From positions 1 to 64,000 of the forward strand of contig JAHLJZ010000115.1 of assembly GCA_025602915.1 (NCBI GenBank): a DNA stretch of 64,000 nucleotides, read 5' to 3'. Below are positions 1-64,000 of the stretch, piece after piece; the first letter of the stretch is position 1; each line of letters starts with the position of its first letter. The translations under genes were made by a program, and so were the position numbers. The notes below the pieces were generated by a model. That model did not search any database, was not told the DNA's origin, and saw only the letters and a program-made list of their open reading frames with translations. The stretch is from Paraphysoderma sedebokerense (taxonomy: Eukaryota; Blastocladiomycota; Physodermatomycetes; Physodermatales; Physodermataceae).

Positions 1-2
1 CC

Positions 3-1384
3 TACACTCCGCTATATCTTCAAACCCTCTTAGAATCTAATTCTATGCAATCATGGAATCGGTACTCTAATGAGCCGATTGTATTGTCTACCGTATTGGT
101 ACAATGCGGGGCAGATGTTTTGAGAAGTAATCTGAATCAGGTGATAACGGTATTACAGGTTGCTTTGAGGAGCGAGCTGAATGGGACCAGGAGTGAAGAG
201 GACAAGGAAAAAGAAAAAGAGTGGGAAGTTAGATTATGGTTTGTCATTGATCCTTCTACTCTTCAATTTCAATTGTTATTCCGATGATCGCATTTTCTCT
301 AACTTTCACTAATTCGTCCAGCCTCCTCAACACTTTATTCCAAATTCTGTACTTGTTTGCCTCTTCTTCCTCTGCCCCTTCTCATTCAACGTCAACGTCG
401 CCTTCGTCATTATCTCCTCACCTTCTCGCACTTCTTCAAAATGTATTTGTTCCACTTGCAACTTGGAAAGCAGGTCCCCATAATACAGTGACACGCCTCC
501 GTTGTTTCCAATGTTTGGAGGTTTTGTTCGGCTGCTTTGAACCTACCTCGTTTGCTTTGTCGTCTTCGGCTGTGTCTCTCAGTTTGACATCTTTATCTGG
601 ATTGTCGGTCCCGCCTGTTCCAAAACTCTCGTTTGCATCATCAGATAAAAGCGAAGCAAACTTGACTCTGAATTGTTTGATAACTACTGATTCGTTTGAA
701 CACGAGTATGAAATAAATGGCAAGAAAGAAAGCTTGAGGAAACGGTTTCTGAAAGTGTTGATAGGATCTATTGAGGACGATGAAGCTATCACAAGAGTCG
801 CTTGCTTAAGAGTTTTAAAAAAATGGTTCGAATTGGAAATCGAAAATGGTCAGGCTAGTTTTGATGGTAATTTTTATTTCTCCTAATCTTCAACGTTGTG
901 TTATTCAATGAATTTTCCCCAATATTAAATCATTTTGTCTACCTCCATACCTTAGAAAATCACCTCAAAGAAGTTTACCCCGAAGTTCTCTCGCGTCTTG
1001 ACGATTCATTAGATGCCATTCGAATTCAGGCTTGTCGCACCTTAATCGGTTTGTTAACTTACCTTAAAAAGAATGAAGAGAAGCTCAAGTTGGACGATGT
1101 TCATGGTAAGGAAATTACAAAGATGGTTGTCGTGCATGTAGATGATACGAGAGAGGATGTCGCGGTTAGTTTGTTTTTACTTCAATGTTGGCGCTTGATT
1201 GGTTTCGATATTCATGTTTTATTTGCTTTCGTACGGAATTCTATTGCAGAACGCAGCGTGTGACGTCCTCGCCACTACATCATTGGTTTATCCTCAAATC
1301 GTAAAGGATTATTTAAATAGTGTTAGAGTGAAGTATAGAAATAAAGGGATGATCGAGAAATTAGTGAGTGAAATTGTCGTTTGA
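3..1384 (+). CDS. DNAAF5: Dynein axonemal assembly factor 5 (HEATR2), 3' end
   Basis: Partial gene, its 5' part lying left of the window. Exons 3-238, 322-866, 956-1164 and 1250-1384 keep frame (374 codons plus stop) with introns of 83-91 nt. The product is alpha-helical, HEAT-repeat-like. Its C-terminal third follows the animal DNAAF5 pattern closely: YPEVLSRLDDSLDAIRIQAC, then a leucine-rich helix, VVVHVDDTREDV, and a final SLVYPQIVKDYLNSVRVKYR block before a short tail. In animals and algae DNAAF5 is a cytoplasmic factor that preassembles axonemal dynein arms, so its presence implies a flagellated life stage. The middle of the fragment has a Ser-rich insert (about 359-430) and a poorly conserved stretch (about 550-720). 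The family assignment is from remembered pattern similarity, strongest in the last two exons. Confidence 0.8.
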
Positions 1385-1864
1385 GCAATGGATGGTGTAG
1401 GTTGTACGTTGTTAAAGCGGTGAAACAGTCAGGGGAGAGACGAGTTATATGCCCACCACAGTTACCATTGAAGTGTTTATATATGTACAGATTGAATGAT
1501 TAAAGATTTATCAATTAGAAGACATTACTTCAAAATGAAACATCCAACATAATGTCACCCTGTTACATGTTCGTACTAAAGGAACAGTGAGAGATCGGCA
1601 ACACAATTTAGATGCCTCGGATATGGAAAGGCTTAGTGCCCCAATATAATAGTGTCCTGGCGATACACAAGTTTATTTGCTAATTACATTTACCCTTCTA
1701 TTATTCGACATTAATCCATGTTGCAAACGCCAGTCCACTTTCATATGTTTCAAACTAGAAACCGAAAAAAAGTTGGATATATGTAACCCGTTCCGGACTC
1801 TATGTATACTTTACATCTCAGATTCTAGCTCTGGACCAACAACACATAAATAAAAAGTTAAGAA
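1385..1864. other. Intergenic, no gene seen
   Basis: 3' flank of the DNAAF5 gene and upstream region of the small secreted protein gene. It is AT-rich with no open frame of note. I see no RNA gene or repeat. Confidence 0.5.
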
Positions 1865-2446
1865 ATGGAGGTACGTTTAACTGGTATTCGATATAAGGTT
1901 TAGCCGGGAAATGACATGGACAGATCAACCCACTAACAATTCTTATTTACGGTAATTCAAAGTTGAAACCAGTTATTCTGATTATTAGTCTCTTAGCATT
2001 ACTTGGCTTTGTACAAGCTGAGCAATTAAAATGGAGTATGCACATCTATTGTAATTCTAAAAGAGGACCAGTATGTCATGTTACCACTAATTCGACGTAT
2101 GTACTTTTGTGTTTGATTGCTTGATATCTAGTATTCTACATCTATAACAAATTAGGATACAAGTCCCAACGTTGAAAACTAACCGTGACTGAATTTTAAT
2201 TTTTATTGCCAAAGTCAACTACTGATGCCAATTGATTCGTCTTACCACGCTATTCAAGTTCTTCCGTCGTATCAAGAATCGATTAAACTCAAGTTCTGCA
2301 ACATTGAGTTCCAAAATAAGCAAATTCAATGTAAAACCGTAGATGAAAAAAGTGAGTGCCATAAGAGTAGATGGGGTGGTGATCCTAATGATCCTGAAGG
2401 GTGTGATTGGAGAGAGTGTATGCAAATGACTGAATGTTGGTTATAA
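1865..2446 (+). CDS. Small secreted cysteine-rich protein, 123 aa
   Basis: Not recognised. Model: exon 1 at 1865-1870 (Met-Glu only), exon 2 at 1963-2096, exon 3 at 2215-2446. All phases agree, donors are GTACGT and GTATGT, and both introns contain a CTAAC branch-like motif. The protein starts with a clear signal peptide (MELKPVILIISLLALLGFVQA), then about 100 mature residues with eight cysteines, an even number consistent with four disulfides, ending in a Cys-dense tail (EGCDWRECMQMTECWL). No domain is recognisable and there is no GPI or membrane tail. It lies between the DNAAF5 end and a BT1-family gene and has no related neighbour. A secreted effector-like or extracellular role is inference from the architecture only. 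The 6-nt first exon makes this gene easy for automatic pipelines to miss. Confidence 0.6.
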
Positions 2447-3687
2447 ACTACTATAAATTTGTTGATTGAAAGATGAGGGAAACAATGGAATTCAACTATG
2501 AATGTTCAATAGGTATACCGAAGTAAATTGGCAGAGAAATAAAATATTGCGTGGGAATATTAATGAGTCCTTCAGCCTGAATCGTTAACTTGGCGCGGAA
2601 ACCAATTGTATTGAACTTGCTACTTCACAAATGATTCTTTGTCATTGAGTTAAGAAACATCCAGTGACAGAGCGTCTCAAACCTGTAATGATTTAAAAGT
2701 GGCAAAATCTCTTCTCATCTCTTGCTATGCTCATGAATAACATTGTTGATGGGCAGATTGTAACCTGGATGGTTTCAAATGATTTCAAACACCCATCAAT
2801 CTAAGTTCGTATATGTCGTATTAATTTAGTTACCAAAGTTCATATATAACTCAGATACTACTCATAAAGCAGCTAATTGATTTCTACTGAACAGAATCTT
2901 GCTTTTTCTGCCTTATGATCATTTAGTGTGAAAGTTATTTGGACTTTCGTTGCTTCTCGTTTAGCAAACTTTTGGTTAAGGTCCACAGAATAAGCTACAA
3001 AGTAACATACGCCTAAGAGAAATGATGTCAAAGTTCAGGACAGTTGAGAACTCAGGTGGGCCGCTGGACTTTAACTGCATGAATGTTAATAAACTTCTGT
3101 GAAACATCGCGATTGCGAGTCCATGCAAGTTACAATATTCCTCCATGCAGAATCTGGATAATGTGATTCCAAAATTCCATGGGCAGTCTATGGCGATGTT
3201 TCTATCGATCATTCGAATTGGCTGTTCCGAATAATCTTTAACTTTCAACTCAAGCTGACATAATGTCGCCGAATGATAAGGACAAGCCAGATGAATGGGG
3301 CATGATGGAAGGAGCGGTAATAGCGATTTCAGGCCCTTGCGATGTGACAAGGCAACGACGGAAACGACAGGGTGCTTTGAGGTGCTGTGATAAAGCGGGC
3401 AACGAAGGTGATTTTGACAAATTGTGACGAGGGCAGATATTTTGGCGGCGAGGAAGTCAGCGTTGGGCGGGACACGGAGTCGCATTGATTTCATTATGGC
3501 CGCGCAGGACCACGCACGCGATGCCGTCTTTATGCCACCGCGAGTGATCTTGCTGCCTCTCAGAAGACGTCGCCCCGCCATGGCCCTTGCTTCTGCTGAA
3601 TTCCTCTGAAATATAAGGCTGTCCCCTCGGATGGAACTCTGATTGCATCCCTCCCGTCCGCTCTTCATTAAACGTTTCTCTAGAATC
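2447..3687. other. Intergenic, upstream of BT1-family gene A
   Basis: No convincing gene. The right part (about 3250-3660) is locally GC-richer than its surroundings. It carries a long minus-strand open frame (2976-3704) that runs into the start of the next gene. I treat this as chance because it has no family resemblance and no codon pattern I trust. Confidence 0.4.
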
Positions 3688-6083
3688 ATGGCGGGCATAG
3701 ACAAAGTTTTGAAAGCTGTAACGTACCCATTGAGGGTCCCTATGGAACTCGTTCGGTTCTTCCGAAAAGCAAAGAACGAGTATGGCCTTATGGTCTTGCT
3801 GCTGGTTATTGCATGTTATACATTCCAAGGTACTTGGGCCCACTAATCTGAACGTCCGGTCGAGTTGCCCTTGCTAATAGCAAATCTTTCTTCTTTGCGC
3901 CTACAGGTCTTAGAGCTTACGTTGTATGTTAAGATCTCGCTATATCGAACGCCCCCTACAGCCAGAAGCTAATTTGTTAACTGTTTGCAGGATCTGAGTT
4001 ACGCTTGGTTCGGAAAATACTATTACAAAGTAAAACCATCCGATGCCGAGGCCGGCCAGAAAGCCGCTCAGTTGCCTTGGTGAGTTAGATTTTATCTAGT
4101 CACTCCAGCGCCCGCTCCGTTTTCTTAATAAGAATCTTCCAGGTCACTCAAAGTCGTCTACGGTCTTATTTTTGACAACATACCAATTTTACGCCGGTAT
4201 GCAAAGTTTTGTGTGGCCCTGTTGTCGGGTTGGCGGTAAACTAATGTGCATCGTTGAATAGACACTCAAAACCATACCTTTTGTTGGCCTCTCTATTGGG
4301 AGTCGTTGGGTTTTTAGCGTAAGTGTGAATTTCTTCAGCATCGTCTCGGTCAAAAAGATTACAGATATTAACACTGGGTTTTCAGCTGCTCTTTTGACGG
4401 TGGTGTCCCCAGTTTCGGATCGTTTGTTGCTTTCGGTACTTTAATCCAACTTGGCGGTGCATGCTCGGTTTGTAAAGATTTTCAATGTATAATATATGGG
4501 AACAGCGCTGACTCTTCCTTCGTTTTCAGGATGTATTGGTAGACGGTATCGTCGTAAAAAGTGGCCGAGAAGGGGGTGACGGCAATTCCGCTGATCTTCA
4601 GTACGTTGTTCTTTAAAAACGTTGTGGAATGACTTCGCACTAAGCGCTTGGGTACAATCAGAGCTCTTTCTTGGGTATCTCTTGGTGTCGGATCAATTAT
4701 CAGTACTGTGGTAAGTATCCTTTCTAACTGATTAATGGGTTGTATGATGTCACATTGTTAATCCCTTCTTGATTTAGACCGGTGGTAATCTCGCAAACGC
4801 ATACCTAGCTCCACTAAGTGACAAGAGGGCAGAGCTCGAAGATGGAAAAATAACCAAGGAACAATACAACGACTGGCTTAAGACTGCTATCCTTCCAACT
4901 GAACCACTACGGTGGTACTTCCGATATATGTTATTGTTCCCGGCAATGGTTTTCGTCCTCACTTTGTTCTACAATGAACGTCGATCAAATGTTCGCATAG
5001 CCCTCAAACCCATCGTCTTTAATCTCTGGAAAGTTGTGAAAACCCTATTATTTACTCCTCAAGTACTTAAGCCTATGCTTTGGGTTTACATCGCTAATGC
5101 ATCCAGAATTGCTCAGAGTCAACCTTGGGTATGTAAATATCATCTCCCAGGGCTAGATTAAGTAACAATCTAACACCTAATCTCGACCAACAATTTATCA
5201 GAGTCAATTTTTGGAAGGAGAACTTCATATTACTCCGGATATTCAGGGTTACATCGATATGATTTCCTACGTTTTCTTTATCATCGGAACCATGCTTTGT
5301 AAGTGCCTTATATCTTCCCTTTTTTTATGGGTCCGACTAATCATATGCTCTAAAAAAGATGGTCGATTCCTTACCGGCGTTTCGTATCGCAAACTGTTCT
5401 TCTTTTCCCAATTGGGTGCTGTCGCCATGAGATTTATGAATATCGGTATGTGTCTTTGTTTATCAAATATCCCTGTATACAACAGCTAATCGAGTTCAAT
5501 TGCAGTTATTATTAAACGCTGGAACACTGTTATTGGGATCCCCGATGTCCCTTTCTTGATTCTTGTCTCGTGCGCTGATAACATCATTGATCGATTCAAC
5601 TCTATGCCTTTCTTGGTTCTTGCTGCCCAAGTGTGCCCACCCAATATGGTTAGCTCAAGTCTCTGTTCAGAGATCTACTTAGAATGTTGTTCTAACTCTT
5701 CATTTATAGGAAAATACATTTTTTGCACTTCTCATGTCCTTGTCTAACTTAACTGTCGCGTGAGTGTTTGATTTACTTAATTGGTGCATCAAAATACAGC
5801 TTGCTAACAAATACTCGCTTCCAGTCAATTGCCTGTTGTCTGGTCAAAACCTCTCCTTGATGCCAACGGTCTTGACGGAACCAAGTGGGATGGCTTGGAA
5901 CCAGTGAACTGGATTCACCTTGGTCTCGGATTCATTCCCTTGGCGTTGATTTGGATGGTTCCCACCTTTTCTTCTATTCTTACTGATGCCCAAAGAGTTG
6001 AATTTGGATTGCCAATGAGAGAAAAGCAAGTTGAAGATGTTGAAACAGAAGAAAAATCAAAAGATCAGACCCAGAAGTCTTAA
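3688..6083 (+). CDS. BT1-family (folate-biopterin transporter-like) membrane protein, copy A
   Basis: Fourteen exons: 3688-3829, 3907-3923, 3991-4079, 4143-4196, 4262-4318, 4386-4467, 4530-4600, 4662-4710, 4778-5128, 5202-5298, 5359-5445, 5506-5648, 5710-5759, 5825-6083. They give 515 residues. The protein is polytopic (about 10-12 membrane segments) with an acidic, lysine-rich C-terminus. BT1/MFS hallmarks: GLRAYVDLSYAWFGKYYYK, LPWSLKVVYGLIFDNIPI, the intramembrane ACSDVLVDGIVV block followed by a GNSADLQ motif, and ENTFFALLMSLSNLT. Characterised BT1 proteins move folate, biopterin or S-adenosylmethionine across membranes. The substrate here cannot be told from sequence. A second copy follows 1.3 kb downstream in the same orientation. 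Exon 2 is only 17 nt. Confidence 0.75.
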
Positions 6084-7408
6084 GTAATTAGTTGATTTGA
6101 ATATGTGTTCTGTCTGTCGTCGATGGGAACGGCATCTCATGAATTGTATCATATGGAATTGTTTTTCCCTTTTCATCCATGTTTATCACATTTACTGCGG
6201 TCCTTTAATGTAAAATAAGCTAAATAGATGACTGTTATCGTATCTTTGTGTGATTGCTCGATATAGAGTCTGGTCATGTCTGGTCATCTAATTTAGCTTT
6301 GAAACAATAGACATATTTTAGTTAAACTTTCTCGACCCGACCTGCTGCTTCCTCAGTTTTGAAATTGTATCAAAGTCAAAGCTAATTCCATAATACACCT
6401 GCTTACACAAAGTCGTTAAATCTGATCAAAATGCCAGTAATGCTTAAAGTGAAATCTCTACCAACTCGCAATTCTTGGAACCGCGTGCCGTCAGGGTCCA
6501 AATTAGAGCACGCCGGGTAATAACCCACGCTGGGCACAATTATGCTTAGGATCAACGCTCGAAGGGCGAAGACCATATGCATACACCAGGTGGACGACGG
6601 TTTGAACCTTTGTGGTGGGTGCTCCTTCCGTGGATATTTTTGGATCCATTGAGGTCAGCTCTTCAAGATTAGCTATACTGCGCAATTGCTAAATTTTCGT
6701 ATGCGATAATTTTCAACAGCAGTGCGGTGCTTTATGGAGAGTAGAATTATATTTTTTAGCAAACAATAGCAATTTACTTTAATTACCACTTATCGTTCAG
6801 GGAGGAGATGAGTAAACGATTAACCGCTTCTTGCTTGCGCAGCTGCGCAATTTTCGTCGTTTGACTTATGAGGTGATGGTTCAGGGTTGTGGGTCTCGGG
6901 GGAAGGTTCAACCGTTTACAGCACAAGAAGTACTGCACAAACTGGTGGGTTGATGCCCACAGGCATTTGCTCCAGTCATTGGGTATCAATAGACTTTATG
7001 TCATTAGCGCAAGGATGAATTTGCCCATTGACATCCCTGTTTTGCTTTATTCCTTTATTCCTTTATTCCTTCATTGTTTTTTGGAATCTCGGCCGCTGAG
7101 CAATTGGCGAAGCTTACCACTTATTAAGTTCAAATGATAATAACTGCTTCTTTCATTGGTTGTATTGCCGGTCCGGTCTGGCCCATTTTGGGCGATGTAG
7201 CACTAGCATATGGATCCTGATCGAGGACAGCAGAATGAGCGTCCCACAAGCTAACTTAACGCCCAAGAAGACCGCGCACCACCGATGACCCCGCGAGCAT
7301 AACCAAGGGCGCATCATATAGCGGATTAAAGATAAAATGTCCACCGTCCAGGCTTTCGCTCACCTTCTCAGAAGAAACCTTGTTACTCTCTCGCTGTGTT
7401 GATTAAAT
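6084..7408. other. Intergenic between the two BT1-family genes
   Basis: 3' flank of copy A and promoter side of copy B. Short open frames on both strands show no conserved features. I see no pseudogene copy of the neighbouring transporter here. Confidence 0.5.
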
Positions 7409-9711
7409 ATGTCTGTGATAGATAAAATACTATCGGGGCTCACTTACCCGTTAAGAGCACCTTTAGAGATACTGCAGTTTTTCAGAAAAGCTCGTAGTGA
7501 ATATGGATCAATGGTCTTGATACTGGTTATGACATGTTACCTCTACCAAGGTTAGTTTCCAAATCATTCACCTGGCCGGCCCCCAATAATCGACTAACTT
7601 ACTCTTCACTATGTGATAGGAATGAGAGATTATGTGGTACGTTTCATTAAGTATCGTCTGATTTACTCTTGAGTACATAGGATCTCATACTCGGAATCTC
7701 TTGGCGCAGGATTTAAGTTTTTCGTGGTTTGGCATTTATCACTACAAGCAATCTTCAGATGAAGCAGAGACTGGGCAAAAGGCCGCGTTATTGCCATGGT
7801 CTTTAAAAGTCATCTTTGGTTTATGGTTTGATAATGTTCCGATCTTTAGACGGTTAGTACTGATGATCTGAGGAATTTTTCTGAGTTGCCATCTGTTATT
7901 GATATCAATCTTCCCTGGTCATAATAGTCATTCGAAGCCATACTTGTTGCTTGCTGCTCTTCTCGGAATCGTAGGATTTGTAGCTTGCAGTTTCGATGGA
8001 GGTGTCCCTACCTGGGGTTCATTCATTGGATTTGGAATGTTAATTCAGCTTGGTGGCGCTTGTTCTGATGTCCTCGTTGACGGTATCGTAGTGAAAGCTG
8101 GCCGTGACGGCGGCCAAGGGAACTCTGCCGACTTACAGTACGTTTTCGTCTCTCATTTTGCTAACGCGATTAGTATAACAGAACCTGTGACTAACCGCCT
8201 ACTGTTATCTGTAGATCATTGTCTTGGTCCACACTTGGAGTAGGTAATGATCGACCGTTAATGTTAAAATTTCCATAAATAAGTCATTGAGTCGCTCACT
8301 GTTTTCCATTTACTAGGTCTCATGATTGGACAATTTCTTGGAGGTCAATTATCAGAGCAGTATATCGCACCGATTGATGCCAAGAAGGAAGAACTCAGCG
8401 AAAAGAAGATCACCAAACAAGAGTACACGGACTACATCAATAACACTTATTTCCCAACGGAACCTCTCCGTTGGTACTTCAGATTGATGTTGTTGTTTCC
8501 AGTTATGATCTTTATTGTCACTGCTTTCTACAAAGAACGAAGATCAAACGTGCGTTTTGGTATTCGACCTATTATTTTCAATCTTTGGAAGGTCATCCAA
8601 ACCTTGCTCCTCACTCCTCAAGTGTTGAAACCTATGTTTTGGGTGTATCTCCATAATGCCACGAAAATAAGTATGACAACTCTTTGGGTACGCGGAGGCA
8701 TTTTCCTTTCTCAGTATCCCTACCCGCCTTAACGTCTCGATTTCGTCCATTTCTATAGCCACCATTCTTGCAATCTGAGTTAAATATTTCTCCTGCCGTT
8801 CAAAGTTACGTTGATGCCACCAGCTACGCTTTCTTCATCATTGGTACTATGTTGTGTAAGTTACCATTTGTATATATCGGAAGAAGCGCAGCGACCGCAA
8901 ATTAATATGATTATTGATTAGACGCTCGTTTTTTCACCGGAATGTCTTACCGCAAGCTATTTTTTTACTCTCAAAGTGGAATGATTTTGATGCGTCTCGC
9001 CAACATGGGTAAATATTGTTGTTATTCGATGCCAAAACGACAAGGTTTAGCTAATTGATTTCTCTTTCTCCTATACAGTTCTCATCAAAGAATTGAATTT
9101 GGCTATCGGTATCCCGAACGTGGCTTTCTACTTTATAACATCCTGTGCCAATAACATTATTGAACGTCTAAACTCTATGCCTCTCCTCATATTGGCAGCT
9201 CAAGTATGAATCTAATGTCATTTGCAGTCATCGGCGATTACTTTACTAACGTTTTGCCCAAGGTCTGTCCCCTTGATATGGAAAATACATTTTTTGCTTT
9301 ATTGATGTCTCTATCCAACTTGACAAGCGGGTATGTTGTTTCTCGTACGATGTGTTGCGACGCGTCGTCTGACATCAGTTGGACTTGTTAGGCAATTACC
9401 CTTAATTTGGTCGAAACCCATTATCAAGAGTTATGGTTTGAATGGGAAAGTGTGGACAGGGTATGCTTTTTTGTGTACTATTATTTACTGTCTACTGTAC
9501 TGATTTTCTTGTTAATTGTTCCAGATTTGAAGCTGTAAATTGGATTCATTTCGGTTTAGGATTTATTCCACTGCTCTTTATTTGGCTCCTTCCTACTTTC
9601 TCCGCTATTCTCAGTGACGAGCAACGTATAGAACTTGGCCTGCCAGTGAAGGAAAAGAAGATTGACGAGGAGGAGTTTGAGAAGAAGATGGAGGAATCTG
9701 AGAAGAAGTAA
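7409..9711 (+). CDS. BT1-family (folate-biopterin transporter-like) membrane protein, copy B
   Basis: Twelve exons: 7409-7550, 7620-7636, 7710-7852, 7928-8137, 8215-8243, 8317-8687, 8759-8855, 8922-9008, 9079-9203, 9263-9330, 9392-9460, 9525-9711. They give 514 residues, one fewer than copy A. It aligns with copy A end to end with almost no gaps and shares every BT1 hallmark (ACSDVLVDGIVVKAGRDGG, ENTFFALLMSLSNLT, VNWIHFGLGFIPLLFIWLLP). Residues differ throughout, so the duplication is not recent. Eight intron positions coincide exactly with copy A; three are unique to B and five to A. The 17-nt exon 2 is kept. The C-terminus is a charged Glu/Lys tail. A function different from copy A is possible but not visible. 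Confidence 0.75.
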
Positions 9712-10235
9712 GCGGCTATAATCATCGGGGAATTCACATGTAGACAGAATACTCCAAGTAGGGATAGAGTTTGAGCACTGTGTATATGTTGCCAGTTCAT
9801 TGTAGTGCATTCAAATAGACTGTATAGAGATATAATTCCACATTGTCTCCTGATGAGCATCGTCGTCGTCTAGAATTATATCCATGAATCCATCGTCCTC
9901 ATCTCATTCTATCTCATCTCATCGTATCTTTCTAAAACTCTCTTGCGCGTCAACAATAGGGGAATGTTCTCCGCATGGCTAAGAAGGCGTGTTCTCAGGC
10001 CACAATTTTGTTCCTTGACCTCTCCCGTTCCTCACTCCGTATCATTCGTGACAAACCATCGCTCCTCCGCATCGTAGAGTGACTTTTATCGCTGTCGTCG
10101 ACTCAGTATTGCCCTGCCCTTGTATATTTTGAACGATATACGCCGTTTCGAAACATTCACCCTAGTCTGCCACGTCACGACAAGCTACCCCTCTCCACTG
10201 CAAAAGTATTCCAGAATTTCTTCAAGTAAGACATA
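9712..10235. other. Intergenic, MAP kinase promoter region
   Basis: Contains the 3' flank of the transporter and the leader of the MAP kinase gene, which is pyrimidine-rich from about 9890. No separate gene is seen. Confidence 0.5.
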
Positions 10236-12280
<2,045 letters not shown>

Positions 12281-12642
12281 TTCTTATATTTAACTTACCT
12301 TCAATGGGAGGATAACGCAATTTAATACGTCTGTTGGGAAATCATTCATATGATTTGTACGCGGATGAACACAATATCAAAATAGTTGCTAGTGAGATTA
12401 GCAATATTTGCTTGGGTGTATATTTTGTACTGAACTTCCTTTCCAAGTTTTTGTTTACTCAATTTGTCTGATAATGTAGAAATAAAACGATGGGGTTCCA
12501 TGCTGATTCAATTGTGCAAACTGTGCTGTATTTACTGTGATATCATTTTCTTATTTTTATTATTTTCGTCTATCATTAATTTCTACACACCATCTAGCAT
12601 TTTTTGGGTAATGAATATTCATCAAATTTCTATGTCATGAAA
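12281..12642. other. Convergent intergenic region
   Basis: Shared 3' flank between the plus-strand MAP kinase and the minus-strand GH16 gene. It is AT-rich with AATAAA-like sequence (around 12481), suitable for polyadenylation. No gene is seen. Confidence 0.5.
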
Positions 12643-13917
12643 TTAGAGTCCCAGTAAAACTGCTATCATCACTCCTAAAATTCCACTAGACAATTTTACG
12701 ACTATACTCCAACCATTGGCAGAGCTATCATACACGTTATTATCACCTACAATCCCTCTTGCTGGATTTCCATTGTAATATTTTCCCAATTCACTCTTGC
12801 GAGCTGACTTTGGCGTAACAGGGATGTAGTCTTTAGTTGGGTTTGTATCTTCCTCATGGCATTTCACCTGAATGTAGTCAACTACCATTGCATATTGCGC
12901 AGACTTGGCCGCTGCAGAAGCACTTGGAGAGCACCAGGGGTTTGATCCGCCGGCCCATTCCTTGGTGCTAGTGGAATTGAAATAAAGTTCTTGTCAATAT
13001 CGCCTGTCCACGCGCCAGTAACTTGAATATGAGAATATAATTATCCCATATAGACATAAAAAGTTTTCCAAAGTCATCTGGAAAAGCATCGGTTCCATTT
13101 CTGGTCACTGTTCTCACAGGTTTACCATCAATTATCCACGAAATTGAATTCGGCAACCATTCGATTTCATATAAATGAAACGTCTCGTCCGTTGTACTTT
13201 GGGCTGTTCCAGTTGTCGGATCTTTGAAGTAAGATGGCACTCCTCGAGTATAATCCACAATACCATCGATGTAATAGTTGGTTTGAGTTTCAGTTCTATC
13301 TTTGTACACCCATTCGTAGTCAATTTCGTCACCGACGTGGTCAGAGTCAGCGGATGAGTCGTAAATAAATGAGTTGACTAAGCCAGGTGCAAGGCCGGTT
13401 TTCAAGGAAGCTGAAATACGGCCGTATCGGAACCATCTGGTGGAGAATAATCGAGAGATTTTACCCTGGCCGAGCGTGGCATCGTATGAATGCGTTAAAT
13501 GGAGGAAACCGTCTGAAACTCTCACGGTGTCAAACTTAATAGTTCGAGGAAAGAGATTAGCTTTGATACCTAAGGCTGATATTTTTGAATTCTGTTTGGA
13601 AAAATTACCTCGTCGATAAATCTTGTCTTGTCTGGATCACCATCATATTCGTCCCTTTTCTTGACGGCGGAGCCATCATTGAAGTCCTCTCTAAAACTTT
13701 TGCAACCAGGGTTAATGGAGACGCAGGCACCGGTATAAGAAGCGTTGGCTTGGCATCCTTGCTCTACATAACAATCCATTGGGGTTGCAGAACAGTACCC
13801 ATGGCGATTACAGCATGGAGCCGATTGCGGACATTCGGTTTTGGCGTTTGGGCATTTCACCGCGGCAGTAACTGTGCAAAGCGTTAGGAAAAGTGCTAGA
13901 AGTGTGACGTTTCGCAT
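12643..13917 (-). CDS. Crh-type GH16 cell-wall transglycosylase, chitin-binding and GPI-anchored, copy A
   Basis: Three exons, in transcript order 13917-13609, 13534-13023 and 12967-12643, giving 381 residues. Order of parts: signal peptide (MRNVTLLALFLTLCTVTAA); a Cys-rich chitin-binding-like module (CPNAKTECPQSAPCCNRHGY and on to GAC, about residues 22-65); the GH16 domain with catalytic DEIDYE; a WAGG motif; a Cys pair; and a hydrophobic C-terminus (SSGILGVMIAVLLGL) typical of a GPI signal. Yeast Crh1/Crh2/Utr2 join chitin to beta-glucan in the wall with this same layout. The second intron (55 nt) is short, and the seven residues before the TKEWAGG block differ completely from copy B, so this junction is the least certain part of the model. 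Confidence 0.82.
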
Positions 13918-14005
13918 TTCGTAAGGGATAAGGATTTTGTCGGATTTTTGGAGTCGTGGGGTTACATTGATGGTATTTGTACATCTCCATCGACAATGTT
14001 GTAAC

Positions 14006-14013
14006 TATTTAAA
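14006..14013 (-). promoter_or_regulatory. TATA-like element, GH16 copy A
   Basis: On the minus strand this reads CTTTAAATAG around this position, about 90 nt before the start codon. It is a weaker match than the element of copy B. Confidence 0.3.
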
Positions 14014-14060
14014 GTAACGATGCACTCACTTGTTCAATAAAGGAAACCCCGCAGTTGTTG

Positions 14061-14076
14061 CCGAGAATAGCAACCA
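14061..14076 (-). promoter_or_regulatory. Block shared by both GH16 promoters (copy A)
   Basis: The plus strand reads CCGAGAATAGCAACCA, matching 15 of 16 bases of a block before copy B. Both lie about 140 nt upstream of their start codons. It is either a conserved regulatory site or residual similarity from the duplication. Confidence 0.4.
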
Positions 14077-14266
14077 GGCAAGGGTCACTTGACAAAATTA
14101 TTCCTTCCTGTTTTTAGATATCAAAAAGTGGAATCTATTATAGGAAATCGATATATTTACAGCTTGTTTGTTGTGTAACGACTGTTGAGTAGTATGGCTA
14201 ATTACAACGTACTCGACGCGAATTATATTATCTATGTTACAGTAAACTAAACTTCCTTGAACTTAA

Positions 14267-15522
14267 TTAATTATAGAGTGAAAATATCATTAATGTAAAT
14301 GTTGATAATACGATTGCGAGGTTTGCGCTCAAACTGTATTCCGCGCTCTTTTGAGCTTGCGCATCGTCGTAAGCAGATCCTCGACCGCCAAGTTCTGATC
14401 GTCTGGCAGATTTGGGGGTAATGGGAATATACTCTTTTGTTGGCGTAGTATCTTCTTCGTAGCATTTCATTTCGACATAGTCGACCATCATGGTGTATGT
14501 AGGAGTTTTGGCAGAGGCTGGGGCATTAGTGGCGCACCAAGGCATTTCACCGCCGGCCCATTCTTTAGTCCTGATTAAGATTAACAAATTAGTGTAATGT
14601 CAGTCAAGTCAGTTCAAAAATTATTAGATCAAATATATTATATATACCCTTGTGGCATTTTGCAAGTATCCCATATAGATAAGAACATTCTACCAAAGTC
14701 GTCAGGGAATGGATCGGTTCCGTTTCGACGGACAGTTCTTGCAGTTACGCCATCAATAATCCAAGTAATGGAGTTTGGCAACCATTCAATTTCGTACAAG
14801 TGGAAGGCTTCATCGGTTCTGCTGTTATTGAAGTAGTATGGTACTCCGCGGGTGTAATCGATTATACCGTCAATGTAGTAATTGGTTTGAGATTCTGTGC
14901 GGTCTTTGTGAACCCATTCATAATCAATTTCATCACCGTAGTGATCGGAGTCAGCGGAGGAATCATATATGAAAGAGTTGACGAGACCAGGAGCCAAGGA
15001 AGTTCTCAAACGAGCAGAGAAACGACCATATCGGAACCAACGGGTGGATGTCACTCTGGTAATTTTGCCGTGTCCAAGAGATTCATCAAATGCATGAGTC
15101 ATTTGCATGAAACCGTTTTCTACTTTAACCGTATTAAACTAAGATAGGGTGACAGGCAAGGTTAGAATTGCTACGAGGAGAACCGAATTACAATTATTAC
15201 TTACTTCATCGATGAATCGAGTCTTGTCTGGATCACCATCGTATTCAGTTCTTCTTCGAACGGAAGAGGGATCATTGAAGTCTTCCCTGAAACTTTTACA
15301 TTTTGGTGGCGACTTGATACACGCGCCTGTGTAAGAAGCATTCTGCTGGCAACCTTGATCAACGAGACAGTCGATTGGATCAGCCGAGCAATAACCCCCA
15401 CGATTACAGCAGGGAGCAAATTTGTCACATTGTCGATTGGCTTTAGGACAGACGGTAGCATTTGAGCATGAGACAACTGATAAAACGAAAATGGCGATTA
15501 TAAAGAGTTGCTTATCTTGCAT
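14267..15522 (-). CDS. Crh-type GH16 cell-wall transglycosylase, chitin-binding and GPI-anchored, copy B
   Basis: Three exons, in transcript order 15522-15205, 15138-14648 and 14570-14267, giving 370 residues. The layout is the same as copy A: signal peptide (MQDKQLFIIAIFVLSVVSCSNA), Cys-rich chitin-binding-like module with APCCNRGGYCSADPIDC, GH16 domain with DEIDYE, TKEWAGG, Cys pair, and hydrophobic GPI-type tail. Both introns are at the same positions and phases as copy A, so the pair is a tandem duplication. Here the residues between SIWD and TKEWAGG (TCKMPQG) look like an ordinary Crh-family loop, unlike copy A. It likely acts outside the plasma membrane in wall crosslinking, and the neighbouring MAP kinase is of the type that controls such genes in yeast. 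Confidence 0.85.
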
Positions 15523-15595
15523 GTCGATCGAACGTTCACTCCGGTGTTAGAACCTTCTGTGTTGAGTTGTTGGAACAGAGAAAGGGGGAGTGTCA

Positions 15596-15605
15596 CTATT
15601 TATAA
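15596..15605 (-). promoter_or_regulatory. TATA box, GH16 copy B
   Basis: Minus-strand CTTATAAATAG, about 75-80 nt upstream of the start codon. Confidence 0.5.
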
Positions 15606-15657
15606 GGATTAAACTCAAATAAGAGTTTAGCCAGAACAATACACCTGACGTTAGCAT

Positions 15658-15673
15658 CCGAGAATAGTAACCA
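15658..15673 (-). promoter_or_regulatory. Block shared by both GH16 promoters (copy B)
   Basis: The plus strand reads CCGAGAATAGTAACCA; see the matching block before copy A. A core-only repeat follows about 110 nt further upstream. Confidence 0.4.
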
Positions 15674-16050
15674 CGTCACGATCGCGATAGCGACGACCTA
15701 GGAATTACAAAGCTGATCCAACAAACTACTTGTGACTTGCGACTGGTGGTTCATGATTTGCAGCATTCTAGAATAGTAACGGCACAAGAGAAACGTCATT
15801 CTTCAGTCTCAATGGGCACCAATAATGACGGTTCTTAGGCCTTGAGATGAAATCAGTTGAAGTTAAAAGAGAAGATCGATAACACAAGAAGCCAAGCACA
15901 ACATACAAACGTTGCTTGAGCTACACGGGCGACTTCTTTTAATTCACATGACAAAATGGACCATTTTTTCAAGCTTATGATATTGTCAAATCACAACCAT
16001 TCATATATTATAATTTTAAGTTATTTTTAAAAGAACATTCTGAAACATCA

Positions 16051-16143
16051 GCCCCGTTAGCGTAGTGGTTTATCGCATCTGTCTTGTACGTCCACCAGTT
16101 GGGCTGAAACAGAAGGTCCGTCGTTCGACTCGGCGACGGGGCA
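16051..16143 (+). tRNA. tRNA-Thr (anticodon TGT) with 19-nt intron
   Basis: Acceptor stem GCCCCGT pairs with ACGGGGC, with discriminator A. The anticodon arm TCTGT/ACAGA encloses loop CTTGTA plus A, giving anticodon TGT at 16085-16087. The T arm CGTCG/CGGCG encloses loop TTCGACT. The intron at 16089-16107 is at the canonical site one base after the anticodon. Mature length is 74 nt before CCA, and A and B boxes are intact. Confidence 0.88.
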
Positions 16144-16462
16144 ATGTACTTTTTCTTCCGGCTCAGCCTTGATTCATTTTTGATATTAACTTTCGTTATA
16201 ACTGTTGGTGATGTTGAACCGGGTATATGACGTTGTACTCGGTGTATTTATACTGTTTATATGGGTTACATATAGTTAGAAAACAGTGGCCTTTTGGGCT
16301 CAAATCAATAGGACTCATTTCGGGGGAGCAGATATCGCAGCCAGAATATCAGCAGCATTAGCTTTCTTTAAAAAGAACTTTCAAATCAAGAATAACAACA
16401 AACTATTCAGATTCTGATTTGCGTACTTATGATCTGTTCATAGCGCAGCGCTGGGAACAGCC
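16144..16462. other. Spacer between the two tRNA-Thr genes
   Basis: A short T-run just after the first tRNA can end Pol III transcription. Nothing else is recognised. Confidence 0.5.
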
Positions 16463-16544
16463 GCCCCGTTAGCGTAGTGGTGTATCGCATCTGTCTTGTA
16501 TCTTGCGAAACAGAAGGTCCGTCGTTCGACTCGGCGACGGGGCA
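16463..16544 (+). tRNA. tRNA-Thr (anticodon TGT) with 8-nt intron
   Basis: The mature sequence is the same as the first copy except for one D-loop base (GGTG versus GGTT). Anticodon TGT is at 16497-16499. The intron is only TCTTGCGA (16501-16508), again one base after the anticodon. A run of eight T follows at 16547, a Pol III terminator. Confidence 0.88.
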
Positions 16545-17242
16545 ATTTTTTTTGGCTTTCATCGGATGTCGAAGGAAAACTTTCTGTCGAAGGAAAACTT
16601 TCTCTCAGATAACTTTTGTTTTTCTCCAGAGTGTCATATAGTCAATCGACATGCCAAATGCGCGATAAGCAGGCCAGTGTAAAAGGATAATAAATTAATA
16701 TATTTTTCTTTTCTCGTATAACCGGAGTTAGAGTACATCCACCAATACCAAATGGAACAAGACCAACCGGTTTAACTTGTGCTAAAGAACAATAGTTACA
16801 ATAATTGCGTACTTGAAATACAACGGGAAAAAACAAATAATAATAAATGGACTAGGGTTGTCTTATTACATCCACAAAAAAGAAAGAACATGATAGAACA
16901 CTAGCAAACAAAATGAAACAAATTCATAGATGTAGACTGAACTAATATAGATAAATGAGCTACAAAACAAAAAAGAATTAATTGCATTGATCAATTCGAA
17001 AATTCATGGTACTGGTATCACATTGGATTGATGTAAAAAAGACAAGAGGGATGAAAACATGGGGTAAGAGTGACGGCGATGGCTGAAGAGGATGTGGGCG
17101 ACGAGGAAGAGATTGAGACCCAACCGAGGCAGCTGGTGGTAGTGATTGAATTCATTTTGGGGTGAACTCTCCTGCGATAATCCAACTAATCTTTTGGTAA
17201 CCAGCAACACATCGGGACAGAGAAAGATATAAACATCCTAAA
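16545..17242. other. Intergenic, tRNA to Ras 3' flank
   Basis: Begins with the Pol III T-run. The rest is AT-rich 3' flank of the minus-strand Ras gene. No gene is seen. Confidence 0.5.
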
Positions 17243-18804
17243 TTACATCACAACACATGTCTTCCACTTTCCTTTACTTTTCGTTCTCTTCCTTTCGCCG
17301 GAAGTAGCCTTTTCCCCGTTCTTTGTGGGAGACCCATTTTCATTTGATATATCTTTGGTGTATCGTCTTATCTCTCGCACTAGATGGTAAAATGCTTCGT
17401 CTACGTTTATTTTGGATTTGGCGCTGGTTTCGATGAGTTTACTCTGAAAATTGCGAGCCATGTCTCGACCCTCTGTTACAATAATCAAAGAGAAATTAAC
17501 AAAAAAAAAGACGGTTTAAGACATAAGTCAGCTCTCAATACTCTCTAGAAGTGCTGTAAGTCCACTTCGATTGTAGAGCAGATACGAATACGAACCCTGC
17601 TGCGATACTTGTCTCTCACTCTCTAAATCGCACTTATTCCCCACTAAAATAACGGGAAAATAATCTTTGTCCTTTACTCGTAATATTTGCTGATAAAATG
17701 TAGCAACTTCCTCGAACGTATTACGATTTGTGATACTGTACACTAGCAAGAATCCTTCGCCAGTTCTCATATATTGCTCTCGCATCGCACTGTTTGTAGA
17801 TTATAGCGATATTACAACAGGTGCGGTAATATGTGAGAAAGGGCAGGGTGGATGTAAGCTGTGAGCGAGAAGAGTTCGTACCTGTATTCCTCTTGACCTG
17901 CTGTATCTAACACATCCAGTAGTGCAACTTCATCATCAATGACACACTGCTTGCGGTAAGAATCTGGTATAAAACCGATTAACACTTGCTACTCGCATGA
18001 TAAGTCAAACGATTGCATACCTTCGATAGTGGGGTCATATTCGTCAACGAAATGAGACTGTATGAATTGAATTGTCAATGCTGATTTACCGACACCTATA
18101 TGTTACAAATTGAGATGCCAATAAAGCTACAAGTTAGTTTATTTCTCACTCACATTTAATGTAAAGCGCTACGCAGCGTAGAAAGTGTGATGAAAGGTGA
18201 GTTGAGCGACAGTTTGACTGAAAATGGAGTCCGAACATATGTGTTTTAAAACCAGGACTATTTGTGACACTCGAATATCCTTCAGACCTCTGTCCTGTTC
18301 CTTCTATGTAATCTAATATATACTAAGTGATGTGAAATGTTTATGTTGCTAGGATGCATGCACTGATAGAACTCATCGTTGTTTGCCTATTCGATATCAT
18401 TCGTCAAAGCTAAACAACATATAATGCAGCTCTGACCCTATGTGATATAACAGTTCAGAATATTGCAAACTGTTATGCATGCCGTTATATGCAGGGAGGG
18501 ATGTAACATTTGCGCTTGAAAATGATAGCGAATGCTGCTTGTACGACAACACATTCTTAGAACAAGGTGGATTCTAACCATGTCGTGATTAACTCGTCGT
18601 TGAATTGGTCATTACAGCGGAAGTTCCGGTAGGAATAATCGGTTTGCGACATTGAAAGAGTGTTGGGAACAGTTGCCGCTCAACTCACCACGATTGTACA
18701 TAGAAGCGTTGAAGATTTTTTGTTGAATTGGAACAAAGATACATACCACCGCCGCCAACGACGACTAGCTTGTACTCTCTCATGTAAGCGGCTTTGGCTG
18801 CCAT
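17243..18804 (-). CDS. RAS1: Ras small GTPase
   Basis: Five exons, in transcript order 18804-18747, 18095-18021, 17963-17882, 17789-17596 and 17472-17243, giving 212 residues. The first intron is about 650 nt, by far the longest in this gene. Motifs: P-loop [14 protein letters not shown], effector loop YDPTIEDSY, switch [23 protein letters not shown], and C-terminal CVVM, a CAAX box for prenylation. GGGG in the P-loop is a common fungal Ras variant rather than an activating change. The effector loop places it with Ras rather than Rho or Rab. The hypervariable tail is basic and Lys-rich. It likely acts at the plasma membrane upstream of adenylyl cyclase or MAP kinase modules, but the sequence does not say which. 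Confidence 0.9.
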
Positions 18805-19871
18805 TGTTTGGGAGAGAGGAGGGATGAGGAATGTATGAGTGTTTGTAGCTGATGTTTGCTTATTTTTTTTGTGTAGTTGCCAGGATATACTTACGAGGAC
18901 GAGCGAACGCTGAACAAAATGGGGTGGAAAACACTGCGGGGCCAAGCACGCCAGCTGCTTTTCATGTTCTTGGTTTTCTACTTTTTTTCGCTTTATTTAG
19001 CACTTGCACAATTTATTTTATACACATGCGGACTGTATGTGGCAATGACACTGGAGCAAGTTGTATTAAACAGATATGGAGAATGCGGGAAACCGAAGGA
19101 CAGCAAAGCGCGGAGCAGACAATAGGGTCAAATGACTACCTAGAAGTACTAAATGTAGATAGCAGCATTTGCTCTGGGCAACAATATTGATATCGACATT
19201 TTAGATGCCATCTAAGTGATATATATACACCGTAATGATATTAGGCGCTGCTCAGTGTTTCATGCAATCTCTTTGTCTTTGCGTTGGACTTCATTTACGC
19301 TTCTGTTCTTATTTCCGGCGAATACACAGACACTAGGGCGCACTTGTGTGAAAAGATGAAGGAAGAGGGCTTTCAAATAAAGAATATACTCTGCTTATTC
19401 TGTGAAAGGAAGTGCCACCTCTAGTCTTGCCAGTTGCCCACCACTATTGATGTTGGCATCACCGATACGCAACTCAGGAGTTCTCAGGAGTGCTTGTTAC
19501 AGGTCACCATTTAACAATACGCAAAGTAAGTGCGCATTGTTAGTCTATCCCAATAAAGTCCGATGATGATGGAGACATGGATTGCTCATTGCATGTACCA
19601 ACACAGTACCACTACCAACACACATTCTGTCAAGTTTCTGTCATCCTTTTCGAGAACATGTTGCCCAGTTGATCACATAACACATTGTCGTCAGAGAGAG
19701 GATGACTAATACATGACTGATGCATCGTCTGAGAAAGCATATCGATCGAAGCGCATCCAGAGCACGATTGACGTGGACATAGCATATTTATATCTACGCT
19801 CTCTCTTCCGCAACTGCGAATTACAACTCCATCTCATTACCCATACCGTCCACGTATTCGCACTCCCTTCA
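18805..19871. other. Divergent intergenic region
   Basis: Upstream DNA shared by the minus-strand Ras gene and the plus-strand cytochrome-b5 fusion gene. An open frame at 18877-19125 would encode a hydrophobic peptide but lacks an ATG start and overlaps likely Ras leader. I do not call it. Confidence 0.5.
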
Positions 19872-21955
19872 ATGGCGGAAGACTCGAGTGACGTTCAAAT
19901 CAATATCCCCGGAACCGTCGACACTTCTCCCAAGCCTAATAAGGCAAACCCTTCCTCCGCTCCTAAGGAAAATCGATTCATTGTTACCTACCAGGGACAG
20001 CAGTATGGTAATGCTTCTTACATCGATGATATTCCCTCTATATGCCTTCATAACTTGGCCAACTAACTTTGATCTCCCTTACGTTTGATGCATACAAATT
20101 TTATATGTCCATAATAACCTCAACATGTAGACATCACTGATTTTCTCGATGACCATCCTGGTGGCAAGGAAGTTATACTAGAGTACAAGGGTAAAGATAT
20201 GACTGCCGCATTCGACAAGCAAGGTCATTCAGATGAAGCGAAAGACATGCTATCCACCTACTTGTTGAATGCAAGTGGTGAAGTCAAAGGCAACCAGAAA
20301 GACAAAAGTGGCGATAACGACGCAGAGGCTCCAGCCGCTTTCAGATGGGTATGTAACTTGGGACAGAATTGCATCTTACCTCAAAATATACTCAAAATCA
20401 CCGACATTAATTAAAATATTACATCTAATATAGCTACCAACAGCTGACAGCTCTCCTGTCTTGGTCTATACCGTTTTTTCGCTCCTCTGCGCTTCCCTAT
20501 TGGTCACTGTTGCGAATTCTTCGGCGTTCACTCAACCTGCATTTTGGACAAAATTTTTAACTGGATACCCGCCTCAAGAAACGACTTTTGGTGGTAAATT
20601 CACCATTAGAGGCAAAGATTTCTCTGTTAATTGGGTTTACCCCTGGGTGCTGATCAGAGCTGAACGAACTGTCATCGCAAGAGCTACTGCATGGGCAGGT
20701 ACGATACAATCTTTAATCCATTCACTTCATCCCGCAGCTTCCATTTTCAGTACGTTTAACAACTGTTATCTGCTGTTGAATAGGTTACATTCTCCACCAA
20801 TTTCTTCAATGGTTTATCCTGTTCAAAGCCCAAAATACCCCGGTCCCACTGAAATTTACCAAGTCTTTTAACCCATATGCCGTCTGGATGACAAAAGTCA
20901 ACATTGCGTTCGTTCTGTTAAAAATGATCCAATCTCATTTATTTTATGACGGGTTAGCGGTTGATGTACCAGAAATAACAGCTCTGGGCAGTGTGGCTGT
21001 CATGTTGCTAATCATTTTGATGCTGGTATGATTGCGTGCTCCAACTCGAATACAGGTTATGGCGAAACTGACGCTGATTGAATGATAATAGGAATTGCCT
21101 AGACGGGGTCTTTTCTTTGGATATGTCAAAAATTGGAAGTATGTCCATGTAGAGATGAAGAATGTTGTGAAGCGCTATCACGGCTATATCATCAGTTTTG
21201 GGATCGTTTATGATTTTTGGTATCATCCTTGCGAAGGTATATTTCTATTCAATTTCAAGGTTCATTTTTCGTGCGGAAGCTAAAGTCAAAAGTTATGCAG
21301 GTACCGCGGGGCACTGGTTAGGATTCACCTATCAATTTCTCCTCTTTATTCAATCGTCTCTATTGTTTCAATCCACCCATCGAAATAGAAACTGGACCTT
21401 GTGGTTGGAAGTCTTTGTATGGCTTCACGGCGCTGTGACAGCTGTTGTACAAGGTGGGGCTATCTGGTTGACATTTAACTACGGATTCGCTAGTGTATTC
21501 TTGATTACACAGGTACGTAGTTCTTTCAAACCATTCTTTGCCTTTCCGTCGCAAATGTAATCATCGATCCTAATATCTTCAATTTATTCAAACAGCTTTG
21601 GGGTTGGCCTGTCTTGGTTTCTTTGAAATCCACCCGACCGCTTCTCTATCGTATCATCACGGGTCTTTTCATCGCAGTTTTCATTGGAACCGTCATCCCG
21701 GCACACATTCTCGAAAAAGCACCTGTGCGATTCTTCTTTATTCCCTTAGGAGATTACGTTCTGATTTTTGTCTACTATCTCGCTTTTCTTGCATTCTATT
21801 GGATCGTCAAAAAGATCCGTGGCAATTTGGATGGATTGAACATAAATAAGGACTTCATGTGGTGGTTCATAAATATGGTAATTGGAGCGGCAGTGAATAC
21901 TGGAGTGTTGTTACTTTACTGCGTTATTCTTCAGGCCCCGTTAAGGGCTGAATAA
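19872..21955 (+). CDS. Cytochrome b5-domain polytopic membrane protein
   Basis: Seven exons: 19872-20007, 20131-20348, 20434-20698, 20784-21025, 21092-21236, 21301-21512, 21596-21955. They give 525 residues. The N-terminal part is a cytochrome b5 fold (VTYQGQQYDITDFLDDHPGG, then KDMTAAFDKQGHSDEAKDML); the heme-ligand histidines are the HPGG His and the His in QGHS. The rest is a membrane domain with about eight hydrophobic segments and several embedded His and aromatic residues (YILHQFLQWF, FWYHPCEGTAGHWLGF, WLEVFVWLHGAVTA). It lacks the HXXXH/HXXHH boxes of desaturases and hydroxylases, so it is not a standard b5-fused lipid desaturase. I do not recognise the membrane domain; a redox-linked membrane role is inference. 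An in-frame ATG lies further upstream (19713); I chose the one nearest the b5 domain. Confidence 0.75.
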
Positions 21956-22283
21956 GTCATGGAAGAGAAATTAACTAATAGTTTATGTTACAGATGTATT
22001 TATTGTTGATCCCACTCTATTTGTATTTATTTTTTCATGCATATACTTTCCCTGTTTTATTACCTCGATTGCCGTTTTTAATAAACGAACTGGTTGAAAA
22101 TCAATTGATCTTGATAAGAAAAGTTTGAACCAAAATACCACAAAAAGGATTCTGAATCTTTATTTCTATTATCTGACATGCGCAGGTTATTTAGAATCGA
22201 GTCATGTCTCCAACGCGATTCGAAGAAACCTATACTCTATATTTCGCTACATAACTAATGTTGTACGCTATAAATTTGCACTT
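21956..22283. other. Convergent intergenic region
   Basis: 3' flanks of the cytochrome-b5 fusion gene and the minus-strand glycosyltransferase gene. AT-rich, no gene seen. Confidence 0.5.
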
Positions 22284-24773
22284 TTACTCTTCGATTCCAC
22301 GTATTCTGTCTTTGTTACTGTCTATCTCTCCTTTGTGACTTTCATTGACGTTCTTCTTTTGACTCAAATCTTTAAGAATTCTCTCGTACATTTCCCAGTC
22401 TAGCCTTTCCACATATTTTCGTGCTCGTTGCATGCCTAATGTTCTAAACGATTCATATTCTTCCCTATTCGTGCATAACTTTTCAACGCTACTAATCCAC
22501 TGATTGAGCGTATCCGGCGATTGATTCGGTATTTCGTAAGTATACGTGTACTCGTATTGATCTTCATCGAAATCGAGTATATTGTAATTTTCATTCGTCT
22601 CTGAGTCCATGTTTGTCGTCGGAGGAGGATTGTTGGTTTGATTCAAGAGTTCGATGGTATCATTGTCAGGTCTATTAGTTATTTCGGTAAATGCATGATT
22701 CGATTCAGAGTTTAATTTGATTGTATTCTTTTTGAATTTCGACGCAACCAATAATGTTTGCGAATTCAATTGTTTTTTGAATCCAACTTCAGTCCTAACG
22801 TACCCGGTAATTGGTTTCACTTCTAACGTATACGGTAATTGTAAGTGCGATTCAGGTAAACCCCCTGTGTTGCTTGTAGTAATGGGTACTCCCCGAAGGG
22901 TCGGTTCTAAAGCCACCAAACCGAATGCTTCAAACCATAGTGACGGCATGATGAGGAGTTTTGTTTGGCGGTAAAGATGTTCAGGGTTGAGGAATGAATC
23001 GACAATCCTATAAGTGAATGATTAAGAACGAATATACGTACGATGATAGTGTTTTCAACGTTTAACAATAAATACTCACATTAGGTTGTCTAACAGTTTG
23101 GCTTCTTCTTCGATTTTTTTGGTGACGTTCCAACTCTTCACCAGGACAAATTTCATCCCGTTGTCTTTCATCTTCTTACCTAGCCGCTTAACAATTTGTT
23201 TAAACACACTCCATCCTTTCAACTCTCCTAGGTTGACACCTACTATCCAGTTTTTATTCCAATTATCGTACACTGGGTACGGTGGTTTGCCGTAGATCAG
23301 AGGATGTATCGGAACGTGTAGTGGAGACAGCGGAACGTGGGAGTGAGTGTTGATGTAAGATTGTAACGCCCGGGAAACACAAAAGATGGCTTCAATAGAT
23401 TGCAATCGCGGTTCTTCAATTTCGTGAAGACCAGGGCAGAAGTTGGGGATTTCGTAACCAGCATACGGGCCGAAAGGGAGATGCTTAAGTATCGGCGGGA
23501 TAGGTAAGGGCAGATTAGCACAAGAATATCAAATGAAAGTATTGAGGTAATCAATAAAACTACCTCGGCGCTGTGAACTACAAATATTCTAGTCATCCAG
23601 TTAAATTTCATCGATAACTTTAAACTGGTGCTTTCGTTAAAAATCAGATGACTGGGATTCAGATCATTCACGATCGAGACGAAAAATTGTTCTAGCGATT
23701 CAAATTCCGGCAAACTGATTTTGTCCTGTAACATTAGTAGAGTTTTTCCATTTCATGAAATGAACGAAGTGGTTGAATGGGTTATTAAACATGGAATGCG
23801 AATCGCGATTAAATCGAAATCGAGACATCGAAGGACATCAAGCGCAAGAGTTGGAGCCGCGACGTAATAAAAGAAACAAATGTATAATCTGTGATGTTAG
23901 CTCAAATGCACTGTTTCTACCAAAATTAAGAATAGATAATTTTGGTAATAGATTCCCTACCTCCACCCATTGACAATACCAATCGTGCATGAATTCTTTG
24001 TTGAAGACAGTGAAGTATTCGTCAGCGTCGAACGCGATCGTATTGACACCATCTATGACGGTCTTGTAAATCGTCACAGAGACATTACGACGGGTACAAC
24101 TGAGCTGTCGTTCAACAGGGACTTGCTTCGGTGAGTCAGATTGAACAGGGATGTCGCCTTGATTGTTACATCCTCGAGCAATTGGTTTTCCGCTAATAGA
24201 TACAATATCATTTTGCAGTGTCTGACTTGTTTCCTTCTCCCTTACGTTGGTCGTCTTCGGTACTGCATCTTGCAATTCCTCATTCATTCTGCCGTCGAGT
24301 GCGCGCTGATTTACTTCAAAATTTGCATCTGAACACTCGAACTCCCATTTTCCGAATTCCACAGGTGATTTAATATTGGGAAGATCTTTCTTCACACAAA
24401 ATCCAACTTGAGTAACTGTATGCCCTTGCATATGGAGTCCGGAAAGAAGAGCAAAATTGGCTTTGTACCCGCCTGAAGAAGCGAAAAGGCCATGCGCAGA
24501 TTGAATTAATAAAACATTCATTTTGCCGCCAGAAGACGTGTTGACATAGGTTGGTGAAGCTACAAGTTCTGGCGGGGAAGTGGGTTCACTGGTAGGAGAA
24601 TTCGAGGGTACGGAAATGGAGGAAGAGATTGAATTGAGAGAAGGAGGGAACTCTATTTCCGAAGGTGCCGAGCTGGTATATTCTAAAGCCGAATCATACA
24701 TTCCGATATGACGTTTTTCGAGGTTCTGAGAGTGCAACGATAACGGAATTTTTAAGTTGATTAATCGGTTCAT
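22284..24773 (-). CDS. GT4-family glycosyltransferase
   Basis: Four exons, in transcript order 24773-23961, 23725-23564, 23483-23080 and 23007-22284, giving 700 residues. The N-terminal donor-side domain has LLIQSAHGLFASSGGYKANF. A second block reads FVVHSAEHLPFGPYAGYEIPN. The C-terminal GT-B domain has the family-4 signature PSLWFEAFGLVALEPTLRGVPI followed by TSNTGGLPE, including the E-x7-E pair. There is no signal peptide or membrane segment, so a cytosolic enzyme using a nucleotide sugar is likely. Two long low-complexity insertions (about residues 25-80 and 150-230) and a further acidic insert near the C-terminus make it longer than typical GT4 enzymes. The acceptor sugar cannot be deduced. 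The exon 2/3 junction, where HSAE joins HLPFGPY, is supported by family pattern. Confidence 0.78.
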
Positions 24774-25592
24774 TAATCAAAACTTCTGGATATTGTCTGA
24801 ACCTGCGCCTCCTACCGACAATTGACAATCTCCTTATGAATTCGCAAGGACTGAATTTATTGAGCAAGCAAAACAGAGTGAAGAGTAAGTATACTAAGAG
24901 GAACAGTCAAAAAGCAACACTCGACGGTATTTATGTACGACCTACACAGCTGAGTCAAATTGGTTATGTATTTATTTTCGCGATTTTCGATTGCTTTCTA
25001 CCGCTGCCAAGAATCCATTCTACCCGTAATGATAATCTGACACGAAAAGCTTCTGTTATTTGAAATGCTAGCAAATGCAGGCGGGAAGGTGATGTCGAAA
25101 GTATATCCCGTTGTGTCGGCGGCGTTGTGGTGTTGTCGAGTGTAGAATGCATGACGTCACACCGGACAATCAAACATTACAATTCTGATATGGTTGATCC
25201 ATCATTTAAGCAACGAAGTAACGACTGAAGGTCGGTGAGTTTTAAATACCGACAACAAAATGGGAGGGCACAGACTAGTCTTTGCACGAATTGTCATAGT
25301 AAGAGATCTAATATACAGAATCGCGGAATAGTCACCACTTGGCCTGTATTACTGATGTACAATTCCGGAGAAATCGAAGGGCGGGATATGTTCCCTTAAA
25401 GATAATTTAATGGGCATTTCCTTTCAAATATTATTTTGCGGAATCATATCCATTGTCATTCCTGATATGATCTCTATGTAATAACTTCATGGCACGTGAT
25501 GGTCGCCAAAACAAAGCTGCAGGCATCAACTCGCATTAACGGAGCTCGGCTGGCATACTCATCCTAATTGACTGTTTGAAATTAGAGGGAAT
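24774..25592. other. Divergent intergenic region
   Basis: Upstream DNA of the minus-strand glycosyltransferase and the plus-strand SLX9 gene. It contains a perfect CRE-like TGACGTCA. No gene is seen. Confidence 0.5.
25152..25159. promoter_or_regulatory. CRE-like palindrome TGACGTCA
   Basis: Exact 8-nt ATF/CREB-type palindrome, about 380 nt left of the glycosyltransferase start in that gene's upstream direction and 440 nt before SLX9. Whether either gene uses it is unknown. Confidence 0.35.
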
Positions 25593-26504
25593 ATGCCTAA
25601 GTTAACTCAACCAAAGAAATCAAGAATTCATGCCCCCGCGGCCCGAATCGTATCTTCCAACTCATCCGGTCTTCCCGACGAGCAGTCGTCCACCCATTCT
25701 TCATCTCTTTTCAACCTACCTGATATCCAGAATTATATATCCTCAATTCCCGTTTCGTCCGTAGATCACACAAATATAGGAGTTCCAGACGATTTATCAA
25801 ATGACTCCCTACCGTTTTTTGTCGATTCGAAAGGTACCGTAGAGAAAGACAGATTTGGGAGAGATAAACCGAGGAATAAGAAATTGAAAAGGCTGGAGAA
25901 ACATAAGGAATTTTTGAAAAGTAGGTTTACATTTCTTTAAAATTATGTAGTGGTAATGATACTCCTTGAATGAAGAGGTCGAGTCAAGAGCAAGTTTCAC
26001 TTAACGGAACAATTCACCTCAAATCCATTCTCGCAGTATACGTAAAGGGGATTTACTGAATTTATGCTGATATACTTCTCTTTGTGATCTTATTATATAG
26101 AACTGTCCGTGCAGAAACCCACTCTGCCCACGCCTCCCAAACCTTTGCTATCTTTAAAAGACGATTTCACCGGCGTTCTCGAATCAATGAATGATCCGAC
26201 TGATGTGGAAAATGTAATCAAGAAAGCAGAATTGGAAGAAAAAGAAGCCAAAAATAAGATGAGGATGGAACGAGTAAGCACAAGAAAAGGACGGAAAAAG
26301 AAAACGTATGTTGATTCCTTCGCATCTATTGATTGATGAAAATGGGTATTTCAACAGTGTTGTAACTAATCGTCAATTGTCATGCTCGGCAATAGTGAAG
26401 TCGAAGCGGCTAGATTTCAGCAGGTTTTGAAGCATCCGACTTTCCTGTCTGACCCATTTGCCGCTATTCAACAGCATCTCTCGAATACTGTCGGAAAGAA
26501 GTGA
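25593..26504 (+). CDS. SLX9: Ribosome biogenesis protein SLX9 (FAM207 family)
   Basis: Three exons: 25593-25920, 26101-26305, 26396-26504. They give 213 residues. Lys-rich and helical, with two family signatures: a basic KKLKRLEKHKEFLKKL block, and the C-terminal RFQQVLKHPTFLSDPFAAIQ motif that ends SLX9/FAM207 proteins. SLX9 works in the nucleolus in 40S subunit maturation and export of pre-40S particles. Another AG near 26356 would give a different frame; the acceptor at 26395, preceded by a GTAACTAAT branch-like sequence, keeps the conserved C-terminus in frame. Length is normal for fungi. It is in the same orientation as the downstream DHX16 gene. Confidence 0.82.
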
Positions 26505-26846
26505 TATAACGGACTCTATTCCACCGTATTTAGCATTAATATATTGTACAGATTTATAAATTAAAATACATGGAATACTATGATTAATGTAAACAAATAA
26601 ATTAGCAAGAATTGGCATCGAAATTAAGACGTGGAGGAATGAACCCGCGAACCAAGTCGAGTAAACAACATCCTCGGCCGAAGACACACTCATTCAGATA
26701 TCATATACCCACTGTCATTACATATCCAACACAGACCTAAGGATCTCAGTCATTATCAATTCGGCTATCCCACTTAGTTTTATTCTGTCATCCATCGACT
26801 TATCCCCGATTTCTATCCATTTCATCCTTCTCGACTGTTTGACGAT
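26505..26846. other. Intergenic, SLX9 to DHX16
   Basis: Short spacer with the SLX9 3' flank and DHX16 leader. No gene is seen. Confidence 0.5.
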
Positions 26847-31177
<4,331 letters not shown>

Positions 31178-31783
31178 GCAGTTGTAGATGTGGTTGTGAT
31201 TGTGGTTGTTTTCATTGTGGTTGTAGAGAGGGAATGGAATGGATAGTGGATACAGTGTACATGCAATCAAAGGGAACTCCTGTGAACCAGCCGTGAACGT
31301 GTGAACAGACGAGTCAAGTGACGCCGATGGGTCGGATTCCCTCTTTGAATCTTTCTGCTGTGGTCACTGTGGACAGGACGCAGGAGTGGAATAGCTTCCA
31401 CCATACATGCAGAATATCACTCTCACTGCAGAATATCACACTAGCATTCTATCTCATTTTCTGCGACAGAAAACGCAAAGAGAAAAACGTTTCCTGCAAT
31501 CGGCCAGTGCGAGTGCAATTCCCTCTCTCGCGGCAATCCACTCTTGTGCAGTATACATCCATAGAGACATAGAGACAGATATAGCTGATGTCGATGCCTT
31601 GAACCCGCACTCTCTGCTGAAATCATACGCTCCAGTCTCAGACTCCCTTTTCCGCCCTCTCCATCCCTCCCTCCCTCGCTCTGACTCACTCCCTCCACTC
31701 ACCAACCTCTCCTCGTGCAACGTCAGCACACTATACCTCTGTACACTTCACACTCTACCCTGTCTGAATCTCGGAATAGTGAA
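31178..31783. other. Intergenic, DHX16 to RNF10
   Basis: Pyrimidine-rich RNF10 leader from about 31610. The RNF10 frame is open upstream to 31715, so the exact start codon is uncertain. No separate gene is seen. Confidence 0.5.
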
Positions 31784-34700
31784 ATGGGAAAGAGAGACAA
31801 AGATAAAATGAGTTTCAGAGGACAAAATAGAAATTATCGAACCGGAAATGCCAGGTCCGCAGAACAACACCATCATCATCCTTCCAACAACCATCATTCC
31901 GCGGCCTCCCAATCACAGCATCTTCATCATCATCATCCACAAAGTAGCAGTAATAATCATCGACATGCAAATTCTAATGCGGGAGGTAAAAGTAACAAAA
32001 GTAGCACTAAACAGTCGTTGAACCACCTCCTGAATTTCAATTTCCCACCGAGGCAACGTCCTTCGGCGAGTGCCCCGAGACGAGGTACTAGACTTAATTC
32101 CAGCGGATCTAGAGAGTTTTTTAACAAGGAAAAATTTGTCAATGCAAAGTATGTCATCTTTTGTGCGGATCCGAAATGAGATGACGGGCGCAGCAAAAAC
32201 GTTTGAAGGACCGCTCAGATACTAATTTTAAATTATATTGCCCATCTCCCTATAACAGTTATAGATTTGTGGTAAAACAGACCGGAGATTACACCATCCA
32301 GCTTTACGATCCAGATGTGACGATTGATTGGGGTGATATTGAACAAGTGGTAATGTCACCTTTCTAACCTACGTCTATAGCTAGCGAATAGCATCCAAGT
32401 ATCTGACAATTTGCCTTCTATCGTTAGCTTCTCACTACTTCTAATCCACCTTCTTGCCCGATATGCCTCTCTTCCACGCCCTTGGCTCCACATATTACCA
32501 AATGCGGACATACATTCTGCTATCCTTGTATCGTTCAATATCTGACGATTGACCCTTACGATCCAGCGTCTCAGAATAACCCCGATCTAGCCGCTAGCTT
32601 GAAGAAACGGAAATGGAGAAAGTGTCCAATTTGCTGGGAGTCTGTCTACGAAAACGATTTGAGGTCGGTGAAAATTATTGCGGCGGATGGTGTTGCAGCA
32701 GCGGACGACAGCGTAATGTCACCTGTACCAAGTGATTTCGAGGATGGATCCAAAGATAAAACTTTGGTGAAACTGAGATTGATGAGTCGTCATGTCGTAA
32801 GTACTACAGGTTTGTCAGCCACTGAATCTGAGTTGCGTCTAACTTGCATCCCTTATTCTCTTTATCAGAGTTCAATTCTTGTGGCTCCTCGATCGGAACC
32901 ATTCTCAGATTTACTGAGTCCGCCACCGCATTACCAAAACCAGGCATTTACATTCGCTAAACTCGTTTTGGCTGCACCACAATACATCACGCAAGAAATC
33001 CTTCAAAAAGACATTGACGCCATTCAACATGAAAGGAAAGAGATTTCAGATCTACTCAGCTCAATCCGCTTGGCTCGTCAATTGGCTCGAGAACCCTCCC
33101 CCTCACCGCCGTCATCCGCTTCCTCCTCTTTATCCTCGAGTAACCCCTGGCATCGTAATCCGATCGTGCCCCCGCCAAAACCACCTTCCCCGACACTTGC
33201 ACCCCTACCCCCAGAATCCGAATCCAGTTCAACGGAACTGTTTTACCTTGAATTAGCTGTCTCAAAATTGCAGTCCAAGTTAGAATCAGTCCTTGAATCC
33301 ATTGCTTCCTCCCCTACGATTGATGTTGATAAGATTGTGAGCGTTAGCAATGAAGTCAAAAAGAAGATGGTGGAAGATGAACTGAAACGAAGAGAGAATG
33401 AGAGGATAGAGATGAACAAGCATGAAGAAGAAAGGAAATTGGCAATCGAAAGAGAATTAAAAAGAGTTCAAAAACAACTGCGGGTATACATCGTTCATTC
33501 TGTCTTGACATAGTGTTTAGGTGACTGACTTGAATTGTAAATTAGGATTCTGAGATGTATGAACCAGCTTTTTCAGACGAAGAGTATTACGATATATCGC
33601 ATGAAGAATCGTATCCTACCGAATCTGAAATGGAAGATGATGAACCGATTTTTGATTATTCACCACCTGGGTCGCCTATGGTCTCTGTGTCCAAGTCGAG
33701 GAAAACCCCCAAAAATGTATCCATTCGCATTTCAAAAGACGATTCATCAAATTCAAGTTCGTCGGCCGCCACCTCGCCGACATTCATCAACCCTTCTAGT
33801 TCATCTTCTTCCTCCAAACACTCTGCAAACGCTACCACCAAATCGACTGCGACAGCCTCAGCGGCCAACGCTAAAACTGAAACATTCTATTTCTATCAAC
33901 ACGCTGCCGGTTTATACATTTACCTGCACCCGCTAGACATCAAGATTCTTAAACACGAGTTCGGTAATTACAATTTATTCCCGGATGAGTTGACGGTTAA
34001 AATTGTGAGTGTACAAGAAACGACGATGGATGAAGATCTAAGAAGGAAATGTAGATATTTAAGTCATCTCCCTAAAGGTTGTGATGTCGGTTTCGTAGAG
34101 GTAGATTTGAATGGCGTTGTCGGTAAAGAAACTTTAGAAGCTTTCAAAGGTATGCATGCGTCTATTTGCCGGTCTCTGCAAAACTGAATATTCGCTGACT
34201 TTAAACTTGTTTCACTTTATTTTTCTTTTTTGTTATTGTGAAATATGTGATGATTAGATGAGTTGTCGACAAGAATACACCGTCGTAAATCAAAATTCCA
34301 ACAAGAAGAGAAGGCTCGCCGATTAGTTGAACGAAAATTAGCATTGCAGCAATCCGAATCTTCACCTCGAATGGTCCCATCTCCCGGCACCGCGCCTTCG
34401 TTTCCCTCTCTTTCCTCATCATTCCCGGGTTCTTCTTCTCTCAGTTTGGACTATTACAACATGGGTAGTGGATTCGGTGACGGGGAAGTTCCAAGTCCGG
34501 TACTTTCGCCTGTTGAGTTTCCCGCATTTCCAGCTCTATCGAATCGGAGCGCCTCTGATCGTGGCCATGATCGTGTAAGAGGCAAAGACAAGGAAAAACA
34601 ACGAGTTCAGTCAACGTCAACAAATGACAAATCGTTACCGATACCCGTCGCGTCTTCGTCTACTTCTCCCTCGTCGAACCCATCATCGAACACCGTATCC

Positions 34701-35159
34701 CCGGTAGACTCACTTCTTGCCTCGTCATCTGCATTGTATCCTACACCTTCTTCTCCACTCAGTTCATCTCTGACAAATCAACAACCCGTCAACACCAATT
34801 CGTCTAACCCGTGGAACTCATCCACTCGAACCAGTTTTGCCAAAATCGTTGGAACAGGGTACAATGGCGTCGGGAGCGGTGGTAGCAGTGGTTCAATGAA
34901 ATGGGAAAAACAAAGCGTTAAAAAATCAGAAGAAAGTAAAAACAAAATCGAAGTTCAATTGGATTGGGGTGCGGGGTTGGGTGGGTTGGTTGTAGAACAA
35001 AGTGAGATTGAGAAAGATCGGAATCTTGAGAAACGGGATGGAGAAAGTGGATTCAAAAATGACGAGACTGAAGAAGGAAAAGTACAAGCAAGCGCAGGGA
35101 AGAAGAAAAAAAAGGGTAAAGTTGTGTTGGTCTCCACCGGCGGTGCAAGACGGTATTAA
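31784..35159 (+). CDS. RNF10: RING finger protein 10 (RNF10/Mag2 family) E3 ligase
   Basis: Six exons: 31784-32148, 32259-32349, 32428-32796, 32869-33483, 33546-34149, 34258-35159. They give 981 residues. Family landmarks in order: NHLLNFNFPPR near residue 85; DYTIQLYDPDVTIDWGDIEQV; the RING CPICLSSTPLAPHITKCGHTFC continuing to KCPICWESV; FYFYQHAAGLYIYLHPLDI; and RYLSHLPKGCDVGFVEVDL. These are the RNF10 landmarks, and yeast Mag2 is the counterpart. RNF10 ubiquitinates 40S proteins uS3 and uS5 on stalled initiating ribosomes. There is a poly-His run near the N-terminus and long Ser-rich linkers. The 78-nt third intron is in frame; I removed it because it has good splice signals and interrupts a conserved block. 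An earlier in-frame ATG exists at 31715. Confidence 0.88.
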
Positions 35160-35782
35160 ATTTACAAGTGTGTCTATCGTTGGCTGTTGTCTGTCGTCTG
35201 TGACGAATTGATGTCGGAACAATGGAGCTACATGTCATTACGTTCTTGATTTTTCTTTCACCCGATTTTTTTGTTCCTGCTTTCCAGTTATTTCTCGCAA
35301 CTCGCACTTCATCGCAAAGCACATTCTCTCTCCATTTTGGAATTTCAGTTTAGTGTGTGTAGTTGAATCTCATATATGCAATTAGGATGTATTATTATGG
35401 TTGACTTCCCTTGGCTTAGAAAGCAAGATCACAGAGAAATTTGTAAATATATCCAATCATCACTACAGACTCTTCAGGTTCTCTTTTCTTCATAGACCTC
35501 ACGCACATTAAGAGATACCTTCCAATGTTTGGAATTATACGTATTTTGATACAGAAATAACAAAAGTACACTCCTAAATGAATATGATCCCTTGATTCTC
35601 GAAACGACTTGCAACAACACGCGTCTCCATCCAGAATAAGCATTCAATCATACATTCACCATCTTCCTCACCAGCACGCACTCTACCCTATCCCATCTTT
35701 AATACTCTCATCTACTCAATCCTTGATTCTCAGTAACCTGTTACCACCGTTTCAGATACTTAGAAAATTATAAAGATAAAAA
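35160..35782. other. Intergenic, RNF10 to calaxin
   Basis: AT-rich, with RNF10 3' flank and calaxin leader. No gene is seen. Confidence 0.5.
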
Positions 35783-37181
35783 ATGGAGAAACAAAATAAG
35801 CAGTCTCCTATTGAAGAGTTACTCAAGATTACGAATTGTAATGTTCGGTCTTACATTTTGAAGTATGACTCGTTATTTTGTAATTAATCTTAACTTTTCT
35901 TTGTTGGTTTTTTATCTTGATTTCAATGGAATTTATTAATCGACTTGGACGAACGGAATGCATAATGATGGTCACAATGGTAACGATGGATACGAATGAT
36001 GGATACGGGATGTGGATTCAACGGGTTCAATAGTTTCAAAACAAGAATTAGAAATACTTACCCGGAATTTCAACTATTTGTCACCTGTAAATGACAAAGT
36101 CGATAAAACCCATTTTAGAGATTTATTATGTGATCATTTTGGGATTGATGATTCGTTGTTAATGGATCGAGGTATGGGGATTTACTCTTTTATTTGGAGT
36201 TAATTTGGAGTTTTCTTTTTTCTGGGGTTGTGTGGGTTTGTGTGTTTGAGGTTGATGATTAAATATTTGTATTCTTTTTCTTGGGGTGCTCATTTGGTGG
36301 GTAGTGTTTAGATGTTTTGATGCGGATGCGGATAATTATATCAGTTATGATGAATTTATGAAAGGGATGTCTGTGTTTTTGAAAGGGAAATTCGAAGAAC
36401 AAATGAAATGTAGGTTTATTTCTTTCTACACCTAATGCATATCGAACAGTTTCGGTGGCGACTTTTGGAATTAACGTTGCTTTTTGGGATTGATTAATGC
36501 GGGGGGATGAATGTGTAGTTTGTTTTCGTGTGTTTGATTTGAATGGGGATCGGTATATCTCGAAGGAAGAAATGTTTCAAATGTTGAAGAATTGTTTGGT
36601 GAAGGTAAGACAAATTCACGACACTAACGAAATATCTAGTCCAGATGGACAGTGTGATACTGATGTTTGTCCGTTTTGGTTTATATTTACATTTTAGGGA
36701 TCAGAAGAGGACGAAGATGGGGTGAAAGATTTGGTGGATTTAGTTTTAAAAAAGTTGGATGAAGATCGTGATGGAAGAGTGAGTGAGCAGGATTATGTTG
36801 CTGCAGTTACAAAAGAGAATTTACTATTGGAAGCGTTTGGTCAATGTCTGCCTATACCAAAGGTGCGTCTTTTGCTCTAATTTTCCTATACGTACGATGA
36901 CCTTATATATTTGCATGCATTCATTGCGTCAATTTTGCACGCTACTTCAGGCGGTACAATCGTACCTCGATCCAGATAAAATTCCGGCACCTATTAATCC
37001 ATCGGCTTCATCGTATTCAAATGCCCTCCAGTCCGCTCAAGTCTCCGCTGCCGTATCAGCTAGAACCGGCTCTCCGATTGATAAAAAGATGATTGGTACA
37101 GGTAAGAAGGAAAGTACAGGAAAGCAGACGGAGGTGATAGGGATGACTGGAAAACGATCAGGAAAGACAGCTGTGGCTTGA
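35783..37181 (+). CDS. EFCAB1: Calaxin (EF-hand, axonemal dynein regulator)
   Basis: Six exons: 35783-35837, 36034-36171, 36305-36409, 36519-36604, 36698-36862, 36951-37181. They give 259 residues. It matches animal calaxin (EFCAB1/CLXN) in detail: [20 protein letters not shown], the [22 protein letters not shown]-hand, a third EF-hand with [13 protein letters not shown], and the closing block [13 protein letters not shown]. The first exon end (GTAATG donor at 35838) was chosen because it yields [10 protein letters not shown], which aligns with the family start. Calaxin is a calcium sensor of the outer dynein arm and its docking complex. A low-complexity C-terminal extension (about 75 residues) is added relative to animals. 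With DNAAF5 this supports motile zoospores. Confidence 0.88.
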
Positions 37182-37613
37182 CCCATAGTCGATAATATTA
37201 TCATGAAAACATGAGAAGTCACCTAGAGAAGAATAAATTATATAATTATGTCTATTTACAACAGATTTGTAGTGCTTCCCGTGTCGCTAATCTAATTAAC
37301 ATTTGTGGTACCGTACAGCAATCCTTAAATCGCGTTTCGGCTAATTTTTTCTTCCCTTTGGTTCATCATGCAAATCCGTTTTAGACCAGGCAAATTCGCA
37401 TCCATGATGTAGTTACATGATATATTTGAGACAGTGTAACACTCTTTCCATCTTTTATTTTGTCATTCCTCCCAATTCTCCATGCACTAGAGCAAAGGTG
37501 ACGTCATATCGGCGCAGCACCCTTCGCCAGACCGTGCCTTTAAAATTCCCCTCGGTTTTCCGTACTGCCGATAGTAGTAACCATACATACAACACTTGTG
37601 AAGAATTTAAAAG
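37182..37613. other. Intergenic, calaxin to CBS-domain gene
   Basis: Contains a perfect CRE-like palindrome about 110 nt before the next start codon. No gene is seen. Confidence 0.5.
37499..37506. promoter_or_regulatory. CRE-like palindrome TGACGTCA
   Basis: Exact ATF/CREB-type site at a typical promoter distance (about 110 nt) from the CBS-domain gene. Use is inferred. Confidence 0.4.
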
Positions 37614-38906
37614 ATGTCTACTCGAGTATCCGGACAACAACAACAAGCCCAACAAGCTCCTGCGAAAGCAGTCACATTCCCTTATCCGATGGATTTCCTT
37701 CGTAATTCGAAGGTGTCGGACATCCTCTCTGCACGAGTCGGTGGGACAACCAAAGAAAAACCACTCTCTATCACGACTGACTCTACCATTCAAGAAGCAC
37801 TTCATTGTCTCGCTACCAACAATGTCTACAGTGTTCTTATTCGTTCGAACGACAAAGAAACAACAAAGTACACTCATTTTTTGACAATCTTTGATTTACT
37901 TGCCGCCACCGCCTTCCAAAAATTCTTTGATCAATCTTCGTCAACTGAAACCGAACAAGGAACGACCCACGAAGCCTTAACTCAACATGCAGAAAAATTT
38001 TTTAACCAAAAAGTATCAATGGTTCTTGGATTAACTTCCGAGTCCTTCAGTCTCATGAAAATCAAATCCAACGAATCCGTCATGAGGTTAATGGACTTGT
38101 TCAAACGCGGTGTCCATCGTGCTTTAGTCGTCGATAATCAAAATAACGAAGAGAACGCAAAAGTTGTTACACAGTTTGACGTCGTTTGTTGGCTTCACAA
38201 GAACAAACATCAATTTGGGGAAGTCATGGAAACTAAAGCCGATGGGGTAATGCAGAGTAGCATGCAGTACAAGACAGATCAAGATCCAAAGTAAGTGGAT
38301 TACCGATTACCCGTTTGATCTTTGAACAGCAAAGTTTGGTAATATTTTAACTGTATATTGTATTATAAATAGCCAACCTATCCATCTGCCTGAATCACGC
38401 TGGTCCGGATCTAGAATGAAGTTTGCTCTCCACATGCAATCCGATTTCAATGCATTATCGGTGAGTTATCACTTACATACATTCAATTCTTTCACATTAC
38501 TCGCTTTATATGGAACTTGTGTAACAACAATGCAAAATAGGGTTTCCGCATGATGTACCTTCATAAAATGTCGAGTCTCGCTATCGTCGATCAGTCCGGT
38601 AAACTTGTAGAAAACTTGTCCGTGTCAGATCTTCGAGGGTTATCACGCGACAAGATTCCTTTGGTACTTAAACCTGTTTTGGATTACATCAAAGAAATTC
38701 GTCAAACAATTCCGAAAGAAAAACAACATCACGGATTGGTAATGATCACGAAGGATGATATGTTGGGTAAAGCGATTGATTTGTGTATGGAGAATAAACT
38801 TCACCGATGTTGGGTCGTCGACGAGGAAGGAAAACCTCTTAGTGTCATTACATTGAGCGATATCATTGGAACTGTTGTTCCAGAACAAATGATTTCTGAG
38901 GAGTAG
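37614..38906 (+). CDS. Four-CBS-domain protein (AMPK-gamma/Sds23-like)
   Basis: Three exons: 37614-38290, 38373-38460, 38541-38906. They give 376 residues. Repeated CBS motifs are visible: VSDILSARVG with STIQEALHCLATNNVYSVLI; SNESVMRLMDLFKRGVHRALVV; a degenerate third with FRMMYLHKMSSLAIVDQSGK; and DMLGKAIDLCMENKLHRCWV with LSVITLSDIIG. Four CBS repeats form two Bateman modules that usually bind adenine nucleotides, as in Snf4/AMPK-gamma and Sds23/Moc1. The Gln-rich N-terminus and overall spacing do not settle which subfamily it belongs to, so I give no symbol. It is a soluble cytosolic or nuclear regulatory protein by inference. A CRE-like site lies just upstream. Confidence 0.75.
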
Positions 38907-39332
38907 TTGTGAATATCCGATGCATCAAGCTTGGCTTCTTTTTGTAAACATTTCAGGACTCGCATTTGTAAAAAATGGAGGAATATATATCTTTGGCGGG
39001 ATTGGCCCACTTTAGCATGAAGTAAAAATTTGTAGATGCTAATGGCATAATAAACATTCAGATACTGTCGTACTAAATTTTTGCCCTCGACGTTGGAAAC
39101 TAGATAATAATCAATGTCGTTTTATTTTATTGTCCTTATTCGCACTTTGTTGTATCCACTAATTAGCTAATTATATATAACAAATCGAAACCGCAAATTC
39201 CCCCACATTAACAATAAGGTTTATTAAATATACAGTCGGAAAAAACAAAATCTTTTGATCGCTTAAAATGTAGTGTGACAGCAGAATGGTTTTTCCTCCT
39301 ACCAAGGCGTGACGACAAAGACGTCAAGTGGT
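38907..39332. other. Convergent intergenic region
   Basis: 3' flanks of the CBS-domain gene and the minus-strand LRO1 gene. No gene is seen. Confidence 0.5.
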
Positions 39333-42300
39333 TTAATCCAAATCCACCCTGCTACTGAGTTCCTCGATGTTGCTGAGGATTCGGTCCCCTACCTCACCGT
39401 CACCATTCTCACCAACCCAACCGCTACCAATCATCAACAAGTCTTCTATCATTTCATGATTTCCAAGAATATCGACATGATCAGCTGTTTCTCGTCCACC
39501 TCGAATATCTCCAGCTATAGGTTTATGGACATATTCCTTCGTTACAATAGGAATGTTTGATGGATTATACCGCGGATGCTTCCATCCGCGCGTACACATA
39601 AATCCCAACGATAGCAGAGGTACAGTTCCGTCGCCTTGCGTAAGAAAGGAGTAACATTTAGGAATGATTCAAACCGAAAATGAATGAGAAAAGTATACCG
39701 TTTGTAATCCTGACACCGTTATATACATTATCGCGCGGCGAGGAAACCGTTGTATCAATTCTTAACCGAGCGTCGAAAGAACGTCGTACACGAGTTGGCT
39801 TCTGATTAGGCGGTACTTCCGTGCGATGACGTAACGGTGGACGCTTGGATTGAGCTAATATTTTCGAGAATGCTGGTTTTAGAGTACTCGTCTCATCGGC
39901 ATCTTCGTCTATGGCGTAGTAATACGACCGTTCCTACATTTCAATTCCAGTATACGGCGTCAGTCAGGTGGAGAGAGTCGTGGGAACGGAATATGTCTGA
40001 ATGACGTACAGTGTCTTTTCCGACGCCGTATAGACATACTATCTTGAACTCACTATCCTTGTCGACAATTGGTAATGTCGATTCCAATGGATTCGTCCAA
40101 AACCTACATACCAATATATGAGCGAAATACGATTTTACTCCGAGAAAGACACCCTGACATGCACAAACCTTGAGTCATCGAATCTCTTCTTTATCTTTTT
40201 GTTTGAATCAAGCATATCTTCCGTTTGAATGCCATAGCTGTACCAGCTTTTTACATTTTTAGCTCCTTGTGGTGATCCATATTCGTACAACACATCAAAG
40301 ACGTTTTCAGTTGTATAATTCTGAGACGGTACATATCCGTCGACCGAATCTGGGTCGTACGACACTGTGACGACGGAACCATGAGAAGGGATTGAGGGCT
40401 CAGAGTATACAGAGTAATTGTGATTGTCGACATTGACGGTGGAGCGTGAAACATTAGAAATTGACGTGGGTGGTGTTGCAGGTGAAAACGGCAAGGTTGC
40501 ACCTGTATCGTCCATAATTGGCGTCGGATGAGGTTGCGGCGGTGATGTGACTGGAGGAGGCGGGTCATCGGGAGCCCATGTGAGGTTACCCCAGATACGT
40601 TCTCCACCCTACCGACGCTTCAGTTAAAACAATGTTGGTGGAAGTACAAGGCAACTAAAATTGACGATACCTTTGGCAACATGCTCGCAACTCCGCCCCA
40701 GGACCAAAATAAATTACTTCTTTGCCGCCTTCCAAAAAAATTCTCAAGAAGGTATGCAGGCACACCACCTAATTGGGCTGTATCACGCATTTCGCCACTC
40801 AATAATGCTGCTACAGTTTTAGGCGTACCCAAAAGCGGACCTACATGATCAAAAGAGATCCGTCATTCTGACATCCAATTACTGACAGTGTCTTTATAAT
40901 TTCACTAACCTGCAATGTTAACGAATGTTGCAAGATGATCGCTCACCCATCGAGAGCCTCCGTTGCCGCCGTTTTCACTTTCAACCCACTTTAAGAAGTA
41001 GAGGAACACGTTCGACCCCATACTGTGGCTCATTATTACAACTGCAAGATCATTTGGTGAGTCCAAAAAAGTTATGATTATCACTAGAAGGAAGGAGTGA
41101 AATGATGGCACCTTTTTTTCCAGTGATTCGTTTGGTCAGTTCAATCCATGTCTTCAATTTTGTAAAATAGTGATCTCGCTTCTCCAAATTTTGATACGAC
41201 AACCTCCAATCGTACGAAGCGAAATGTAGGGTATTGGTGTCATAGCCAATATATGACTAACAGCTAATGTTAGACTCACTATATAATCGCAATGAATATA
41301 CGAGCAACTAACCAAGTTATCAATGATTTTGCTCCATATCCAAAAATTACTGATAAAATAATCAGCCGCCTCCAAACCAAGAGCAGCCCTCAGTTTGATG
41401 CCAGGTGGATCCAATCCATCCGGTCCCAATTTCAAGTGCTCCAGCCAGCAATCTCGGTTTGTTAAGATAGCAAATAGCATGTTCCCAGTGCCCCACATCC
41501 GTCGTCGAAAGTACGATTTAGAGCATTCCCTAGCGGATTGACAGTGAGAACGAGTGACGATCAGAGATTCTAAATGTAGTGTACACACTTTCCCTTGTAA
41601 TGTTCTAGACCTGTGGATATAATCCCAGGAATCAAAACAACAGGATTTTTTGGACCTTCCAAAACGTTTCCATTTGATCGCTTAATTGCGCCTTGAGCAG
41701 GGTCGAACCAAATATCTTCAGTTATACTGCTAATCTGCTGCAAGACGGGACTGAAAAATGAAGTGACGTTTCCAATAAGTTCATTTGTGACTATTCCCTT
41801 CGGAAGTAGCATTGATAAATCGGCGTTTGATAACTGTAACATGGCTGGATGTGGACGAAAAACACTCGTCAAGGGTGGAAACATGAGTAAGTTTGATCAA
41901 GTCTTACCTTGAATATCGCTCAAAGATGATCTGATTTCAGACGGCACAAATTGCCCAATATGGTTTCTTGTCGTATAGGCTATTAATAAACCAATGCTTA
42001 TCCCTACAAAGAAGCGCCTGGTCATAAATCTCCAAAGATGGCAAAGTCGCTTCCGTTTTTTCTCAGGTTTTCGATCATTAACTGATATTTGCCTGCTATG
42101 ACCATTACTTGACGAATCAGAAGGTATTGCTTCTTCTTTCAAATGGAGATTCTGATCAGGGTTCGCTGTATTAGCATCATCGGTCTTAGCGGACAGAGGC
42201 AATTCGTCTCTATTCGAATGCTGTTTTTGATAGGATTCCGATAATTTTGACGATGTCCGCTGTCGCAAACCATTATTTGAGACGGCTACATATTCCGATT

Positions 42301-42424
42301 TTGAATTCTGTCCATCCGCCGACACATCTATCGCTTCGTTATCGTATGAAAGATGCGAATCGGTGGTGTCAATGTCGGATTTAGGTTTCTTTCCATTCTG
42401 ATAAAGATCCTTTGGTTTTCGCAT
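39333..42424 (-). CDS. LRO1: Phospholipid:diacylglycerol acyltransferase (PDAT, Lro1 type)
   Basis: Ten exons, in transcript order 42424-41908, 41844-41589, 41529-41313, 41256-41112, 41041-40910, 40840-40671, 40608-40169, 40103-40010, 39933-39699, 39634-39333. They give 835 residues. N-terminal cytosolic tail of about 130 residues, one membrane anchor (FFVGISIGLLIAYTT), then the lumenal LCAT-fold domain: PVVLIPGIISTGLEH, ECSKSYFRRRMWG, GLEAADYFISNFWIWSKII, ASYDWRL, serine motif SHSMGSNVFLYFLKWVE, MLPKGGERIWGNLTW, the Asp in GDGTVPLLS, and the His in ADHVDILG. Lro1 makes triacylglycerol in the ER by moving a fatty acid from a phospholipid to diacylglycerol. The serine motif starts with Ser where yeast has Gly; plants have Pro, so this site varies. 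A Pro/Ser-rich insert of about 60 residues follows the WAPDDP motif. Confidence 0.92.
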
Positions 42425-42886
42425 CGTTCAACTAGATGCAGAACTGCAAATAATTGATGCAAATATGTAGAAGCAGTATCAATGCTAGATTTAAATGTTC
42501 TGCAATTGTGGTTTGATATTGTGCAAGATGGAGCTTGTTGGATTAAAATTGTTTTGGGCGAACCGAGGAAACCGCCGAGTCAAAACAATTGATCACACTT
42601 CAAAGTCTCAACGAAAATGTCAAGAAGGGGCACAACTATATATCTGAGGAAACTTTATTACGAACTATTCTGCAATTACTACTTTATAATTTAATTGCCG
42701 AACGCATAACAAGTTATTGATATAGGTGTTGCAGTAGATTATATATGGCGGCGATGACGTCTCGATGCCTGCAATCCCGGTTTACCTGAGAGCCTTTGGA
42801 TTTTCTACAATGAAATCAATGTCTGTATTTAATAGCTTCTACAAAAGATCTCAATACTACAGAAATATAGCAAATATTATACATGT
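42425..42886. other. Intergenic, upstream of LRO1
   Basis: LRO1 promoter side and 3' flank of the first mannanase. No gene is seen. Confidence 0.5.
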
Positions 42887-44642
42887 TTAGTCTCTATGTC
42901 CCTCTATTGCATCAACTGTTGTACACGAGCCCCGTGTGATTTGATAAGGCTTACCGTGGAATCCTGTTGGGTAGTAAGACTCAGTAAGTGAATGTTCTAC
43001 ATCCACGCCGACAGTCAATAGAACGACATTGCTTACCTTATCCAAGACTCCATACCAGTTTGGTGGTTCGTGAGCGGGATCCCCAAGATAACCTAATTCC
43101 TTGATCTTGTCAGGTCGGCCAAGGCCAGTGTAAGCCCAGAAATTTTGACCAGCCAAGGAACGGTTGTTTCGCATTGCCCATTCGACATCACCCATAATGG
43201 TGGCATAATACTTATCACGGTTGAAGGTCGAGGTCAAGGGAGAGTATTTCTCACCTTTGTGAGCATCTCTTGCTAGACCTACAGACAGAAACAGTTAATA
43301 GATGCAAGAGCAGATATCTGACAAGAATAGTGCGTACCGTATTCTTCAAAAACCAAAGGTTTATTTAATTTTTCACGAGAGTACCATTCCATTTCCCAGT
43401 ATCGGTCTCTTGCCTTTTGGATAACGTCCTCCAAGTGCTTTTCAGACCCGTCTTGAGGATTGTACCTATAATTGTATTATTAGTAAATGCAAAGATCAAA
43501 AAATAGAAGTACTGATTGTATTACCAGCCGAAGTTCTCAACCCAAATATGAACAGTGGTGTAGTCAATGTTGGGGTCTTTGTGGACTTCAACGAATCGAT
43601 CGCCTCCTTCAACAGCTTCAGCACCGGTCGAAACCATATGGTTGGGGTCAATAGATTTGATGTAGCCAGCAAATTCACCGATCCATTCTGCTTTAGCATT
43701 TCTTGGCTCGTTGCCTAATTGCCATGAAAAGACAGATTCATCATTCTTATAGAGTTTCCCGTTGACAGTGTTGCGACGGTTGAGGACGGTCTTAATATGA
43801 TCCTTGAACCATTGTTTGGTGACAGGGTTGTAGTAGAAACGGTTTCCATAGTTTACATAGTCGTCCCAGGAGTGTCCTGGTTTGTAATCTGGATGAGTTG
43901 GGGGATATGGAATGGTGGAGTTTTCGGCCCAGGCAACGTATTGTGCGAAACCACCTGAAAATTTTCGTAATTATATGAAGACAACAGGAAAAATGAGATT
44001 TGAAAACAGTTATTTATCTGCAGAGGTTTCTGAACAAGCGAATTGACGTACCGGACCACTGCCATTGATTGTTCAATACCATCACAGCTTTCATTCCGCG
44101 TTTCGCGATTTCGTCCATGAAGAAATCTAATCCTTCAAATACTGCTTCGTTGTATTTGCCGGGAGAGGGCATTAAAGCCTGCAAGAATTGTCAGAAATTA
44201 TTTTAATCATATGGCCGATTTCAAACATACCGGTTTGCATCTAGTAAAATGATGTTAATTATCATCCATGATGATCAGTTTGGGGCCGGACAAAACGTAC
44301 CTGTACGGTTCGGTGTCGGGACCTTCGCTAGCAGCAATAACTCTGATGTTGTTCACACCCATGTTCTTAAGTGCATCAAGATCTTTAACCAGACGATCGC
44401 GGTGCCCTCCCTTTTCATTTTTCATGCCTGAAAGTAATAACAGACAATTAAGCTAAGTGGTAGGCTTTAGGATGACGAACACCGACCATCTTACCTAAAT
44501 ACATTGCCTGCCAGTAGTTAGTTCCGCTGACGAAATGTCTTCTACCGTTGAGCTCGAATTGAATACCATTGCGGCGGACGTATTGAGCGGAAACAGTGCT
44601 CAAGAGAGCAAGGAATGCAAGGCAAGAGACTAAGGCTTTCAT
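42887..44642 (-). CDS. GH5_7 endo-beta-1,4-mannanase, copy A
   Basis: Eight exons, in transcript order 44642-44495, 44427-44301, 44240-44231, 44178-44052, 43954-43525, 43465-43338, 43278-43037, 42979-42887. They give 434 residues. Signal peptide (MKALVSCLAFLALLSTVSAQ) followed by a TIM-barrel mannanase: FVSGTNYWQAMYLG, NNIRVIAASEGPDTEPYR, MKAVMVLNNQWQWSGGFAQY, acid/base Glu in SWQLGNEPRN, and nucleophile Glu in PLVFEEYG. It hydrolyses beta-mannan outside the cell. Exon 3 is only 10 nt and encodes Cys-Lys-Pro with a split Arg codon. The family loop (TEPYR, two residues, P, then LMPSPG) needs exactly these residues, so the micro-exon is well supported. The last exon is the least conserved and its acceptor is uncertain. 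An upstream in-frame ATG (44663) would add seven residues. Confidence 0.88.
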
Positions 44643-44681
44643 GGCTACAGTTGTATCAATCATAAGGGAGGAAACACTGTC

Positions 44682-44690
44682 TTTATATGA
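44682..44690 (-). promoter_or_regulatory. TATA box, mannanase copy A
   Basis: Minus-strand TCATATAAAG, about 45 nt upstream of the start codon. Confidence 0.45.
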
Positions 44691-44792
44691 TCGAGGAAAA
44701 ATTGCGCCGCGCCGGTTTCTGCTGACATAGTGCTGGCATCATTTTCACAACGGAAATAATCATTGAAGTTTTGAATGAAAGTAATATGTGCT

Positions 44793-45038
44793 GGCGAACA
44801 GGTTGGCAAAATTCCGCAAAATCATCATAGGGTGGATATCTAGCTAATGGAAAATTAATGCGGTCTCTTCCATGGTGAATCAACAAATCCCAATGTGCTA
44901 ATAACTATTCCGAATACAATGTATCAGAGGTAATCGCGAACTAGCATATGCGGGGGCCGTGCTTATTCACAGGAAGCAATTTTTCCGTATTATTAACGCG
45001 GGCAACGCCAAGAGCGCCCGAATCTGGAGAGTTGGCGT
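44793..45038 (-). promoter_or_regulatory. Colinear conserved promoter blocks, copy A
   Basis: Blocks on the plus strand: GGCGAACA (44793), TTGGCAA (44803), TCTAGCTAA (44839), TTAATGCG (44855), GCATATGCGG (44944), TGCTTATT (44960), GCAACGCCA (45002), TTGGCGT (45032). The same blocks occur before copy B at nearly identical distances from the start codon. Confidence 0.5.
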
Positions 45039-45324
45039 CAAGGACTAGCACTTGATTTAATTAGCCAACGTCGGAACTGCGGGGCAAGGATTTTACATAG
45101 TTATTTTTCTCCCGTCGCTCGTAAATTCAATTTTGGACGTCAAGATTATAAATTCATAGCGCGCTCCAAAAAGTGCCCAACCATTCCAATTAATCCGTCA
45201 TTAGAGAGGGGTCAGCAAACCCTACCGACACTGTCAAACTTCAGCTTTCCTCTAATTAACATCTTTATTTGTACTTTTGGAGCATTCTATAACATGAGTA
45301 TAATAGTACATGATGACAAATGAT

Positions 45325-47066
45325 TTACTTCTTCACTGTCCCTTCTATTGCATCAATTGTTGCACACGAGCCCCGTGGGATTTTATAAGTGCTACAGTAG
45401 AATCCTATTGGCCCCGGAAAAAAATGTGAGATAACTTCCTGTAACAGTCCCTCCACAGCCCTTAGCAAAATGAAATCAATTACCTTATCTAAAACACCAT
45501 ACCAATTTGGTGGTTCGTGGGCGGGATCCCCAAGATACCCTAACTCTTTGATTTTATCGGGTCGGCCGAGACCAGTATAAGCCCAGAAATTTTGACCGGC
45601 CAAGGAACGATTATTTCGCATTGCCCATTCGACATCACCTAAGATGGTGGCATAGTATTTGTCGCGGTTAAAAGTGGTGGTCAAAGGAGAATATTTGTCA
45701 CCCCTGTGCGCATCTCTTGCTAGACCTACAGACAGAAAAAGTTAATAGATATAAAACCAGATATCTATAAAGAAAATTGCGTACCGTATTCTTCAAATAC
45801 GAGTGGCTTATTGAGTTTTTCTCGAGAGTACCATTCCATTTCCCAGTATCGCTCTCTTGCCTTTTGAATGGCCTCTTCCAGATGCTTTTCGGATCCATCT
45901 TGCGGATTATACCTGAATTCTATCATGTCAATTATACGTCATTGAGCGGCAAAAAAATATTCTTGATGTTACCATTGGAAGTTCTCAACCCAAACGTGAA
46001 CAGTGGTGTAGTCAATGTTGGGGTCTTTATGGACTTCAACGAATCGATCTGGTCCCTCATGCCCTTCTGTACCAGTGGAAACCATATGATTTGAGTCAAT
46101 CGACTTGATGTAGCCAGCGAATTCACCGATCCATTCTGTTTTAGCATTTCTTGGTTCATTGCCTAATTGCCATGCAAAGACCGCTTCGTCGTTCTTGTAG
46201 AGCTTTCCGTTAATGGTGTTGCGACGTTCAAGTACGGTTTTAATATGATTTTTGAACCATTGCTTGGTGACTGGATTGTAGTAAAAGCGGTTCCCATAAT
46301 TTACGAATTCCTCGTAGGAGTGATCTTGCTTGTAATCTGGATGACTTGGAGGGTACGGAATCGTAGAGTTTTCAGCCCAGGCAACATATTGTGCAAAACC
46401 ACCTAAAGTAATGTCAGACTAGTTAAATAATAATAAGGTTTTTTCTTACTATGAATAAAGAATGTGACTTACCCGACCACTGCCATTGATTGTTCAATAC
46501 CATCACGGCTTTCATTCCGCGTTTCGCGATTTCATTCATGAAGAAATCTAATCCTTCAAATACTGCCTCGTTATATTCGCCGGGAGCAGACATTAAAGCC
46601 TAAAGACATTGATGGTTAAAGAGGATTATAATTATATACTTAGTGCGACATACCGGTTTGCATCTGGAGAATTGGACAATGCAGTTAATCATCGTGAACA
46701 CAGGACGGGGACGGAAATAATCAAATACCTAAATGGTTCCGTGTCAGGACCTTCGCTCGCAGCAATGACTCTGAGATTATTGACACCCATAGTTTTCAGT
46801 GCATCAAGATCTTTAATCAGTCGATCGCGGTGACCGCCGTTTTCGTTTTTCATTCCTAGTATCAAATCAAGTCGTGAAATCGAGCGCAGGCATTAAATGA
46901 CTACATTAACTAAATTACCTAAATACATCGCCTGCCAGTAGTTAGTTCCACTGACAAAATGTCTTTTACCGTTAAGTTCGAATTGAATACCATTGCGACT
47001 GACGTACTGAGCAGAAATAGTGCTCAAGAGAGCGAAGAACGCAAGGCAAGAGATCCAAGTTTTCAT
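45325..47066 (-). CDS. GH5_7 endo-beta-1,4-mannanase, copy B
   Basis: Eight exons, in transcript order 47066-46919, 46855-46729, 46663-46654, 46599-46473, 46402-45973, 45912-45785, 45725-45484, 45438-45325. They give 441 residues. The first seven exons have exactly the same lengths as copy A (148, 127, 10, 127, 430, 128, 242 nt); only the last differs. Signal peptide MKTWISCLAFFALLSTISAQ. The catalytic motifs AWQLGNEPRN and PLVFEEYG are both present. The micro-exon sequence (ATGCAAACCG) is identical to copy A while flanking introns have diverged. The proteins are very similar through the barrel and diverge at the extreme C-terminus, where both keep an RGSC(T/A)T(V/I)DAIEG motif. The pair is a tandem duplication that includes the promoter, and both copies look intact. 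Confidence 0.88.
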
Positions 47067-47113
47067 GACGTCGGTTATTTCAGTCGGTATGTGGTAGCGA
47101 GGGCAATGTTGTC

Positions 47114-47124
47114 GTTATATATAC
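47114..47124 (-). promoter_or_regulatory. TATA box, mannanase copy B
   Basis: Minus-strand GTATATATAAC, about 50 nt upstream of the start codon, the same place as in copy A. Confidence 0.5.
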
Positions 47125-47222
47125 CCAAGCTGGTGAGTGACGCCGATGCTAATATTTGCTAACATCAGCCGACAACAGAAATAACCATTCTTGGATTGAA
47201 GGAAACATATAATTTGTGTGGA

Positions 47223-47472
47223 GGCGAACATTTTGGCAATGATATCCTTCGGGAATTTCTAGCTAAAGAAATGTTAATGCGAGCACCTAAATTGTTAATT
47301 ACATATCGGATTCTGGTGCTCATTAAAAAGTATTTAACAATGTGACAATTAACATCTCGGAACCTGCATATGCGGACACCTTGCTTATTGACTAGCTTGC
47401 AATTCTTCCGGCGTCAGTGATTTTGGCAACTAGCAACGCCAATCACGAATTTGGAGGAGGTCCGTTGGCGTT
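47223..47472 (-). promoter_or_regulatory. Colinear conserved promoter blocks, copy B
   Basis: Blocks on the plus strand: GGCGAACA (47223), TTGGCAA (47233), TCTAGCTAA (47258), TTAATGCG (47274), GCATATGCGG (47366), TTGCTTATT (47381), GCAACGCCA (47433), TTGGCGTT (47465). They match copy A in order and spacing. Confidence 0.5.
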
Positions 47473-48272
47473 AAGAAACAACCGACGCCAAGTGAGCGGT
47501 ATTGCGGCCTGCGGGGAAAAGATCGCAGGTTACTGCATATATTAACTCACCGAATGATTCTTGGTGAATTTCAGATGTTACATTCTTAAAATTAAAAAAT
47601 TTGTCCGCTATGTGTCAGCGGGTGTCTTGTATATTTAATGCTGGAAACAATACACAATTGAGCATTGATTGAAGTATAATGCCGAAGTAGGCGAGGAAAT
47701 TACAACTTCTAGTTATAATATACATAGAATCAGCCGGTTGTATTGTTTTAATGAAGTGAGTGGTGATCCTAAGCGCAAATGAATTTTAACGTGGAAATAG
47801 GAATGCTCATAAGCTCAAACTGAAGGTCTTGGAAAGTGTGGTTGAATACCTCCGATATGACTAAAGAAATCGGGAACAGTAAGTCTTCTGTAAATGAAGC
47901 ATGGAGCATGGTAAAAAAAAACGCTAATTGAAGTATCCCGGATTGACCGTCGGTGACGAATTGAGGAAGATCACAGTTAATATACGGTGATGATGCTGCA
48001 TAACGGCTACCGCCTGATTTGGAAACTTGAAGCGGTCTGATGGAAAGTCTCTTGAAGAATGAATTAATGTGAGTATAGAACGTAAAGGGAGCCCGTCTTC
48101 ATCGTCTTCCACACATGTAATGAAAATGCAATTGGGTCGGTAGATGCGTCGTCGGGTGATGAAGCCGATAAACAAAATTGTTCAGGTCAAACTCGAAGGT
48201 ACCGTACCTTCAAGTCACCTTCATACAGACTTGAATTGTGGAGCTAACAAACATCAATATCATACAAGTTCT

Positions 48273-51200
48273 ATGAATGGTTATTATATTTGATTGCCGC
48301 TTAAGTAATCTTCGTTTCACTGACGCTGATCTCTTTCGAAATAGATATTGTCAAATCGAGTGTGTTCAAAATGCCGGAACTACATCTCCGCTCTTGCTCC
48401 AACAATCGGACGCAGAAACTTTCCTAGAGGATATGATTACGCTACATTATTTATATCGTCAGAACGATATCGCTTTCGGCAATTTTCAACATCGCTCAAG
48501 TCTTTGACCGCTTCAACATCTAATTCTATCAGTAAAACCTCTTCATTGTCGGTGGAGTCCTTAAATGATAATACCAGCGCTATTGCTTCACCCACTGTGA
48601 ATCCAAGTGATAGCATATCGCCTACCTATCATAAATCGAAGAAACTTCTTGATTACAGAGTCGAAGACATTGAAGTGGACCGTGAGCGAGCCTCAATCAG
48701 CAAATGGAACGGAACTTTCGAGCGATGTACCACTCCATCTCAAATTCGGGTTTCAGTGAACAAGTTATTCCATTCGACTGAATGCCCTGATCAAAGTGAC
48801 ATTATTGCAGCCTTGAACGCCTGTTCACGATTATCTGTTATCTTCGCAAAACATGATACTTCTCGTCCAAGAAGAATGAAGCAGTTTGTATTAGATCCTC
48901 AAAGATTACCTGATACGGTAGCCTCGTCGCAGTCTTCTTCGACGCAGACTCGTCAAGATTTCCAATCCGAGATTCAAAGAAAGTATCAAACGGAATGCTT
49001 CAGTATTGCTCAGGATGTCGTCCAACGACTCATTGAACGAGGGGGCATCCCTAGTGTTCATATTTATTCTGCATTTATTACTGTGTGTGCTTACACGGGT
49101 GAAGTGGAATCGGCATTTCGAGCTTTGGAAGATTTGAAGAAAAATGGCGTTGTCCCGAACGTGGAGATTTATAAAGGTCTTATCATGGCGAGCGCAAAGA
49201 GTGGGAATTTGGAAAAGGCGTTAGACGTAGTTCATGAATCGGTGAACGCTACATCGGCATTTTCACGACATGCCACTTGGCTACGGGTTGCACTTCGACT
49301 CGCTGTTGGTATCGAAGCTGGGAAGTGGGCCGGATTGGTCTTTAGTGTGCTGACTGGAACAAGCGAAACTGCTGGAACGATTATCGGCATTGGATTCGGT
49401 AGTGTGTTCGGTATTCGGTTGGCGATAGCGTTAGCTTTGCCGCAGTTAAAAGGGGGTTTCACCCTTAGCGGTTTCGTTGATCAAGTGAACAAGAATAGTA
49501 CACTAATGCTCTCCCGGAAGTCGAAGAAATCTTCTCAAGCCGATTTATCTGACTCTGAAAAAGTCGATCAGTATTTGCATGAGTATCTTATTTCAGTTCT
49601 GGAGAAAACCGGTGATATCAAAGGGGCGCTCCAAGTGATGGAGGATGCTCGGAAGAAAGGAGTCGAGATTACAGTGGAGACCTACAACACCATCATCGAC
49701 CATTTGCTGCGTGCAAACAAAGTTAGCCTAGCCCTCCTTACCTTAAAACGAATGTCACTTACACCAACCGCGGACACCTTTCAATCTTTCTTAACCTATT
49801 ACCATTACAGAAATGATCACGCGGCCGCCATCTCTCTGTTTGAAAAGTATATTAAACCTTTGAACTTGTACGATTCAACTATATACGCGTCGATGATATC
49901 TGCATATGGGAAGATAGGGAAAGTCACTGAAGCCGGTCAGCTTTTCCTTGAAATTCTCAAATCTGGAAAACCCCCGGACTCGTTTGTGATGAACAATGTG
50001 ATTAACATAATGGGTAAAAATGGCATGTATGCGACGGCAGAGAACGTGGTTTTGGAACTTCTGCCGAAATATCATTGTGCTCCTACTGTTCGCACTTACG
50101 GCAAACTCATCCACCTTGCGCTATCCATACCGGAGTCTTACAGTCCGCCATCCTCTTCTACTCTTGAACGACAGATACCAACTAGTTTACTTCAATCATT
50201 CCCTCCTCCGACCGAATCTACAAAAGTTACCGAAAATGCAGACGAAGGGGTGCCAATGTCTATTCAGCGCGCCTGGTTCTGGTTTCATGAAGCGAAACGG
50301 AGCAATCTAATTAATGAGACCATTTTCACTTCCATGATGAATGTATGCAACAAATCGCAGCGATATAGACTAACGGCATATATCTACCGAGATAATGTCG
50401 AAACATGCATCACTCAATTCTCAGAAGTCTTCCCCAATCTTGTCCCATCGAAACCGAGCCAAACCGTATTCCAGAATTCAACTACACCACTCTTCCGACT
50501 CCCCACAATACCGTTACTTCCAAATTATATTTTAGAGAACATTCATTCACTACGATCTCCATCCGCCCGCGATGCTATCGCGCTTCCTGGTACCAGTGCC
50601 TACTTCTCTTTTATTCGGGCTGCTGTCTGGCTTCCTGAATACTCTATAGCCGAGCTGATGAAAATTATTCCGGAATTGAGTATACGTGGGTTTTGGAGTA
50701 CTACGGTTCCTATACAAAATATTGTCGCGTTGTGTAAACGGCCGTTAGCCACGTCTGCTCTTGACCCGATGAAATTCCAAATATCGCTGCCATCCAATTA
50801 TCAACCACCGCCGACCGAACCACGCCAGAGAAGATTTGCTATTTTCCACCAACATATTATCATTGAAATGTTTTTGAAAAAGAGTTTAAGTGAATTAGAA
50901 ACGATTCGTAATGGATTATATGAGTTAAGCCGCAAAACTGATATCGGATTAAAAGATAATACAATTATTCTCGGTTTGACCAGAAAGACAAAACCTGAAA
51001 TTCGACAAGAGCTGTACTATGCTGAAATTCTTATGGCATTGTTAGATGATTTGTGGAGTTTTCTCCGGCGTGATAAAAATCGAGGAAAAGCGGTAAAAAG
51101 AGGTATAAACGATGAGAAAATTGTGGGAATGCATGTCAACAGTTCCGTTCGTACTGCCGTGGATAAATCAAATGATCAGCAAGATGAGAAAGCAGGCAAA

Positions 51201-51788
51201 TGGGATGATGATGAAGATGACGAATTCATCGTAGCTGTTGACTCCTTGAAGAGTTCTTCGCCGTTATTACAGCCCACTTTAGATTCGAGGGATCCTGGTC
51301 CTTCACCGGTCAATCAAACAGCAACAGATAATTTCGAAGCTTCATTCACCCAACAGAATACAGGATTAGTTAAAAGTAGCCGTTATACATTTTATCGAAC
51401 CTCGAATAAGTTAAAATTGGTTATGAAGGATATCGATGATATGCTGGATGGAAAAATTCTAAAATCATTGAGTACGGCTTCAATCGTCAAGGTAAAACCT
51501 AGAAAGGAATCATCGCAGACGGCACCTGCTGCGTCCGCCAGCAATGTTTCAACGACTCCGTCAGACCCCAAGTCTGAAGCGCTGTCAGCGACCGAGCCGC
51601 TCTTGACGACTTCTGAGGAGATTTCAGAATCAGTTGCACACAGCTCTGGGGGGTCTGAAGCGACTACGATTAATCCACTACCATCTAGCATAATTGCCCC
51701 CACCAGTCAGCCGATTTCTAGAAAACGAGGGGAAGCATCATTAGGTTCAAAATCAATCAAGAAGAACAAGAAGAAAAATCCAAAATAG
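48273..51788 (+). CDS. Large mitochondrial PPR-like protein with an internal membrane segment
   Basis: Model: exon 1 at 48273-48279 (7 nt, Met-Asn plus one base) and exon 2 at 48361-51788, 1144 residues. The long frame has no ATG near its start, and the proposed 81-nt intron (GTTATT donor, CACTGAC branch-like motif, GAG acceptor) supplies one; this first exon is inferred. The N-terminus is Arg- and Ser-rich (RNFPRG, then RFRQFSTSLKS), a mitochondrial targeting pattern. Pentatricopeptide-like repeats: SAFITVCAYTGEVESAFRAL with DLKKNGVVPNVEIYKGLI, and a longer run around residues 440-580 (YNTIIDHLLRANKVSLALLT, MISAYGKIGKVTEAGQLF, NVINIMGKNGMYATAENVV). Two hydrophobic, Gly-rich stretches sit between the two repeat groups. 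The C-terminal 250 residues are acidic, then Ser-rich, then Lys-rich. A role in mitochondrial RNA expression is inferred from the PPR fold. Confidence 0.7.
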
Positions 51789-52253
51789 TTCATTCTCGCT
51801 GTCACCCCTACTTATGATGACTTTAGGATTGTGCAGACAATTCATATTGGCCGTCATTCTCAATATCGGTATTTATTGTATGCGTTTGGAAGGCATTAAA
51901 AGCACACTGATCTATTGTACACTATTAATATGTAATCTCTAGTAATTGTAATATAGGCAACTTAATGCAATCTGTATGATGATCTAAAAAGCAATGCATT
52001 TTTGAAACCGCTCACAAGTTCTTTATCCGCTGTATATCTAATACCTATTTCTTTAGCTTGACAAAAGCGCATTATGAGATCAGTCTTCTATTGCGGAATT
52101 ACAACATGCAATAAACGCATTTGATGGTATGTCTTTTCAAGCGATCTGATGAGGGGCCCGTTTGAGCTAGATCCTGGTCCTACACCTTTCTATTCCGTGA
52201 AAAATTGCCGACCCTATATATTAATTTTGTATATCCACCTAATTTTATTTAAT
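51789..52253. other. Intergenic, PPR to mitochondrial carrier
   Basis: AT-rich. The carrier frame is open upstream to 52149, so a longer N-terminus is possible. No gene is seen. Confidence 0.5.
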
Positions 52254-54205
52254 ATGCATTCACCCTATTCATTATCATCGGAATACTCATTTAAACAGAT
52301 TTCGCCAGACAATTCGGATGAAACTTCTCGAAATTCGTCAACTATTTCGGTTGCTTCTGAAAACTTTTTGCAGAACATCTCGACAAGTGATAGAAGTACC
52401 CAAAAGCCATCAAGTATTCGCTGGGAAGAGCTTAATACTACCGCCTACGCAATATATGGAAGTTTATTCATTTTTACTGTAGGTATGTAGATTACGACAG
52501 AAAATGAATTGAAATGCCGACGAGTTTGCAGCTTGCGTTCCTCAATCTTCCAACCGATGAGTCCAATAGAATCTCTGTGACCGCACACTTAACGTGTTGT
52601 TCTATTGTAGATACTTTGTTGTATCCATTAGAAGTCGTAAAAACGAGAATGCAAGCCGATCGGGTACGGTATTTCTTATCTGGCCTTGCAACCGATAAGT
52701 TTTAAATTTGTAAGTTTCCTTCGTGTAGGTGACCTCAAACAGCGGGATTTTCCGAATGCTGAAAAGGATAATGAAAAATGAAGGTATATGAATGGAATCT
52801 CATTGATATCATATCTGGACACTGGCAAGAAATGTAGATTTGACTCGTGTCTTGGACACGTAGGTCCTCGAAAACTTTTCACCGGAATATTTCCTGCTGT
52901 CGTAGGTTCCTTTCCAGGGCAAGGTGAGTTGAATATTGGATCTGTCTGAGGAATGAATTATGTCTGAATTTGGACTGACGGCGAGCCGCGGGCCTTCCAG
53001 CGTCGTATTATTCTACCTATGAGTTCACGCATCATCTGTACGGCAAATCTCTTGCATGCAAATTGGAAAACTACGGATTACCGAAAACCTCCATAATAGA
53101 GGGTACGACTTGCCTTGTGATTCAACTGGCCTCTTAGCTCCTTCTCTGCTCAGCTATGAGTTCAAGATGTTAGATTGGTGTGTTAACTATAACAAATCCA
53201 AATAGAATTCTTGGCGCACTCGTTTGCGGGAGCCACTGCCGAAATGGTCGCAGCAATATTTTATGTTCCTTCGGATATGGTTAGTCAGCGTCTACAAACT
53301 CAACCGAAATTTAGCTTCTTTCATTCCGAATATCAGTATTCTAGTACTCTAGGTGAGTAAACATTATTGCTTCATCTGTTTGTAAAAAGATCATTGACGT
53401 TTTTGGTTTACCAGATGTGATACGATCGATATTTCGGCGACACGGAATTCGAGGGTTCTATCGTGGCTATGTACCGGTATGACATAATCCTTCCACCTTT
53501 TGCTACATGTGCTTAAAAGTTGATTCAATTTATGGCTTCGCCTTTAATGCGACGTAACTCAACTCTCTAGCATGTCCTTGCGTACGCTCCATCAAGTGCG
53601 GTATATTGGTCAAGCTACGAAGCCTATAAGCGAATGTCCTGGCGCGCTGTTGCAATGATGGAAAAGTTACCAGTATTTCACGATTTTCATCGTTTTCACA
53701 AGAATGGAATGATGGAAGGGATCGTGAATGGGTGCGTTAGTTGTTCACAGAATCATCAAGGCACGATAGCGGCTGAACTGACATTCATTTTATTTCAAGG
53801 CTTGCCGCGGGTTTGGCAGGGTTTTCATCATGTATAGTGTCCAACCCGTTTGATGTAATCCGAACAAGGATCCAAACATATGAATCGACATCTCTACCTT
53901 CGAGCTCCGTCTCCGGTTCTCCCCCATACACAACGTCTATTTCTCTTTTACGCCAATCCGCCAATTCTTCACCACACTCGCGTGTTGTTGCAACTCATTA
54001 TTCGAACCAATTCTCCCAAATGCGACCTGCCGCCACTACGAATACCATAACAATAACTACTCTTGCCCGAGCAATATATCGCGAAGAAGGTTTTTTCCGA
54101 GGATTCTATAAAGGATTAGCGCCTAGATTGTTTGTCGCTGTGCCTGGCAGCTGTTTAGCTTTGGGCGGTTATGAGCTTGTGAAAAGGTGGAGTGTTGGCA
54201 GCTGA
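52254..54205 (+). CDS. Mitochondrial carrier, SLC25A44-like
   Basis: Nine exons: 52254-52482, 52611-52663, 52729-52783, 52864-52923, 53001-53102, 53206-53352, 53415-53476, 53571-53731, 53800-54205. They give 424 residues. Three carrier repeats with Px[DE]xx[KR]-type signatures: YPLEVVKTRMQ, VPSDMVSQRLQ, NPFDVIRTRIQ. The preceding IRWEELNTTAYAIYG, the Gln after PSDMVS, and the GIRGFYRGYV helix agree with SLC25A44, the branched-chain amino-acid carrier of animal mitochondria. The N-terminal 55 residues are Ser-rich and not part of the carrier fold; a low-complexity insert lies in the last matrix loop (about 53880-54050). Skipping the open stretch 52483-52610 as an intron restores the TLLYPLEVVKTRMQ helix expected from the family. 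Transported substrate is inferred only. Confidence 0.8.
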
Positions 54206-55103
54206 GTGAGGATTGATTCATTCTCAATTTCCTACTCTTAGTCGATCTGCATATCACTGAGATTAAAGTTGTCTGGGATGAGACGGAGTTATTCTTGTCT
54301 CCATGAAAAAAAGTTAAATTCAACTGTATGTTGAAACTTCAACCCCGATAATTTTGCATTTGGAACTTGAAGATCAAAATAACAATATGTCCAGATTTGA
54401 ATCCTTGCTTGCGACAAGCTGAAAAATTCCAGATTACATATCAACTCGAGCTATTGTTCCTTTGACACCGTATATGGGATTTACAAGATACCACATCATC
54501 ATTCGATCTTTTAAGATTTCTATTCATAGGTTTCCACTCTTCAGCTAAATGATATATGAAACATAAGTTCTCGAATTGCGGCGAGCAATCGGCTCTGGGA
54601 ATCCGATGCCGAATTCTGCCAAACCCCGTAAACTTCTTTCGTGAATTCTCGATTTCTCAACCACCATTTCACAGGGTCGGTGGATTTCGGTTAATTTTCT
54701 TATATGCAGTATATATGTTCTACCTTTCCTCTTTTGGCAATTCCTACGTCGTTCTCAAAGCCCCCTAGAATGTGCAACTCGGGTGGAATTCTGTGCCACC
54801 AGTCGTCGGCACATCCACGCGTCCTAGTGACTCTTAGAGAATCCTACATCTGCTTAGATTTTCAATGCTTTGCATATGGCATTGTGGATGATTCACCCCC
54901 TGTAACACTAAAGATTGTTATCTATTTATAGTACCTTTGTTAGCATTTGTTTCGCAACCTGCTTTTACGCTTTTAGCCGATAATTTATATTCTATTTTTA
55001 GTTACTTTTGGGTATATAATCCATGCATTCCTCCCATGACAACATCATATCAAAACTACTCTCTTGTAAACAACACCTGAATCAGTATAAAAATCAAAAC
55101 AAA
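54206..55103. other. Intergenic, upstream of LPMO-like gene
   Basis: AT-rich, with a TATA box near its right end. No gene is seen. Confidence 0.5.
55012..55020 (+). promoter_or_regulatory. TATA box, LPMO-like gene
   Basis: GTATATAAT about 85-90 nt upstream of the start codon at 55104. Confidence 0.45.
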
Positions 55104-55996
55104 ATGCAAACCTCTACTCTTGCTTCCGCTCTTCTCGTCCTGATTTGCGTCGCTTCAACTCAAGCTCATTTTACATTGGTTGGTTCAAGAGAACAAGCGA
55201 AATGGCAAGATAACCAGCGCTTTTGGCCCATTGGAGGTACGCAACTTCAGCTTTTCAACGAATCTTTTCGCCTATTCTTATCTAACTGTGATGTCTTTAA
55301 AGGTGGTGCTACTCTCCGTCCTGTATTGAACTGTCTGTCCCTCCCTGCCTCCTCACCACGTTCTGCCGCGCCTTCTGCTTCGCTTTCCCTTCCTTTCGAA
55401 ATCGGCAATGGCGCTTCCCATGTCGGTAACTGTAAAGCCAGTCTTTACGACCGAAAAACAGGGAAACTTGTGAATGATCTTGGTAGCATTAACAACTGTG
55501 TTTCCAATGGCCAAGTCTATAATGCGCAACTTCCAGCCAACCCTGGTTGCTCTGAATGCGTGATTAAAGTCGAAGTCCATGCAGTTCATATCCCGACAGC
55601 GCCGGAAGATTACGGTTTGTATCAGCCCTCTCATTTGTAGCTCCCTGTCATATAAGAACATTTGAACTCACCATTTTCGTATCTGATGAACAGACTCTTG
55701 TATCGACATCAATATTTCTGGCGGCGGATCCTCTGGCTCTTCTGATGCACCAGCACAGCAACCGTCCTCTGCCACTCCTGCAGCTCCTGCTCCTAATCAA
55801 CAGCAGCAACAACAACAATCGCCTACTCCCTCCGCCAACAACGGTGGCAATCAGAACAATGGCCGAAGCGGACGTAGACGAAACTGGAGAAATTGCCGAG
55901 GAAGTAAGTTCGATTTGGATGACTCTTGACGCGCCATCTTGTTCTACTTATTAACCTTTCTTCTACTTACAACTAGACAATTCGTGCAGAAACTGA
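55104..55996 (+). CDS. Secreted LPMO-like copper protein (X325/Bim1 type)
   Basis: Four exons: 55104-55236, 55303-55614, 55694-55903, 55977-55996. They give 224 residues. The signal peptide MQTSTLASALLVLICVASTQA ends so that the mature protein begins His-Phe-Thr-Leu. An N-terminal His after cleavage is the copper-binding hallmark of LPMOs and their X325 relatives; the HFTL start is typical of X325. Further support: LPFEIGNGASHVGNC, and a late EDYDSCIDI block resembling the LYQCAD region of the family. After the domain comes a Ser/Gln/Pro-rich linker, then an Arg-rich end (GRSGRRRNWRNCRGNNSCRN) instead of the usual GPI signal. X325 members bind copper and are not shown to cut polysaccharide. 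The family assignment is by pattern only. Confidence 0.6.
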
Positions 55997-56463
55997 AGAT
56001 TGATCCCTCCTGACTCTTGATCTGACAATGTTTGTTGACCCATCGACATATTTATCGAAGAAACTATGTATTTTAGAGTTTAGAGTGGATTGTAAAACAT
56101 AAGAAAAGCCTAAATTAATAAGAAATTAGTGTAACATCGCTTCTATCGTGTGAATTCAATTCTGCTGGTCAGATCTTCGATTCTCCGATAGATTGGTAGT
56201 AACATCATGTGAATGTTGAATAAATCATATTCTGTAGTACTCAGTGTTAACAACCCCCATGGCATTCTCACAAATGAACGAATAATTTCACTATTGTTGT
56301 AATTTCGCAGAATTAGCTGAAATAGCAATTTCAGAATAACTGAAGACATCTATTCTGCAAGCATAACAAATTAATGTGCCATCTCTGTATCGTAACTCCT
56401 GCCCGTTCTTTGCTTGACCACATCTTTCTTTACATAATAACTTCAATAAATTGATCACTATTA
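55997..56463. other. Convergent intergenic region
   Basis: 3' flanks of the LPMO-like gene and minus-strand twinfilin. No gene is seen. Confidence 0.5.
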
Positions 56464-58387
56464 CTAGGTTTTTACAATTCTTCTAGGTCCTCTTCCAGGC
56501 CCGCTAGGTTTTTTGAATCCCGTCCCGTTTTCAGATGTCGAAGAAGCAGCACCGTTAGTTCCATTATCAGCAGGAGACGAAAACAGCTCCAATGTAAGAT
56601 CATCGACGGTTGGAATATCACTGGTGGAGGATGATTCAATCTGCGGATACGACAAAGTTGCAGAGAAACAGAAGCATAATGGAATTCAGCTGGTTAAGGA
56701 AGCGGCAAAGAGCAGATTAAAGACGAAATAGCCGGACCTTTTTTCCGATATCGATTCCCATAGTATCTTTACCTTCAATGAATGCCATTAAGCCACCTCT
56801 TGATGATGAATAGATCATTCGATCTTTAACTTTCGCCGTCTCAGGACAATGAAATATAAATACTAATGTAATCGCAGTTATCATATTAGGAAAGTTGCGA
56901 GTTAATTAAGAGAAAATCATTCAATCATTAAAAGCAGCAGCAGGACAGAAAGTTAAATAACGGACCGAAAGCTGATTTTTTGGATTTTTCATTCGACATA
57001 TGAAGTAAAGTGAATGATGGTTGGTCTGTAGGTATTTCAGAAGATAGAGAATCAACTTGAGTATTTGCCGGTAGAGATTTTATGTGAACGATTGTTTCAT
57101 TTTTTATTCCCTGTGTAGAGAATACACACGCCGCAAAGATATTGATGAGCCGACGAATTGAAGCAGATTGGCGGAAGATTAGTTGGGAATAACCAAGCAT
57201 ACCAAGAGAACGGCGCCGGATTGTTTGCTTTTGACTTTACTTAACTCTTCTTTGACTTTCACATCAATTGGAAACGACACTCCGGAGCTAGCAACAGCAG
57301 GGAGGTTGCTTATTCTAGAACTGATGCTAATGTCGGTCATCATTTCTACTTTTTTCAATTCTTCGAGTTGCTTCTCTCGATCAGTCAGGGGGCCAGCTGC
57401 TGATACGTGCGCCAGATGCTTCTTATATGCTGAAAATGTGAACTCATCCTGAAAGTACAAAGCATAGTGATTTAGGTAACAAAGAAAATTAAATGATGTG
57501 GTGAGTAGATATCAGACAAATGAGAACCGTGATGATATTCAATGGATACATTTGGCGAATACGAAGGATTTAAAAGGTTACTATTACAATTACTGTTTCA
57601 CCTTATCTGGCAATGTTTCCATTTAATATGAAAGGAAGCACGTACCGGAATTGTACCATACATATTGTGAACAAATCTGTAATCTCCGAGTTCCTTTTTT
57701 AATGTCGCTTGCGATGAAGCATACAACATTTTATCTCGGACTTTGGCAAAATCGCTCACATAGCATGCAAACTGGAGATCGTTGTACTTAATTAGCTTAG
57801 GTAGCGAGTGTAGAACTCAGAAGGAGGACATAAAGAACAGAGTTTAAACGAACCAGCCATTCCCAGTCATTATTCGACGATTTTGAGTCCATTCTTACTA
57901 GAAGATAGCATGGTGTCTCTTGATCTAGAAGTTTATGAGCTTGCTCGAAGTCTGAAAATGATAGAGTGAGTGACCAAATGGCGCAAGAAATTTCAAATCT
58001 CAAGACGATTGAGCTACCTTTCTCGAAAGTTGAGCTAACTGGAATAGTTTGAGTTGATACAAGAGACTCTGAATTTCGACGAATAGAATATAAAAGAGAA
58101 AGAACGAAAGAAGTCAATTCGTGGTGGGCCTAAGTCCGATCATTGCTTTTCTTGCCAAAAAAAGACCAGCTAACTGAAATAAAGAGATAAGATTATACCA
58201 TTGACAATTGAAACTTTAATTATTCGAGTATTGCCGTTTTCGACGGCTTCCTTGAATGTATTGGCAAGTTCGGCCGATGCTATTTAAATTTGAGCACACG
58301 AATACGGATAAAATGTCAGACCTCGGTGAAGCCATAATGACAGAATAAAATGGCAAATGTACCTCTAATTCCACTTTGGTGCGCCAT
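56464..58387 (-). CDS. TWF1: Twinfilin (two ADF-homology domains)
   Basis: Nine exons, in transcript order 58387-58363, 58279-58199, 58068-58018, 57951-57854, 57771-57646, 57448-57203, 57110-56966, 56862-56738, 56640-56464. They give 357 residues, the usual family length. It starts MAHQSGIRASAELANTFKEA like animal twinfilin. The first ADF-H domain has PCYLLVRMDSKSSNNDWEWL and AKVRDKMLYASSQATLKKEL; a linker has AYKKHLAHVSAAGPLTDREK; the second ADF-H domain has ETAKVKDRMIYSSSRGGLMA and IGIDIGKK-type core; the tail ends in a basic GPGRGPRRIVKT. Twinfilin binds actin monomers and caps barbed ends. Exons as short as 25 and 51 nt make it hard to predict automatically. The start of the second domain (exon 7) is the most divergent part. 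Confidence 0.9.
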
Positions 58388-58786
58388 ACTTATATTGACA
58401 AAGGAAGTTGCAGAGTCTTGATAGACCAAATTCTATTATATTACCGGTTTTTGGATATCGGAGCAAGGGAGACGTCTCAACAGGACAACCAAACTCGGTG
58501 GCTGAATCAAAAGTTTTGCTTTCGTTCGCTTTATCATATAATTAAATCTTGGCATTTCCATTTCATCTATATACATTTTTGGTAGCGGAGATAATTTTTG
58601 CAACGTATTAATAATATATGCATGTTTCGGAAATCGGATGCGGTTATGGGTAGACAACGTCTTTAGGGGCAGTCAATGATTGGAGATGGAACGCGGTTCG
58701 CACTTCGCACTGCTTTCTTTAATTCCACACTCAAACAAACTCATCACCAAGACGGTGAATATATCAAAGAAAAATAGCATATTATA
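58388..58786. other. Divergent intergenic region
   Basis: Shared upstream DNA of twinfilin (minus) and the acyltransferase gene (plus). No gene is seen. Confidence 0.5.
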
Positions 58787-60498
58787 ATGACAAACGTTGC
58801 CCCTCTGACGCCGCCGTCTCGTCGTGTGAAACTTTTGAGATACACTTGCGTCACTTTGTGGCTGCTATTGAACTCAATCGCTATTAACTCAGTCCAGATC
58901 TTCTTTCTCTTCACTTTATATCCCATAATTCCAAACTACCTATTCCGAAGATTAATTAAACATACTCAAACGGCATTCAGTCAAGTTTTAATTGGTTTAT
59001 GCTACTTTTTTGCGCCAAATGAATTGGTAATTACCGGGGAATCGGATGGAGATTGGGATTGGAAACGTTTGTTCAGCGGGAATCAAAGTTCAGAAGAGCT
59101 GAATAAAAAGTTTGTAGTTATCAGCAATCACTTGGTACGTATATTTGATTGTCGACGTCTTCACTAATTTTCTTTTTCATTGAAACGATAACATATTTGT
59201 GTTTTCGCGCGGTGGTATCTTGCGTCTTTATGCATCAATGTCAGACATGGACGGACTGGGTTTACATTTGGGTGTTTGCCCATTACGCCAATGCGAGTAA
59301 AGCCATGAAAATTGTGCTGAAAGAGTCTCCAAAGTACATTCCCATCATGGGCTGGGTAAATTTTCAAAATTACCCCACCTTATGCCCTTCTAACTTGCCA
59401 GACTAACGAAGATCTAACTATACCTTATGCAGGGCATGATGTTTTTCGAATTCATCTTTCTGAAGAGAAGTTGGAGCTTGGACAAGCATAATCTCATAAA
59501 CGCTATGAAACGAATATGTTCAAAACGGCAAGCCAAGGAACCTTTATGGTTATTACTATTCCCGGAAGGAACCGTTTGGACTGAGGACACTAAAGCCAAA
59601 TCCGCATCATTCGCTAAGAAAAATGACTTGGTAAATCATCTCTCATTTGCAACTGCTTTAAATATTCTTCCTCCTTCACTTATCGATCGTCTTCATCTAT
59701 TCAATTCATCCATAGACACAACCATCATACACTCTACTCCCGCGTTCCACCGGTCTTTATACCATTCTTTCGCACCTTCAGGATACAGTGTCTCATATGT
59801 ATGATCTCACCATCGGCTTTTCTGGATCGACGCCCACTACGTATCCAAACGATCAATACAAACTTCGATCAGTATTTTGTGATGGGTTGTACCCCTCTCG
59901 AATATTCATCCACATTCGCCGCATTGCTATCTCTGATATTCCTCTTCCGCCTCCCGACTCCTCCACTTCGCCTACGGAGACTAATCCTTCTATCGCCTTA
60001 CAAAATAAGTCGAAAGAAGTTTCGCCTTCCAAAGCAACTCGATTAGTGTCGAAATCTATTTCGATAGACGATTTGAACGAGGGAAGTGGGGTCAGAGTGA
60101 ATGATGAGACTTTAGACGAGACGAGAATCAGATTTGAATCATTTTTGAGAGACGTGTTCTTGAGGAAGGAAGATACGTTAAAGGTGTTCCTGGAAAAGGG
60201 AAAATGGAGCCCTCGGGATGCACGTAAAATATTAGCATCGTCGTCGCCTTCCAGGTCGTTGCAATCGGGAAAACCAGACTCAACTTCGGCTTCAACACAA
60301 ACGTCAAGTTCTTCCACCCAATCTTCTTCTGAGAGTAATCCACAATTATCGACAAAATTTGACACGTCTGAAGCCCTCATCGTACCTATTCGCTACGGAC
60401 TCAATGTTTCAGAGATACCGTGGCATTTGATCGGCTGTTGGGTTCTGTATCTAGGGATTTTGAAGGGTGTGGGAGGTTTAGTTGCGAAAGTGTGGTAA
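58787..60498 (+). CDS. LPLAT-family acyltransferase (AGPAT/LCLAT1-like)
   Basis: Four exons: 58787-59134, 59245-59355, 59433-59630, 59716-60498. They give 479 residues. N-terminal membrane segment (VTLWLLLNSIAINSVQIFFLF), then acyltransferase motifs: NHLTWTD (the NHxxxxD catalytic motif, made by joining exons 1 and 2), LKRSWSLDK, FPEGT, and LLPRSTG followed by VSHMYDLTIGF. The third intron was placed so that the LLPRSTG motif is retained. A Ser-rich insert lies near residues 300-420 and a hydrophobic segment ends the protein (WHLIGCWVLYLGILKGVGGL). The layout resembles the extended ER/lipid-remodelling acyltransferases LCLAT1/AGPAT and yeast Psi1/Cst26, which transfer acyl chains to lysophospholipids. 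The exact lipid substrate is not determinable. Confidence 0.85.
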
Positions 60499-61649
60499 TT
60501 GCCACAGTCGTACCCATGGCAATAATTATAAATAGATAAAATTGGTCACGCTGCTTGCCCTCAGTTTCCATACACCAGCGCCGTGTGTATTGAGGCCGTG
60601 AAAGTAGTCGATTCGGAGCTGCACTTCGCGTTTTTTTACAGTTTAATTGTTTGTAATTGAATCAAGGCAAGACTTTCCACAGAAGTTTTTTGATTCAAAC
60701 AGTCTCGGTGCTTTTATTTAAATGTTTCCAGTGATATGATACCCGCACAATCAGTCAATCAATGAACGGGCAATGAAGGTATTTTTCATAACGAGTTATA
60801 AATCTACCAATCAATACAAGACAGAGGATTATAGGAAAGAGCAGCAGTCAATAAAGGAAAATACTATTCAAATCAAAATAATTGTGGACAAACTGGACAA
60901 ATTCATTTCTCTACTTCCCGGCGTCACAATGCGGTGAAAATACAGAAAATTAGTAGTTCAAGTGTCGTGAAGAGTCCTAATGCAAGTGACATATATCCAA
61001 GACGAGTCATAATCAATTGCTGCGCCTACCAAAAATGAGTCGAATTTACAGAAAATATTTCAGACAAATTTCTCCTTATAACGGCTTAGCCCCAATTATT
61101 ATTTTTAATTATAAAACGACGCAAACAGTCGTCTTTTTTGGTAACGCGATATTACCGGAGGATATTTAGTTCAGTCCAACAATATGCCACCCCCGTGAGC
61201 GATATCGTTACATTTTAATGGACGGCCTCAAAAAATCATCTTCAATTGGGTGTTTGCTGCGGGATTTTTTAAAAGGAGAATTTCTAGAATTTAATTTGTC
61301 AGGTTGCTCCTGGTTTGTAAAATTATTCTTCTTCTGATATGGCCTATGGCTGTAGTTTGTTGCATGACGCGGACTTACATTTTCATGGTACAGCCAGCGA
61401 TTGTGAACGTTTATTAAACTACTGTAGCCGCAATATCTATTGCGAAAAAAGAGCAGCAAAAGAAGTTTTTTATTGGTCTAATCAACAAGCGGGTGAAACA
61501 TATGTAGATAGTGCAATGGTTAATGTACAGAATGCATAATTGATGAAAGTGTAGCTCAATTAAAACGGACATTAACGTAGTTTGAAAATGTTGAAAGTTT
61601 AAGGAAAATCCGTTAACGAGAACGGAGACTCGAGATGATATGCTAAAAT
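60499..61649. other. Convergent intergenic region, no gene supported
   Basis: 3' flanks of the acyltransferase gene and the minus-strand kinase. Two overlapping open frames (minus 61208-61459, plus 61339-61539) encode peptides of 66-83 residues without any recognised feature. Confidence 0.45.
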
Positions 61650-63637
61650 CTAAAAGTATGATCTCTGACCAGTGCTTGGTGAAGCGCTTCTTCTTCTGCT
61701 TTTCTTCCCCATAATTTTCATGAATTTACTCAGGAAGGAGACAGCGGGGCTAACTGCATCTTCAACTTCCTTCTCTGTGACGTCTTCGAAGACACAGTTT
61801 TCTTCGGTACTCATCATTTCTTCTGCACCGAAGTTTGTGATCCAGGGGTGGATTTTAATTTTATCTAATGTGATCCTTTGTTCGGGATCTTTGGTTAGCA
61901 TTTTAGTGATCAGATCAACAAGGGCAGGGGAAAGAGATGGAGATATGGGTGGAGAGCAAGTTGATATTCTGTCGTATAATGAAAGAATATCGGTGTCTTC
62001 AAAGGGAACGTGTCCGTGAACAAGGCAATAGAGGGTTACCCCAAGTGACCAAATATCGAGTGCTTTTCCTTTCACATGCTTTGATCCGGCTGAATAGAGA
62101 GAGTTAAGAAGATGAAACATGGTAAGTAACATTGTTGCGTCCAATTTAGCGAATGAAATCACTTACCAGAAATGGCTTCAGGAGGACTAAATGCTGGTGA
62201 TCCAGTTTTGCTCTGTAATGAGTCGTCTTCGTTTTCACAAATCTGCGATACGCCAAAATCTGCAATCTGAGCACAACCATCGGCAGTCAGTAATATATTG
62301 TCAGGTTTTAAATCTTGATGAATAATTCGGTTGAAATGAACTATAACATTGTTGGTCCGGCCGTTAGTTGCTGTAGAATATAATATCTTTCAATTAAGAT
62401 TGTAATATGAACTTACGAAATTCTACACCAAGCAATACATCGCGGAAGTACTTCCTAGCTTGCGTTTCAGTGTAAAATGGAACGGTTTCTCCCAATTTGA
62501 GTGACATGATTGGTCCTTGCTGACATAACTCGAAAACTGTAAATTTTTTAGAATGGAAGTGAAAGAATGTTAGCTTTCTCTGATCCTGTCATAATTTTAC
62601 TCATGAAAGCAAAGGCGAACCATACCCATATATAGATTTTCCTCTCTTGTATCATCCAATACCTCCACTAGCGTCGTAATGTTTGGATGGTGGGATAATT
62701 TTTTCAATACGGCAATCTCTGTTTTGACACCAGCCATGTAATCTGGGTCATTGTTAGACAGTCCTTTCCACCTCCACTGTCGTCTTAATTTTGTCTTACT
62801 GATAATTTTGCAAGCATAATATCGGTTGTCTTGAGTATTTTTGACAAGGTATACTTTACCGTAAGAGCCAGAGCCTATCTCATTTAGTACAATATATTGA
62901 TTAATGACTTGTGTCGTAGATGTCGGCGAGATAGGTGTCGTCGGAGAAAGCGGAGTTATGGGGGAAAAGGAGGGTGAAACAGAGGAGGAGAAGGTAGCAG
63001 AGAATGATGATGCTACAGAGGAAGCTAAAGAAATTGAATTGGCTGAACCGTATGAGTTGGATAGCGAACCCATAGAACTAGATACGCAATGATATGAGCT
63101 TGCACTGCATGAAAGGGTGGCGTTCGAGTTGACCGAGGAATTTAGTGAAGGCGTTGACACAGATGCACAAGAACTAGCTAAGGTGTCAGAAGAGAGTAAC
63201 TCTGTTTCGTATTTTTCAACATGGAACGTTTCTTTAACAGTGTTTAAAGTAGGTAATGATCTATAATATTTTGAACGATGAAGAGAAGTAGGATCAGTTA
63301 GTATGGGTGATATTGATCGGGGGGTTTTAGACGATTGTGGGCGAGATTTCGACGACGACGGGACAGGATGAGATGAATTGGCGGAATTGGAGTTCGGTGA
63401 CGGCGAAATCGTGAGGGGTGTACACGATATCGGCGCTGTCTGCTGAGCAATCGACGACGATGCTGAAGACAGAGAGTGCTTTCTACTTGTAAAAATTGAT
63501 AGCTTTGGAAGCCCAAAGCGGCGTCGACGAAAAGAAGAGTCAGAGCCTGATGAAGTTGTTCGATGGTGAGCTAATTCTAAGGACGCTGGTGCAAGAGACA
63601 AGGACGTTTTCGAAGTTTGAGGTCCCTGTCCTTCCAT
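61650..63637 (-). CDS. CaMKK-type protein kinase (Ssp1/Sak1-like AMPK kinase)
   Basis: Four exons, in transcript order 63637-62626, 62536-62417, 62340-62167, 62089-61650. They give 581 residues. A Ser-rich N-terminal half (about 250 residues) precedes the kinase domain: GSGSYGKVYLV, ACKII lysine, a CaMKK-like insert (KLRRQWRWKGLSNNDPDYMA), VFELCQQGPIM, HQDLKPDN, ADFGVS, GSPAFSPPEA, and the C-terminal block ENCVFEDVTEKEVEDAV, which matches CaMKK. Animal CaMKK and yeast Sak1/Tos3/Elm1 or fission yeast Ssp1 phosphorylate the AMPK activation loop. The catalytic loop reads HQD where almost all active kinases have HRD; DFG and the lysine are intact. The CBS-domain protein in this window could be an AMPK-pathway partner but is not adjacent. 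Confidence 0.85.
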
Positions 63638-64000
63638 GTGTGTACTGATATATTGACAGTCAGTGCAAAGAATTATTAGTATTAAGTACTCCTAAATGTC
63701 TCTAAACTAGAATTTTTCACTGTCGTATTAAATTAATATTGGCCATTCATGCGGCAAAGATTGCAGGAGGTCGGCAGGATTTGGCGAATGGACGAAACGA
63801 ACAGAATTCATCAGGAAACAAATTCATGAAAGAAAATAATAATTTAAAGCTCCTTACCGAGAATGGAATACAGTTGAACTTACCTACACAATATTTCCAG
63901 TTTAATGCAGTTTTTATCAAACTAAATGTAAACAACGGGTCAATACAACGTTGTCAAAGACGGAAATTATCACTCCGTCCGGAAATAAAAGTGCAAAGAA
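63638..64000. other. Kinase 5' flank, window edge
   Basis: Upstream DNA of the minus-strand kinase gene. A 5'-UTR exon cannot be excluded. No gene is seen. Confidence 0.4.

Follow-up and report, generated by a model that had tools for sequence, protein, structure and literature searches.

Calaxin and DNAAF5 within a broad set of flagellar genes in the zoosporic alga parasite Paraphysoderma sedebokerense

Our analysis indicates, with high confidence, that calaxin and DNAAF5 belong to a broad set of flagellar genes in a zoosporic blastoclad parasite of green algae, a set whose most likely role is to build the one posterior flagellum of its zoospore. The two genes are what their names say, they are orthologous to their namesakes elsewhere, and the same assembly also contains outer- and inner-arm and spoke genes, genes of nexin-DRC type and of docking-complex type, IFT genes and centriole genes. 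As for expression and function, we infer from sequence that the set would be at work in the flagellum of the short-lived zoospore, which afterwards turns into an infectious amoeba.

The assembly comprises 27.3 Mb in 195 contigs, and the window (the whole stretch of DNA analysed, 64,000 nucleotides) is bases 1-64000 of contig C115, which has 67,635 bases. It is chromosomal DNA of P. sedebokerense: the proteins compared match the species' own at 100%, calaxin agreeing with BKA69DRAFT_1022516 at 100% identity over 67% of the model and the DNAAF5 piece with BKA69DRAFT_1102492 at 100% identity over 79% of the piece. These matches, together with the taxonomy, in which Paraphysoderma sedebokerense is a blastoclad, place the window in a blastoclad species. 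A Pfam scan of 20 ORF pieces of the window gave GH16, LCAT, protein-kinase, PPR, CBS, RING and mitochondrial-carrier domains among its matches.

The calaxin (EFCAB1) gene is complete, extending over 35783-37181 on the forward strand in six exons and 259 codons from ATG to TGA, and all five introns of the gene model are GT-AG:

35783..35837, + strand: calaxin exon 1, from the ATG (gene model, GT-AG introns)
36034..36171, + strand: calaxin exon 2 (gene model; aligned to calaxin 5x9a and 7rro)
36305..36409, + strand: calaxin exon 3, first EF-hand loop (gene model, PDB alignment, multiple alignment)
36519..36604, + strand: calaxin exon 4, second EF-hand loop (gene model, PDB alignment, multiple alignment)
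36698..36862, + strand: calaxin exon 5, third EF-hand loop and an 11-residue motif (gene model, PDB alignment, multiple alignment)
36951..37181, + strand: calaxin exon 6, long C-terminal tail to the TGA (gene model, multiple alignment)

Against the PDB the top four sequences are all calaxin/EFCAB1, at 170-178 bits, and the best of them, 5x9a, scores 177.8 bits against 87.1 for the best chain that is not calaxin, a calmodulin/calcineurin fusion; the best calcineurin-B or NCS-type chain lies 90 bits behind (all among the best 60 of 294 matches). Judged by its sequence, the gene is a calaxin orthologue, as the earlier note had read it. The comparison of calaxin with fungal proteins that the same note had proposed returned 489 relatives, and among the 120 of these that were listed every row naming a species is an animal or a fungus that we take to be zoosporic, with no Dikarya or Mucoromycota among the species-named rows, some rows being nameless or carrying a code only. 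The best-ranked named calaxins after the species' own are those of Catenaria, Coelomomyces, Rozella and Allomyces (120 of 489 listed). In an alignment of 19 rows picked from those 120 of 489 (15 fungal, the window's included, and 4 animal) the three EF-hand loops match across all rows, the third with an aspartate at position 12, and the loops of the window calaxin align without gaps to the four animal calaxins.

The earlier note had held both genes to be intact, which is true of calaxin; DNAAF5, on the other hand, is present at 3-1384 (+) as just its last 374 codons, four exons through the stop codon, with its 5' half on another contig. The gene is cut in the window because the window starts at base 1 of C115. 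The piece consists of the following:

3..238, + strand: first coding stretch of the DNAAF5 3' half, within the exon numbered 8, cut by the contig end (gene model; contig starts at base 1; alignment to homologues)
322..866, + strand: DNAAF5 exon with an insert relative to the homologue profile (gene model, profile alignment)
956..1164, + strand: DNAAF5 exon with YPEVLSRLDD, which is YPELLKRLDD in homologues (gene model, homologue alignment)
1250..1384, + strand: DNAAF5 last exon, to the stop codon (gene model, profile alignment)

Pfam gives six matches to this piece, HEAT-like, all sub-threshold and none specific to DNAAF5, and its identity was therefore established with a profile of homologues. 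A search for relatives with the piece alone, in which full-length proteins fell outside the length range, returned its own database copy only, and for that reason the 5' half was used as query. This half lies on contig C46 (178,481 bases) as a seven-exon model of 606 residues, with part of an eighth exon read by eye; it matches a P. sedebokerense protein at 99%, and the Pfam families TPR_DNAAF5 and HEAT_DAAF5 are above their cut-offs on C46 and on a third contig, C135, and absent from the window. Searching with it yielded 29 proteins among 7,994 candidates scored, including Batrachochytrium, Allomyces, Trichoplax and Babylonia "dynein axonemal assembly factor 5-like" matches, and the nearest, after itself, are from chytrids, followed by Allomyces and animals. 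The profile (837 positions) was built from 23 proteins of at least 780 residues collected with the 5' half, the window piece playing no part. That piece matches the profile at 163.8 bits over positions 547-834 of 837, with none of 200 shuffles reported, which upholds the assignment of 3-1384 to DNAAF5 in the earlier note. Moreover, 19 of the 29 DNAAF5 proteins align with it at an E value of 1e-3 or below, always through their C-terminal part, and against 121 other proteins it finds its own database copy, one hit at E 0.87 and nothing else. In the deposited annotation DNAAF5 is divided between two proteins, P0122 (armadillo-type protein) and P0121 (hypothetical protein), neither of which bears that name.

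How did DNAAF5 come to be divided? No contig joining the halves was found in the assembly, nor any one intact DNAAF5 gene, and the break falls within a single exon, exon 8. On C46 the 5' half continues through part of exon 8 and then passes into an ORF unlike DNAAF5, and on C135 a different ORF runs in frame into the 3' half; Pfam gave no match on these two flanking ORFs, and alignment to homologues indicates that the halves abut with almost nothing missing. Near one end of C135 lies the 3' half and near the other a portion of the 5' half, both facing outwards, and the contig duplicates its neighbours at both ends: C135:1-6732 is window 6732-1 at 100%, and C135:29040-42290 is C46:165285-152035 at 100%, while C135:26001-29039 has no match within the C46 stretch read (C135:9001-26000 was left out of the reading). 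When the assembly was searched with probes, simple repeats being skipped and the best candidates only being scored, 500 bases from the C46 side of the break matched C46 only, and the matches of 401 bases from the C135 side were confined to C135 and bases 1-133 of C115. The end of C115 is probably no more than a few tens of bases away from the break.

An inversion of about 36 kb that broke DNAAF5 at one end and another gene at the other would leave contigs of this pattern. A real rearrangement of this kind would split DNAAF5 on one or both homologues, and dynein-arm assembly might then be impaired or polymorphic; it would account for the way the 5' half ends inside exon 8 on C46, for the in-frame junction on C135, for halves that abut, for the outward-facing arrangement with its perfect overlaps with C115 and C46, and for a joined form being found on no contig. 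What speaks against it is that the same contigs are troubled. The stretch holding most of the 5' half occurs twice on C46, and over the 5,715 bases read the two copies are 100% identical; partial second copies of the 5' half are found both there and on C135, and because of the C46 duplication and the repeats at the ends of C135 we regard the assembly as troubled at DNAAF5. The portion of C135 left out of the reading also counts against a rearrangement, as do the flagellated zoospores that the available text of two papers gives for isolates PS1 and AZ_ISR (PMC4851982, PMC7912770), although the isolate sequenced here may differ. We therefore consider a real rearrangement unlikely. A little more doubtful still is the stronger form of the idea, in which the sequenced isolate would carry the inversion of about 36 kb with a break point in DNAAF5 exon 8, heterozygous or fixed. 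If this were true, a fungus with an otherwise broad flagellar set, dispersed mostly as amoebae and swimming only briefly, would have begun to lose its motility at a factor that assembles dynein arms, and motile and immotile isolates would possibly coexist.

In general terms, then, the split may reflect an assembly fault, a heterozygous break or a fixed break, and an assembly fault or one rearranged allele is the likelier case. In a PCD family whose HEATR2 splice mutation shortens the final HEAT repeat, the protein is said, in the available text, to become unstable (PMC4168999), and a true break in DNAAF5 would therefore be expected to harm motility. We found no report of an inversion in the Paraphysoderma genome in the open-licence literature. 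We flag the break accordingly, as either a fault of the assembly or an early stage in losing the ability to swim.

The reading we prefer, a broad flagellar gene set of which calaxin and DNAAF5 are two members, draws on the rest of the assembly as well. A DHC_N2 search gave 13 exon matches (12 of 12 candidates scored), which group into genes for eight dynein heavy chains, two of the outer arm, four of the inner arms, one IFT and one cytoplasmic, so that axonemal heavy chains of both arms and IFT dynein are present. Classes were assigned by best PDB match, and for the axonemal chains we also give the best score against a Chlamydomonas chain, the species of the PDB chains (animal or Chlamydomonas) being as we take them to be:

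outer-arm beta heavy chain: DNAH17, 1376 bits (animal) against 1003 (Chlamydomonas)
outer-arm gamma heavy chain: top chain 1056 bits (animal), DNAH5 1045 bits, against 771 (Chlamydomonas)
inner-arm heavy chain: DNAH2, 949 bits (animal) against 819 (Chlamydomonas)
inner-arm heavy chain: DNAH10, 1120 bits (animal) against 1069 (Chlamydomonas), a narrow lead
inner-arm heavy chain: DNAH1, 828 bits (animal) against 700 (Chlamydomonas)
inner-arm heavy chain: DNAH7-like, 259 bits (animal) against 147 (Chlamydomonas)
IFT dynein heavy chain: DYNC2H1, 1386 bits
cytoplasmic dynein heavy chain: DYNC1H1, 794 bits

The best PDB match of the gamma gene bears the label CFAP57 and yet has 4,730 residues, with DNAH5 close behind. 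No DNAH6-class heavy chain is among the 13 exon matches, where a domain cut by an intron can hide a class. Eight further Pfam family searches (HEAT_DAAF5, TPR_DNAAF5, Radial_spoke, IFT57, NYD-SP28, ODAD1_CC, SAS-6_N and DUF4471) each gave at least one match above cut-off, those to NYD-SP28 being weak (27-42 bits against a cut-off of 22); the Radial_spoke, NYD-SP28 and DUF4471 matches presumably stand for RSP4/6, DRC1/2 and DNAAF3. In 14 control genomes the family searches gave nothing above cut-off, and in the IFT57 search three archaea among them score below it; the named controls are archaea, so this is no test of loss in other fungi. Hence the two window genes are not alone, and an assembly empty of other flagellar genes, which the earlier note had counted as evidence against itself, is not what its suggested genome search brought to light: heavy chains, IFT57 and DNAAF3-type DUF4471 are there, along with radial-spoke, NYD-SP28, ODAD1 and SAS-6 matches. 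Calaxin may bind an outer-arm heavy chain in a calcium-dependent manner; genes for the outer-arm beta and gamma heavy chains and an ODAD1-type gene are present.

Could the flagellar genes belong to something else in the culture? Haematococcus is a flagellated alga related to Chlamydomonas. Since P. sedebokerense grows on this green alga (PMC4851982), the genes might in principle be contamination from the host, or from another culture protist, and the fungus itself be without a flagellum. We regard this as very improbable, and reject algal contamination, since calaxin and the DNAAF5 3' half share one contig, which equals in length one listed for P. sedebokerense proteins, since the best-ranked named calaxins among those listed are fungal and the DNAAF5 5' half is closest to chytrids, and since the best animal chain outscores the best Chlamydomonas chain for all six axonemal heavy chains, if narrowly for DNAH10. 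Moreover, calaxin is termed opisthokont-specific in the available text of Inaba 2015 (PMC4415241), which gives Batrachochytrium a calaxin and, as far as that text goes, reports none from opisthokonts that are without motile cilia throughout life. A generic reading of the two models, in which an EF-hand protein like calcineurin B and some unrelated HEAT-repeat protein would tell nothing about flagella (the other outcome the earlier note had held against itself), would suit the EF-hand domains that Pfam alone gives for calaxin and the sub-threshold HEAT-like matches of the DNAAF5 piece, but it is scarcely conceivable beside the 90-bit calaxin gap, the zoosporic or animal identity of the listed relatives with species names, the DNAAF5-specific families on the 5' half and the colinear profile match, and is rejected.

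P. sedebokerense kills cultured algae and is a parasite of Haematococcus. According to the account in PMC4851982, Hoffman et al. 2008 observed no flagella and described the species as aplanosporic; Strittmatter et al. 2015 described fast-swimming, transient zoospores with one posterior flagellum that turn into amoebae (PMC4851982). Flagellated zoospores also appear in two later papers, PMC6446968 and PMC7912770, the former reporting that Letcher et al. 2016 did not capture motile zoospores; these sources are cited from partial text. The zoosporic stage is thus already known and not new for the species. The broad gene set fits this published short-lived swimming stage, and together with the uniflagellate zoospores of PMC4851982 it sustains the zoosporic stage that the earlier note had deduced. 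It also answers the old aplanosporic description: genes of every flagellar module searched are present, and therefore the rare zoospore is no relic that has lost its machinery.

How does P. sedebokerense compare with known systems? Its calaxin, like those of Batrachochytrium, Allomyces, Catenaria and animals, has three EF-hand loops and an LLLEAFG.CLP region; it is 76% identical to that of Catenaria over 76% of the query and 42-55% identical to the animal sequences listed by name (120 of 489 listed). After the motif its C-terminal tail has 79 residues, against 17-24 in the four aligned animal calaxins, and among the other fungal rows with a measurable tail six range from 31 to 86 residues, one has 11, and the truncated P0001 has 0. 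DNAAF5 resembles DNAAF5/HEATR2 of chytrids, Allomyces and animals in its TPR_DNAAF5 and HEAT_DAAF5 domains on the 5' half and in a window piece colinear with the C-terminal part, and differs from them in being split over contigs in the assembly. Galindo et al. 2021 followed 61 flagellum-specific proteins in 43 taxa, with P. sedebokerense mentioned in the available text (PMC8371127), and the genus Paraphysoderma is not named in the main text, as available, of an atlas of 184 fungal proteomes (PMC13358043). Sanchytriomycota, like P. sedebokerense, are alga parasites with amoeboid propagules, and in the portion of PMC8371127 at hand their amoeboid zoospores bear a reduced, immotile flagellum and they have neither axonemal nor inner-arm dyneins and no IFT-A proteins at all, and lack several of IFT-B. 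The P. sedebokerense assembly, by contrast, has heavy chains of both arms as well as IFT57.

A search of the whole assembly with DHC_N2, the Pfam family used for locating dynein heavy-chain genes (13 exon matches, grouped as eight genes), placed four of the eight on a single contig, C26 (276 kb), where they span about 67 kb:

C26, 68,685 to 135,958: DHC_N2 matches L004, L006, L007 and L008

If placement were uniform, at least four of the eight would fall on C26 with a probability of about 7e-7, a figure uncorrected for the choice of contig. By best PDB match the four genes are DNAH7-like, DNAH2, DYNC1H1 and outer-arm gamma, and because these are distinct classes, recent tandem duplication does not account for the grouping. 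On contig C7, three matches fall inside about 132 kb:

C7:376202-377410: DNAH1 (DHC_N2 search)
C7:488848-488994: NYD-SP28, a nexin-DRC-type match (NYD-SP28 family search)
C7:506863-508077: DNAH10 (DHC_N2 search)

On C46, the contig with the 5' half of DNAAF5, sequence comparison shows a 13,196-base stretch apparently present twice, head to tail:

C46:152090-165285: apparent first copy
C46:165286-178481: apparent second copy

The second copy is 100% identical over the 5,715 bases compared and the repeat seems to stop exactly where the contig does; we consider it probably an assembly artefact.

On the window's own contig, the ORF list contains three pairs of adjacent genes whose translations, compared by eye, are alike:

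4778-5489 and 7872-8732: transporter-like
12643-14004 and 14267-15546: GH16, cysteine-rich N-terminus
42887-43970 and 45325-46418: mannanase-like enzyme

From these sequences, local tandem duplication seems common here, with Pfam confirming one GH16 piece only among the three pairs. Two further ORFs of this contig, about 9 kb apart (window 55020-55640 and L009:1020-1980), are alike by eye, secreted-looking, and carry AHFTL.GSR close to the start; the former had no match in the Pfam scan.

Calaxin exon 6 (36951-37181, + strand) codes for a long C-terminal tail, found in most of the 15 aligned fungal rows. A basic-then-hydrophobic stretch, seen by eye in none of the four animal rows of that alignment, lies within or ends several of the fungal ones (RVVV, RVLVP, GKTAVA and others).
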